Part shown: piece by piece, positions 1-64,000 of the stretch
Numbering within the stretch: the stretch's first letter is position 1
Layout: every line of letters starts with the position of its first letter
From: Portulaca oleracea
Taxonomy: Eukaryota > Streptophyta > Magnoliopsida > Caryophyllales > Portulacaceae
NCBI GenBank assembly: GCA_029582165.1
Contig: CM055877.1
Coordinates: 27,835,355-27,899,354, forward strand
Length of the DNA: 64,000 bases
Direction of reading: 5' to 3'
Translations under genes and position numbers: made by a program
The notes under the pieces: generated by a model
What the model was told of the DNA's origin: nothing
What the model saw: only the letters and a program-made list of their open reading frames with translations
The model's database searches: none

Positions 1-1098
1 CAACCAAAACATAAACTAACTTCGAACCTGCATCATCAAGACATAACTTAACTTAAACTACCTCAAAACAACATAACACAACCAGATATAACTTATACAA
101 GCCAAAACATCACAAACTTCTCTTAAATATGTCATAAAGAGTCTTGAACCACTTGCACTCTCCTTAAGAAGCTCTAAGGTTTCGTCCTTCCAGGGCTTTT
201 CCCTTCTCCTTTGCCGAGATGCCTAAAACGAAAACATAAAACTTCGAAAAGTGAGTTAAACTCAATATGTATACCCCTAATAACGTAAGAATCTTTTCAT
301 AATTCGTTTTAGCTGGTTAGCGCGGTTCCAAAACATTAAAAACAATATAAACGGAAAACAAACATTAAAAGATAGCAAAACTTACACAACTTGATCGTAC
401 TTAACCTGTATTTAAATCACAACTTCAATGAAAGTACTTATAAGTTCTTCCTTTTAAAGGGTAACTGAATAACCATAAACTTGTTGGAAATAAATTTAAA
501 AAAAAAAGAAGATCATGCATGAATTGATATAGACACACACCTGAAACCTTTCCATAAACATGACTTAGAAAGTGACAAGTAACTTACGCCATAAAACATG
601 TGTCAAATCGTATACCCAACATATAGCATAAACTGTTATTTCAAACCAATCACAAAGTGTGACTTATAACATGTTGTAAAATATACTTAAAAACCATAAA
701 CAAGTCCTATAAGACTTAACCCTTAACTTAAATCCTTGAAGTACTTAATTACTTAAAACTTAGTTGTCGTATTGTTATCCTGAAGGTCCCTTGCTCGCGA
801 TCATCGGCTAAGCCTCCGTATGCGCATACCTGGACCGATCGGGAGATCCGGATGGTGGATAATTATCCAATACTGGCCAGGTTTCCATGATGTGCAGTTA
901 AGGCACTTCAGTTATCTTTTCCTTGGGTGCACTAAGGCACGTATATAATTAATTTGGGGTGCACAAAGGCACATAAGCATGTTTTTCCTTGGTGTGCACT
1001 ATGGCACCATAAACATGGGCGAGGCCTTTATTAATTTCTAAAACTTGAAAACTTAAACCTTAATACCTTGACCTTGGACTCTTAATAAAACTAGTTCC
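1..1098. other. AT-rich repeat remnant, no gene
   Basis: No coding region is recognisable. The composition and phrase-like repetition (many cataaa/cttaa strings, and three spaced GTGCAC-N3-GGCAC-like motifs near 927-1008) resemble old LTR-retrotransposon sequence. It is probably the left half of the element into which the neighbouring LINE inserted, with the right half starting near 17931, but I could not identify a target-site duplication to prove this. Confidence 0.4.
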
Positions 1099-1475
1099 TT
1101 TTTTTTCGATAAGTTGTGGCCGATGGATCAATTTTATTCATCCGCAAAAACAGCCAAATAGCTGACTTGAAAATACCAACTGTCCAGCATTAAGGTTACT
1201 GGAACACACAAAGCCTGACACACCAAGAAACAAGCTAAGACAAAAGAAAGAAAGAAAAAGTGACAGCAAGGCCAAAAGCTGAAAAAAAGGCCATGACAAA
1301 AGCTTTGCACTCCTCAAAACCATACCCCTACTATTGTTGTCTTCTTTGTCTAGTGAGTGTTGTCTCCTTCCATAGGTCAAGACCACAAAATTGACTCATG
1401 CTGATTTTCCTTCATTTATGTTGTTGTCCCTCTCCGATCTTTTCTCATTTCCTTTTCATTTTCTTGTGAAAACAT

Positions 1476-2185
1476 CTACATGAATCTGCTTGGTATTGTT
1501 GCCATATTGCAAGCCAGTTCACCAGGACAGAAGGGTTCAACGTCTCTGGCCTCTGAAGCCCATAATGATGTTCTCCATCTTGCAACCATTAATATATTTT
1601 CTTTCACAAACTCCTCACTCTTAAACACCAAATTATTCCTTGCAATCCACACTGTCCACAACACTGCAAAGAAGGCAGCCACCCACAAAGCTCTTCTCGT
1701 TTTGTTGCTGAAAATCACCATCATCCATGCTTCATAAAACATCCTTATGGAGCTCGGTTGCATAAAATGGTGTCCCAATTCTTGCATTATATCCCCCCAA
1801 ATCTGCCATGTTTTGTGACATCCCATAAGAACGTGGTCAAGGTCTTCAGAGTGTTGGTTGCATAAAGGACACACATCCAAATGTTGTTACAATACTCCTT
1901 TGTGAACCAACGTTTCCCTAGTATTCAACTTTCCCAACAAAGTTATCCAGGTAAATAACTCTTCTCTTGGGGGGGGGGGGGAGCGATCTTCCAAACTGAG
2001 CCTACTAAGGCATCCACCTGAACACCTTGAAGCTCCATCTCCTCAGCCTGTGTTATAGCCGATTTAACACTATAAAAGTGTCCCCATTGCCATTCAATAT
2101 CATCTATCTTGTTCATAGTTGGGATCTTCAACTTTAACTTCCCCTTCAAAATTTTTTCATCTGCCATTTCTTGTGCATTCAACAC
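1476..2185 (-). pseudogene. LINE ORF2 C-terminus, zf-RVT zinc-binding domain
   Basis: The minus-strand translation contains a run starting CPLCNQHSEDLDHVLMGC, a C-x2-C-x8-H-x4-C pattern typical of the zf-RVT domain that follows reverse transcriptase in plant LINEs, after a VWKIAPPPP segment characteristic of its start. The reading frame is broken at a 13-G run (1969-1981 on the plus strand) that expands the proline codons, so the domain lies in two frames. It belongs to the LINE whose RT lies at 14029-15382; an LTR retrotransposon now separates them. Confidence 0.8.
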
Positions 2186-2479
2186 ATCCTTCTATGCCAG
2201 TACCAACCTCCACACACCACCCTCAAACCATCCTATCTCACATAACATCAATTTCTTCTAGGAGGACATTGCATATAGTCTTGGAAAAGCCACTTTGAGC
2301 TCCTGTTGATCTAACCAAGGGTCATCCCAAAACCTGATCTTCTCCCCATCCCCAAGCTTGAGTTGAAAGCAGCTTCTTAGCACCTTGGGAATTGTCTCTT
2401 CACCATTGAAAATTCTCTTGATATCAGCCCATGGACTCGATATAAGCGGCTTCCTCTTCGACGGTAACAGTGCCTTGTC

Positions 2480-2908
2480 TTAATTATGGATGGCTTGAAT
2501 TACCTTCCTCCATAGAACTCCTTCTTCTGTGGCATATCTCCACCACCACTTAAAAAGGAGTGCTGCATTTTTCAAAACCAAATTCCCTAAACCCAGACCT
2601 CCTCTATCTTTAGGTCTCTGTATGACTTCCCACTTCACTAGTACTGCTCCTTTTCTATCGTTGCTACCACCCCACAAGAACCTTCTTTGTATTTTTATGA
2701 TCTCCTCTGCAACTCCTTTCGGCATCTTGTACATAGAAAGGTAGTAAGTAGGTAAGTTGTTTAGAACTGCTTTGATTAGCACCAATCGGCCAGCTTTGGA
2801 GAGGCTACATGACATCCAGCCTTGCAACTTGGCTTGTATCTTATCAACAATAGGCCTCCAAGAGGCCTTTCTCCTCATTGAAGCTCCTAGCTGTAAACCC
2901 AAATAAGT
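2480..2908 (-). pseudogene. LINE reverse transcriptase C-terminal part (left of insertion)
   Basis: About 140 codons match the segment after the RT palm in plant LINEs: LGLQLGASMRRK, then WRPIVDKIQAKLQGW, SKAGRLVLIKAVLNNLPTYY, and RRFLWGG. Element A interrupts the conserved LPITYLG motif: LPI is encoded next to the right-hand duplication at 14019-14023 and TYLG here, so the junction reads through in frame once the inserted element and one GATGG copy are ignored. The insertion therefore hit an ORF that was still recognisable. Confidence 0.85.
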
Positions 2909-2913
2909 GATGG
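2909..2913. repeat. Target-site duplication, left of element A
   Basis: GATGG immediately precedes the LTR terminus TGTGGGACCC; an identical GATGG follows the other terminus at 14019-14023. Five-bp duplications are normal for Ty3/gypsy integrases. Confidence 0.9.
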
Positions 2914-4558
2914 TGTGGGACCCGGGAAAATCCCCGTGGTATCCCTCGCGGTAAACAGCGAGTCGAAAGGGGTGTCTTTTCTTTGAGAAGATTTGCTCGA
3001 ATTTCCGTTTAAAATAAATTAAAGTTTAAAATTTAAATAAACTCTTTTTTTCGGATTTTATTAAAGTTTGAGAATTTTATTTATTCAGGAAGTGAACAGA
3101 AAATAAAAAAAAGGAAAAAAGAAACGAAAAAAAACAAACAGAAAACCCCGGGACTGGGCTCGGGGCGGTTCATCGAGCAATACCGCAGTATTGCGCCGAG
3201 ACGGAAGAAACAGAGAACTCGGATCGGGCTCGGGTCGGTTCATCGTAGCAATACCGCGGTATTGCCGCCCCGGCAGACGAAGATAAAGAGAACCGGATGG
3301 GCTCGGCGGTTTATCGTAGCAATACTGCAGTATTACGCTTGCCCAGACGAGTAAGAAAAATAAAATCTTTTTTTTTTAAAAGAAAATAAAAAAAACTGCA
3401 AACAGGAGGATTCGAACCCGAGACCGAGACTGCTGTCTACTGCGATACCTGCAGGTATCGTGGTCGATAATCCGGGAGAGAGTCCCGATCTGGAAGTCAG
3501 GTCCGGGCCGTGGGTCGGGCCAGAATACCGCCAGGTATTCTGTCCGTCCCGGCCTCGGAGCCTACTTCCGAACTTAGGGATCCGGACCTAAAAAAACTTT
3601 ATTTTCGCAATCCGCTTTTTTTTTGAAATCCGAAAAGAAAATGAAACCCGAAAAATAAATAAAAGAAAGAAAAGAAAAACGAGTCGCCAATTAATTTTTG
3701 AACGAGAATTAATAAACTCAAAAAAAGTGACTCCACAAACCACGAACCACGAGATTCGGATCCGGGGGTAAGGTTACGAATTCGGGAATAAAATTCCCGA
3801 ATCCGCCCGTTCAACAAACGGACTTTACTAAACCGGTTAAAATAGAAAGAAGAGAAGGGAAAAGAAGAGAGTAGAACGGAGTATTAATTATCGTGATTAA
3901 TGTTATTTAGTTACATACAAATGCGAGAAATAAATACGATAAATAAAAGAATTAAATACAAGCGTACCTTTATTCACGAACAATCCATATTATTTAGGTC
4001 GAGTTTAGGGTTAACTCAAGTTACAAGATAATATGAATCAAGAATAGATAGAGAAGGAGAAAATAACGATGCCAATTAAGTGTATGCAAAAAATGAGAGA
4101 AGAGGAGGGGAGAAGGAGAAAGTGAAATTACCAAGTGTCAATACACCAGGGTGATTTCGGTGTAGGATTGAAGTGAGGGGTGAGAGGGGTTTTTATAGGA
4201 GAAATTGGGGTTTGGAATTTAGGTCAAAAATGAGGGGAAAAAAAATGACCTAATACCGCCAAGTATTGGGCTTTTCTGGGAGCCCGGCTGCTGCGGCACG
4301 CAACCCTAGGCAGGCGGAGGCGCCTCGGGTCAGGCAGGATCCGCCCCAGATACCTGGCGGTATGGGGGTCGGATCCGCCTGTTCCGGGCCTGCTTCTGCG
4401 CCTTGGGCCGCGTGCGGGGATGATTTTGGACTGATTTTTTTTTGGGTATTTCTTTTATTATTATTTTTGCATTTCATTTTCTTTGGCATTTTTTCCTAAA
4501 CTAAATAAAATAATTACAATAATTACAATAATTACAAGACACTTTTTGGGTGTCTACA
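2914..4558 (-). repeat. 3' LTR of element A
   Basis: Paired with 12373-14018. Most of the 1.6 kb is nearly identical between the two, but the GC-rich parts (about 3140-3355 and 4260-4430) differ by many small indels. Seven palindromes lie in it: 3179-3192, 3250-3263, 3321-3334, 3443-3460, 3523-3540, 4252-4267 and 4350-4363. The copy at 3443-3460, CGATACCTGCAGGTATCG, is a perfect 18-bp palindrome. A minus-strand TATA box (TATAAAAA, 4190-4197) marks the LTR promoter. Confidence 0.93.
3408..3418 (-). promoter_or_regulatory. Pol III B-box-like sequence in LTR
   Basis: On the minus strand GGTTCGAATCC is an exact match to the RNA polymerase III internal B-box consensus, followed about 15 bases later by a run of eight or more T. 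The same is found in the other LTR at 12899-12909. No convincing A box or tRNA cloverleaf was seen, so this may be a chance match or a tRNA-derived relic. Confidence 0.35.
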
Positions 4559-4575
4559 GTTAGCCCCCACTTTGA
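4559..4575 (-). promoter_or_regulatory. Polypurine tract of element A
   Basis: Directly upstream (minus strand) of the 3' LTR terminus is AAAGTGGGGGCTAAC, a purine-rich tract in the right place to prime plus-strand DNA synthesis. Similar GGGGGCT tracts recur on the minus strand at about 8285-8297, 8459-8468 and 8664-8672. Confidence 0.75.
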
Positions 4576-4615
4576 TCGAGTCTAAGTGAGATGATGATCA
4601 AAGTATAGCCTGGAG

Positions 4616-5175
4616 GTATTCGATCCTCCTTGATGTAGTTCGGCCTTTCCCGATGTCGTTGAAAATGTAGCTCAGTCTTTCCCGATGTCGTTGAAAATGT
4701 AGCTCAGTCTTTCCCGATGTCGTTCAGTCTTTCCTGATGTCGTTTAGTCTTTCCCGATGTCGTTTGAAATGTAGCTTAGTCTTTCCCGATGTCGTTGAGA
4801 ATGTAGCTCAGTCTTTCCCGATGTCGTTGAAAATATAGCTCAGTCTTTCCCGATGTCGTTCAGTCTTTCCCGATGTCGTTGAAATATAGCTCAGTCTTTC
4901 CCGATGTCGTTGAAAATGTAGCTCAGTCTTTCCCGATGTCGTTGAAAATGTAGCTCAGTCTTTCCCGATGTCATTGAGAATGTAGCTCTGTCTTTCCCGA
5001 TGTCGTTGAAAATGTAGCTCAGTCTTTCCCGATGTCGTTCAGTCTTTCCCGATGTCGTTCAGTCTTTCCCGATGTCGTTGAAATGTAGCTCAGTCTTTCC
5101 CGATGTCGTTGAAAATGTAGCTCGGTCTTTCCTGATGTCGTTGAAAACGTAGCTCAGTCTTTCCCGATGTCTCTA
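4616..5175. repeat. Tandem array, 20/31-bp units (CAGTCTTTCCCGATGTCGTT)
   Basis: Roughly twenty copies of CTTTCCCGATGTCGTT occur head to tail, mostly in a unit of about 31 bp with a linker close to GAAAATGTAGCTCAG; several shortened 20-bp units lack the linker. Variation between units is slight. The array sits just inside the 3' LTR, next to the PPT, and ends as the sequence turns AT-rich after 5175. Tandem arrays near the 3' end are known in Tat/Ogre elements and may seed satellite DNA. Confidence 0.9.
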
Positions 5176-5401
5176 TAAGAATTGAATTAAAATTATTTTC
5201 TGAGTCATATAGAAATTAAATTTCTATATTCTCTTGAAAATAATATATTTTTTCATATTTTCCTTCTTATTATTGGAGTATTTCAACAAAAGAAGTTTTG
5301 AATTCTCCTCCTAATAACTTTCCAGTCACATCGTATTTAGACTGGTCAAAGGGTCATTCAATTGGATTTAAGGATGAGGTAGGTGGGAAGTTGAGGATAT
5401 G

Positions 5402-5409
5402 CCTATAAA
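5402..5409 (+). promoter_or_regulatory. Antisense TATA box inside element A
   Basis: CTATAAAA on the plus strand, opposite to the element's own direction, followed by a pyrimidine-rich CT leader (about 5445-5510). It lies about 790 bp upstream of an exon-like ORF on the same strand and suits an antisense promoter. Inference from spacing and motif only. Confidence 0.5.
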
Positions 5410-5529
5410 AGAATGGGTCTTCACTCCACTCAAACATTATCCAATTTGTTCTTTCTCTCTCTAAGCTCCCTCTTCCTCTCTCTAAGCTCCCTCTCTCTCT
5501 CTCTAAGTGGATTGAGCACCACCCCGGGC

Positions 5530-6060
5530 ACCACCATACCGCCTAGTACTTTGGGTTCTCGGGTCCGGATTTTCGAGTTCAGATCCGAAACCTGCAGCAC
5601 GCCTGCCCGCCATACCGCCAGGTATCCAAGCCCGGGCTCCCGTTCCTGCCTCGGTTTTCGTGCAACAAATCGCGCTTGGAAGCTTCATGGAGACCCATAC
5701 CGCTGTGTATGGGTATCTTTCCTTGATTTTCGTGTCGGTCGTTCGTCGTCGAGCCTTGCCGGAGCTCGGACACATACCGCCAGGTATTGCGAGGCGCACG
5801 CCCCGGGTCTCAGATCTGGGATTTTCCGGGAAAAGTGCCACCTTGGTACTCCTGAATACCGCCAGGTATTCCCTGGATGATCCCGGGTTTCAGCTCCGAA
5901 ATTCTCTGGAAAAAAGCTCGGATTTGCTTTGTCGGAAGTAAGAGCCCATACCGCCAGGTATCTGTGTTCTCGGGCTTGGGCTCAAAAAACAAAAATTCGG
6001 AACTTGAATTCGGGAAATTTTGCCGAATCCCGACCCATGCTTGGCGGTATGCTCACACTC
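5530..6060. repeat. Dispersed ATACC-GCCA-GGTAT palindromes
   Basis: Six copies at 5612-5625, 5694-5713, 5774-5787, 5854-5871, 5948-5961 and 6036-6051, plus a degenerate copy near 5534. Typical form is ATACCGCCAGGTAT with flanking bases often extending the arms (GAATACC..GGTATTC; CCCATAC..GTATGGG). The intervening sequence is GC-rich and unlike from copy to copy. ORFs seen here in several frames are not considered coding. Confidence 0.85.
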
Positions 6061-6188
6061 GGGCAGACCCGAGGCGGCCCAATTCCTGTTGCGCAACTTA
6101 GGAGTCGGTCTTGATTTTGAGTCCCGGTCTAGGTGCAAGGAATTTTGTTTGGTCCCGGGATTTCGACCTTACTTCGTTTGTTTTGCAG

Positions 6189-6366
6189 CTTGCTTTTGAC
6201 AATGACGCAACCCTTGAAGCCTCGTGGTCATGTAGCACCTCATGCTGCGAATTGGGTCCACCATATGTTTTTCGCTAAGGAGTGGTTTCCCGATGGTGAA
6301 TTTAACCCGGCGAACCTCACGCAATATCCAAATGAACATGTGTGGCTTCGGCGATCGGAAATCCCG
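6189..6366 (+). CDS. Antisense exon-like ORF in element A, function unknown
   Basis: The interval is bounded by a good plant acceptor (TTTGTTTTGCAG) and donor (CCG|GTAAGC). An ATG at 6202 opens 55 codons, starting MTQPLKPRGHVAPHAANWVH and containing EWFPDGEFNPANLTQYP. It runs opposite to gag, between the coding region and the 3' LTR, where many Tat-lineage elements keep an extra antisense ORF (Steinbauerova and colleagues described such ORFs). I do not recognise the domain. The next exon was not found: a candidate acceptor at 7751-7753 would lead to an immediate stop in phase. It may be the first coding exon of a decayed antisense gene. Confidence 0.5.
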
Positions 6367-6559
6367 GTAAGCCTTTCATGTTTGTTGCATTTTTTTGCGC
6401 GTTTCTTATAATCCTTGGGCTTGTTAGTTTGCATGCTTAGGCCCAATTGCGTTGAAGCATCCTTTAGCCCAAACGTTTATGTAAATATTATGTGGACTTG
6501 ATGTTAGTAATTTTAGAGTTTAACGCCGGATTTTCCGGAGGTTTTTCTCATAAAAATCT

Positions 6560-7375
6560 GATGTCATGCCTCCAAGCGTGCACTCTGTCTAGTTTTCCAT
6601 ACTTTTCTGTACAGTTTTTTTTTTTCAAATCCTTGTATAGTCAGGCTGTCATGCCTCCAGGCATGTAGCTCTGTCCCGTCGATGTCGATCGATCAATCAT
6701 TTCGTTATTCGGAACTCTGGGCATGCTACCATGCCTGCAGGTATGGTGCTCTGTCCGGAGTTTTTCTGCACAGTCCGGACAGGTTTAAGTCTGGGCAGGC
6801 TGGCATGCCTCCAGGTATGGTGCTCTGTCCGGAGTTTTTCTTCACAGTCCGGTCAGATTTAAGTCTGGGCAGGCTGGCATGCCTCCATGTATGGTGCTAT
6901 GTCCGGAGTTTTTCTGCACAGTCTGGACAGATTTAAGTCTGGGCAGGCTGGCATGCCTCCAGGTATGCTACTATGTCTGCTGAATTCTGTCCAGTTTTCT
7001 TTGTTTTTGCACAGTCTTGCCGGATTCGGGCCTAGTCAGGCTGTCATGCCTCCAGGCATGCAACTCTTTCCAACTGTCTTTGTTTTTCTGCACTGCTTCG
7101 TCAGATTTGGGGTCTAGTCAGGTTGTCATGCCTCCAGGCATGCAACTCTGTCCAGCCCAGGATCGGTCAGCCGGATTTCACTTGTTGCACGGAACCCTAG
7201 GTAGGATGCCATGCATGTAGGCATGACGCTATGCCCGATTTTTATTTTTTTTTCGCATTGCCCAACCTTGAGTCCCCTCTGTCGAGCATCTTGCGTTTTG
7301 ACTTCGGATCGGGTCCATTTTGTTTTTGGTAATGCTGTATGTGGAACCTCGGTCCGGACCATACTTGGTGGTATG
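6560..7375. repeat. Minisatellite with CATGCC-TCCA-GGCATG palindromes
   Basis: About ten copies of a palindromic core (near 6566, 6650, 6730, 6804, 6881, 6951, 7046, 7127, 7210 and 7360) recur every 70-95 bp. They are embedded in related phrases such as GCTCTGTCCGGAGTTTTTCTG and CTGGGCAGGCTG. Arms vary together between ATGCC/GGCAT and ATACC/GGTAT forms. The block lies in what would be the intron after the antisense exon. Confidence 0.8.
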
Positions 7376-7454
7376 ATGTCTGTTTGCAAGACCCAGACCC
7401 GGCTTGTTCTTGGCAATATGGGTCGGGTTTGTCTGAATGCTCAAGTCTTCTTAG

Positions 7455-7735
7455 TTTAATTCAGAAATGAGTTATTTCCAAATTAATTCTCGTGAACATT
7501 GAGAACTGAATTTTTAGAGTTTAGCTCAGAAAATGAATTATTTTCCAAATTATTTCTCATAAAAAGTTGTGATCCGTTTTAGAGTTTAACTCGTAAAATG
7601 AGCTAATTCTCATAAAAATTTGTGATCGGAATTTTAGAGTTTAACTCGAAAAATAAGCTAATTCTCATAAAAATTTGTGAACCGAATTTTTTAGAGTTTA
7701 ACTCGAAAAATGAGTTAATTCTCGTAAAACTCGAA
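7455..7735. repeat. Tandem repeat, about 60-bp units
   Basis: Four to five imperfect units based on TTTAGAGTTTAACTCGAAAA and CTCATAAAAATTTGTGA. A single related phrase occurs earlier at about 6510-6555, suggesting local duplication within element A. Confidence 0.75.
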
Positions 7736-10316
7736 TTATCTCTTCATTGGCAGCGTCCTTTGAGCTTCTAGCAATATGTCCGAAGGCGATTAAGACTCCA
7801 AGTGAGCTTGCTTGATTTCTAATCACCATAGCTGCATTTCTTTTGAGGTTCGGGCGGGAGATAGAAGAATGCATATGCGGTTTTATGCATGCTATGCTAC
7901 ATGAATTATGTGAGAATAAAAAAAAAAGTACAAGATTATTTTATGTACAATACACAACTCTATTATGCATTTTATAATATAAGATTCTTTATGCATGATT
8001 TTATGCAGTCCTAATTCTAATGCATGATGTGACTCTTTTTATTTTTGGTACTTTTTTTATTTATGCAGTGCATGTGACTTTTTTTTTTTAGTGGACTCGA
8101 GAAGAAAAAAAGAAAAAAAAATAAAAACTAAAAAAACTAACATGACTCAAAATGAAAAATGAAAAATGAATTAATGTGACTCAATATGCAAACTAATGTG
8201 ACTTAAAATGAAAAATGCACATGACCTAAAAATAAAAACTAAAAAAAAATGCACATTGATTTGCTGCATGTATGCGATATGAACAGCCCCCACTTTCCCG
8301 AGGAAAGAAAAAAAAAGAAAAGTAAATAAAAAAAACTCTAAATGTCAAGAGTGATTTCGAGGTGAGTTTCAGGACAAGACAAAAATAGTGAAATGATGAG
8401 TTCTTCTTCTTGAATTGCATCGCAAGTTGCCATGATGCTGATATTGAGTGATGAGCGAGCCCCCAGTTGGAACGCTGCAAAATACGATATTAATGGAAGA
8501 CTCGGTCTGCTTAAGCTGCATGATGGGATAGTTAGGATGCTCGACCTTGATGTCATGGTTAGGAACCCCAAGCACTAAGAAGAATCAAGCGACAAGTCAT
8601 CTTGATTTCTCTTGCCTTTTCTCTATTCTTCTTGATTCCTTTAGGTAGGAACATGTAAGCACCAAGCCCCCAGTATCAGTGAACAGGCGTCTTTAGATGA
8701 GTCAGAATGATTGACCTACGTTGATGTTGTCTTCAAGTAAACCTTATTTTGATGCAGTTGGCTTCTTGTTCTGCTAAAGGAGTTATCCATCACTCAGGTA
8801 TTCTGAAAGCGAGGATTGACTGACGAATCTCATGCATACACTAATGACCAAATCAGAAGAGCTCACAGGGTAGGGACAATGGAGGATGGATTATAGAAAA
8901 GGTAGGAATGGTGGTATAGAAAGCATGTTTGTGAGTGGTTAGGCCCTAATGGTGGGTCAGACGAGGCTATGGATGGTTAGGCGAGAGTAGTGATCAGATG
9001 TAATGGACAAGGTGATGAGTGGATGGGTAGTTCGATGGAAAAAGATTCGAACTGACGGAGGAAGGTGAGATGGTATTTGGATGGAGAACCATGTTTCATG
9101 GGTTTATCTCATAAGGGAAGACATGGTCAAATGGCTAGATTTGGGTATGAAGGGTGATCCAAGTCTGATGGGAAAGGTGGGTATGTTTTGGTGAAAGAAA
9201 TCTGATAGCTTGTCAGTGTCATTAGAGACCAAGGTTTCCTCTTCTTTTGCCTAGCTCGCCTGGTGAGGTTTTCGAGCTAGCCACTCTTCATTCTATTTCT
9301 CAAAGACCAAATGATTTGATGATGGATTTTCTAGCGAATTGTAGTGGCCGGGCCTCCAAGAGGTTCTCCTACGTATCCATTGTGGAATCAGGCCAGTCGT
9401 AGCTCAACAGGTGCAGCTTTGATTGATGCCTGAAGAAGGACTTTGAGATGGGTCGAAGGTTTAATGGGAAGGATAGGTGTGAAGGTTTGACGAGAAGGTT
9501 TTGGAATGTGTGCAAGTGACCAATGTAAATAGACAATTGCCTCTTATGCCTCTTACTATTGTTTTCTTTTTTTTCTTTTTTTTTTTTGAACTTGACAACC
9601 TCAATCTATATTTCTCTTATCCATGATATTTGTCACTCGCAACACATTAGTCGGCTTAAAATGGATTTAGGGATGAGATGGTCATAAGATGAATGACCGA
9701 GTTCATGGTTGTGGTTAAGAATATGGTGTGGGAAGGTAATAATGTAGGTAAAACAGCTAGATGAAATGAAGGTGGTGATGATGTCGGTGGTAAGGGGTGG
9801 AAACCTTCTATCATAGGCATGTCTTTTTAAGCTGCATGATTTATTTTAGAGTGAGATTTACTTTTAGAGATTGTTGGTCGCTTTGAACTCTCCCCTTTTG
9901 CCTAACCTGTTGGATGGGTGTTCAGGTTAGCTTCCCTCCTCTTAACTTTTACTCATTCACCTCTCCTTTTGCCCAACTTGTTAGATGAGTGTTCAAGTTG
10001 GCCTCACTCTTTCATTTGTCTCTCCTTTTGCCTAACCTCGTTTTGGCGGTGAAGTTAGCCTCTCTTCTCTCTATTAACCATGGACTCAGGGTAGGGCAAA
10101 AAAGAATAGAGAAAATGTGATAGAGATGTGAGATGGAGTGGAAAAAAATGAGAAGATGGATGTGTCAGACTTGGATGGTCATATGGGTGAGTGAGCTCTT
10201 CAATTCAAATCAGGAATGCAAGCACATGATTCTTTCCTTAGCAGTTTAGAAGCAAATGAAGGGTCGGGGAAGACAAGAGTCACAATCATGAAAGGTTTCA
10301 TCTTTATTGAATGCAA
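7736..10316. other. Non-coding internal region of element A
   Basis: This is where pol would be expected, yet no reverse transcriptase, RNase H or integrase motif is visible on either strand. It contains A/T-rich simple stretches (about 7918-8330), PPT-like tracts on the minus strand near 8285, 8459 and 8664, and a set of hairpins at 9249-10060. A short open frame after 7754 was considered as a second antisense exon but does not continue in phase. Confidence 0.6.
9249..10060. repeat. Four hairpins with co-varying stems
   Basis: Each hairpin follows CTTTTGCC and ends before a C-rich tail. Arms: CTAGCTCG 9251-9258 with CGAGCTAG 9273-9280; CTAACCTG 9902-9909 with CAGGTTAG 9923-9930; CCAACTTG 9973-9980 with CAAGTTGG 9994-10001; and a weaker CTAAC 10032-10036 with GTTAG 10054-10058. 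The first three have 13-14-nt loops. Stem bases differ between copies but remain complementary. Confidence 0.8.
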
Positions 10317-11342
10317 CTAAGATGAATACATAAAAAAAAAAATTGCTTGGGATATGTCCCAACTAACTCGGAAAATGAAGACGATTGCCATGAAAAGACG
10401 CAACATGAGGGGATCGCCTAATTGATCTTTGCAGCTTAGGGTTTTGTAAAGACTCTGTTTGACTTCGTAGTAGGCCACGTTCTCTACTCTGCGATTGGCA
10501 GCGACAACACCCCGGATTGGAGCATCTCTTCTATCTTGTCCTTGATAATGTTGCATTTCTCGGTGTCATGACCTCGCATTCTATGATATTTGCAGAACTT
10601 GTCAGCATCCCAAGTTCTGCTTTTGACTTCAGGTTCAGCTCGAATAGGGGGAAGCTCGATCCTTCCTTCCTTGAGGAGACAGTCGAGAGCCTCCACATAG
10701 GTAGTGGAGATCGGAGTGAAAGACACGGGTTGTCGCGGTTCTAGCAAAGGAATTAAGAGCCCTTTGATGGATGTCATACAACCCCGTTGATGATGATCCT
10801 CCTCCTATATTTTCTTTGATGCAATGTTCGATATTGGTCGTCCTTCTATCGTTTTGTAGAATCCAAAGGATCATATCTATTTTTCGGTCCAGACCCTCCA
10901 TGCGTGATTGCATTTGAATTATTGTGGTAAAGAGTTTGTCCATAAAAGAACTTTCTCGTTCTCCATATCTTTTTTCTTGATCTCCTCTCGTAAGTGAGGT
11001 CGGGGTTTTATCCTCCTTCTCAGTTGAAGGGGACTTCTCCCTTGGTAAGTTGAACCTATGTGGTTGATCGTCTCTAAGAATAGGAGTGAGTCCTGTGTCC
11101 ATATTGTGATTTGCAGACATAAGGATCTCTCTCTCTATTTCATGCATGCTTGATATTTTGCTATGATGGTTGTTGCTTTCCTCTTTATCAAAAAAATTCA
11201 GCCTATCATTCATCCTTGATAGCGTATCAATGATTTCATCTATTCTCCTATCATTGCGTTGCATTTGCTGTGAAGCTCCAATCAAATGTTGGGAGATGAA
11301 GAGATTGAGTTCATCGTTGCTATGTATTCCGTTGAAGGCCAT
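10317..11342 (-). pseudogene. Gag remnant of element A, capsid deleted
   Basis: Minus-strand translation starts at 11342 with MAFNGIHSNDELNLFISQHL, followed by a charged, coiled-coil-like region and an SFMDKLFTTIIQMQ segment. Around 10777 the frame shifts to one reading TPISTTYVEALDCLLKEG and then a zinc-knuckle-like CKYHRMRGHDTEKC, matching the C-terminal part of Tat-lineage Gag and the equivalent CSYHRCMGHDTKRC of element C. The capsid core that should lie between the two parts is missing, and the frames do not join. A functional Gag is unlikely. The start lies about 1 kb after the PBS, consistent with the long leaders of this lineage. Confidence 0.75.
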
Positions 11343-12352
11343 TGGAGACAGTGATGCAAAGAAGGCAATTTGTTTACTCTGAATTCAAAGTCGGTCACCA
11401 AATCCTTATTCTGCCTGTATGGAAACAACAAACTTCAAAATCAACCCTGACATTGACCTACCCAACGACCTATATCAGAGAACTTAATGCAGACCATGTC
11501 TATATGCTAATTTTTTCCTTTTGACTTGACTCACCCAACATTGGGCTTGCATGATGACCTCTAGCCTAAGATGAGACTATGTACGGGGAAGGTCCATCGG
11601 GCCATCATAAGATCGAGTCGACATTAAATTTTAAATGAACTCAGATTCGAATAATGACCGGATACACCTTATGGGCCCGAATACAACCAAGGGTTGGACA
11701 AAGTCAAGCTAAGATCTCGGGTTTAATCAAACTTCTTTGATTTGGGCCCAAGAGAGACCTCTAGGTCTTCTTTAACTTTTGCATGACTATTGCCCAAACT
11801 AGAGGGGTATTTGGGGGGAAAGACCTTATGAGACCGACTCTTAAAAAAAGAAAAACATATAGCACATAATTTACATATATCACAACAAGGATGCACATAG
11901 CATACAAAATGGGTAATGCACTTAACCGAGGTTCTATATTCACGGGTTTAAGGTCGGATTCCTAAAACTATCATACTCATGTCTCTCACTCGTCACAAAT
12001 TCTATGGAGTTCATAGTAGTGTGACCCGTGTGTTTCTTGCAAAATTTTAAGGGAAAATGTAAATTCATAATCCCGAGAATTTTGGAGTGCTTCATGAGTG
12101 GGAAAGCAATTTACGAACTTCTCGAAATGTAAGATTCATTCCTTGAATTCGGAAATATACTTTACCCAAAAAGGAATTTGGGTTAACCTAGACGGTACCT
12201 TTGGGTTCATCCCGATTTATAAAAAACCGAGATGGAGGTCCGTATGCATGATGCCTAACTAAATAATAAAAATTACAAAAATTAATTTCTCCTTTTCTAC
12301 TCAAAAATTAAAAAAAAAATCGGCTTTTCAAGTTTTACCCTCTTAAAGTAAG
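11343..12352 (-). other. Leader between PBS and gag of element A
   Basis: About 1 kb of untranslated sequence in the element's direction. No ORF or domain is recognisable. Long leaders are usual in Tat/Ogre elements, which may carry an extra ORF here; none is seen. Confidence 0.55.
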
Positions 12353-12370
12353 TCCCCAGTGGAGTCGCCA
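12353..12370 (-). promoter_or_regulatory. Primer binding site of element A
   Basis: Two bases after the 5' LTR terminus the minus strand reads TGGCGACTCCACTGGGGA. The TGG start (complement of the tRNA CCA end) and position support a PBS; I believe this type is associated with tRNA-Arg priming in Ogre/Tat elements, but the tRNA was not checked. Confidence 0.75.
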
Positions 12371-12372
12371 TT

Positions 12373-14018
12373 TGTGGGACCCGGGAAAATCCCCGTGGTA
12401 TCCCTCGCATGATGGCAATGAGTCGAAAGGGGTGTCTTTTCTTTGAGAAGATTTGCTCGAATTTCCGTTTAAAATAAATTAAAGTTTAAAATTTAAATAA
12501 ACTCTTTTTTTCGGATTTTATTAAAGTTTGAGAATTTTATTTATTCAGGAAGTGAACAGAAAATAAAAAAAAAGGAAAAAAGAAACGAAAAAAAAAACAA
12601 ACAGAGGCTCGGGGCGGTTTACTGTAGCAATACCTGCAGGTATTGCGCCTGCCCCGGCCCGAGACAGAAGAAACAGAGAACCCCGGGACTGGGCTCGGGT
12701 CGGTTTACTGTAGCAATACCTGCAGGTATTGCGCCTGCCCCGGCCCGAGACAGAAGAAAAAGAGAACCCCGGGACTGGGCTCGGGGCGGTTTACTGTAGC
12801 AATACCTGCAGGTATTGCGCCTGCCCCAGCCCGAGACAGAAGAAAAATAAAATCTTTTTTTTTAAAAGAAAAAGAAAATAAAAAAACTGCAAACAGGAGG
12901 ATTCGAACCCGAGACCGAGACTGCTGTCTACTGCGATACCTGCAGGTATCGTGGTCGATAATCCGGGAGAGAGTCCCGATCTGGAAGTCAGGTCCGGGCC
13001 GTGGGTCGGGCCAGAATACCGCCAGGTATTCTGTCCGTCCCGGCCTCGGAGCCTACTTCCGAACTTAGGGATCCGGACCCTAAAAAAAAACTTTATTTTC
13101 GCAATCCGCTTTTTTTTTGAAATCCGAAAAGAAAATGAAACCCGAAAAATAAATAAAAGAAAGAAAAGAAAAACGAGTCGCCAATTAATTTTTGAACGAG
13201 AATTAATAAACTTAAAAAAAAGTGACTCCACAAACCACGAACCACGAGATTCGGATCCGGGGGTAAGGTTACGTATTCGGGAATAAAATTCCCGAATCCG
13301 CCCGTTCAACAAACGGACTTTACTAAACCGGTTAAAATAGAAAGAAGAGAAGGGAAAAGAAGAGAGTAGAACGGAGTATTAATTATCGTGATTAATGTTA
13401 TTTAGTTACATACGAATGCGAGAAATAAATACGATAAATAAAAGAATTAAATACAAGCGTACCTTTATTCACGAACAATCCATATTATTTAGGTCGAGTT
13501 TAGGGTTAACTCAAGTTACAAGATAATATGAATCAAGAATAGATAGAGAAGGAGAAAATAACGATGCCAATTAAGTGTGCAAAAAATGAGAGAAGAGGAG
13601 GGGAGAAGGAGAAAGTGAAATTACCAAGTGTCAATACGCCAGGGTGATTTCGGTGTAGGATTGAAGTGAGGGGTGAGAGGGGTTTTTATAGGAGAAATTG
13701 GGGTTTGGAATTTAGGTCAAAAATGAGGGGAAAAAAAATGACCTAATACCGCCAAGTATTGGGCTTTTAGGAGCAGCTGTGCTGCTGACGCAACCCTAAG
13801 CGGCGGGCGCCTGGGGTCGGCGAGATCCGCCCGGATACTGGCGGTATGGGTCGGATCCGCCTTCGGCGCCTTGCTTGCGCGTCTTGGATGATTTTGGACT
13901 GATTTTTTTTTTGGGTATTTCTTTTATTATTATTTTTGCATTTCAGTTTCTTTGGCATTTTTTCCTAAACTAAATAAAATAATTACAATAATTACAAGAC
14001 ACTTTTTGGGTGTCTACA
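12373..14018 (-). repeat. 5' LTR of element A
   Basis: Starts (minus) TGTAGACACC at 14018 and ends CCCACA at 12373. Seven palindromes: 12629-12644, 12715-12730, 12801-12816 (all AATACCTGCAGGTATT), 12934-12951, 13014-13031, 13745-13760 and 13835-13847. The first three sit in an 86-bp triplicated unit rich in CCCGGGACTGGGCTCGG. A B-box-like sequence lies at 12899-12909. A long ORF that spans these units in several frames is judged non-coding. Confidence 0.93.
13683..13690 (-). promoter_or_regulatory. TATA box of element A 5' LTR
   Basis: Minus-strand TATAAAAA within CTCCTATAAAAACCCC, conserved at 4190-4197 in the other LTR. It lies about 330 bp into the LTR, which would place the U3/R border shortly after it. 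Confidence 0.65.
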
Positions 14019-14023
14019 GATGG
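14019..14023. repeat. Target-site duplication, right of element A
   Basis: GATGG, identical to 2909-2913; its complement supplies the last bases of the LINE codons for L-P-I. Confidence 0.9.
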
Positions 14024-14028
14024 GTAAG

Positions 14029-15382
14029 TCAGTCAAAGTGCATTCCAGTTTTGTTGCCATGTCTTCTTTCCATTGTGTATCCCTGCCAAAAAACAATGAG
14101 ATTCGTTTTCTCATAATTCACAGCTAATCCGGATATCGCTTGGAATGTTTCCAGCATAGCCTTGATGTTAAAGAGTTGTTCCTCCTCCGCTTGTGCAAAA
14201 ATTATGGTATCATCAGCAAACTGCAGGTGTGTGATCCGGTACTTGCTTGCACCTACTTCCCATCCTTTGATATCTCCAATTTCTACCTGTCGCTGTATCA
14301 TCTTGTTCATGACCTCCCCCATCAGCACAAATAGGAATGGAGAAAGTGAGTCTCCTTGTCTTAAACCTCTCCCCATGCTAAAATGTCTTGTATGTGCTCC
14401 ATTGATGATAACTGAAATACTGACACTTCTAATGCACCTCTTGATCCATAATCTCCATTTATCCCCAAACCCCATGTGCTTTAGTACAGTGTCTAGTGCT
14501 TCCCAATCTACTGTATCATATGCTTCTGGAAATCCATTTTCAATAAAGCTCCACTTTTCTTCCTGTTCTTCAGCCAACTAACTGCTTCATTTGCTACTAA
14601 TGCTCCATCTAAATTTGTCTGCCTGGAATGAAACCCGTTTGCTCCTCTCCCACCAGCTTATGTAGTACCTTCTTCAACCTACTACTCAACACCTTCGAGA
14701 TGACCTTGTATATACAGCCTACCATAGAAATAGGTCTGAAGTCCTTTATGTCAACTGCGTCCTTCTTTTTCGGGATCAACATTACCCAGGTGATATTAAT
14801 CATTGTTGGAAAGTGATCATGATCAAAGAAGTTTGTGATCAGACTGCAGAAATCCTGTCCCACTATATGCCATAGCTTCTTTATGCTCCTCAGGTTAAAC
14901 CCACCATACCTTGGCGACTTCGCGGTATCACAGCTGTTGACAGCTCTCCATATTTCATCTTCAGTGACAGGAATCTCCATCAGCTCCCTATCCTCTTCAC
15001 TTAGCCTTTCAAGCCCCAAGTTCTCGAAGTCTATCTGGACGGTTAGCTTATGCCTCCTGTACAACTCTTTGTAATAGCTCCTAATTGCTCCTTTAACACC
15101 TTCTGCTCCTTGGTAAACCTGGCCATCCAGTATTATTTTTTCAATGACTTTTCTTGATCTTCTCATGGTTTCCAGCGAGTGAAAATACTTGGTATTCATA
15201 TCTCCTTCCGCTAGGTATTTACACCTAGACTTCTGCTTCCACAGTCGCTCATTCTTCAACTGCCATCTATGTAACTGGGTCTCTAGAGCCTGTCTTCTTA
15301 GGATATCACACTGGTTCAGACCATTTGTCATATCCTTTTCATCTAGCTTTTCAATCTCCTTTTCTAATTCAGATATCTTCAA
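14029..15382 (-). pseudogene. LINE reverse transcriptase, N-terminal and palm regions
   Basis: Two long minus-strand frames. 15382-14609 carries the pre-RT region (WKQKSRCKYLAEGDMNTKYF) and the RT motifs LIPKKKDAVDIKDFRPISMV and EEQTGFIPGRQI. 14577-14029 carries DTVDWEALDTVLKHMGF, GLRQGDSLSPFLF and HLQFADDTIIFA, in which FADD is the catalytic box of plant L1 RTs. A frame break near 14580-14608 separates them. The ORF is cut at its 3' end by element A. It would copy LINE RNA at nicked target DNA. Confidence 0.9.
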
Positions 15383-15553
15383 GTGAGTGTGACCGAAAAC
15401 CTCCTTATTCCATCTTTTCAGAGGTTCTTTGATGGCCTTGAGTTTTTTTTTATGAACTGGAGCGTTATCCGTTTTCTCCCGTTCTTCCTGGAACGTTTTC
15501 TCAAATCTTGGATCCTCTAGCCAAATATCATTTACTCTAAAAGATGTCGGCCC

Positions 15554-16235
15554 TCAGCATAATTCTGAAGTTTTCAGAATGACAAGCATGTGACCAGACC
15601 CATTTCTGCCTTTGCTATAAACCTTCGATTGTTGGAATCTTTGTATTATATCATAATCAACAATTATCTTGTCGATTCTACTCGAAGCATTGGCCCTAAA
15701 CCATGTGAACGGCTTATTTTTTGGTAGATCCTGCATTTGTAAATCCCCCAACAAGTCTGCAGAACTTGTCATACCTTCAGTCATGTTGTCACAACCCCTT
15801 CTTTCACAAGGTAAAAGAACCTCATTGAAATCTCCACACATAATCATTGGAACCTGTATTTGCCCTCTCAATGATCTCAACTCATCCCAAACTATCAGTC
15901 TGTCTTCATGTCTGTTCGGGGAATAAACTAGACATAGTGCACATGCAAAATTGTCACTGCTGAACTATCCCTGTACACATATCCACCTTTCCCCTTTTTG
16001 TTGATTCTCATCCTGAAATTCTCCCTTATTCCACATTAGCACCAAGCCTCAACACTTCTGTATACCCCACATCTACTCTGCCCCAACACTTCCTCAAATC
16101 TCAAGCTGATACGTCGTGATGCGTTGACTCTGTAATACCCATGACATCAATTTGCTCTTTCTGTATAAGGTTCCTCACAACATTCTTCTTCTTGAAAGAT
16201 CTCCACCCTCTGACATTCCAGGCTGCTATTTTCAT
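15554..16235 (-). pseudogene. LINE apurinic-type endonuclease (start of ORF2)
   Basis: A minus-strand ATG at 16235 opens with MKIAAWNVRGWRSFKKKNVV and IDVMGITESTHHD, the N-terminal signature of the exonuclease-endonuclease-phosphatase fold. 15880-15554 continues with MIMCGDFNEVL, KPFTWFRANASSRIDKIIVD and SGHMLVILKT; the expected D-H in the last motif appears as G-H. Frameshifts around 15890-16100 break it. This domain nicks the target in L1 retrotransposition. Confidence 0.85.
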
Positions 16236-16238
16236 ATT

Positions 16239-16964
16239 TCATTCCTCCTGCAACTGCTCAGCTATTTGTGTAGCTATTACTGAACTTTTTCTCTTGAGAC
16301 CTTTTCCTTTTTTCTCCTTTCCAGACCATTTTTTCATGCTTCTCTGAAAGTCCTTGTATGCTCTCTTTTGGCTACTCAAAAGGTTCATGCCCAACCTATT
16401 TGGGAGTGTTGCTGCTTTCTTTGAGATTGTTTTTTGTGCCTTCTCAATCATCTTTCCTTTATTGTGTTGCGCATGCTCCTCATTTCTTTGGCTAGTTGCT
16501 ACAACCAATGCGTTACTAATACCCACTGAAGGACTCTGACTACTTGTTTGCTCAAGGTTTTCCTGGACTTTTCCCGATGTGGTGATGATAATATCATTCT
16601 ATCTCTTATACCCAAAAGCCACTGCCATATTCCTTTGTAGTTGGTCCATTTGTTCCTGCACCTTCCTTAATTGCTCCTCGTGAATTTCCTTAGAGTTTTG
16701 CAACTCCTCGATCCTTTGAAAACTGATACTTTCCAGCGATTGGTTACCCATACATATTCTATTGCTGGGTGCCTCTTCCCCTTTTCCTCCCGCTGCCTTT
16801 GAATGCACTATCATTGTATGATCATCATACACATGATCATTATTATGTTGGTTTACATCACCTTCACAAGCTGAGTAAAGGTTGGATGCATTATGCCTTG
16901 CTATGGTTTGTCTGAGGCTCGTGGAGCCTAAAGGCACAATTTGAGAATCTTGAACATGGCTCAT
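16239..16964 (-). pseudogene. LINE ORF1 C-terminal linker
   Basis: Two frames, 16964-16599 and 16526-16239, of low-complexity polar and basic sequence, including a coiled-coil-like EELQNSKEIHEEQLRKVQEQ and a lysine-rich tail. The end overlaps the start of ORF2. No zinc knuckle is seen. Identity as ORF1 rests on position between the DUF4283-like domain and the endonuclease. Confidence 0.55.
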
Positions 16965-17055
16965 TACTTGGAATCTCCATTCCTCCTCTTACCATCCCGG
17001 ACTTTGACAAACAAGGCTCCCGCCTTCCTTTACAAACACTCTGAACGAGCAGTCC

Positions 17056-17493
17056 TCAATTTAAAAGGAGCTCCTCCTCTATCCTCCTCATGATGCTTGT
17101 TTTTATGAGAACTTGACATACTTCAAAGTCACCGGATGTCTTCGTATCTAAGGCGAACTTTACAACCCTTCCCCATGGCTCTACTATTCTGATGAAGTTT
17201 TCAGCCATCCACCCATGTGGTGGAACTCCATAGATACTTAACCAAATTCTGCGGTTCTCACTTGTTTCGTATACGCTCCATCTCCTTACCTCCTTGAAAA
17301 TGTCATCCACCACTCTCGGTTCTTTAAGCATGCTCTCCAAGTCTTCCTCTGTCTTCAGCGTCAGGATGGCCTTGGTTTTATTCATGACAGTAATCTTCTC
17401 CACCCTTGTATCATCCCTTTGTATTTCTTGTAGGACTTCTACGTCATATTCCTCATCAGCAACACAGACAAGGCTTCTCTGAAGCCATTCCAC
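17056..17493 (-). pseudogene. LINE ORF1 DUF4283-like domain
   Basis: About 145 codons with IWLSIYGVPPHGWMAENF followed by GRVVKFALDTKTSGDFEVCQ. The G-[VL]-P-x-H-x-W motif and the later G-x-[VL] segment resemble the DUF4283 region of plant retroelement ORF1 proteins. An in-frame stop separates it from the RRM upstream. Confidence 0.65.
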
Positions 17494-17541
17494 CCTACCG
17501 TGATGAACTGAGCCTTGTATCCTTGCTAATCCTTCTTGCTC

Positions 17542-17916
17542 TCACTCTGATTTTCTCGGAAACATCCCTCTCTTCTCTTTCCTTACCCAAACTTGTTTCT
17601 GGCTTCTTCCGTCCTTCCTCTTTCTTATTGCGTAGTCAACCTGAAGTTGGTGGCCCCTAATCACCCTTTTGTTGAATCTGTCAATGCTTGCCTTTGTATG
17701 CTCCTCCCTCCAGAAATACACAAAACCGTACATGAATCTTGTCTCCTTCCTCCAAGGAATATAAGTTTCTTTAACCTCTCCCATACTCTCAAAAATTCCT
17801 TTGAGTCCATGTCTGTCAAGATTGTTCGGTAGATTTCCGACGAAAACCCCTACTGTTCTCCCCTTCTCACCCCTCATCCCCCCCCTCTCTCTCTCTAACA
17901 TAATCTTTACAATCAT
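17542..17916 (-). pseudogene. LINE ORF1 RNA-recognition motif
   Basis: The frame contains both RRM signatures: RNP2-like VFVGNLPNNL and RNP1-like FMYGFVYF about 35 residues later, then QLQVDYAIRKRKDGR. An RRM in LINE ORF1 is described for the BNR family in beet and other plants. It would bind the LINE RNA. The start at 17916 is only the first ATG of the open frame. Confidence 0.8.
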
Positions 17917-17930
17917 AACTTAAAGATATA

Positions 17931-19208
17931 ATTGTAATCTCCTTGAATAAGACTTGTACTTATAAAGGGAATTTTATTCATGAAATGACTCAATCAACCA
18001 AAGCATAGAATTATCATAAAAGTTTTTATCATAAAGGGTACGCCACATGAATACTTCGAAATAATTGTGAAATTATCCTGATAAATCGACCTGAATTACT
18101 TTTAAAAAAATCCATGAAAACTTGCATATATTTTGAACATAAATCATGATACTTTATGTATAAGCATGGATAACATAAAATAAATTTAGAACTTAACATA
18201 AATGATTAACTCATGATATTATTCATAAAAGGTCAGGCAGTATACGTACCTGGAATTATAGAAATCACCACAAAACGAGCAGGGACTTGAACAGCGGAGA
18301 GGAAACGATCTCTTGGAGTGACTTAGCAAGGAGGAGAAATTAAGAATTAGAACCCTACCTAGGTGAGATAATGGATGGGTAACTTTAATAAAATATAAGC
18401 GACTTGTTAATGAATTTAATTTCTTAAGTCGTCATGAAAGAGTCCTAACTATCTCTATAGACATCGCATCAACGCCTAAGAGGAATTTTCGGAAAGCTTG
18501 AAACACGCTTTACAACTGTATAGTTAGCCCCAAGGACCAAAGACATGATTAAGAAGGTCAAAACTCTTATTTCCCTAATCTTCCCAGAAAATAAAAACGT
18601 CAACTAAGCTTTCCCGAAAGGTTATAACTCGAGTTATACTAATCGGCTTTGGGCTGGTAAGCTGTCTATGGAAAGCTCATGATTCATACTCCAACTTTCA
18701 TTTTCACCACTACTTGATTTAATCTTGGGGAGAGGTCGATTCTCAGCCTAAAACAGATGCAGCCACGACAACATGCTTTCTGGAAAAACTCAGATTTTTA
18801 TCCTTCAATTAGAAGCTCATAACTCTCTCTCCCGACATCCTATGAATGCATACCATATCATTCTAGAAAGCTCAGAATGTCCTCTAAAATGTTTATGTTC
18901 AGTCTTAAATCATAGCACCCTCTAACGAATCGAAAAACACCCATCTTTGAACCGACGTCAAAATTTCTCACATTTGCGCGACTTTACGATTTTGGCCATA
19001 AATCCTAATATACACGTCGAAACGAGGAACCGTAAAAGCGGGTGTTAGCTAACACTTTAATATACCTATACATGCGATAAAATTATCCAGAATCACAACC
19101 TCCATTTCCTGGAAAAACCAATTATCAACCAGATTGCAAGTCTCTTAATACATCATTAACATGCATGCTTAAACTCTTGTGATTTAGCATATATCTCTCC
19201 TAAAACAT
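17931..19208. other. AT-rich repeat remnant, no gene
   Basis: No ORF above noise and no domain. The style resembles 1-1098, and both probably belong to one old LTR retrotransposon split by the LINE. Confidence 0.4.
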
Positions 19209-21597
19209 AATCCAACACTCATAATTACAATATTCAAATGTGAAAGGCCCAGAAAATTACCATTTAGATCCATTTTAATTGCATGCAACACCATTACATC
19301 AGTTGCTTCCACAATTCATCACCAAACTCAACATGCACCACCACAAAACTTTCAATCTTCTAAATCTATAGTTAATCTATAAACATGCACTTTGCATCTA
19401 ACCATTTTCCTTACGTTCACAGAGAATTACTCCTTCCAATTCACATGCATGCTTATTATTTGCAATGAATTTACTTAATAAACACTAAGATAACAAGAAC
19501 TTCAGCATACTTACCCAAATTCTTCTCTTTGGATTATTCCACACTAATCTTTACTTGAAGACCTTAAAACTCTTGCTTTGATTCTGGAATGACACAATAA
19601 TAACAAGAGAAAGAACTTTAGAATGTCATTTGATTCATCCTTAAAAGGAAGAGGAAGAAGAATGGAGTGATATACCACTTGAAATGGAAGAAAAACAAGA
19701 AAGATGAAATGATGATGATGTGGTGGTGCGATGGTGTAGACACCGGATTTTGTAATGGGACAAGTGTACAAATCAAGCATAACAAGAAAAGAGGCTAGCA
19801 TGAAGGAAAATCCAATGGGCCTTCCTCAATCAAGAGCTATCGGGCCAACCCATCACAAAAAACCTTCATTTTCCACCCTTTCGACATACATATGCCCACC
19901 ATTTCGAATCCCATTTTTTCCACAAGTCTTGTTGGCCCTATTTCTTTAGAAAAGAGTAAATTACACATCATAAGCTTTCCAACGCCTCTTGAATTGCTTC
20001 AATCGGAGTCCAGATGAAAGAGTTATGGTCGTTCGAAGTTGCACTTAGCCTGTTTTAAAACCCATGCGGGTTTTATTAATTCCCAGGCCTAGAAATCTGG
20101 CCCAGTAAGCAAATCCGGCCCAGTAGAGCAAACAAAACCCCCGGGGGTTTTATGCCTAGGAATGAAGCGCGTCGTTTTATCCGGCCATGTCAGCAATCCG
20201 TGGGAGATGTTTTAAAACCCGCAGGGGTTTTAATTCCTGAAGCTGGCGCCAAAATCCTTTCATGCAAACCCCCCGACTTTAGCCCATGTGGGTTGACTTG
20301 CATTGACCTACCTAAAACCCGCATGGGGTTTACGATTGCATGGGATAGAGGGGCATGATCATGGGGATGTGTCCCCTCCATTTTCCCTCCTAAAACCTCA
20401 CCTCTTCACCTATAAATACCCCCTCACTTTTCTACTCATTTCATCAACTACCACCAACTATCTCCATTACTCTACCCAAACTCTCTCACAAACTAATCCC
20501 TCCATAAACACTCATATCCTTACTCTTCTAAGCCTCTCCTAATCACTCTCATCATCACCACATTATCATATCACCCCCATAACCATCCTCAATCCTCATA
20601 TACATCCTTCCATCCAAGCTCCAATGTGAGGCTAAATCAAGAGGATTGATCTACATCTCCATCTCATCCATTCCTAGTTGGGTTTGCCTTTTATTATTGT
20701 CTTAATCTTGTAATTTATACTTTATCTCCTCTACTTGTACATATTTTGTAAACGAAAACCGCATTTCATATTGCATGATGAGAATATAATTTCGTGAAAT
20801 AAATTAAAATTTTCCTCGCTCTTTTTCATTTAAATGTCGATTTTAGTAGAGTCTGTTTTCTAACACGCGAATTCGAGAGTTCTTATAATTCTCGGATTCG
20901 TAACCTTACCCCCGAACTTGGAATCGGGTTTCGTAGACCGGAGTTATTTGTCGATTTCCTTAAATTGGCTGGCGACTCTTAATTCCTTTACAACCGATTT
21001 AATTATTTAAAGCACACGGATTTTACACCAAAATAATTTTAAAAAATGGTTTAATATTTTCCTCTCACTAATCCAAGGCTAAAACCGAGAGAAAATGGGC
21101 CAGAAATTGATAAAACCTCCGCAGGTTTTATCAGTTTTAGCCCATCTTCTCTGGCCCACGGAAATGCATGGTCCAGTCCATGGACTGTTAAACCCCCCCC
21201 CCCCCCCCGGTTTTAACAGTCAATGGCGGCCCGTTTGGCTTCTGTTGGGCCTGGGTCTAGCGTTTGGGTCAATATTGAATTATTTTTAAAGTATTTCGGT
21301 GTAAGTTCGAGTGCTTAAATAATAAAAAACGGAATTATAAATAAATAAAGTTTCACCACCCCGAAAACGAATTTCGAAAATAAAAATATCCTTATATAAG
21401 GATTAAGCAGCCTTAGTCGGCTCCCGATCACCTAAGTAGCGCATCCGAAAGCCGACATCCCATAAACGGGGGGGGGGGATTTTCGGGTCCTACAGATGGT
21501 GGCCAAAAAAATGGCTAGAAACGGCCGATGGCGACTGCTGATGGCCGGCAGCAAGGCTGCTGGTGGCGGCTGGGCAGTGAGGAGGTGGATGGTCATG
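19209..21597 (-). repeat. LTR-like repeat copy 1, interrupted by solo LTR
   Basis: 19209-19734 plus 21495-21597 match 31619-32232 closely. The second copy is uninterrupted and continues to 32808, where it reads TGTAATAACCCG on the minus strand, an LTR-like start. The two are therefore probably LTRs (or pieces) of one older gypsy-type family. Predicted ORFs within (rich in leucine and histidine) are not considered genes. Confidence 0.65.
19735..21494 (+). mobile_element. Solo LTR, Tat-like, with AAAACCC..GGGTTTT palindromes
   Basis: Begins TGTAGACACC and ends GGGTCCTACA, flanked by GATGG at 19730-19734 and 21495-21499. Termini match those of element A, but the body is different. A TATA box (TATAAATA, 20411-20418) is followed by a C- and T-rich leader. 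Palindromes lie at 20057-20074, 20134-20151 (AAAACCCCCGGGGGTTTT, perfect), 20214-20231, about 20314-20331, 21109-21132 and 21184-21220. No internal region remains, so unequal recombination between LTRs is the likely origin. The uninterrupted paralog at about 32140 shows the empty site. Confidence 0.9.
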
Positions 21598-21689
21598 GTT
21601 TCCTCCAACTCAGGACCTACCAACAGGGTTTCCCCCAACTCTCGCCAACGTAAAGGAGTCTTGCATTTCCTACTGTAAAGGCTTCAAAC

Positions 21690-23070
21690 AGTTTCATTTG
21701 AATTGTAACTTGATAATTGCTATTGTATGAAAACGTTACTACGGTAAAAAGTCTTCCCAGCTTCCCTGAAAGTCTAAAACACAAGCCCTAAGCAGGTGTT
21801 CCACTATCTGATTTACCTTTTCTGTTTGACCATCGGTTTCTGTGATATGAGCTACTGAAGTTCGGCTTGGTGCCAAACGCCCTTTGCAAAGCTGCCCAAA
21901 ATCATGATTGGAACTTGGTATCTCGGTCAGAGACTATGTCTTTTGGAATGCCATATAGCCTCACTACTTTTTCCTTTCACATAAATGCTGGCTAACTTGC
22001 CTATTTTCCAACTGTCATTTATTGGAATAAAATGGCTAGACTTGGCCAATCTCAATCTCATGTTTCCTTTCGGTATACCATCTCTATTTTCATGTTCTGC
22101 ATAATTGGTGCCATTGAGGTCAGAATATTAGGCGTGCTTGAATCATATTGAGTCCTCCCTTAAGTCCTTGAAAAGCTTTCCCACATTCCTCAGTCTACAC
22201 AATTTGGGGTTTCCCTCCACAATTTGGTCACGGCAAGGAAACATTCAAACAAGTTCTTGAGTGCAGTGGTAACCACGACTATTCCGTCTCAAAACCTCTT
22301 ACCTTGGGAATAATTGCTGCTCCGAATTAATTTATAACTGTACCCACTTTTTGTGGATCGATCTGGATTATTTTCTGGATCACTATATGTCCTAAGGATG
22401 TTATTTCTTTTAATCAAAGCCTATGCCTTGGCCACTTAGTAAGTGATTGACACTGCCTTGAGGTTTGTGACTATTTCTGGATCACTATATCGTCCATGTC
22501 CTTTTTGAATCTTTAAGTGGACCAACAGATTGTCAGAAGTGCAAACGTTCATTTACCTACACTCATCCATATGCTTAGTTCTTGAAACCCATAAATATTG
22601 TTAGCACGTTGGTAAGCTCTAGACATAACTATAGGCCCATAATATCAGTATCAAGCCTTAAAAGCAGCCCTATGTATATCTTCCGACTTGCTCCTTGTTT
22701 GATGTTACCCTAACCTCAAATCTACTTTCGAACCATTCCAACTCCGGGTAACTGATTATATAGGTCGTTAACGCAATGAAGGGGATGCTTATTTTTTATA
22801 GTAACCTTGTTCAATCCTTTATAATTTGTGCATAATCTTAAACGGCCATCTCCCTTCTTTATAAAAAGTACATGTACCCCCCAAGAGAACATACTATAGG
22901 TTCTATGAACTTTCCTTATATCAGTTCACATCTGGGTTTTGGACCCCTTAAATTCCACATGCGCCATTCCATCTGGCATTTTTAAAGTTAGGTTGCGTTC
23001 TTGGAACTTAAAGAAGATAGCTACACCAAAGGATGACTTTACAACATTTTAGGTATGATATCTCAACTTT
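21690..23070 (-). pseudogene. Degenerate Ty3/gypsy pol (chromovirus-like)
   Basis: Frames are thoroughly broken, but on the minus strand order and motifs are clear. Near 22860-22780 the translation gives GDGRLRLCTNYKGLNKVTIK, the RT motif; near 21960-21870, GIPKDIVSDRDTKFQS of the integrase core; near 21850-21790, the integrase segment that normally reads QTDGQTE-VNQ. RNase H lies between but is hardly readable. Internal deletions shorten the whole to about 1.4 kb. Confidence 0.7.
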
Positions 23071-26000
23071 ATGAGCTTTAGAGAGGTCATAACTTAACCT
23101 ACATTATCATATACTACTTGTCCTGCACTAGGGACATTACGGAGTCGCTAGTTTCCTTTATGGTTCACTTTTTGAGACTTCATAGATTTACTTATCTAGC
23201 GCGAATATCTGGCTTGCTCCTTCGTTCGGCTTATTTTCATAATCTTGTCGATTATCATGTCCAACCCTAAGGTCATCATTCGTGAATAAATAACTAAGTC
23301 GGTTATTCATAGAACTAGGGATTAATATTTCACATACTCTCCGAATAAGTTTTTGCCAGTGAATGCAAACGTTTCCTATCTACCCCAAAGCACTGAGTGC
23401 TACCTCTTTTAACTATCTGAACCTTTTCATTTCTTCGTAAAACGATGGGGCGACGACGCGTATCCCCTTTTAAAATTTATCCATATGACTCTCATTCTTT
23501 TGTAAAACTAGCTACTCCTTCTTCAAGTATCATATATCCTAACAGTAATACCCGTCCTATTCTCAAGCAACCTAGACTCAAAGGTCCTGTATATCTTTCT
23601 TTAGAAACTGTTTCCAATATTTTTCAACTTTATCCCATAAACCATAATAGCACCATTCGAACTAATACCAAGCACTTTACTCCCCTTTTAATTTCCTATA
23701 CTAGAAATGAGTAAGTATAAAGGGGAAAATATGGGAATTGGAAAGATACGATGGCCAAGGGGTATAATTATGAACCTCCAAACTAATCATGAAACGAAGA
23801 TTTACACGATGACTTTACTACTGTATGGTGAGATGTGGATCGTTCATAAGTTTAACAATATGCTGATCTATTAGGTATGAATGATGGTTACTAAGAGATA
23901 GTTGATAATAATAGTTAGCACTATGATTCCATGAATAAGGACACTCATAAGAATACTTAAATGAGCTTGGCTTGGAGAGAAAGATATTAGGATCAACTTT
24001 TGATCTCCGAAAGAACTCTGACTTCTATTGGAGCTAAACTTTGAAGATAATATGTAGATCCATTTTAGGAAGATAATAATTTCTTATGAAAAGAAAAGAT
24101 AGGCTAAATAAAGGGCCCTATGAAATAAGTGAAGTCCATCACTAATGGAATGTTGAGTTGGTGGCAATTAAAAGAGAGGCAGTGGCCATGAGGAAATTGA
24201 TCATAAATTAGTAACAAGTCTATAAAGACATATCATTAATGAGCTAGAATGATTGGTCGATAACAATCATAGAATCTCATAAGAATTCTTGAAGATGAAC
24301 ACCGACAGAAAATGATAAACTTGGATTCAATATTACGGTAATAACGGAAAATTTTTTATGAGGATGCATAATGCGACTTTGAGACAAGGGTTTGGTTCAA
24401 GTAATGAATTTGAAGTATGATAGTCATGCACAAGAGGTCTGAACCTCATAATGGCTGTCCGTTAACAACGTTAAATGGATTCCGGTATATGAACATTGGC
24501 AAAGGGGCAGAGGCTTCTAAATCCCCAAAGTCATATCGGATATCTCTCCATGTAATTCACCCATACATATACATATAAGTAGATTCACCTGATCTTACGA
24601 CTCCATTTTTCCCATTCTTAATAATAAATTTTCTAACTCTATTATTTTCTCCTTATCTCACTATATTTCTTTCCCCTACATTTTCTATTACACATGAGTA
24701 TGATAAAAATAAGCATCACCTCGATGAAAGTCGGAATTTCTACGTTCGTTCCATTGACCCTATCATGGATACTATATTCGGAAAAACCTTTGTTCACCTC
24801 GTTGACCATCGTCAGTAAGCTGGGAAACCAAAATTAAATAATTGAGAACTTGTAAACACTTTTCTTCCCTACCTTTTTGTAGTAATTTCAGTAGAGTTCC
24901 CTGAAATACGACTACTTAACTTGAAAGTACCTATAATCACTCTACACACAACAACTTAAACGTGATCGGGTACACTAAGGTTACACGCCTATTTACACAT
25001 TTGTCATGCCATTCATGGTTTCTCAAACATCCTTGACTACATAAAGTCTTGTCATACGATGGTTCCCTTAGCAAAAATCGAGGGGCATACACTCATGTAT
25101 ATGTTTGCTTCCCGTTTTAGAAACCACCACGTGTACTTACACTTCCCCTGAACATCCCTAGGGTCAAACCTATTTTCCCTAGTCCCAAAATTAACTCGGG
25201 CGGCACTTAAGCATAGTTTGGTTGATCGTACAGTCTTCTTTACAACACATCACCATTACCAATTATGTCCAAACCGATTATACACACATATTAACTAAAC
25301 ATCATTATGCTCTTACCCTCATATAACCATCTTTGCCTCTTCCAACTGTCCTAGGTGGAGGTGTGGACTTCATCGTTTGAGCCATTGCTTTCTTTAGATC
25401 TTGAGTCACTCTTGGCCCATTTCTACCCTTACTTTTTACTCCTTGTTTCAAACTAATTTTTTTTGATGATCCTAGGGCTCGATGCTACTTATACCACACT
25501 TATATCATTAGAATCATACGATGTAGCGAGAGGAAAGATTGGGGTCCCGAGAGGTCGCTGCACTAATATGGTATATCCTATATGAAATACCCTTGAAGTC
25601 CACATACTCTTGAAGTAGCAACTTGAAGGTCATAGTGGTCTATGCTTCTGATATTTAAGACCTTTCCTCGAAACGTTTTGGTCAATCATCTAACATTAAC
25701 ATAAAAGAGATAAAATGAAAGTCATTCAACCTCTTGAAGGTGATATTGAGAGTGTGGATTCTCCTTTAACGTATGAAAAACCTCCATTAACTTCATAATG
25801 TGCGAGGAAACGTAATCCTCCAGTTCTATCAATATCGTATGAGGGTTTGGTATTTTGGGATCGACCATCCAGCATATCATGCATATATCAATTTACGAAT
25901 TAATAAAATAAAACAAACATTCTACCGGTCATAAGCTTATATCATAACTTTGCCCGGACGAAACCTATACCTATATCAAACCTTAAACAACTTCAGGTAT

Positions 26001-26224
26001 CACAATTGATGCTAAACTTATAACATCACATCACTTTATACCTTAACATTTCTCATAAACATGCATAACACCGTCATTTACCAATCTTTTTCAGATTTAT
26101 AAACTTGTAGTAAATCTTTATTCCCTAGACCTTTTCACACCACTATGCATATACTTGGACTTTTCTCACACCCCGAGTTTCCTTGTTCAACTTAGAACAA
26201 AACTCAAGCATTTCTTCAAGTACC
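23071..26224. other. Decayed retrotransposon sequence, no gene
   Basis: Three kilobases without a convincing ORF. It may hold the decayed gag of the chromovirus-like element (minus strand). The string GCTCGATGCTACTTATACCA at about 25478-25497 loosely resembles a reversed initiator-Met PBS. An 89-codon ORF at 23445-23714 has no recognisable domain and I do not call it. Confidence 0.35.
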
Positions 26225-26394
26225 TTTCTTGATTATGCATGTCTAGATTAGCTTAATAGCTTTATTTACATAATTTATCGCTTTCCGCACTGAGAAATAC
26301 CCCTACGCAAACCGATTCCCTCGCCAAGCCTAACACCCATCCTGTGGACCGACAACCCTAACTTATCAAAAACCATAAAAATTACAACCGAACA
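26225..26394 (+). repeat. Truncated 5' LTR of element B
   Basis: Only the last 170 bp of the LTR remain; they match 31436-31618, including CGCTTTCCGCACTGAGAAA and the terminus ACCGAACA. Confidence 0.9.
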
Positions 26395-26395
26395 A

Positions 26396-26413
26396 TGGCG
26401 CCATTGGCGGGGA
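26396..26413 (+). promoter_or_regulatory. Primer binding site of element B
   Basis: TGGCGCCATTGGCGGGGA, one base after the LTR, close to the TGGCGCCGTTGCCGGGG site typical of Athila elements. Confidence 0.8.
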
Positions 26414-26557
26414 TGGCGTTATTTGGTAGATTAGGTTATTGGTTTGTGTGTATATAGTTTATTGCTCTTGATTTTTGCTAGAAAAAAATGTAGTCAAAAA
26501 AATTGAATACTGAGAAAAAAAAAGAGAAAAAAAGAGAAAAGAAAAAAAATAGAGATT

Positions 26558-28345
26558 ATGGCTAGTCCCCAATTCCCCCAATATGAGCATGAAATATTTT
26601 GGAGGTATTTTGCAAGATTACATGATTATCATGCTCAATGTGAATTGTATGGTATCTTTTATGATACATTGGATATGTTGGGAATTGTGAATGAGGGTGT
26701 GAATTATGAGACCCGAAACCTCTTGGATTATCACGGGTTTTTCGCTTTAGGAGAAGAACAAGCATGGGAATTACTCGAATGGTTGTCTAGGGATTCTTAT
26801 AAATTTGAGCAACAAAGTGTTAGTCCTAGCTTCCAATATCCTTATGCACCATCCTCCGAGACTTTAGCCATACCATATCAAGAATACCCCCAAAATCTTT
26901 ATGATCAATCCAGTGGTGGGGAGTATATGGAAAATTTTTGTGAGACCTTGCCTGAACAATCATGTGACTATCCCGTGTGTTCTGATGATCAATCTTATGG
27001 TAGGGATTATGTAGAGAACTCTTATGATCCTCCCCAACGTGATGATATTGAGTCTCATCCTTTGTGCTTATTTTGTGATTCACTGTGCCATAGTTTTGCT
27101 TCTTGTTTGCAATATAAGATACATGTGCAATTTAATAAATGCTCGGATAAATTTGAACACATGTTTAAAACTTGGGCAGAAGTTTTTTCTTCACAAATGG
27201 TTGATTCGAATGTTGAAGTAGATCATTCGTCATCTTTGAGTCTTGAAATGCGTGTTGATTCTTCTTTGTGTGATTATGATGAGGATGATGACTACTATAA
27301 CAGATCATGCATGCTTAGTGATTCTTTAGCTCTAGCTGCACCTAGTGAGCATGAGGAACATGATGATCTTGTGTGTGATGATGCAGAACTTGATGAAAAC
27401 ATGCTAGATGATGAACCATTATCCACACCATTGTCCATACTTTTGTGTGAAGAAAAGATTGAGTTATTTGAATGCCATGATACTTGTGATGTAATTGAGC
27501 ATGATCTTGTTGAGAGTGAAGTTGAATCTGTTGTGATTGAATGTGTGCTTAATGCCGATTTATTCACTTTCATTGAGGATCATTGCATTAGTGAGGCATT
27601 AGCTACCCTTGCATGTGAATCCATTGATGTGCATTCTTGTGATGATGAGCATAATTCTTTGGGGATTGATCATGATTTTTTGAACTTGGTTTGTGACAAT
27701 GATGCTTTTGATGATGATATGTTTTATGAGTCATTCACGATGAGTTATGACCCTGAGCCTTCCACTTTCACTTTTGATGTAGTTTTGAATGATGCACCTT
27801 TGCCTTCTGATAATGATAGTTCTTCTGACGAGTCTGATATTGATGAAGATGAAGATGTGCCTGTTTGTGATGTTGGGAGTGTTATGATGTGGTCTAACCC
27901 TGCTTTTTCCATATCACCCATCGATGATTATGATGATTATTTGGATGAAAATTGTGATTTGGAATTGGTGTTTGATGATAATTGCATGGATATTGAGTGT
28001 GAATCATTATTGGCATCCAAGTCTTTGCATGAGCATGTTCAAGATTGTGTTGTATTGCCCCCTCCCGTTGATTTGTATACCCAATTTCCATTTACGAGTC
28101 AATGGGAGGAATCATTTGTCATGTCTCAATTTACCATGCCTAGGAAAGTCTTGTACATTCACGTAGTCCGTCATTTTACTGACTTTTCTAAGGCTTTTGA
28201 TAAGTTGTTAAGAGCACGAAGGTTTGCTAATGAAATCTTGAGATTGTGCTCTTATGTACACCATTCTGAGATGCATGAAAGAATGCATGATTTGTTACTA
28301 CGGGCGTTGAATGGTTCTAACATGGCACCCGACATCTTGAGGTGA
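26558..28345 (+). CDS. Element B ORF: Gag capsid fragment, zinc knuckle, acidic tail
   Basis: An intact ORF of 595 codons. Residues about 10-85 (EIFWRYFARLHDYHAQC to AWELLEWLSRDSYKFE) align by pattern with the C-terminal half of Athila Gag capsid (F-E-x-W-E-R-F-K ... W-E-L-V-E-N-L). Residues 170-183 form CLFCDSLCHSFASC, a C-x2-C-x4-H-x4-C zinc knuckle. The remaining 400 residues are very acidic (runs such as DYDEDDDYYN and SDESDIDEDEDVP), Cys-containing and unlike any domain I know. A short basic C-terminus (KLLRARRFANEILRL) follows. The start is the first ATG, 145 bp after the PBS. Such an ORF kept open in a pol-less element suggests it was translated recently. Its role is unknown; RNA binding by the knuckle is plausible. 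Confidence 0.8.
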   Translation: MASPQFPQYEHEIFWRYFARLHDYHAQCELYGIFYDTLDMLGIVNEGVNYETRNLLDYHGFFALGEEQAWELLEWLSRDSYKFEQQSVSPSFQYPYAPSSETLAIPYQEYPQNLYDQSSGGEYMENFCETLPEQSCDYPVCSDDQSYGRDYVENSYDPPQRDDIESHPLCLFCDSLCHSFASCLQYKIHVQFNKCSDKFEHMFKTWAEVFSSQMVDSNVEVDHSSSLSLEMRVDSSLCDYDEDDDYYNRSCMLSDSLALAAPSEHEEHDDLVCDDAELDENMLDDEPLSTPLSILLCEEKIELFECHDTCDVIEHDLVESEVESVVIECVLNADLFTFIEDHCISEALATLACESIDVHSCDDEHNSLGIDHDFLNLVCDNDAFDDDMFYESFTMSYDPEPSTFTFDVVLNDAPLPSDNDSSSDESDIDEDEDVPVCDVGSVMMWSNPAFSISPIDDYDDYLDENCDLELVFDDNCMDIECESLLASKSLHEHVQDCVVLPPPVDLYTQFPFTSQWEESFVMSQFTMPRKVLYIHVVRHFTDFSKAFDKLLRARRFANEILRLCSYVHHSEMHERMHDLLLRALNGSNMAPDILR

Positions 28346-30223
28346 GGAAGAATGAGTATCTTGATAAGAAGCCTTGCAGGTAATATCCTTCCTCACCTTT
28401 CTTGTACAGTTAGTGAGTATTCTTTCTTTTCATCTTTTATTTTCTTTTTATGTGTGTTTCTTTTTCTTTCCTTTTTGGAGTGCTTGCTTACCTACTTCTG
28501 TTTCCATTGAGGACATAGAAACCTCTTTGTGTGGGAGTGGGCGGTAATATGCATTCCGGTTTTTGAGTCTAAGAAAAGAAAAAAAAAAGTGAGATTCATC
28601 TTGTAAATATTTTAGTTTTTCTTTAGTTAGTTAGTCCCTAGTGTCTAGTGTAGTTTGTTTTTCCTTTTTGATCTTGCATGTAAACATTCACATATAGTAT
28701 GAGTTTCTTGTTTATTTCTAACCTATGGTGTGATGTTCTTTGGATCGTAGATTGGGTGTGCTTTAATTAAAGACCTTGAGGTAAAATCCTTCTACCTTCT
28801 CTTTTATGTGAATATATCGATGATCCATGTTGCATGCTTGATTTTTCTTTGGATGGCGAACCCCTTGAGTGTGAATGTTGGGATTATTGTGTTGTTGGAG
28901 TCGTGTGGGCTCGAGTCGCCACCATTTTGTTTGCTACGTGTTTGTTTGTGTGTTTTTAGGTTTTCTACCTTACTTGTGACACCTTTCTTCTCACAATGGA
29001 GACATTGTGAAGTTTTGTGTGGGAGTGGCGGGTGATACTTCCATTGTTCATGGGTAGACAACCTAGTATTTTTTATTTTGTTTTTCATAGTTTTTGTCTA
29101 AAATCTGAAAAATTTTGTGTGAAAAAGGAGAAAAAAGGGAGTGAAAAACCTTTTTCGGTTTTCGTTCTTTTTCTTTTGTTTTTGCCTTGTGTTGAGAATA
29201 AGTGTAACTAATGCCTAGAAGACTTTCTTAATCTCCTTGAACGCAACCAGTATGAGCATGAGCAATATCGGTCCTTAGTTCGAGTATTGTCATGACTTAC
29301 TTATGTAGATTCCCTTCATTAAATGCTTAATAAGGTCCTTGATTCTTTCACGTTCTCTTCGAAATTGTGAGACTTTAGTAGATCATATCCGAGCTTGTTG
29401 AAAAAGTGAATCTTAATTAAATCGGAAATTGTAATGCTAAGTTAGTCTACCTACATGGGACCAGTATAAGCGGTGCGGCGCTCTTACCCCTTAAGCACTT
29501 CGTTTTCGTAACGATGAGGAGTATGGAGTAGCCCGTGTTGGGAGGATAAACCCCGTTATGGGCCGTTCAATTCCCGAAAAAACTAACACTAATCTCGTTG
29601 AGCTAATTTGAAAAGGCCAACGTTAAAATAAATCGTACTGAATGTGAAGTCTTCCTTTGCGTTTCCTGCGGCCCTCACCAAGCCAACTGCGACACAAGCG
29701 AGGGGGGGACGACACTTAAATAATCTTTTGCTTTGAAACAAGCTTGGATTGTGGTTTGCTCTAGATAAATCAGATTCGATTAGAATAACACTTGCACTGG
29801 CGCACATAGGATCTTGTTTTGTAGGAGATGTTGGGAATCGAATACATTAAATATTGGAAATATCTTGAGTTAGGAGATTTGAGGTGCTCATAATGGTTCC
29901 TTTTAGTTGATCAATATTGTTTTCTTAGTAGCGATTGCGTGATTCCTTGAGCAGGCAGCTTTTCTTTACTTTCTTTCAAACTTGTTTTGTTTTTCACTTT
30001 CCCTCTCTCCTTTTCTTTGGCTTTTGTGGGTATAGCTTCTATAAACCCTCACAAGACCTTCCTCGTCCACTTGGGCTGCCAAGGGGTTTAAAGGGCTTTA
30101 TGCATGTGCTAAATGCATCCGTGATTCCTGCGAAAGTGAGTTAGGGTTTTTAGTTCTTTTTCTCTGTCTTTATCTTTTTTGTTTTAGTTTGCTCGGGGTG
30201 AGCAAACCCTTGTGTGGGAGTGT
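28346..30223 (+). other. Element B non-coding region with three PPT-like tracts
   Basis: No ORF with a known domain. TTGTGTGGGAGTG occurs at 28527-28539, 29015-29027 and 30210-30222; the last adjoins the 3' LTR and must be the working PPT. The first two are preceded by ATTGAGGACAT- and ATGGAGACATT-like strings. The remainder is T-rich. Confidence 0.7.
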
Positions 30224-31618
30224 TGTTCGGTCTCATTCTGAGTCGAATTTTATATCTTTTATAGGGTGTTTTTAGTTATTTTAGCCCCTTGTATATATAT
30301 TAGATATGATGATTTTAGGTTTTGTAGGAAAATAAGGAGTTAGAAGGAATTTAGGCTTAAATGAGGGTTTTTAAGGGAATCCCGAGCGATTTCCCGAGTC
30401 AACCCGAGCCGGGAACCGAGGCGAGACCAACCCGGGAACTTCATCTCCTTAATTGGCGATAAACAGGGGAATGGGACAGACCTATGTCGCGCCTCAGTCA
30501 GCAAGCGTCGCACCCGTGACTCCGTTCTGCCACGCCTGCACAACCGAGCATAAGACGCCGCGCTCGTTACCAAACAGGTCACGCCCGCGACCTGGTGCTG
30601 AGAGACGAAAGGTCCAGCGAACAGACGTGGGTCGCGCCCCTGATACATTGTATCACGCCTATGACATAACTAGGTCGCGCCCGCGACCATTGGGGTAGTG
30701 CCCGCGACGTCTGGGAGAGGCTGACGGATACAACACGGGGCAGAACCTGGTCGCGCCCGCGACCGAAGTGGTCACGCCCGCGACTGTTGATGTTGCGGAA
30801 TCAATACGCGCGTTCTGCCGAGCTTAATTTTGGCTTTTGCGTTTTCGTTTTCTCTCCTTCTATAAATACTCGTTGTAATTCAGCATTCTAATTATCTTAG
30901 TCTTTATCTTAGTAGTTTAGGAGTAGGATTAGAGTATATTTGGATTTAATTATTTTCCTTTATTCTCTCTTTAATCTTTCTTCAAGTTTTTAATTGTTCT
31001 TCAAGCTTTCTTTGATTTCTTGCATTTGTATTCAAACTTTCTTCAAGCTTTCTCAATTCAAGCAAGTTTCCATTGAAGCTTACAAGCTTTCTCTCTTTTC
31101 CTCTCTCTCTTTCTCTCCCTCTTTCTCCTTTCAAGTGTCATTGTTAACTTGTTTTCCAAGCTTTCGAGTGATAGCCACAACCAATCCACTTTTAGTGAGA
31201 TGGAGGGTCAAGGGTTACCAATTCTACTTTCTAGTGAGAATTAGGGGATCCTTGGTAATCCAATCAACAATTTCTTGTTTGTTCGGGGGAAGTTACAAGT
31301 GTAGATTGAAGATTAGAAGATTGTGTTCATCAAAGGTATAATTTCTTGTCCCTAATTTCATTGTTCATTCTAGTCCTTCATTCATGCTTTTAATTGATTT
31401 CTTAATTTCATGCTTTATTTGATTAGATGCTTTTATTGCTTTCTTGATTATGCATTTATGCATGTCTAGATTAGCTTAATAGCTTTATTTACATAATTTA
31501 CCGCTTTCCGCACTGAGAAAAACCCTTAGACAAACCGATTCCCTCGTCAAGCCTAACACCCTTCCATGTGGACCGACAACCCCAACTTAACAAAAACCAC
31601 AAAAATTACAACCGAACA
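30224..31618 (+). repeat. 3' LTR of element B with GGTCGCGCCCGCGACC palindromes
   Basis: TGTTCGGT to ACCGAACA, 1395 bp. Four clear copies of GGTC[AG]CGCCCGCGAC[CT] lie at 30577-30592, 30673-30688, 30749-30764 and 30770-30785, with weaker versions near 30486, 30508, 30630 and 30693, all in a CpG-rich island of about 330 bp within AT-rich surroundings. After it come a TATA-like TATAAATA (near 30861) and a long pyrimidine-rich leader. The predicted ORFs here are not considered coding. Confidence 0.88.
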
Positions 31619-32808
31619 ATCCAACACTCATAATTACAATATTCAAACTTGAAAGGCCCAGAAAATCACCATTTAGATCCATTTTAATTGCATGCAACAC
31701 CACTACATCATCTACTTCCACAATTCATCACCAAACCCAACATGCACCACAACAAAACTTTCAATCTTCTGAATCTATAGTTAACCTATAAACATGCACT
31801 TTGCATCTAACCATTTTCCTTACTTTCACATAAAAATTACTTCTTCCAATTCACATGCATGCTCATTATTTGCAAGGAATTTACTTAATAAACACTAAGA
31901 TAACAAGAACTTCAACATACTTACCCAAATTCTTCTCTTTGAATTATTCCACACTAATCTTTACTTGAAGACCTTAAAACTCTTGCCTTGATTCTGGAAA
32001 GACACAATAATAACAAGAGAAAAAACGTTAGAATGCCATTTGATTCATCCTTAAAAGGAAGATGAAGAAGAATGGAGTGATATACCACTTGAAATGGAAG
32101 AAAAACAAGAAAGATGGGATGATGATGATGTGGTGGTGCAATGGTGGCCAGAAAAATGGCCGAAAACGACTGAGCTGGTGGCAGTGACAAAATTTGGATG
32201 GCGGTAGGCGAGAGGAGGTGGATGGTCATGGTGAGAGAGAGAGCAAGGGAGATGAGGTGTGAATTTGGTTATCTTTTTCCAATGAATACATATTAACTTG
32301 AGTCATATATACATATAATAACCAAGGCCCAAATCCAAGCCCCTCTCCCTCTCTTGGCCGGTCATCATGGCCCAAACAAGACAAATTTTGACAATTTTAA
32401 TTATCCCTTCATATATTTATATCTCCCTATTTTCCCAAATTACCGAAAATTACTAAACTGTAAAAAAATGTTATCGATTACCTAAATAAAAATATCTAAC
32501 ACCTCCATAAAAGTTCTCATAATTATAACCTTAAATAATTTTGAATAAAGAAGGATCCGGTATATCGGTCTCGGTAAAAGAATTCATGTACGATCAGAAC
32601 CATCGTAAAAAATTATCGGTAGCGATTTTTCCAAGAAAAGAAAATTAAACTGAATCGTTGATGATCGTTGCACTGTTCAAGTCCTGCAAAACATAAACTG
32701 GGTTAGAAAAATGGAACACACGCTTTAATTAATGATGATTTAACTTTAACCTTGATTATTTAAACTACTAAGTACGTATCAAGGGGCGATTTTCTTCGGG
32801 TTATTACA
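31619..32808 (-). repeat. LTR-like repeat copy 2 (uninterrupted)
   Basis: Matches 19209-19734 and 21495-21597 up to 32232 and carries the empty site AATGG (32140-32144). On the minus strand it begins TGTAATAACCCG at 32808, a start typical of chromovirus LTRs. Its far end has been replaced by element B. Confidence 0.65.
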
Positions 32809-32813
32809 AGAAG

Positions 32814-33922
32814 TTGGAAAGACTTACCAAGATTATGAGTACTATCCCGACATTCACAAACAAATACACAGATGTGCCTTTACCCATACATCTAGTCATA
32901 AAGGTGGTTGACAATCTTGAAGTGTCCAACATCAAGTTCAAACTGTATGAGAATCTCACTCACCATATTGAAAAATTCATGAGACTAGCACCTCTCAATA
33001 GAATTGACGTCGGCTTGTACTCCACAATCTTTCCATCCACTTTAGATGGAGAAGCCAAAGTGTTGTACCATGCCCTGGCACCTCAAATCAAGGCTAACTG
33101 GAATGAGTTGTTTCAGGCCTTCATTGATCACCACACTCATATCCAGAAGAAGCAAGCTACAGTGGATGGCCTAAATGCAATGAAGTAAAGGGAGGACGAG
33201 CGTTTCCTTGATTACTTTGAAAGGTGGTACACCAAGTTGTCTCATATCAATAAGACTATACCTTTGTGCTTACAGTTGTCCACCTTCAAACAAAATCTTA
33301 AGAGTAGCATGTCTTGTCATTTGCGCTACCATGTGATAGAAGACTTTGATTATCTAAAGAACATTTGCGTACAATTAGAAGCCATGAACAATGAGAAGAA
33401 TACTTCGGTGCCAGGATGGAAATGATCTAGTTCCAACAAGAGAGCCACTAGCACGCCTAGCCACCCTCCTAAAATTGTTGAGACTAATTCCATCCAGCTT
33501 CGGACACCTATTGTAGCTAAATACGAGACATATATACGTCTTGACGTCCCGTATACCCAAGCTTTAAAGAGGCCGGTGAAAAAGGGATCAACGTGCTTCC
33601 TATACCAAGTGGCGAGCCATAAAACAAGATAAAGAATTGGGACCAAAACCAATTATGTAGTTATCATCGTTGCATGGGACATGATACAAAAAGATGTTGG
33701 ACTCTTAAAAACAAAATAGAAGACATGACAAGGGCGGGGACCCTCCCTCTTCCAAAGGTGGCACAGAAACCTAATAATAAGGAAAACCCTACGCTTGAGG
33801 ATACTAATGCCATCTTCAATCATGCCCTGGGATTCGATCCATCATCCTTTATAGTAGAGAAGAGACAACCCATTCCAAACATCCCTGAGCACCCCAAAAA
33901 TCTGGTTATCAACGACATTTAG
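32814..33922 (+). pseudogene. Element C Gag
   Basis: 32814-33188 holds a retrotransposon Gag core (LDGEAKVLYHALAPQIKANW, then WNELFQAFIDHH), cut by a stop at 33187 and continuing as REDERFLDYFERWYTKLSHI and LSTFKQNLKSSMS. A knuckle CSYHRCMGHDTKRC is encoded around 33656-33697, followed by LKNKIEDMTRAGTLPLP, the same arrangement as in element A's Gag tail. At least one stop and two frame changes break the gene. Confidence 0.8.
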
Positions 33923-33949
33923 GACAATAGCAAGAACACTACCACACTT

Positions 33950-34640
33950 GTGGCTGTCCCGGGTAGTCCAACCGCTAATGGTAATACCTTGACCCTGCCA
34001 GTTGATCCTCTTCTCACTCAGCTAAAGAACACCAAGGTGGAAGCCATTATCTGGCAACTTTTATATACTTCACAAACACATCGACATAAGCTACTGAGCG
34101 AATTTAAAGAAGTGATCATCTCTACAACAGTGACCCAGAATCTTTAGTATCACATGTCACGTCCAACTAGAATGTCATCACTTTTGGAATCGAAGATTTA
34201 CCCCAAGGAGGAGTCTCCCATAATAAGGCCTTATACCTCACGGTCTTGTGCTTAAACAAGACTATTCCGCATTTCCCTTTGTGTCAAAGGAAAGTGGATC
34301 AACTGTAAACGTATGCCCCTGGAGGACTGCATGGAAATTAGGAGTCCAACAATAACATCTGGTCCAAAACGGAGTGCAACTCCTAACATATGATAATTCA
34401 GCGCGCAAGTCGGTAGGGTCCATAGCGTTACCCATTACCATGAACTACATAACCAGGAACATAGAATTTTTGGTGCTAGATATCCTAGCATCCTTCAATT
34501 TACTACTCGGAAGGTCGTAGCTCCATAAGTGCAATGTTGCTGCATCCACCTTACACCAAAAGGTGAACATGCTTGTTGAACATAGCTCTATCGTTGAGGA
34601 GCACATAGTTTCAAAATGGTGGTGGTACTAAGCAAGGATA
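33950..34640 (+). pseudogene. Element C protease region
   Basis: Broken frames read GGVSHNKALYLTVLCLNKT and then NIEFLVLDILASFNLLLGRS, the flap and the conserved final motif (normally D-x-x-x-x-x-N-L-L-L-G-R) of Tat-lineage aspartic protease. The expected catalytic D-[NT]-G-[SA] between them is not visible because of stops and substitutions. Confidence 0.6.
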
Positions 34641-35587
34641 AAGTCCCATTTGACTTTGATCTATACTCGATTAAACCCCAAAGTCCATGCCATACTGAAA
34701 AAGTAAAGACATTACCCGGGATTGCTTCTCAGTAGGAACCCAAAGAATAGGTTGGAACCTTAGCTCAAGACTTTCAAGCACAAGTGCAAGTTTTGCCTAG
34801 GTTACAAACCAACTGAGAATAAGGAGGTTAAGCTCATGAAGTTGGCTTTGGCTAACCAAAAGAGGATGGAGAACCCTCCTACACTATACCATATGAAACC
34901 CTATACTTTCACTCTGAATGGGCAATTCCTAAGAGAAGGTGATGATTTCCCCTATTATGGATTACCCAATCCATTTTATCTTAAAGGTCGGAGAATCCTA
35001 GTAGCAAGGCTTGAAATTTTCAAAGACTGTGCCACTAATACCAAAATTTTCGTTTGTTCCTCTCGGACAAGCAACCACTGCTAGAGTGAACACAATTCGC
35101 CGGAAGCGACATGTTTGGTATGTCATTCGGGTAAGAAGTCGTCAAGTATAAGAAGGAAGCTGATGCTGTTATCGCTGCGTTGTCCAGCCTAGATTTCGAT
35201 CCGAGTCAAATGATCACCAAAGATGGAAGTTGTCATATGATCACCTAGATAGATGTTGAAGAGAACCGTTTTACCCTTTCTATAGGAGAGTATGTTCCTT
35301 GAGTCATATAATTAGGTCCTAGTAGTTTTGAGCCGGTTGGGGCTAGCCCAGAGTTAGCCGGCGATGTATTCCTTTCCACATTCAATAAGATAAACGTTTA
35401 TGCTTACTCTGATTCTCTCTCCGTTCCTTTGAACTGTTGTGTCAACAATAAATATGAATTTGTTGAACCTTTAAAAGGCCAAAATGACTTAGTAGAGGCT
35501 TTAGAGGAGTTTAAGGGCAAGATGGTTATGATCTAGGAAACCATAAGCATAAATGTAGGGATAGAGGAAAAGCCTCGTGAGCTCAAG
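34641..35587 (+). other. Element C protease-RT spacer
   Basis: Broken coding sequence with phrases such as YKPTEN-KEVKLMKLALANQK. The end (35430-35587) leads into the RT frame. No separate gene. Confidence 0.45.
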
Positions 35588-36521
35588 TTGGGTAATTCAC
35601 TATCAGTAAATGAGCAACTGGCTTTTGTAGAAATTCTCGAAGAGTTCGTCTATGTATTCGCTTGGTCTTATGAGGACATGCCAGGAATCTATGTATTCGC
35701 TTGGTCTTATGTTAAACTGGTACGACAAAAGGCTAGAAGAATCAAGCCTGAGTGGGCCAAGAAGATAAAGGAGGAAGTGATCAAACATCTCAACGCCAAA
35801 TTTATCAATGTAGTACAATATCCGGAATGGATAGCCAACATTGTCCCTGTACCCAAGAAGGTTGGAAAGTGCGCATGTGCGTAGATTTCAGAGACCTAAA
35901 CAAAGCTAGTCCCAAGGATAGTTTTCTCTTACCTCAGATTGATGTGTTGGTAGATAACACTTGCAGACATGAGCTACTGTCTTTTATGAACGATTATGTC
36001 GGGTATAATTAAATTAAGATGGAAAAGGAGCACATGGAGAAAACATCATTCACCAGTCCTTGGGGAACATACTGTTTTTTGTAAAACCACTCTGTCTCAA
36101 GAATTCAGGGGCAACGTACCAAAGGACTGCTGATACCTTGCTCCATGAAATTATGCACAACGAGGTTGAAGTATATATAGATGACATGATCGTCAAATCC
36201 AAAATAAGGGAAGGTCACATTATTAACCTTCGGAAATTCTTCCTCCGATTGGGGAAATACAAGTTGAGATTCAACCATGCGAAATGCGTTTTCGAGATAA
36301 CTTCAGGTAAGTTATTGGGTTATGTAGTAAGTCAACGAGGAATCGTAGTAGATCCTTCCAAAATAAAGGTCATCCAGGAGATGAAACCACCTAGAATAGA
36401 AAAGGAGATCCAGGGATTCCTGGGACAGGTACAATACATTAGCAGGTTCATTACCAAGCTCACCATGATATGTGAACCTTTATTTAAGAAGTTGAAGAAA
36501 AATCAAGGTCGAATGGGATGA
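35588..36521 (+). pseudogene. Element C reverse transcriptase
   Basis: FAWSYEDMPG opens the domain; a repeat of YVFAWSY (35650-35710) is a small local duplication. Then come PEWIANIVPVPKKVGK, VDFRDLNKASPKDSFLLPQI, and in the third frame YQRTADTLLHEIMHNEVEVY followed by the catalytic YIDDMIVKS, and LLGYVVSQRGIVVDPSKIK. A stop at 36010 and frame changes near 35880 and 36060 inactivate it. YIDDMIVK is typical of Tat elements. Confidence 0.85.
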
Positions 36522-36573
36522 CCAATGTCAGGAATCTTTTGACAAAATCAAGGAATTCCTGCTGCACGCCTCG

Positions 36574-36993
36574 GTGCTCGTGCCTCTAGTACCGAAGGAG
36601 CCTCTCCTCCTTTACCTTACTGTAACTAACTCCGCGATGGGAGCTATGTTGGCACAAAAGGTGAAAGGACAGAAGAGCGCCATTTATCGCTTGAGCAAGA
36701 AATCCCTAGAGTATGAAAGTCGGTATACCAACATCGAGAAAGTGGAACTCGCTTTGGTATGGGCTTCGAAGAAGTTAAGGCAATATATGCTTTCGCACAC
36801 TATCTATGTAGTAGCCGAATGCAACCCTGTAAAATTTATCATGGAGCAACTGACTATAAACAATTGGACAGCCCGATGGGTTGTGATACTATCCGAGTTC
36901 AACTTAAAGTTCTTACCGCAAACGTCTATCAAAAGGGTCGTGTCTGACTTCCTTGTTGACCTTCCATCACAGGAACCTCCAAACACTCACTAG
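36574..36993 (+). pseudogene. Element C RNase H (first)
   Basis: Open frame of 139 codons with LLLYLTVTNSAMGAMLAQ, IYRLSKKSLEYESRYTNIEK and ELALVWASKKLRQYMLSHTI, the order of gypsy RNase H. The usual first catalytic D after LYL (LYLAVS/D) is not clear. It ends at a stop before the second RNase H. Confidence 0.8.
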
Positions 36994-36999
36994 GAATTC

Positions 37000-37560
37000 C
37001 TAGATGAGGATTCCTTCCTCACCAATGATGTCACATGGGAAATTTACTTTGATGGTGCATCCAACTAATGGAGTGCGGAGTTGGTGTTTTCTTGATTTCA
37101 CCAGAAGGTGCACATACCCCTATATCTGTCAAACTAGATTTCAATGTCACCAACAATGCAGCCGAATACAAAGCAGGCATTATTAATTGCAAGTTGCTCT
37201 GGCCATCGGGGAAGGCACATCAGAGTATTCGGTGGTTAGAGTCTCATCATTAATCAAGCTAAGAATGTATGGAAAGTGAGGAACGAATACTTTGCAACAT
37301 ATCGACGAAGGCTATTAGGATTCGCTAGCCAATTTGAGCGCATCAAATTCGAATATTTGTCCAGGGACAACAATGAATTGGCATATGCTCTAGCCAAGCT
37401 TTCCTCAATGGTATGCACCCTAGCAGGGATATTGCAAATCCTTATATCAACAGAAAGGCGTTCTGAACCTACAAATGCTTGCACCACGGAGGTACACACC
37501 CCTGATTTAGAATATTGGTTCTTCGACATCTACATGTACATGTACCTATGTAAAGGAGAA
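37000..37560 (+). pseudogene. Element C second (archaeal-type) RNase H
   Basis: DVTWEIYFDGASN at about 37026-37066 holds the first catalytic D of the additional RNase H, followed after a stop by GVGVFLISPEGAHTPISVKL and DFNVTNNAAEYKAG (E in NNAAEYKA is catalytic), then KVRNEYFATYRRRL and EYLSRDNNELAYALAKLSSM, in which RDNN-LA-ALA is the C-terminal signature. Frames change at least twice. Confidence 0.8.
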
Positions 37561-37589
37561 TATCCTATTGAGATAGATGCTCGAGAATA

Positions 37590-38420
37590 GAGAGCGATAA
37601 GATCCATGGCAGCTCAATTGCCTGATCCAAGATCGCTTATACAAAAAGTCCAGAACGGAAACTTACTATGTGTGGACTCCAAAGGAGCGAAAATTAATGA
37701 CCACCGTACACAGGGGAGAGTGTAGGTCGCATATAAATGGAAGAATGTTAGCAAAAAAAATCCAAAGAGCACACTGCTACTGGACTACCATGGAGGCTGA
37801 CTACCTTCCCTTCGTCTAGAAGTGTCATAAGTGTCAAGAATATGCCAATCTACAACACCAACCTCCTTAATACTTGACCTCTCTATCATCTCCCCGATCA
37901 TTCTCAATATGGGGTATCGACATCATCGACAATATTCACCCCACATGCATAGGGGGTAACGAGTACATATTATATTATTGGTTGTTATAGATTACTTCAC
38001 CAAGTGGGTAGAAGCAGCCTCCTATGCTAAGATCACCTCAAAACATGTGGCTAAATTCATTCTCTGAAGCATCATCTACATATACGGGTGCCACACGAGA
38101 TCATCAGTGACATTGGGAGTCACTTCAGAAAGGAGGTAAACATTTTGTCGACCAAATACCACAGTCCACACTCAACAACATCTATGATTACCCTATAGGG
38201 CCCAAGCCAATGGAGCGATGGAGGCAGTAAGCAAAACCGTGGTTGGGATTATTAAAAAGATGGTCATCACATACAACGATTGGTCGGATAAGCTTCATTT
38301 CGCATTATGAGGTCAAACATCCATACGAACTGTCACTTGCGCCACCCCTTATTCATTGGTTTACGGGATGGAAGCAGTTCTCCTGGTTGAGCAAGCAATC
38401 CCTTCATTGTGAATAATAGC
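37590..38420 (+). pseudogene. Element C integrase
   Basis: The zinc-binding part includes TVHRGECRSHINGRMLAKKI and KCHKCQEYANL (H-H-C-C type). The core begins FSIWGIDIIDNIHP (first D) and continues VIDYFTKWVEAASYAKITSK; the region of the second D is near 38095-38120 and the E region near 38205-38240. Many stops are present. It would have inserted the element DNA. Confidence 0.75.
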
Positions 38421-39004
38421 TGAACGTCAATCCCGGAGGCTAAATAGCCAAGAGTTAGATTTGAAGAGCTCACACTAGTTGACAAAAGGTGATTAAGGGC
38501 ACTACATAATGTGCAATTATATCATAACAGATTATCTGGGGCTTTTAATATGAAGGTCAAGAATCATGCGTTCTAGGAAGGTGACTTGGTGCTGAAGGAA
38601 ATGAGGGTCATATGACATCAAAAACATCCTACCTGGTGGAGCAACTAGGTTAATGATAACAAACAGAGAGAAAATGGTTCAACCCACCAATTGAGACCAA
38701 CATAAGTGATATTATGCTTAGTTTCTTGAGTCAAGAAACTGAAAAACCAACTTTCAGACACTTGACCAAGATCCAAGATAATTGAAAGCGGTTGATTTTC
38801 ATGGCGATCTTTGCAGTTTTGAAGATAGAAGTTGTGAATAAAACCATATTATTTATTAATTGAAAGATGAAATTCATTACAATCATTGATTTTTTTAATA
38901 CAAAGTACAAGTATCCTACTTGCTACTAATATAAAACTCAGCTAACATAATAAATTCAGATTAATAAAATGGCCAGTAGCTTCGTTTTCTTCCATATCTC
39001 TTAA
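38421..39004. other. Spacer between pol and antisense ORF
   Basis: Broken post-integrase sequence to about 38640, then AT-rich sequence without ORFs. No LTR or PPT was recognised. Confidence 0.4.
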
Positions 39005-41115
39005 TCTTCATTTTCCTTCTTCGCATTGTTAGTTGTCTCTATTATGGTCTCAATCTATTCGGTCCTGCTCGGTCTTGCATCTTTGTCATTGGGTCGGTAC
39101 CTCTTCTTGGTCTTCTCCTTCACAATTAGGAGAGCTTTATCTTTCCCCTTAACAATGCTTGACCTTTTAGTACCATGTGGCTCCCTTATGACTATCCCAG
39201 ATTGAGCTGAACCGAGCCTATCCTTTACAGAGGTCTTTTTGGTCCAAGCCTGTCCTTAACGAACATCTACGGACCCAACCATTCCTTTACAGTCAAGATG
39301 CCCTGCTCTCTCAACGCCTTCCCGGCTCTATGAGACTCAGTCTCCGCGATCAACCAACCTAGTACTGTATTGGCTTGGCTCGGCACGTATACTTTCGATG
39401 AGGCGCGAACTGTGGAACTTTCCTCCCAATATTTCAACCAAGAGCTTACCATGGTCATGTGTAGCCTAATCAAACCGGGCACCTCGCATAACTAGGTAGG
39501 AATCACTTGTCTTCTCCCCATCTACCGCCTCATTCGCTCGGGAAAATAGTACGTCATGTGTGTCAAACCCATGATGCAAACATAGGCATGTTTTTGATCG
39601 CATGCCACGTACTCCGGGATTTGCCACCACTCAATCCACCATGTAGTATCCCGTGATTCCTTCAACAACATGATCCATTCCATAACGGACCGACGCTCGA
39701 TATATTTCCTCTTCCGTTGGCAATAGTTGGCCAACATTGATGATGTTCGAGGCTCCTCCATGAAGCCTAAGTGCTCCATCATCCAAATCTACAAATAGTT
39801 AGCAAGGGTTAATTATTACAAATATTTTCAACAATCTTCTTGTACTAACTAAAAAAAGGGAGAACAGAGGACAACTGGGTTTAAAGGCCAAACGGGCTTA
39901 ATGACTAAATGGGGACATGGCCAGCTCCCTAACCCCAACTAGAGGATGAAACTTTTAAAGATAAAAAGCGCACTTGTTACCAAAAAAGAGGAGACAACAT
40001 TACCTGTAGCAGTAAAGGACTTCCTCGATACTTGTGCTTGGATTAGGGTCGGAGACGATGTTGATTAGGGGTGTTCACGGGGCGGGTACCCGAACCGATT
40101 GTATAATTTTTCCGGGTACCCGAAAATTCGGGGCGGCCAAACCCTCGAACCGTAACCATAACCGAAACTACCGGATACCCGAAAATCGGGTACCCAAAAG
40201 TTTCGGGGCGGATATCGGTTAACCAAAAAACCCGATTAATTATAATCATATGAGTTTTCAATTTTTATTTTTAATTTGTAATTATTAATTAACACTCTAG
40301 TAGCAAAAAATATTTCAAAAATGTTCTGAAACTGGGCTAGCAGGACCATTGGCACTGAGTTTCCATACGCTTTGAGTTTTTAGAGGATTTGGAATTGGAT
40401 CATTGAGCGCCAACATTAAGATAAATTAGGGTTTTTTCCAGATAAAAATTTGGGCCTGGACAGTAGATTGGTGATTGGAACAAAATAGGCAAAAATTAAA
40501 TTAGGACCTAAATATTAAATTTAATTTCGGGTAATTCGGGTACCCGAAAATGTGTAGGGGTCGATCCGTAACCGAACCGATTAACCGGGAAAAATTTCGG
40601 GGCGGGTACCCGACCCGATTAAAATTGATTTTTCCGGGGTGGGTACCCTAAATTAATGACCGGGTAGCGGGATTTCGGATCGGATTTTTCGGGGTGGTTA
40701 TTTATGAACACCCCTAATGTTGATCATTTTGTCTCAAGGGCTTGGAATGCTCTACCACTGTTTACTAGTGCACATTTTCGTCGATCATCACGCTACATAG
40801 CACTGCACTGGAAGACAAAGCAACTGCTTGTAGTCTTGGCTTGTATCAGTAGCCAATGGGTCGATGCCGGTGGTGCATAATGGTTGGTACCCAAAATCGA
40901 AGACAATTCCTCCGGCTATGGATATAACTCTCTCATGCCAAAGCAAAATACGTTCATCTTCCTATCTCAAAACGTCTCCACCACCATAGACAGTCAAAGT
41001 ACACTCAAACTTGATGCAAACTCACGAGATGTGTGAGCTTGTACCTCCCTAGCTCCCTCTTTTTCTCCTTGGATAAGGTGCTTATCCAAGTGGCAAGTTT
41101 CTTCTCAAAAGCCAT
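39005..41115 (-). pseudogene. Antisense ORF of element C, interrupted by a MITE
   Basis: On the minus strand a TATA box (41196-41203) is followed by an ATG at 41115 and MAFEKKLATWISTLSKEKKR. A later frame reads WHERVISIAGGIVFDFGYQP. The hAT MITE at 40066-40716 then interrupts. Beyond it are SMLANYCQRKRKYIERRSVM and WIEWWQIPEYVACDQKHAYV (39782-39522), VRASSKVYVPSQANTVLGWL (39482-39267) and a basic tail KKRYRPNDKDARPSR near 39110-39065. I do not recognise the family. Position and direction, opposite to and downstream of pol, match the extra antisense ORFs reported for Tat-lineage elements. It is broken by stops as well as by the MITE. Confidence 0.55.
40066..40716. mobile_element. hAT-type MITE, 651 bp
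   Basis: Terminal inverted repeats TAGGGGTGTTCA..TGAACACCCCTA, flanked by a perfect 8-bp duplication ATGTTGAT (40058-40065 and 40717-40724). Subterminal regions are full of GGGTACCCGA and its inverse, allowing extensive pairing. No transposase. It inserted into the antisense ORF of element C. Confidence 0.92.
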
Positions 41116-41195
41116 TGATTTTTTTGGAATAAAGAGTGAAAAGAAGAATTTTGAAGTTGGAAGTTGGATGTGTTGGCCATCACCTAAGCATAGAC

Positions 41196-41203
41196 TATTT
41201 ATA
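41196..41203 (-). promoter_or_regulatory. TATA box of antisense ORF in element C
   Basis: TATAAATA on the minus strand, 81 bp upstream of the ATG at 41115. Good core promoter spacing; no expression evidence. Confidence 0.5.
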
Positions 41204-41230
41204 AGGTGGAAGAATGGCCCAATTGCATGA

Positions 41231-42374
41231 AATCATCATAAAACGGTCATATGGTCGTTTGACCTATAGGCTCCAAAACCCATGATTTATGCCCTTCACC
41301 AACGGCTATGCAATACGATTGTATGATTGTAGGATCCGATCCACGATCCTACGTGAATTTTATCATGTTTACACACTTTATCAGCTTTCAACTTTTAACA
41401 TAACAAAATAAAATATTGTAGCAATGTTATCCACTGCATCATTTATAGTGTGAATATTTGTTAAAATTTTATCTATTATAGAACCCTTTTGCTATTTACC
41501 CAATGTATTAAACTCTTAGATTATACGATTTTTGATTCTAACCTCTATCAATCCTAACTAGGATTCTCTGATCCTAACTAGAATCCAGCTCTCAACAACC
41601 TTAGTAACAAGTTTGCAAATTCACCCATTCAGCACAAAATTGAGCAAGAAAATGACCATGGTACAAAAGAGAAGCAGAGAACAACAAATCATGAAGAAGA
41701 ACACATGTAAATATCGACAATTAAGCCTTCGTCTTCTCCCTTCTTTTGAAGGAAATCATACTGCCCAATAATAAATAAATATTGACACTCTCGTATAAAT
41801 ATGACTTAAAGATTATATATCTACTGAGAAATAATGATTAGAACAGGAAACCTAGTCTACTCACCAAATATATTGTGTTTCAAAAATCGTAATGAACTTG
41901 AAATTACCAAAGTCTTTATTAAAATAATCCACATCCATTGACGGTGTGCTTGGTGGTAAACATAATTGAAGTAACAAATAGGAGTACATAATAATACCAT
42001 AACAAACCCTAGTCTACTCGATAAAAACATTACTTGCTTCAACGACTAATAGTAGTTTCCTTTTTCTCTAGAACATTCTCTCTTTCCTACTTCCAAGGAA
42101 CACGAAACACAAGTTGTACGTCTAATGAGTAATGAACAGACAATCCTAAAGACCAATACCACTTGCTTACTCCTTACTACTCCATGGGCCGAATCGTGGC
42201 CCTGATATATACACATCCACATTCATAAATTATCTTTGGTTCAAAAGCCCAGGCCCAAGCCCAGGGCACGATCATTGATCACCATCCAAACTGGATGAGT
42301 CTCACGTGGCCTTTACTACCTTATTGGGCCTGGCCCATATTCAGACGAGCCCACATTAACCCAGCCTAGCAGAC
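41231..42374. other. Intergenic; NAC 3' flank
   Basis: No gene seen. The part next to 42375 must hold the NAC 3' UTR and poly(A) site (minus strand). A short ORF at 41857-42042 has no recognisable domain. Confidence 0.5.
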
Positions 42375-44653
42375 TTAGAAGGGCTTCTGCATGAACATGA
42401 ACATGTCTCCCAAAGGCGACATCTGAGTAGGAGCAAAGGGGTTGTTGTTGTCGATGGCACCGGGGTCGCCGTAATTGAACCCGAAGTCGAGGGCTTTGTC
42501 CAACTCCATGTCGGTCCACTTCGGCTCGCTCTGGACTTCTCTGTCGCACGTGAATTCAGACGACGGCGGGGACAACACGTGCTCCGACCCGCTGCTGGTA
42601 GACTCCGTGTGGAGTCTCGGCGGGGGCATGGAGTCCGACGCCGTGTCCACGTGCGCGTACTCGTTGAACACCATCGTGTGGACCACCGGCGCCTGATGCT
42701 GACGGATTATCTGGGGCTTCTTCTCCTCGTCCGAGAAGTAAACCGGGTTTGATTGTTGTTGCTGTTGATATTGCTTCTGTACGCCACCGTTTTGGCGTTC
42801 GATCGTGCCTTTCTTGTTGTATATGCGACACAACACCCAATCATCAAGCTGTGCACAAAAACACAAGATGCAAAAAGTTTATCAGATAAGATCAGATGGA
42901 CGGAATCAAATCAGAACCGTTGAACCTAAAGCTATGATGATTGATGCGTGATGGCGGTGGTTGTGAATTGTGATGTCAGCGTGTAAAATCAAGGCTGTGC
43001 ATCTCAGTGGTTGGCGGAGGGATAAGATAAGTAGGAATAATTTCCGTTTTTGGAAGGTGAGTCTTCTTTCTGTTTTCCTTGTTTTCTGAAATGATTTTGA
43101 TTTGAAATGTCTCCAAAAATCTTGTTTAAAAAAAAAGAAAAAGAGGTCACCTAAATTCAAGATTTCACAAGATAAATTCTAGAAAAGTACTTTTAGAAAA
43201 TACTGTACATATTAGAACAATGTATCATCACTTGTCAAATTAGTAATAATCCATTTTCAAAACTACTTTGATAATTGTCCACTTAAAAAATGCTTTTCAT
43301 CACACAAATATCTGAATTCTAATGTAGCCTTTTTAACAGGAAAAATTAAATTTTAAGACTTTCTTTTTTTTATAAAAAAAAGTTAGACAAACGTTGCCAT
43401 CACACAATTGCTGGAGAAAATAACACAAACAAACAAATGAACAAACAATTAAAATAATAAATAAATAAATAAATAATATTATTTTAAAAACAGAAACGAA
43501 TAAAATATCTGGTGAAGGACAAAAGTCTTGTGGGCTCAAAGGTGGCTACGCGTTTCTTTAATAAACATTTGAAAACAAACACTCCAAAAATAAATAAAAA
43601 AAGGGCAAGAAATGACAAACGTACCCTTAAGCTGTTGTTCTTTTTACGGGCGGAGCGATCGACGTCGGCAAGGCGGTACTCGTGCATAATCCAATTGGTC
43701 TTCTCTCCTTTGGGAGCTTTTCCGGCGTAAAACACCAACGCCTTCTTAATAGCCAATGGTTTCGGGTGCCCGATTGGCTTATCCGCTCCAGTTGCCTTCC
43801 AGTACCCGCTGCCCGCTGCCCGGTTTGGCCGTGACCCGTTTGGGTACTTCCTGTCCCTTGGTGAAAAGAAGTACCACTCTTTCTCCCCGTAAAGAGCCAT
43901 GTCTGAATCACAATCATAACATTCCTACTGTTAATTCAATTGTTTTCAATCTTTTTTACTATTCTCTCCATTTCATAATAATTGACATAATTTTGACTTT
44001 TACAAATCTAATTATAATAATTTTATATAATAAATCCAGAAATTTATAGTCAAATTTTTAAAAATTTGACTGTAGTAGTGTCTAATTTTGGGATTTGCAT
44101 ATGTTCATTTGAGTGGGATGAAACGGCTACGTTGGACACAAGACAATAGCCTGAGTATTGGTTTCGGAAATAGGGATTTGGGTACTTTGGCCAACCAGGG
44201 CCTGTTCTTTTATTAGATTGGATATAATTTTAACTTATCTTACTTATCCAAACTTAACAGAATTCTTAAAAAAAATATTCAGTCTAAAAACATAATTCCC
44301 CAAAAAAATATCATAACTTATTTTAATTTATCTCAATTTACAGTAACTTACCCTAACTTATCCATCCAAATCTGAAAATAACCTAATAAAATAAAAGGAC
44401 CTAATTGGCTTATCTCAATCGGCCTTTAGATCTAAACCAATTGTTGGTGTAAGTAATGGATATGGAGGAAAAGTGATGAGTGTTGGGGTGTACCTGGGAG
44501 ATCCCAAGGGTCAAATTTGTAGAGATCAATCTCAGCAATAATAGGGACAGAAATAGGTTGAGAAGCACATTTTCTGCACAAGTAGTGTACAACTAGCTCT
44601 TCATCTGTTGGGTGGAACCTGAACCCCGCTGGTAGCTGCAAATCCGCCGCCAT
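42375..44653 (-). CDS. NAC transcription factor, ATAF subfamily, 303 aa, three exons
   Basis: Exons on the minus strand are 44653-44494, 43902-43625 and 42848-42375 (TAA at 42377-42375), joined by GT-AG introns of 591 and 776 bp; codon phase is kept at both joins. The N-terminal 160 residues carry all five NAC subdomains: [20 protein letters not shown] (A), [17 protein letters not shown] (B), [20 protein letters not shown] (C) with [33 protein letters not shown] (D) and [13 protein letters not shown] (E). The C-terminus has a QQQQQ stretch and an acidic, Ser-rich activation-type region. Closest by memory to Arabidopsis ATAF1/ANAC002, ANAC032 and ANAC102. These are nuclear regulators of drought, wounding and ABA responses; function here is inferred. 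The gene appears intact. Confidence 0.95.
44199..44405. mobile_element. MITE-like element in NAC intron 1
   Basis: Starts GGCCTGTTCTTTTATTAG and ends in an imperfect inverse, CTAATAAAATAAAAGGACC; AT-rich interior with repeated AACTTATC/TTTATCTC. A similar sequence lies at 54270-54440. Duplication not resolved. Confidence 0.5.
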
Positions 44654-44800
44654 CTTTCTTGACTCTCTTCAGTCTTCTTCGATCACTTCCTGCAGATCTG
44701 CTTGAATTCTTTCTATCTATCTTTCTTTCTTCCTTCTTGCTGGTCCTTGTTTGGTCTTGGATTAGTGCTTGAAACATACAACGCAAGGGAGAGGAGAGGA

Positions 44801-44808
44801 TATATATA
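44801..44808 (-). promoter_or_regulatory. NAC core promoter TATA box
   Basis: TATATATA (CCTATATATATCC on the minus strand) about 150 bp upstream of the start codon, followed by a purine-rich GAAGGAAGAAAGAAAG leader. Transcription probably starts near 44770. Confidence 0.7.
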
Positions 44809-44821
44809 GGAATGGGAAGGA

Positions 44822-44912
44822 CACGTGTCGACAAGGGACGGTGTGTTTCTAGAAGCCACGTGAGAGATAAGCCCACAATTTACATAAACAAGAGAGAGTA
44901 GCCGGACACGTG
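44822..44912. promoter_or_regulatory. Three G-box/ABRE cores upstream of NAC
   Basis: CACGTG at 44822-44827 (in ACACGTGT), 44857-44862 (in CCACGTGA) and 44907-44912 (in ACACGTGGC), just upstream of the TATA box. ACGTGGC-type ABREs bind bZIP factors and confer ABA response; ATAF genes are ABA- and stress-inducible, so regulation by ABA is a fair inference. Confidence 0.7.
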
Positions 44913-45512
44913 GCAGACAACAAAGTCGGCTGAGGGGCCTGCCCTCTATTGTCACTGCTTCCGTCACCAAGTTTGGAGTCTTCCAATTGGACCGCTCCGG
45001 TCTGGACCTGGGCCGGTTCGGTTTATGGTTTTGGACAGAGAGTTGGGTAAAGCGAGCATATGAAGATGGTGGTGGGGGGTAGGGCACATGGGAGTGTTGA
45101 GATCTGACGGCTGTGATCAAGCTGGGTTTTTTTGTTCTCATATGGATTGATGATAAATATGATGATCTGGGGTGCACTCAGGGAAGTCAGAGTTGCAGGC
45201 AGGTTCAAGTGCTTGATTTGTGGGGTCCACCAAGGATTGGTAGAATAGTGGTGTATCCACGGATCCACCTTGAAAAGGAGCCACAGCAGCCTGAGCGTGA
45301 GTGACGAATAGTACTCTCCCAAACATACTGATAAATGTTTGCTTAATCTCTCTTTTCCCTTTTCTTTAAAAAACTCATTTTGGTTAAAAGGGAAAAAAAA
45401 ACCTCAATTATGATTTACGAACGAACAATAATTGCAGGTACGAGAGATGTCTACGACCTCCGTTTGTTTTTGAAAAAAAAAAAAAAAAAACTTTGTTTTT
45501 TCGAATATTAAT
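44913..45512. other. NAC upstream region
   Basis: No separate gene. Several short ORFs on both strands in 45023-45326 overlap each other and lack domains. It ends in an A-rich stretch (45473-45490) before the Stowaway-like element. Confidence 0.5.
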
Positions 45513-46254
45513 TACTCCCTTCGTCCCAAATTAATTGTCACTTTGACAAAATTTTGACCGTTAATTACTCATAAATCACAATGATTTACAATATGAAATT
45601 ACCATATGAAATTACCGTCATATGGGAAATTGGATTCTAATAATCCGAACTTTTGGTCATATAAGACGTAATAATACGAATTTTCGATGCAGTGATGAAC
45701 AATACGAATTAGTGATGAACAATACGAATTTTGACCCCATGTTGCCCCCAATAGTACGCCATCGAGTTAAGATGAACTTAACTCAGTGGCGTGCTAACGT
45801 GGCGGTGGAGAGAGAGTGTTGACTCTTTTAATTGTGCCATGTCAGCTTTGACTTGTCAAACACAACCCCATTCTCTTTCCTCAACCATTCTTCTTCTTCC
45901 CCATTATCCATCAATGGCTTCTTCAAGTTCTTATCTTTTTTAGAGAACGCAAACCCTAGATCCACCATTAACAATCTTCTTCTTCTTCTTCTTCTCTCAT
46001 GACATTTGGAACCCAGAAAAATGAAATTCCAAATTGAAGCCAGAAAAATTCCAGAAGAAGAATTTAAAGATAAGAGCTTGTCAATGGATGGTGAACAAAG
46101 AAAGAACAAATCAACAACAAATACAAACAAATGCTCATCAATTAATCAAACCAAATTCCTAATTCCAGTCTTCTTATTCACTCACTCCTCTTCTGCTATT
46201 GCATTTTCATGTTCAATTGTGTCCTCTAGTGTTAAACTTGCTAATATTGTCCAG

Positions 46255-46320
46255 GTATTTGCAAAACAACCAATTCACAGGCACAATCGATGTCCTTGCA
46301 GACCTCCCTCTTCAGAATTT
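46255..46320 (+). pseudogene. Captured STRUBBELIG-receptor-family exon 1
   Basis: After an intron-like CCAG acceptor the frame reads YLQNNQFTGTIDVLADLPLQ, then N and L split over the next junction. This is the characteristic LRR segment of plant STRUBBELIG-RECEPTOR FAMILY (SRF) kinases. It ends at AATTT before GT. Confidence 0.85.
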
Positions 46321-46340
46321 GTCAATGTTCCTTGTCGAGT

Positions 46341-46710
46341 AAATTACATTTACCCTACCTGACATTTGTGATAATAATTTTTGCACACCCGACATTCGGG
46401 AAATAATTTTCACCTTACCTGACATTAAGTGAAAGTGATTTTTAGCGGTAAAATCATGTCACTTCTCATCGGAAATGAGGAAATACAATAATGCCCCTAT
46501 ATGGCTATGTGAATGTATCATGTTTTCCATTAATATTTAGAAGGAAATGACTTAAATAATCCTCTCATCGTTTTATTTCTGATGAGAAGTGATCGGATTT
46601 TGCCACTAAAAATCACTTTCACTTAATGTCAGGTAGGGTGAAAATTATTTCCCAAATGTCGGGTGAGCAAAAATTATTACCACAAATGTCAGGTAGGGTA
46701 AATGTAATTT
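46341..46710. mobile_element. Foldback MITE inside captured intron
   Basis: Inverted arms of about 130 bp, beginning AAATTACATTTACCCTACCT and ending with its inverse; both arms contain CACCCGACATT. TTGTC occurs at 46332-46336 and 46711-46715 and may be the duplication. It split the intron between captured exons 1 and 2, so it arrived after or with the capture. Confidence 0.75.
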
Positions 46711-46776
46711 TTGTCCATAGATAACGAATTTGATTAATACTTGCGCATTATTTGCATTTGTGGTTATATTTATTAG

Positions 46777-46839
46777 GAATGTTGCAAATAACGATTTCAC
46801 GAGATGGATTCTACGACAATTACAAGACATAAATCTGCA
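46777..46839 (+). pseudogene. Captured STRUBBELIG-receptor-family exon 2
   Basis: Between TTATTAG and GTAAGC the frame, in phase with exon 1, reads NVANNDFTRWILRQLQDINL. SRF proteins have N-x-A-N-N-x-F-T-G-W-I-P here, so G-to-R and P-to-L changes show decay. Q at the end is split by the intron. Confidence 0.85.
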
Positions 46840-46942
46840 GTAAGCATGGATTGATTCTCCAATCTCTCCGGATTTTGAACTTTAATTTATGTTACATGGA
46901 GGATTGGGACCATCTTATACCAATATCATCGATTTTTCACAG

Positions 46943-46981
46943 GAAGGGTGGCAACTCAACGGCAGCCACTGCTAGGCGAGA
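46943..46981 (+). pseudogene. Captured STRUBBELIG-receptor-family exon 3 (start)
   Basis: After TTTTTCACAG the phase-matched frame reads KGGNSTAATARRE then stops; SRF genes continue K-x-G-N-S-W at this point, so only the first five residues match before divergence. Marks the end of the captured piece. Confidence 0.6.
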
Positions 46982-47592
46982 ATGACAGCCGCTTCTTCGC
47001 AGCGACGGTTGGGGGGAGAGGCTTTTAGTCGGGGAGTCCGTCTGTCAGGCCTAGGGGCCTGGGCGGCTTCGTCGTCCAGGCCTTGGCAAACTTCATGGGG
47101 GCCATGTAGCTCGGGACAGAGGGTGAAATATTCTAAATTGAACCCAGAAAAATTCCAGAAGAAGAAGAAGATTGTTAATGGTGGATCAGGGGTTTGTGTT
47201 CTCTGAAAAAGATATGAGCTTGAGGAAGCCATTGATGAATAATGGGGGAAGAAGAAGAATGGTTGAGGAGAGAGAAGGGGGTTGTGTTTGGCAAGTCAAA
47301 GCTGACATGGCACAATTAAAAGAGTCAACACTCTCTTTCCACCGCCACGTCAGCACGCCACTGAGAGTTAAATTCATCTTAACTCGGTGGCGTACTATTG
47401 GGGGCAACAAGGGGTCAAAGTTCGTATTATTCATCACTGAATCGAAAGTTCGTATTATTAAGTCTTATATGACCAAAATTTCGTATTATTAGAATCCAAT
47501 TTCCCATTTCATATTGTAACTCATTATAATTTGTGAATAATTAACGGTCAAAATTTAATCAAAGTGTCAATTAATTTGGGATGGAGGGAGTA

Positions 47593-48775
47593 TTAACTAA
47601 TTTATCTACGCCCCTAAAGAATAGGGTTTAAGAGTTTTCATATTCCAATTTCAACATTTCTTATATTTATTTTTGCTATTTGAATAGACCTATGCAATAT
47701 TCATGTTTCAAGCCTACATAACATAACATTTGAGCAATGGAGTATATTAAAATATTAAATCATCATTGAGTCTTCAATTATCAACTTAAGTTTTTTTATT
47801 GAAATGATTCCACCATAATTATCGACTTACAATTTTTGTTAAAATCCAAATTACATTTTAAAAATAATAAGTTAAAAACTAATCTTATACTTGTGTTCGA
47901 TCCATACAAATTATTTTTATATCTACCTTATTGAAATATTGTTCTTAAATTTAAAATTTTAACATGATAAGTAATTGTTCTCCTTGTCTAATCTACCATC
48001 AGGGATATCGAAAATGAGATATTTTTAAGACAAAAACGAATTTTAAGACAATTTTTAGATAAGGTTGATGATCGACTTGAAGTCAATTTGAACTTTTTTG
48101 GACTTTTGTATGGGAATTAACAGCCTGAAAATAGCACAAGTGATAGATAGAAAGGCTCTGACCTCTCGCGCGTAAAGACTCTGACTCAGAAAAAACGTCG
48201 GGCCCCGATTTCTTCGGATGAGGTTATAACGAAGTGAAGAAGAATTTACTCTCCCAAAAGCGTCATGAAATTAGCTTCTTTCTATCCTAAAAACACTACT
48301 ATTAAAAAATAATATAACTATTATTAATAAATATTATATAAAAATTATCAATTAAATATTAATATTAAAAATTATAATTATCAATTAAATAACAACAATA
48401 TAAAACACATATATTACATCATGAAGCCGATCCATTGAAGGCTCAAAACCCATTTAAAAATGATATATTCCTTAACCGGAGTAGAAGAACATTTGACATA
48501 AGCAATAAGCCAAAAACCGCGGACGGTACAGTAAAAAGTAAAAAGATTGTTTTAGGTCGGACCGTACAGAGTCCTAGAACAAGTTAGGACTTAGGAGTGG
48601 GGTGAAGGAGAGTCCAAACAGTTTGACTGCTGGGAGCCGACTTCTACTGCCTACTTTTACTTTAATTACCTTTTCCTGGGTGCAGTTAATCTGGATGGAT
48701 GATATCATTGATATTTGATAGCCCGACTCCGACAATACCCACCCGGTAGACAAGGCAAGGCAATTGGTGCGGTAG
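47593..48775. other. AT-rich intergenic, nothing recognised
   Basis: No ORF or repeat structure beyond AT-rich stretches (48290-48400). Confidence 0.5.
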
Positions 48776-49353
48776 AGTTGGCAAAATGTTGTTCCATCGG
48801 AATATTAGAATTATCTAACTTTGATACATATTTTTCATTTAAATTTTGAAATTGAATGATATGATCAAATTTCGGACATAAAATTTTTATTTTTTTCTAT
48901 TGTTTGACCTCGATTTTAATTTTGTCTCAATTGTCCGATTCAAAATAAAATTAGGTGTAGATATAAATTTCTCATCCAAATTTAACATTGTCCGTATTTA
49001 TCTGACTCAAATTTATTCGGATCCAATTTTTTGGGAGCATTTAACCATGGATATGAATATGATATGCATATGCAGTTGAAGTAGAGTCGGCAAAATTTTG
49101 TCCGACCCGGAAAAAATCGGGTCTGAACATAGATTTTTTGTCCGAATTTTTATATTGACAGAATATTTGGACATAAAATTTCTCTTTTTTCTATTGTCCG
49201 ACCCCGATTTTAGTTTCGTCCGAATTGCCCAACCTGGTTTGACCCTAAATAAAACCGGATCCAGACATAAATTTCTCGTCCGAATTTTAATATTGTCCGA
49301 ATTTGTCCGACCCGAATTTACCGAACCCAATTTTTTGCCCTCGCTAAGTTGAA
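48776..49353. repeat. Duplicated 260-bp MITE-like unit
   Basis: 48776-49040 and 49083-49353 share the same order of phrases: GGCAAAATTTTG at the left, GGACATAAAATTT, TTCTATTGTCCGACC, CATAAATTTCTCGTCC and CCAATTTTTTG at the right. GGCAAAA..TTTTGCC gives short inverted ends in the second copy. The first copy is more diverged. The ORF at 49013-49330 reads through this repeat and is not called. Confidence 0.6.
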
Positions 49354-49361
49354 GCAGTAAG

Positions 49362-49395
49362 GTAAGGGCCGGGCCGGGCCGGGACAGGCCCTTAC
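49362..49395. repeat. GC-rich hairpin
   Basis: GTAAGGGCC (49362-49370) and GGCCCTTAC (49387-49395) form a perfect 9-bp stem around GGGCCGGGCCGGGACA; the loop is itself made of GGGCC repeats. Confidence 0.7.
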
Positions 49396-49969
49396 TGGAA
49401 GTTACTAGGAACCCACCTTTATCTTTATACCAAACAAATATCGGACATCAATCATCACCATCCATCCCTCTTTTTCCCTTGTAAATTTTTAATCCTTTTC
49501 TTTAAAACTTTGTTGATTGATTCAGTCTCCCGTTTGTCATGTACTCATGTGGTGAGCCAAAAAGATGCCCTTTTACGCCCAAAAAAAAAAGGTATACAAA
49601 CTCATCCATATGTATACCTGTGGCCAATACTTACTGTTCAAAATTTGAGGTTTTAGATATTTCACACTTTTTTCTCTCTCTTTTTGTAGTATTCTTTCGA
49701 TGGCTTTCAATCCTTTCGTACATTCTTAATGGTATATGTTCGGTTAAGCATTTATGATGAGTGTTTGAAATATTGTAAGTCTAATTGAGTTAAATGTTGA
49801 GCAGTGAGAAATCTTTTCAAATTGATCAAAAATAATTAGCAGGGATAAATTCAAAATAAATATGAATAGTTAAGTAAATGTTTAGAGTTACAAATTAGAA
49901 TCGATTTTCCTTCTAATTCCTATTAGTTTATTGAAAATAGGTTATATGTTTCAATATTTTACTTGATAC
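49396..49969. other. Intergenic, nothing recognised
   Basis: A 72-codon ORF at 49539-49757 shows no domain. Confidence 0.45.
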
Positions 49970-51345
49970 GAAACAGTTTGTTCTTTTCAACTTATGATAA
50001 GTAACTTATTATTGATCAATGCTAATAAATGCTGATAAATGTTGATCAGTACATATTAATACTGGTTAACAATAAAATTAGGTATATTATTATCCAATTT
50101 TTTTTTTAAAAAGACATTAATAGTTACGAATTTTGTTAACATATTTTCGTATTCTTTTATTAACCATATAATTAGTTATATTATGAATTTTTATTAGTTA
50201 TAATTAACAATATACTATAATTAGCAATGATAGTAATAATTATCAACAATATAATTAGTTATATTATGTACTAATAGTATAATATATTATGAATTTTCAA
50301 TAACTATATTGGAATTAATGAGAAAAAAAATTACAATATCTTTTTATTTCCTTTCTTTAGAATATCATGATTTCCAACATCTCCCCCAACTCCTAACTTC
50401 AGGTGAGAGGCTCTCCAACTTTTTTCCCTCCCTATTCTTACCCTAATTATTTTACTTCATTTCCACTCCAAAATATTATCTATTATATGCAATTGATATT
50501 ATATTAATGGTTTTAATCCCTAGTCAGATATCTTTCGCCATTGTCGTCTTCATCTTCTTCAAGTGTATGTTGCCGGTTTCAAAAAAAGTAAGTTAGTTCT
50601 ATATCATCTCTGTATTTCTTTTAATGAAAATGATGAGTTTAGTAATTTTATTGCTTTTTTTTATTAGCTTTGTGTTATAATTTGATGATTCATATAAATA
50701 ATATCGAAGATGATATATATTATCATAATAGGGAACTACCTTAGTAATTATCGAAATTATCTACCCCAAAATTTATAACATTGTTCAACTGACCTTAAAC
50801 TTGATCACTATATATGCATGAAACATGTGAGCATGCATTGTTGCTTATAACCTATAGACTGCTTATGTTTTAGACATGGTGTCCTTGCTTTTCAAGTTAT
50901 TGGAATTGTGAGAGATGTATTGACAACTCGTAAGCTATAGACATTGTATTTCATATATGACTAATATATGACTGTTCTTGTCAATTACTAATAATATTCA
51001 TGTATTATATTCTTAATTGCCTATACAGGAAGGAAGGCTAGAAAAGATAACATATTTATCATCTTATATGTATTATTGTATTAAATATGTATTTTATGTA
51101 TTTAGCATAACCCTATAGGCTATAGTTATCAAATTAATATATAAGTAGAAAAATTTTAATTGTAATATTTACTTTTATTAACTAATTTATTCATTGAAAA
51201 TTAACCACATAATTATTAAAAAAATTTAAAAGTTGAAAATGTTGATCAGTGCTGATTAGTACTAATTAGTGCTAAATAGTGCTGGTTAGTGATGAACAAT
51301 GTTGAATGTTGATGATAAGTATTTATTATAAGTTGAAATGACATG
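49970..51345. mobile_element. Candidate foldback element, about 1.37 kb
   Basis: The left end (GAAACAGTTTGTTCTTTTCA, CTTATGATAAGTAACTTATT, then GCTGATAAATGTTGATCAGT) recurs inverted at the right end (GTTGATCAGTGCTGATTAGT ... GATGATAAGTATTTATTATA, AGTTGAAATGACATGG). Variable TGAT-AGT repeats lie inside both ends. Exact ends and duplication were not resolved; interior is AT-rich non-coding. Confidence 0.5.
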
Positions 51346-51886
51346 GTCTTTAATATACTTCTTGGTTTTGGTAACGGGATAAAATTGAACAAATCAGTTA
51401 GGACCTAAAAAATTTCATTGTAGGATTTTATTGGACTTGATTTTATAGTGTAAATTAAATTTAAAATCGTCAATTATACTAAAATGAAAGTTCATAATGA
51501 TGAGTTTGCCTATTTCTAATCACATTATAAAGGTGGAGTCATCTCAACTAAAAACTTTAAGTAATTGTTCAAGTTTGAATAATGGTTTAATGTGTCCTCT
51601 ACCGTATTACATATCTTTAGTGAATGACCTTTGAGCTTAAGATATGGATGCAGCAAGGGACTCTTTCATGTTGTGTGAATAGAACACTTGAAAAACAGAG
51701 GTATGAAGGGATTCAAATGTAGTTAGTCTCTTATATATTGGAGTTCGTGAAGAAACTACTTCCGACGGGACCAAAAGATGAAAACCTTTTGAAAATCGAA
51801 AACAAAATCATTCAAAAACAATTTGAAAAACCGATCAAACAAATAAACTACTGTTGAACTTTTTTTGTCATTAAAAAAATAGATGA
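51346..51886. other. Intergenic, nothing recognised
   Basis: AT-rich; no ORF or repeat seen. Confidence 0.45.
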
Positions 51887-51900
51887 TTTATCATATACGT

Positions 51901-52094
51901 CAGTAAAAAGAGCCGCCCGGTGCACAAGGTATCCCTGCAAATGAGGTTAGGGGAAGAGTCCCACCACAATGGTGTAATGTAGGAAAATCTTATGTATAAC
52001 TTGTATTTCTGCAAGAGACTGCTTGCATGACTCAAATCCGTGACCTCATGATCATATGACAATAACTCAACTGTTACGTCAATGTTTCCCTTCG
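51901..52094 (-). mobile_element. Au-type SINE, full length
   Basis: On the minus strand a tRNA-like head (GTTGAGTTATTGTCATATG, then B box-like GGTCACGGATTTGAGTC) is followed by AGTCTCTTGCAGAAATACA, CATTACACCATTGTGGTGGG and GTGCACCGGGCGGCTCTTTTT, the order and words of the plant Au SINE. A 14-bp duplication TTTATCATATACGT flanks it (51887-51900 and 52095-52108). Confidence 0.9.
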
Positions 52095-52381
52095 TTTATC
52101 ATATACGTTAATAGACACACACACATATATAAAGAATCAATGTTCAATTTTTGATTAAGCTAAATATGTATTATCTTGGCACAAATAGCTATAATTTACA
52201 TTAGTAACTAATACAAATGAATTTTACGAACTAATAAACTTTGTCAATACTTCCAAAATTGTCGAATATTGCTATTTTTTAAATGTTATACTGTATATTA
52301 GTTAGTTGTAATTTATATTAATAACTATTACAAATTGAGTTTAACAACTAATAAAAATTTACAAATACTTTAAAAATCATT

Positions 52382-53807
52382 CAAAAAATCACTAGGTGAA
52401 ATGATTTTCTGGTACCCCCACTTTTCAAAACTAATTTTGGGGTACCCTAACTTTTAGAATTAGTAATAAATAGGTGATTTTCCGGCCAATGAATTAAATT
52501 CACCGGTGACTTTTAGGCGGGAAATTGATTAATGATTTTTGTGGACGAAAATACCCGTTCTCTGTTAGAAAACAAAAATAAGGGTCGTTAATAACCCCCC
52601 CCCCCCCCCACCCCCAACTTGTTTATTCTTCTATTTCATATGGTTTGTTCTTCATTTCTTCTTATTTTGTTCTTCTGTCTTCTTCTCTGTGTTAACCATT
52701 GAAGCCTTCTTCTGGTACTCCTTAAAAAACTGAAATACCAATTAAGAGACTAAAAAAATATAGTGTTGTTATTTTATTTTCTCAAATCTGAAAGCAATAA
52801 GTTGAGTTCATCATCAATAGAATAAGAAGATTGCAAATATGTAGAATTTAGCCAAGTCAGTGTGTTGTCATGGGACTATTGAGAATGACAGGGTCATCCA
52901 AAGATAGATCCATAGAGCCTATGTGAGCACACCCAAATGGTGGCTGGTTGGCAGTTATTCTTTGTACCTATGACTTGTCACCGAGGAGCACTGCAAATCT
53001 CTAGTCCCTTAAAACCTAAAGACTTGAACTCATGGAGAATTTCCAACCAAGACATACATACCCTAAACAACTCTTCACACATATATATATATATATACCC
53101 TAATTAAACAAACCCTAAAATTAAAGAACGACAACTCCAATATTCGAATTTCATCCCAGTATTCAAATTTCATCCCACCTTTAAAATTCACATGCAAACT
53201 AAATTGCAACCAAGACAAATAAGTGATATGACAAACTGATTCACAACCAAATCAGTCACATATTTTCATTCAACAGACAAAAAAAAGGCGAATTTCATGT
53301 CCCATATATATATTCAAACACCCATCGAACTTCCAGAGAATTTCAACAATAATAGACGCACTCACTATTTTCGAAGTTTACTTGTTCTGGACAACAGCGA
53401 TCAACCGGAGAGACAATCGACAATGAACAAGTGACGAACTCTAGTTCCGAATAATTTCCTCAAATCTTTCTTCAACAAGAACGAACGCCTAAACCCTAAT
53501 CATACCATATAGAGACACCGAACATTGAAGAGAGTGGGAGTTGAAGGGGTTCATTGTTGATGGAAAAATGAGTATCAGACAAGACACATAACGTTCCACA
53601 CAATTAGTCAAGGCGGGAGTAAAAGGGCATTACAGTCAATCTCTGTCAAAAATTAAGGGTATTTCGGTCAGTTTAGGAGTGCCAGTTTTTAGGAAATTCA
53701 TATTATTTATTTAATCCTAAATTTAAGTCTGCGAAAATTAGTTTTGAATAGTTGGAGTACCAAAAAATAATTTTTCAAAAGTTAGGATATCTCTTAATAA
53801 TTTTTTC
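52382..53807. mobile_element. Mutator-like non-autonomous element, copy A
   Basis: Ends CAAAAAATCACT and inverse, with subterminal GGTACCC-AACTTTT repeats. A 9-bp duplication with one mismatch flanks it: AAAATCATT (52373-52381) and AGAATCATT (53808-53816). Related over both ends to 61278-62361. The middle (about 52850-53060) is absent from the other copy and may be captured DNA. A 15-C run is at 52595-52609. Confidence 0.8.
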
Positions 53808-53816
53808 AGAATCATT

Positions 53817-54269
53817 AGACATTACTCGGATCTAAAAATTAGTATAATATAAAAAAGAATAAAAAAACGAATCGAAGTATATACATTCAATTAATCCAAG
53901 AGTTTGCTTACCGTCCACATTAAAATTTGATTATTGATAAATTTATCCGTAAAAGAAAAAGGGAAAAGGGAGCTAATAAAGGAGCTCGTTGTTGATCGTT
54001 GAAGAGGTGAGGCTAAAGACAAAAGACGAAAACCCCAAAAACAAAAAAGAAAAAAAAAGGTGAGTTATTTGGCAGATTAGGAAGGTGGTAGCAAATGATG
54101 AATAAAATGATAAATGCAGTCAAAGGTGGTTTTTTAAAAACAAGCAAATAATCGTCTGCCACGTAGAATGAAGTAGAGTGTTACAATGTAACAGGTCAGT
54201 ATGCGTTATCTCACCCACTTTAACTCCAAAGGCTGATAAGACTTTAACTCCAAAGGTTGATTAAGATAG
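53817..54269. other. Intergenic, nothing recognised
   Basis: AT-rich sequence without ORF. Confidence 0.45.
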
Positions 54270-54440
54270 GACCTTGTTATTTAGTTAGGGTGGATATAAT
54301 TTTTTTAAATTTATTTTAATTTATCTAAAATTTATTTAAATTTAACATAATTCTAAAAAATATATGTATTTTAAAACACAATTTCTCTAAAAAAACATCA
54401 TAATTTATCTCAATTTATCTTAATTTATTTATATAAATTT
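54270..54440. mobile_element. MITE-like element (as in NAC intron 1)
   Basis: Shares GGATATAATTTTT, AATTTATCTCAATTTATCTT and the general layout of 44199-44405; ends not resolved. Confidence 0.4.
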
Positions 54441-54443
54441 AAA

Positions 54444-54760
54444 GGGTTTTGGATCTTAATATCTTTGACTTTTGGGATGTTGAATGATAATCTGACTTTT
54501 GGCTTGTGATAATACACATCTTTGGGAGGTGTTGAACAATAATGTCTTTCGGTATGATTTTGTGATAGTAGCTTGGTGGCGATCACATGTAGCGGGTGGA
54601 AGAGATGAATTGGTTGAAAATATTTGTATTCTCGATGCATCACGTAAGATTTTCACCAGTTCGCGCGTCGAAATTATCTCGAGTGCATTATTGTTCAACA
54701 CCCCAAAGTTCGATCGTTATTATCAAGATCAAAGTTGATCGTTATTTTTCAAGTTCGATA
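54444..54760. repeat. Imperfect foldback sequence
   Basis: GGTGTTGAACAATAATG at about 54528 recurs inverted as CATTATTGTTCAACACC (54686-54702), within longer weak complementarity. Short ORFs on both strands follow from this and are not called. Confidence 0.5.
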
Positions 54761-55399
54761 TGTTAGCGTTAAAAATTTCAATTTGAAAATAAGCTAATTA
54801 AAAACAGGGCCTACATACAATGCCACCACATCACATTGAATATTTGTTATTTTAATAATTAGATTGATGACAAAATAGGAGAGTGTGACGCGTGTGAGGC
54901 TTAATTCATGAAGTGGATTGGCAGTGAATGGAATAGAAGATTAGAAGGTGACACATCACCATTCACCACCTTTTTATTGTTGATGTTTTTCATGAATATC
55001 ATCACCACCGATCACCTACCTAATCCAAATACGAATCAAACCTAATAGTCTCTTTATGTGTCTGTCTATCAATCACCTAGCTTAGCTAGGTCAAAATGTC
55101 CCATACCTAGCTGCCTTCCTAGCTAGCAAACATCTGGTTGCTCTACAGTGTTTTTATTAGGTTAATTATATATATGGATGATGTAATTAAGCTCTAACTA
55201 CTAATTATAATTCAAATTGTAGAGGAATATTCACTAACATTAATCTATGTTTGATATTATGAATAAACTAATTAAATGCCATGAGGTGTCTTAATCTTGT
55301 TGGGAATATTATGTTAATAAGAACAAGCGTAATAATGATAGTTTTATATACAATAAGTCTGACTATATGCGAATCAACAATTGCGAATGAATAAGGAGC
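54761..55399. other. Intergenic, nothing recognised
   Basis: No ORF or repeat seen. Confidence 0.45.
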
Positions 55400-56060
55400 T
55401 CATTTGGTAGTTAAGTAAGATTGCATCTTAAAATGAATTTACTTTTTCGATGTGAGATACTTTACTTATTGGTGAATCCCAATAATCCCCCCTTCACACA
55501 TGGGTGTTTTACTAACCATATCCACGATACTGAAAGCTTCTATGTTCTTATCAATGTTTCAAATCACCATCAAGGCTTAAGAGATTACCATAGCTGCACC
55601 TTACTCCATAGAACTTGCATCATATTCCACCTGGGTCAATGCCATTGCTTTGCTTTAGGAGTCTAACTGTGTGGCGTCATGTGTTCCATGCTCCTGTCGA
55701 TGATACCTTTTACGAGACCACCTTCCTTTACCTGCTGCACAACCAAACGAACCATCAACTCTAATACCACTTGTCAGAGAGATCAAGGTGAGAGCCCACT
55801 TCAACTAAAGTTACACTCAGAATTTTCTCACTAAAATTCCTACTTTTTCGATTATATTTTCTTGGAATTGATATTATACGAGGAGGGCAAAGCCTTTTAT
55901 ATGTCACGATATTCAGCATCAACAACTACTTCCTTTTTCCTTTATTGTGTCGTTGATCCTTTCCATATTAGCTCTGATTCTTTATCTTCATTCTTATGGA
56001 AGCTTGGGTCTTCATGCTTTGATTTGGAATTTGTGAGATAATCCTTAATATTAGTGTAGA
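55400..56060 (-). mobile_element. Copia-like LTR retrotransposon fragment
   Basis: On the minus strand an LTR-like end TCTCTCTGACA is followed after two bases by TGGTATTAGAGTT (55757-55769), an initiator-Met primer binding site. Internal leader sequence continues to about 55400, including CCAATAAGTAAAGTATCTCA. The far LTR end and all coding parts are missing. An ORF on the plus strand (55421-55666) is not called. Confidence 0.55.
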
Positions 56061-57910
56061 ATATATCAAAGAATATGCTAGAATATTATGATTAGATACT
56101 TCCCTGATTTACGCTGAAATTTGGTCTTTCAATAAAAATATGTCGGGTTTGATTCTGCTGTGTGGTTGGACGTCCTCATTTGATGAACTTGAGGAGGACA
56201 TCAACATCTGTAGTTTATTTCTACAGTGACAATTGTGAATTTAGGGTTCATATATCAATTTTCTAGATTGAAATAAGGGATTTAGTGTTGTTAATTAGAC
56301 ATTATTAGCGTGAATTGAGGGGGTTTAATATGTTTAATTTGCTGCCTATCGGTTCTGTAGAGAAATGATGAACCTTGATGAGTTCATTTTTGTAAATTAA
56401 TGTCACTAATCTAATATACACTCAGTGCAATTTTCCTCTAATTATTTCTATTTGTTTAGTGTGTCTTAGTTGGTCCTGGTTGATTTGATATCTAGGTTGA
56501 TACTTGATTTGCTTAAATTGATTATGTTCTACACAATTGTTGTCTAGAATTCTCTACAACTCATGCGTCTTTTTTTTTTTTTTTTTTTTTAAATACTGTA
56601 TCTTTTTTTGAATACCTGATCTGCTTAGATCGAATTTTATGATGTTGAAATTGAAAAATTATATTTCGGTGTAGTTGTCGATGTGTTGTTGTGGAGGAAC
56701 AAGAAGATATCTGCCCCTGTCTTGGCGATGGGCACTACAATCTGGTCCAGTTTGAGCTGCTTGAGTGCCAACTCCTCACCCTCATTTGCCACATTTTTGA
56801 TCATCATTATTGCCATTTTGTTCCTGTGGGCCAATTCCTGCATATTTATCAACAAGTGAGGCTGTGGGCAATGTTCCTTTAGTCAATTGGATGTTTTTGT
56901 AAAATTGTTTGCTTAATGAAGGTAGCCTCCCATAGAAACCATTGCTCAAGTTTGTTGCTAAATGAGATCATGACAAATTCAGGCTCGCTGTATTGTATAA
57001 ATCACTTTCTTATATTAACTCAGGTCAGGTTTTTGGTGCCAAGTTTTGGCAATCAGATGGCTTGATGATGAATTGATGCAATGAGTTTCTTATGCAACAC
57101 CCAATAGTTGACACTTTATATATATATGATCAAAGTACAATAAAGAAGAATATGTCAGATGAATATGATAATTTTGGTCAGAGGAAAACCCAAATGAATA
57201 TGATAATTTTTGTCTAATTAGTAGATAAAGCTAATTAAGTTATTAAGGGGAATTGAGATCATGACGTCGAAATCATAAATTTTCCTAAAATTTTACTGGT
57301 GTTTGGTGTATATGATAAAATTTGAAGTTAATGTAACTATCATTTGGATAACCTTAAGTCAATCATCTACCCCGCTTTTGTCAATAACCATTCACCTTAC
57401 TCATTGATAGCTTTCAATACTTGCCATCAGTAATTACATTTCAACACTTATAATCATTGGTTAATATTGTCGGGTTTCGCATGTGAACTTGTTGTATCAC
57501 GAACTCTTTACATGATGACCTTATTGTACCACGAACGCCTTACAGGATGACCTTCAATATTTTACCATGGCTATTACGTGATTTTAAAATGACTTTTTAA
57601 CACAAATGTGACTGACATTTTATCAAGTGATGACGTTATCAAAGTCACCCCAAATAAATTATTGGTCACCGGTATAATCAGTAAAAAACACTACGTAATT
57701 ATATGTATTATGATAAATTTATGGTAGGACAATCTCACATAAGACATACTCTGACAGCAAATGATTCTTAATTTCATTGCAATCACAATTTATCTTTCGG
57801 ATTCCAATGCTCACATGCTTTCATTTTTTTCTTCCCTTTCTTTCTTTTCTCTTTAGTAATAAACTTATGTAGTGTCTTTTCTTACTACATACAGACATTC
57901 ATTGTACATA
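56061..57910. other. Intergenic with one 72-codon ORF
   Basis: AT-rich; poly-T at 56569-56590. The minus-strand ORF 56855-56637 reads MLINMQELAHRNKMAIMMIK then EELALKQLKLDQIVVPIAK; composition looks coding-like but I recognise no family. It could be a captured or pseudogene fragment. Nothing else seen. Confidence 0.4.
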
Positions 57911-57918
57911 TATGTTTT

Positions 57919-58319
57919 GGGAAATTCTATTTGGTGGGCTTCAACCTTTGCCTATTCCAAATTGTCAAGCACTTTTTAAATTATTCCAAGTGGTAGGTTT
58001 ATTTTGAAAATCATTCAATTTTGTGAGCTTCTTCTTGTAACGTTGTTAATATATTACTCGCAAAACTTTCCTACTCTTCAATTTCATTTAACTCCCCTAT
58101 CAATCTCACAATCGAACTCACTTGGTATAATATCTAAAGTGTTTGACAACTCGGAATAATTTTTAAAGTGCTTGAAAACTTGGAATAATTTTTAAAGTTT
58201 TCAAAATAAGCCTACCATTTGGAATAATTTTTAAAATAAGCCTACCACTTGAACTAATTTCAAAAGTGGTTGACAATTTGGAATAGGCAAAAATGGAAGT
58301 CTACCAAATGGAATTTCCC
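57919..58319. mobile_element. hAT-like MITE, 401 bp
   Basis: Inverted ends of about 58 bp beginning GGGAAATTCTATTTGGTGGG, flanked by the perfect 8-bp duplication TATGTTTT (57911-57918 and 58320-58327). Internal repeats of TTGGAATAATTTTTAAA. No ORF. Confidence 0.88.
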
Positions 58320-58346
58320 TATGTTTTATTACTTTTAATGTTAGAA

Positions 58347-58485
58347 GGAGAGCCTCCTCGCAACGATTGAGTTATATTGTCGTATGATTGTGAGGTTACT
58401 GGTTCGAGTCCTTGAAGGAACCTCTTACAAAAATGCAACGTAACATATTTCCTACGTTACACCTTTGTGGTGAGACCTTTTAATA
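58347..58485 (+). mobile_element. Au-type SINE, 3'-truncated
   Basis: Same family as 51901-52094: GATTGAGTTATATTGTCGTA, B box GGTTCGAGTCC, then CAACGTAACATATTTCC and ACACCTTTGTGGTGAGACC. The 3' third is missing. Flanked by AATGTTAGAA at 58337-58346 and 58486-58495, so the short form itself was inserted. Confidence 0.85.
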
Positions 58486-58495
58486 AATGTTAGAA

Positions 58496-58892
58496 CATCG
58501 AATCGTATTAAGGTGAATTATGGGGTTAAGTATAATGGTAACTAGTAAGTTGAACTTTCAAAATGTATTATAATAAGCTGAATTATTGGACCATTAAATT
58601 TTAGTATACTATCATTATATTTTCCTACATAACACTAAAGGATTCTTGTTTCCCTACAAGGCAACTAGATTGAAGTAATCCTCAATTTTAATAAACGAGA
58701 TTGTACTAGGCCGGAATATTATATATTTGATTGTAGTAAGCCAAAATAGAGTTCATTGTGGACCGATTCGGTTGTGATGCACAGAAATTTGATGATCCAA
58801 TAAATTATATTATTATGGTACATTTCTAAAATTTGTCTTGCCTTTGTCCCAACGCCTTACAGTTTCCTTTAATATTTTAGTTTCTTTTTTTT
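58496..58892. other. Intergenic, nothing recognised
   Basis: AT-rich; no ORF. Confidence 0.45.
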
Positions 58893-59445
58893 TATGGTTT
58901 TTGGATGATAATATACCGACCTCTGGGGGTGTTGGATTGTAATATATCAATATCTTTAATATTGGACAACAATATCCATGATTTTATACCTAGGTGAAAT
59001 TATTATACTAATGGTAACTAAGGAGATGGTGAACTAATCTCCATGCTGATGTGGCTAGCGAAGGGAAAAAAACTGTCCCAGCCAATAATCCCGTTGACCC
59101 TTCCATTTTTCTCACTAACCCTCATTACAAAACATTGGTGTGCCACGTCATTACAAAGACCGGTTCACCACCCCCTTCGTCACTGTGTTAGGGCCGATTT
59201 TTTTTAAATGTGGGTTAGTGAGAAAAACGGAGGAGTTAATAGGGTTACTGGGCAAAGGGCGGTTAATTTCACTCCGCCTGTCACGTTAGAATAGAGACAA
59301 GTTAATTAGTCACCACCCCTTAGTCATTGTTAGTATGATAATCTCATCTAAGTATAAAGGTTAGAGATATTGTTATCTAATAGTAAAAGTCGGTTTATTA
59401 CAATATCCAATGCCCAAAAGTCGATATATTGTCACCGATTATCCT
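58893..59445. mobile_element. Foldback MITE, about 550 bp
   Basis: Long imperfect inverted arms: GGATGATAATATACCGACCT at the left corresponds to the inverse of TCGATATATTGTCACCGATT at the right; both arms contain ATCATACTAA/TTAGTATGAT forms and GTTAGTGAGAAAAA. T-rich flanks (TTTTTTTATG on both sides) may be a duplication. Confidence 0.65.
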
Positions 59446-59631
59446 TTTTTTTTATGTGCAATCGTCCATTATTAGTAGCTACATTATCATCGTTGCTATA
59501 ACTGTGGTACTAATATATTTGTTTAATAAGATTATTTTTGTCTATCATCCCTTTATTTTGTTTACTTATATGGAGCTTTCTTAACTCATATGTGTAATAT
59601 TAGTTTTAAAATGACTTATTGTACTTTATTA

Positions 59632-59634
<3 letters not shown>

Positions 59635-59677
<43 letters not shown>
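59635..59677. repeat. (TA)n microsatellite
   Basis: An uninterrupted TA run of about 43 bp. Confidence 0.95.
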
Positions 59678-59682
<5 letters not shown>

Positions 59683-59867
59683 CATATTTTAACTGATTAT
59701 ATTTAGTAAATTGAGTTTCATTTACGACCCTTAATTTATAATATGAAATAAATTAAACTTTCTTGTTGTCATAAATTTATAATTATAAAGTAAGATTTTT
59801 GTAAATAATATTGATTTTGATATGTTTCTACAGCCATCTTATTTGAATTAGGTTCGTAAATTACAAC

Positions 59868-61090
59868 AACAACAAACTCCCAAGGAGACACGCTTGTGCG
59901 TGGTTTGGAGATGCAGATATAGCCGACCTTCCCTACATGAAATAAAGTCCATGGAGAGGTTGATTCCTACGGACCTACAAAAATCTTTCGTAAAACCACT
60001 TTGAAACTAGAGTACAAACTAAAAGAAACTCAAAATGAAAACAACTGGAAAACAAAGAACGAGCAGAAATTAAGAAGGTTGCATAAGTTAAGATATGCAT
60101 ACCAGTGCGCATTAAGCGATTGAGGAAGAGCAAAATGTATCAAATAGGACACACGCCAACATACCAAGGTAAAACAGATTACCCTATTAGCCAACCTTAC
60201 CCTACCATCCTAGTGCGAACTCTCCAAAGTATTCTATCTAATGTCATGCCCTCCGATAACCATTGATGTTTCAAATCACCTCTAATCACATCTCATATGG
60301 ACTTTTTAGGTCTTCCTGGTCCTCGACGCCTAAGGGAGGGGGTCCTAATCCCTTCGCACCTCCTAACAGGGACATCCTCGCTTCTCCTACGGACATGCCG
60401 AAACCATATGAGTCTAGTCTCTCTCAACTTATTCTATACATATGCGTTACCATGCTTCTCCTTTACCCTTGCTTTCACTTCGTCATTCCACCACCATGCC
60501 CCTCATACGAACTGCACCACCTCGGGGGACGCTAGGTAGATCCTTAATCGTTCTTCGAATACACTTAGCCTTCTTCTCCCACCTATTGACTCCATCCTCT
60601 CTCGACATTCATAAGCCCTCTTCTCTTACGCATTCCTTTAGTGACTCTATACTTTCCATATTTAACCCCCACCACTTGATATTGAAACACTCCACCAGCC
60701 CTACTGTTTTATTTAAAGTTCTTTTCCTTCAAATCTATGACCAAAAGTTTATGTGTCGTCGTCAATTCTTCGTTATGCAACAATTTCGAGTCCTTACAAG
60801 TCGCCCTATCACAAGCTTGGTTAGAAAATAATCAATTTGCATCTTGGACAAACCACTTGAAAACATCACTAAATGACTCCGCTTCTTCTTAAACTACGAA
60901 TTCACGACAATTAAATCGAAGGCAACTACAAAATTCATAATAGACTCATCGGCCACCACTATTACCAATCCCAAACCCAAAACCACCAGTCTCATACCCT
61001 TTACTCGATGCTCTAATATGACCATCGAAGATCCCTCCTACCAAGAGCTTCTCGCTACGTTCACAAACTAACTCAAGAAATATATGATAA
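59868..61090 (-). mobile_element. RTE-clade LINE, RT deleted
   Basis: On the minus strand 61080-60900 reads LLVGGIFDGHIRASSKGYET and GGFGFGIGNSGG, the endonuclease D-F-N-G-H region with N changed to D; about 60840-60770 reads KMQIDYFLTKL; then 60410-60215 reads WFRHVRRRSEDVPVRRCEGI and GPGRPKKSIWDVIRGDLK, the C-terminus of plant RTE ORFs. The reverse transcriptase between them is missing. The 3' end is a TTGTTGTTGTTG tail (59869-59880 on the plus strand), as in plant RTEs. Plus-strand ORFs here are shadows. Confidence 0.8.
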
Positions 61091-61277
61091 CGAATCAATG
61101 ATACTAAAATTATCCGTAGATATCTCAATTGATCATTAATTAGAAAATTTTTTGTTAGTTGTTAACTATGACAACCACCATAACAAAAACGAAACTCATT
61201 TGTATATATGTGTCAAATTTTATTCTGACTATTTATTTCTTTTATTTAGTTAAAAAGTTATAAAATATATTCTCTTA

Positions 61278-62361
61278 CAAAAAATTACTTAGAGGTACCC
61301 TAACTTTTGGTAAAATGTTTTTTTGGTACCCCAACATTTAAAAACTAATTTTGGGGTACCCTAACTTTTAGAATTAGGAATAATTAGGTGAATTTCCGGC
61401 CAATGATTTGAATTCACTGGTGAGGTTTAGGTGGGAAATTGATTAAGTATTTTTGTGGAAAAAAATGCCCTTTATTTATTAGAATACAATAAAAAAGGTC
61501 GTTAATAAACCCCCTCCCATTCGTTTTGTTCTTTGTTTCTTCTTTTGTTCTTCTGTTTCTTCTCTGTCACTTCTGAGTTAAACAAGACTGGAAGCCATTG
61601 AAAGGAAGATTAGTTAAAGAAGAGATAAGGTATGTATTTCACTACGTATGTGTTAGTACATCAATGTTTGGCTGAGGATTTTGCGAATTTAGAAAACTAT
61701 TTTTGGATCTAAAATCAAACTGTTGTGTTTTTTGTTGCAAAAAAAACGAGATTGAAAATGAAATTGGGAATTTGGGAGGTAAAACGAATTTGGGGGTTTT
61801 AGAGTTTTGGGATTAAGGTTTAGTGTTGTGAAAACGAACTTGGGATATAAATTTTGTGGTTCAATTGTGAATTTAGGGGTCACAGTTTTCTTAGCTTCTA
61901 GAGATTCAACTCACCATTTTCGGTTTTTGCAGCTTCTGGAGATGACGACCAAGAAGATTGACGAGCGACAGTGAAGAAGTGATGAGCGACAATGAAGAAG
62001 TGACGAGCGACAATGCTTTCCTCCCCCGTCAACAAGAATGATTAAACCCTAACCATATGACAAACCGTCGATTGAAGAGAGTGGAAGTTGAGGGGGTTGA
62101 TTGTCGATGGAGAGGAGTATTAGACAAGACATAAGGTTCTAATACCCAATTAGTGAAGGCGGGGAACTAAAAGAGCATTACGTCACTATAAAAAATTAAG
62201 GGTATTTCTGTCAGTTTACATAACCCATCGGACTTTGGCCATAAAATCACCTCCTAATTACTATTCCTAAAAGTTGGGGTATCTCAAAATTAGTTTTCAA
62301 AAGTTGGGTACCGAAAAAAATAGTTTCTTTAAAAGTTAGGGTATCTCTAAGTAATTTTTTG
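61278..62361. mobile_element. Mutator-like non-autonomous element, copy B
   Basis: Inverted ends start CAAAAAATTACTTAGAG and extend about 100 bp with repeated GGTACCCTAACTTTT. Flanked by a 9-bp duplication with one mismatch, ATTCTCTTA (61269-61277) and ATACTCTTA (62362-62370). Shares both outer parts with 52382-53807. No transposase. Confidence 0.85.
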
Positions 62362-62681
62362 ATACTCTTAATTAATTTTTTTTTTCAAAAGTTTAAAATT
62401 TAAAATATATTAACTCTAAGTTAAAGCCTAATAAAAGATAATTTGAAAAACACTTAATTATAATTTTTTGTATACAAACTATAATTTAAAAAATATTTTA
62501 TAATTTTGTGTTAATTGAAAAAATGATGGTAAAAAAAGTAAGTTAGATAAAATTAGTGCAATCTTTTTCATTCATTACACATATTATTAAAATACACTTA
62601 TATGTAACTTTATTTGTGACTTTGGTGAAATATAAGATGATTATAATGCATCGAGATATTATAATTTTGCTTTTAAAGCTA

Positions 62682-62945
62682 CTCCCTCCGTCCCTTTTTG
62701 AATGTCAAATTAACTACTTTTACAAAATCTATAAATGTTGGAAATAGTGTGAAAAAAATTATGTATGGACAAGTATACCCTTCATTAAAAGAGAAGAATA
62801 AAGGAGAATTTTAAAAGGTAAAATAAAAATTTTATTCAATAATTAGAGGTAATATAGGTATTTGAATTATTGGAAATGTAAAATTGACAAATAAAAAGGG
62901 ACAAGTTAGTTAAAAAAATTGACACTCGTTAAGGGACGGAGTGGG
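62682..62945. mobile_element. Stowaway-like MITE, 264 bp
   Basis: CTCCCTCCGTCCCTTTTTGA and inverse AAGGGACGGAGTGGG, with TA on each side (62680-62681 and 62946-62947). No ORF. Confidence 0.88.
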
Positions 62946-63142
62946 TAGTTATTAGTGAAAGGGGACAATGAAAGTCACTTAAGTAGAGAATATTGGAAAA
63001 GTAGGTTAAAAAAATTATATATGGATAAGTTACTTAAGTTAGTTAAAAAAATTGACACTCATTAAGAGACAGACCAACCAGATAGTTATTAGTGAAAGGG
63101 GACAATGAAAGTCACTTAAGTAGTGAATATTGGAAAAGTAGA
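62946..63142. repeat. 137-bp tandem duplication beside the MITE
   Basis: TAGTTATTAGTGAAAGGGGA (62946) is repeated from 63083, each followed by CAATGAAAGTCACTTAAGTA. The intervening TTAAAAAAATTGACACTC-TTAAG is a second copy of the MITE's right end, so the duplication included the MITE border. Confidence 0.75.
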
Positions 63143-63630
63143 TGTCACATCGCCATTAAATTAACGATTTTAGACTTGAACAAGTTGGGCTAACCTGGCT
63201 TCAAAACATCACGATCGCGGTCAATTTGCATCGACATAGTACTGTTCATTGATGCGTAATTTGCCTTAACTACAGTACAGACCCAATTCTCTAGTATGTG
63301 ATTGCAAAATCAGTTTGACTAATCTTCAAGCTGAGTTCGTATGCTGTGGTGGATCTATATATATTCGATTTAGGAGTGTTTTATATATTTCTTATTATAT
63401 AAGTATTTTTTAAAAATAAAATAATAAAATATCAATAAATATCAATAAAATTAAATATTAAATTACATATTCACAAACTTAACAAAATTTCACATATCAT
63501 ATAAATATGCCTACCAAATAAATTAAAATTTCACATTAACTAGATATTTATATCTTAAATTTATACTGATACACAATTACCAAATTCATTGACTTACACG
63601 TTTTGTTAATTATAAAAAAATAATTTGACG
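63143..63630. other. Intergenic, nothing recognised
   Basis: AT-rich; no ORF. Confidence 0.45.
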
Positions 63631-63885
63631 CTCCCTCCGTCCGAACTAATTTGTCAAATTTACATTTATATGGTATTCGATGCAACACTTATACCACTAA
63701 GTTTTCACGTTTCATCTTAACAAGACTAATAATATTGTATTCAGGTAAAAATATTTTTCACCACAAATCTAATAGTGGTAGTATTATATAATAACTCAAC
63801 GTATAATTTGATAAATTAACGGTTAAAATTTAAAAATTCTGACTTAATTAGTCATACGTGAAAAATTTATTTGGGACGGAGGGAG
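63631..63885. mobile_element. Stowaway-like MITE, 255 bp
   Basis: CTCCCTCCGTCCGAACTAAT and inverse AAATTTATTTGGGACGGAGG-GAG. A TA follows on the right, but the left flank is CG, so the left duplication has mutated or the end is misplaced. Confidence 0.75.
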
Positions 63886-64000
63886 TAATATTTTAGGGTT
63901 TTTGAGTTGCTACTAAATTGGACACCTATTGTTTTTTGTGACTTTTTTACGTTGTCCACCCGCTCCAATTAAAAAAATTTATTCCGAATAATATTAGAAA

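Follow-up and report, generated by a model that had tools for sequence, protein, structure and literature searches.

The locus raises the question of why the long terminal repeats (LTRs) of three retrotransposon families each carry an array of short palindromes, and what these arrays might do. The window, i.e., the whole 64,000-nucleotide stretch of Portulaca oleracea DNA that was analyzed, contains element A, a solo LTR of a second family (family S), and element B, each with a palindromic word of its own.

Palindrome arrays in the three families

Element A is oriented along the minus strand, and its features are as follows.

2909-2913 and 14019-14023: target site duplication (TSD) GATGG
2914..4558, minus strand: 3' LTR, 91% identical to the other LTR
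3177..3542: palindrome array of the 3' LTR (exact, 3445 and 3525; shortened, 3177, 3248, and about 3320)
5402..5411, plus strand: TATA-like box, putative promoter of the antisense gene
5536..6050: leader of the antisense gene with ATACC-type palindromes (exact at 5612, 5774, 5856, and 5948; imperfect at 5536, 5697, and 6037)
6202..6366, plus strand: first antisense-gene exon (MTQPLKPRG...RSEIP), with a predicted GTAAG splice donor after it
6651..7224: presumed intron 1 with an array of ATGCCTCCAGGCAT / ATGCCTCCAGGTAT and variants (6651, 6731, 6805, 6879, 6953, 7046, 7128, and 7211)
10635..11384, minus strand: gag-like remnant on the sense strand
12353..12370, minus strand: primer binding site (PBS) TGGCGACTCCACTGGGGA, identified from the sequence
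12373..14018, minus strand: 5' LTR with a TATA box at LTR position 330 and palindromes on either side
12630..13029: palindrome array of the 5' LTR, four copies of ATACCTGCAGGTAT (12630, 12716, 12802, and 12936) and one of ATACCGCCAGGTAT (13016)

All motifs quoted in the first-pass annotation are present where it placed them. Its seven copies in the right LTR comprise five exact copies of ATACCNNNNGGTAT, one with a single mismatch (at 13746), and one shortened; the seven in the left LTR comprise three exact copies, one with a single mismatch, and three shortened, with an exact copy (4350) and the one-mismatch copy (4253) lying beyond the array. Relative to the TATA box, two of the LTR sites are upstream and five are downstream. 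The six additional copies reported between the LTRs are present as well, in a region (5536-6050) that has four exact and three imperfect copies, but the minus-strand orientation of the element and the location of these internal copies in an antisense gene had been missed. The CATGCCTCCAGGCATG copies are found in the presumed first intron of this gene, where the array lies partly in 74-bp tandem repeats; the ATACCTGCAGGTAT copies at 12630, 12716, and 12802 lie within an 86-bp tandem repeat.

Exon 1 has homologues with 76 to 88% identity over 54 to 56 residues in six fetched stretches and shorter or weaker matches in four more. In relatives, the antisense-gene position encodes a plant mobile domain (PMD) protein; no PMD exon was matched in the copy in the window. 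The long region between pol and the 3' LTR with an antisense open reading frame (ORF) is as in the Tat/Ogre/Retand lineage, with pol itself recognized in neither element A nor element B and no reverse transcriptase assigned to element A or the solo LTR. The TRP28 domain (PF04195) is absent from the Pfam hits (E up to 0.1) of 14 scanned proteins, which cover part of the ORFs, and element A is not assigned to Retand. We take its PBS to be of the Tat/Ogre type and the remnant at 10635..11384 to be gag; the latter has no Pfam family above its cut-off.

The solo LTR and element B have the following features.

19735..21494, plus strand: solo LTR of family S, TGTAGACACC...GGGTCCTACA, with TSD GATGG
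20057..20331: AAAACCCNNNNGGGTTTT palindromes of the solo LTR (exact at 20057, 20134, and 20214; one mismatch at 20314), upstream of the TATA box at 20410
30221..31618, plus strand: 3' LTR of element B
30506..30785: GGTCGCGCCCGCGACC palindromes of element B (exact at 30673 and 30749; one mismatch at 30577; two mismatches at 30770; three or four mismatches at 30506, 30630, and 30694)

The repeat that flanks the solo LTR has an uninterrupted copy at 31618-32146, and a further palindrome with two mismatches (21112) lies downstream of the TATA box. In element B, all palindromes are upstream of the TATA box at 30860. Judging from the PBS adjoining 26396, element B is presumably Athila-like, and the PBS types of elements A and B are assumed to point to Tat and Athila, respectively. 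Element B has the array without any matched PMD exon, and its 612-residue ORF has no Pfam family above its cut-off. The words of A, S, and B, described earlier as unrelated, do differ; by inspection, however, those of A and S are less unrelated than claimed, as both read AA(T/A)ACC...GGT(A/T)TT with changed spacing.

The arrays are confirmed by their abundance in the genome. The element A word ATACCGCCAGGTAT has 2093 exact genome-wide matches versus 4 for the reversed pattern, the family S word AAAACCCNNNNGGGTTTT has 13382 versus 26, and the element B word GGTCGCGCCCGCGACC has 1962 versus none. Comparison with dinucleotide shuffles, a check proposed in the first-pass annotation and carried out here in the window (perfect arms of at least 6, GC of at least 30%, loop of at most 6), places the array regions, which were picked after the finding was seen, above the controls. 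The right LTR of element A has 7 palindromes versus 1.8 in shuffled sequence (7 reached in 0 of 300 shuffles), 5500-6100 has 4 versus 0.9 (2 of 300), 6400-7260 has 4 versus 0.9 (1 of 300), the solo LTR at 19735-21450 has 7 versus 1.7 (1 of 300), and the element B LTR at 30220-31617 has 5 versus 1.3 (2 of 300). There is no excess in the rest of element A (0 versus 0.8 in 4560-5500; 4 versus 5.7 in 7260-12372) or in the internal part of element B (4 versus 3.5), and 32150-64000 has 33 versus 29.4 (3 of 20).

Two regions leave some room for chance palindromes in GC-rich sequence: the left LTR of element A taken alone is marginal (5 versus 1.8; 15 of 300), and 14020-19200, with no visible array, is also enriched (10 versus 5.0; 2 of 100), which spoils a clean contrast. 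Nevertheless, the reversed-pattern controls and the remaining shuffle tests reduce the probability of a chance origin to a negligible level, and this explanation was rejected.

Geometry and conservation of the sites

The dyad of the S word has a fixed geometry. With a 4-nt spacer there are 13382 sites genome-wide (control, 26), compared to 315 with spacers of 0 to 3 nt (control, 126) and 307 with spacers of 5 to 10 nt (control, 161); because transposition yields copies that depend on one another, site counts and spacing partly reflect the founders. Outside the 14- or 18-bp core, complementarity is at the shuffled level. This flank test used the unique sites that were kept after removal of similar flanks (67 of 122, 19 of 22, and 18 of 29). 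At element A sites, complementarity is 0.45 versus 0.36 in shuffles at flank positions ±1 (reached in 140 of 2000), 0.39 versus 0.32 at ±2 (267 of 2000), and 0.40 versus 0.31 at ±3 (112 of 2000); the largest departure among the 24 tests is a single cell of the loose S core (52 of 2000). Selection for stem length through symmetric but variable outer flanks was rejected, as the A flanks are only slightly above the shuffles.

These data bear on the possibility that the palindromes act as hairpins, i.e., as RNA feeding small-RNA production, as cruciforms, or as packaging or dimerization structures. Small RNAs are reported to accumulate on Sirevirus LTR palindromes (PMC10760457 and PMC5311732), and the arms of some palindromes in our set extend to 9 or 10 bp. 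However, the S spacer is fixed at 4 nt, sites of one family hardly vary in sequence, complementarity drops to the shuffled level at the core edge, sites are found both upstream and downstream of TATA boxes, and the small RNAs may be a by-product. Hairpin selection is thus disfavored, and we consider this explanation improbable; the fixed dyad geometry fits better with a dimeric DNA-binding protein. The earlier interpretation is retained in part. Selection for two-fold symmetry is supported, and among the functions proposed, a dimeric protein site agrees best with the fixed spacer, the lack of complementarity past the core, and the location of sites around TATA boxes, the antisense promoter, and the presumed intron. 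RNA packaging, dimerization, and hairpin-mediated recombination, also listed there, are disfavored because tolerance of loop length and of extra stem would be expected and is not seen.

The two arms were also said to change together, which is true only as a tendency; individual copies do have one-arm mutations. At core positions 3 and 12, there are 4836 A.T sites (control, 1156), 1975 G.C sites (control, 75), and 2145 mixed sites (control, 434); after subtraction of controls, the mixed sites number 1711 versus 3428 expected for independent arms, i.e., half.

Alignment of 22 LTR copies gives identities of 0.76 to 0.85 for the four palindromes, above all 24 flanking windows tested (0.33 to 0.71); when all 14-bp windows of the LTR are used for comparison, 12 to 23% are at least as conserved. 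The alignment consists of 23 hand-picked copies rather than all hits, with L024b dropped for the conservation test, and is biased to copies that keep at least one exact A site; the stretches L009 to L028 surround sites taken from the first 100 entries in the list of 2093 exact A sites.

The palindromes could also have a purely mutational origin, by tandem duplication and template-switch repair of quasi-palindromes, with no function. The copies inside the 74- and 86-bp tandem repeats and the left-LTR palindromes of element A, shortened on both arms, are in line with such an origin. In contrast, unrelated flanks are common (67 distinct contexts among the 122 unique A-type sites), one word recurs in LTR and gene, and the palindromes outlast their immediate flanks, albeit in the biased sample, making this explanation highly improbable.

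A word shared by the LTR and the antisense PMD gene

A family-specific palindrome is common to the LTR and the antisense gene in two of the three Tat-type PMD families examined (A and S). In L033, a relative of the solo-LTR family, AAAACCCNNNNGGGTTTT is found in the LTR, in the putative antisense PMD promoter, and in intron 1. An LTR and the 5' region of an antisense gene have the most 9-mers in common when both belong to family A or both to family S, and the leading 9-mers in these cases are pieces of the palindromes. Several comparisons do not fit: the A_L015 LTR with the S_L033 gene (20 versus 8.2), the S_L033 LTR with the A_L027 gene (33 versus 16), and the family T LTR, only 575 bp long, with the A_L027 gene (10 versus 3.4, compared to 8 versus 2.4 with its own gene). 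The solo LTR shares only 14 versus 12.6 with the S_L034 gene, which lacks the PMD exon of L033 and is represented in the comparison solely by the antisense promoter and the intron region.

Copying of the LTR in front of the antisense gene as a promoter was rejected, because self-BLAST of the window (E 1e-10) aligned no segment of the A LTRs longer than 60 bp with 5360-7300.

On contig C1, among the matches listed, four of the six A-type PMD exons have an exact A site in the 2.5 kb upstream, compared to none of the 12 S-type PMD exons (Fisher P = 0.005). Two of these four A-type exons are neighbors and one is the query locus; the other two of the six have no such site in that interval. The PMD matches are the best 146 of 4278 and the best 150 of 4982 candidates, and 11 of the 12 S-type exons come from the second of these two sets and one from the first. 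Both S-type PMD exons inside the listed range have S sites, the nearest being 222 and 275 bp upstream.

An array at every PMD gene was rejected. In family T (L041), inspection by eye revealed no palindrome common to LTR and gene; its LTR part contains short TAGCTANGAGCTA palindromes, and its leader contains a repeated nonpalindromic GCAGACC word. Six loci of a distant PMD group (L035 to L040, of 119 matches) have no comparable array, although two 14-bp palindromes are paired some 2 kb upstream of the PMD frame in L035.

Such exceptions are what might be expected if the sites belonged to host transcription factors, e.g., stress or germline factors, that different families exploit, with the PMD gene sharing only the promoter logic. 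Family T and the distant group have PMD without a shared palindrome, family B has the array with no matched PMD exon, and the matches of Sirevirus motifs in PLACE were mostly to stress-related host sites (PMC2829016). However, the motif differs in each family, although a single host factor common to all would not require such differences, and in A and S the motif follows the family, in the LTR as well as in the antisense gene. We regard a host-factor origin as rather unlikely.

Proposed role of the arrays

The best explanation, with a probability of about 0.6, is that the arrays are clusters of two-fold symmetric sites for a dimeric, sequence-specific regulator exploited by the family, with the A and S sites common to the LTR and the antisense PMD gene. 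Each array would be a cluster of putative binding sites for a DNA-binding protein that the retrotransposon family has evolved to use. In families A and S, the family's own word surrounds the LTR promoter and recurs in the antisense PMD gene, both at its putative promoter or its leader and in its presumed first intron. With the same word at both promoters, one factor could switch both transcription units together, and the bound protein might activate or de-silence them.

This arrangement suggests a separate DNA-reading protein as the regulator of each family. The LTR and the gene are inherited together in one element, a linkage that does not distinguish an element-encoded factor from a host one. 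The PMD protein is the boldest candidate for the binding protein, and PMD itself might bind the sites, a tentative possibility that would close a regulatory loop as in the VANC system of VANDAL transposons. In a wider version, which we consider doubtful, the Gypsy-encoded PMD would be a family-private regulator that binds its own palindromes as a counterpart of VANC, selfish regulators of this kind would have been domesticated as MAIN and MAIL1 with the DOWN motif, and the diverging palindromes would be a trace of coevolution. The AlphaFold model of a PMD relative from Jatropha (P0006, 39-row alignment) has a pLDDT of 53 and a pTM of 0.35, too poor for a structure search, and comparison of the PMD sequence with the PDB gave one match, at an E value of 1.

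If found in many families, a private word at the LTR and the antisense PMD gene would be a testable target for PMD gene function in the Gypsy elements of flowering plants and would link Gypsy PMD genes to MAIN and MAIL1, silencing proteins of the host.

Comparison with known systems

In the PMC literature, from which subscription journals are mostly absent, nothing was found that joins the plant mobile domain, palindromes, and retrotransposons. Several known systems share parts of the arrangement. CACTA (En/Spm) elements have diverse short subterminal repeats bound by the element-encoded TNPA (PMC2613891). Unlike the sites described here, these are DNA transposon ends and are required for excision.

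VANDAL elements carry family-specific short motifs that tandem repeats have spread through the introns and upstream regions of their own genes; these motifs are read by the element-encoded VANC protein and differ between related families (PMC5735166). The A and S motifs likewise differ between families and are located both upstream of genes carried by the element and in presumed introns. However, VANDALs belong to the DNA transposons, their motifs as quoted are nonpalindromic, and binding to them has been shown experimentally.

In Retand/Tat elements, antisense ORFs are found between pol and the 3' LTR with tandem repeats nearby, as in element A, and a DNA-binding role has been proposed (PMC11963269). 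The usual domain there is TRP28, with no palindromic sites linked to it in the text available, whereas here it is PMD, with sites common to the LTR. Loss of the Arabidopsis PMD proteins MAIN and MAIL1 lowers the expression of genes with the DOWN promoter motif (25 of the 26 commonly lowered), and the PMD-A clades are encoded by Gypsy elements (PMC7156037 and PMC5418596). MAIN and MAIL1 are host proteins, unlike the element-encoded PMD of this study.

Similar arrays are already known from Sireviruses of the Ty1/Copia superfamily, which have family-specific palindromes of 10 to 20 bp (RMs) repeated both in front of the LTR TATA box and in front of the accessory gene ENV; in Sireviruses without ENV, the internal copies are absent (PMC2829016). 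The arrays of the solo LTR and element B are similarly located upstream of the TATA box, while A has two sites upstream and five downstream. More copies are found just upstream of the accessory gene, in the A leader and the L033 antisense promoter, with none seen in B. By inspection, the CGG-CCG core of the Sirevirus motif is missing from A, S, and B, and S has the opposite order, CCG..CGG. In contrast to Sireviruses, the host elements look like Ty3/gypsy members, Tat-type for A and S and Athila-like for B, and the role of accessory gene falls to an antisense PMD gene that also has sites in its presumed intron. The motif was termed Sirevirus-specific in a comparison with classic Ty1/copia elements (PMC2829016). 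What is new here is the Ty3/gypsy-looking setting with an antisense PMD gene: paired promoter arrays arise in what appears to be another LTR superfamily, with a different accessory gene.

Palindrome Arrays and Site Geometry

Every motif named in the first-pass annotation is found at its assigned position. Palindrome density exceeds that of dinucleotide shuffles in five of the six array regions, with only a marginal excess in the left LTR of element A (the LTR element at 2914 to 14018); the region 14020 to 19200, which has no array, is likewise enriched. The genome-wide comparison with reversed patterns is a far stronger test than these in-window shuffles: exact matches number 2093 versus 4 for ATACCGCCAGGTAT, 13382 versus 26 for AAAACCCNNNNGGGTTTT, and 1962 versus 0 for GGTCGCGCCCGCGACC, these counts being non-independent because copies arise by transposition. 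The left LTR of element A contains three shortened palindromes at 3177 to 3340, of which two remain fully symmetric (ATACCTGCAGGTAT to ATACTGCAGTAT and similar); comparable shortened palindromes occur at one site each in two other stretches of this genome, L020 and L023.

Such symmetric words could mark either a protein site or a hairpin, and the spacer and flank results fit the former better. Half-sites of the solo-LTR (S) family are separated by 4 nt in 13382 cases, by 0 to 3 nt in 315, and by 5 to 10 nt in 307 (controls, 26, 126, and 161, respectively). Outside the core (14 bp in A, 18 bp in S), the flanks are complementary about as often as shuffled ones. The arms had been said to change together. 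This holds to the extent that sites mixed at A-core positions 3/12 occur at half the independent expectation, so that two-fold symmetry is favored and not absolute; individual copies do show one-arm changes, as expected after insertion. Among 22 LTR copies, a sample biased towards those retaining at least one exact A site, conservation of the four palindromes exceeds that of all 24 windows tested in their flanks, and 12 to 23% of all LTR windows are conserved as much as the palindromes or more.

Element A and Its Putative Antisense Gene

Element A runs from 14018 down to 2914 on the minus strand, because its PBS, PPT-like stretch, LTR start (TGTAGACACC), and TATA box read that way. It retains a presumably gag-like remnant; no pol was recognized in its ORFs of at least 60 aa (inspected by eye, with a Pfam scan of one sense ORF and one leader frame). 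Directly inside the 3' LTR, the plus strand carries an apparent antisense transcription unit.

Features of the putative antisense unit of element A
5402, plus strand: TATA box
Leader: ATACC-type palindromes, four exact and three imperfect
6202 to 6366, plus strand: antisense exon, followed by a GTAAG donor
Presumed intron: eight ATGCC-type copies

This copy itself has no match to a plant mobile domain (PMD) exon. In relatives, the antisense gene extends into exons matching the Pfam PMD family PF10536, with E-values of 8e-9 (L023), 4e-9 (L015), and 1e-7 (L027, under the curated cut-off), and exon 1 of the element A gene is also found upstream of the PMD exons in all three.

A LINE with a reverse transcriptase (PF00078) on the minus strand, at 2480 to 3025 and 14029 to 17541, is apparently split by element A. 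The target-site duplication GATGG is common to element A (2909 to 2913 and 14019 to 14023) and the solo LTR (19730 to 19734 and 21495 to 21499), a possible target preference of their lineage.

Other PMD Families

The solo LTR at 19735 to 21494 begins like the LTRs of element A and has a short conserved block in common with them; it therefore seems to belong to a related Tat-type family whose palindrome is different. A relative of this family, L033, has the corresponding layout: the LTR carries two exact S palindromes and a shortened one upstream of the TATA box and one downstream, and three more (one imperfect) lie upstream of a second TATA box in the antisense direction. A further three occupy the presumed intron 1, ahead of an exon assigned to PMD because it is 44% identical to that of L023, and another two lie farther down the antisense gene. 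A second copy, L034 (81 to 91% DNA identity to L033), has S palindromes at the same places; it lacks the PMD exon and keeps the later ones.

The third PMD family, T, has a PMD exon 59% identical to that of A and a similar exon 1. By eye, no palindrome common to its LTR part (575 bp) and antisense gene was seen, which counts against the shared-word pattern. No array comparable to that of A or S was seen at the six loci examined from a distant PMD group, four of which were aligned and proved poorly alignable with A and S. Within this group, a pair of related 14-bp palindromes, spaced by 110 bp, precedes the PMD frame of L035 by about 2 kb, and L037 has three weak ones.

Words Shared between LTR and Antisense Gene

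Observed and expected numbers of 9-mers common to LTRs and antisense-gene 5' regions were compared for families A, S, and T. All 16 A-by-A cells contain 21 to 41 shared 9-mers (expected, about 9 to 13), and the six S-by-S cells contain 14 to 34 (expected, about 10 to 13); the solo LTR paired with L034 does not exceed expectation. Three cross-family cells reach at least twice the expectation (A_L015 with S_L033, S_L033 with A_L027, and T with A_L027). Palindrome pieces are the top shared words in the listed own-family pairs of A and S; S pieces appear in one of the three listed cross-family pairs (S_L033 with T, two words, once each).

On one contig of this genome (C1), four of six A-type PMD exons have an exact A site in the 2.5 kb upstream (two of the four are neighbors, and one is the query locus). 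None of 12 S-type exons does, the nearest A site being more than 200 kb from them (Fisher p, 0.005; among the matches listed, from coordinates only). The two S-type exons within the listed range have S sites upstream, starting at 222 and 275 bp.

Additional Arrays

CAACACGGNYCGTGTTG palindrome arrays occur in L012 (302 to 433), where the palindromes are centered on CAACACGG and a TATA-like box follows near 632, and in the L034 reverse complement (1852 to 1979). LTR-like sequences carry CGTCACGGTCGTGACG palindromes in L009 (1000 to 1110) and TGGCTCGGGCGAGCCA palindromes in L028 (106 to 201); by eye, their flanks look homologous and the palindromes differ, which makes the two well suited to a study of motif switching. 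Two subterminal clusters of GCGACCGATACGTATCGGTCGC-type palindromes in L016 (1790 to 2043 and 7259 to 7481), which resemble TNPA sites, belong to a transposon that we take to be CACTA-like from its CACTACAACA end. Five ATGCCACGTGGCAT sites, 66 to 345 bp apart, cluster at 11205833 to 11206433 of C1 and represent a further motif family containing CACGTG. In the window, a short element at about 40065 to 40720, with presumably hAT-like ends (TAGGGGTGTTCA...TGAACACCCCTA) and palindromes of the TTCGGGTACCCGAA type, lies within the remnant of a PMD gene (39064 to 41115, minus strand), and a long imperfect inverted repeat (arms of about 480 bp, 83% identical) spans 45506 to 47599.

Proposed Mechanism and Comparison with Known Systems

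Most likely, a family-specific regulator binds the arrays as a dimer, around the LTR promoter and at the promoter and intron of the antisense gene, and would thereby tie the two transcription units together. Its effect may be activation or de-silencing, by analogy with the VANC anti-silencing proteins of VANDAL transposons (PMC5735166), and because the sites lie near TATA boxes. The candidates are the PMD protein and a host factor; sharing of sites inside one element is compatible with both and cannot separate them.

Sireviruses carry palindromes of their own in the LTR, ahead of the TATA box, and also upstream of ENV where that gene is present (PMC2829016), and small RNAs are reported to accumulate there (PMC10760457, PMC5311732). 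Retand elements have antisense TRP28 genes, for which DNA binding was proposed (PMC11963269). PMD-A clades are encoded by Gypsy elements (PMC5418596), and of the 26 genes whose expression is commonly lowered in mutants of the PMD pathway, 25 have a promoter motif (PMC7156037). A search of PMC retrieved no paper combining PMD, palindrome, and retrotransposon. Families A and S described here resemble Sireviruses in having paired arrays, in the LTR and at an accessory gene, but appear to be of the Ty3/gypsy type, and their accessory gene is an antisense PMD gene. The arrangement is therefore a variant of a known one, and its setting is new.
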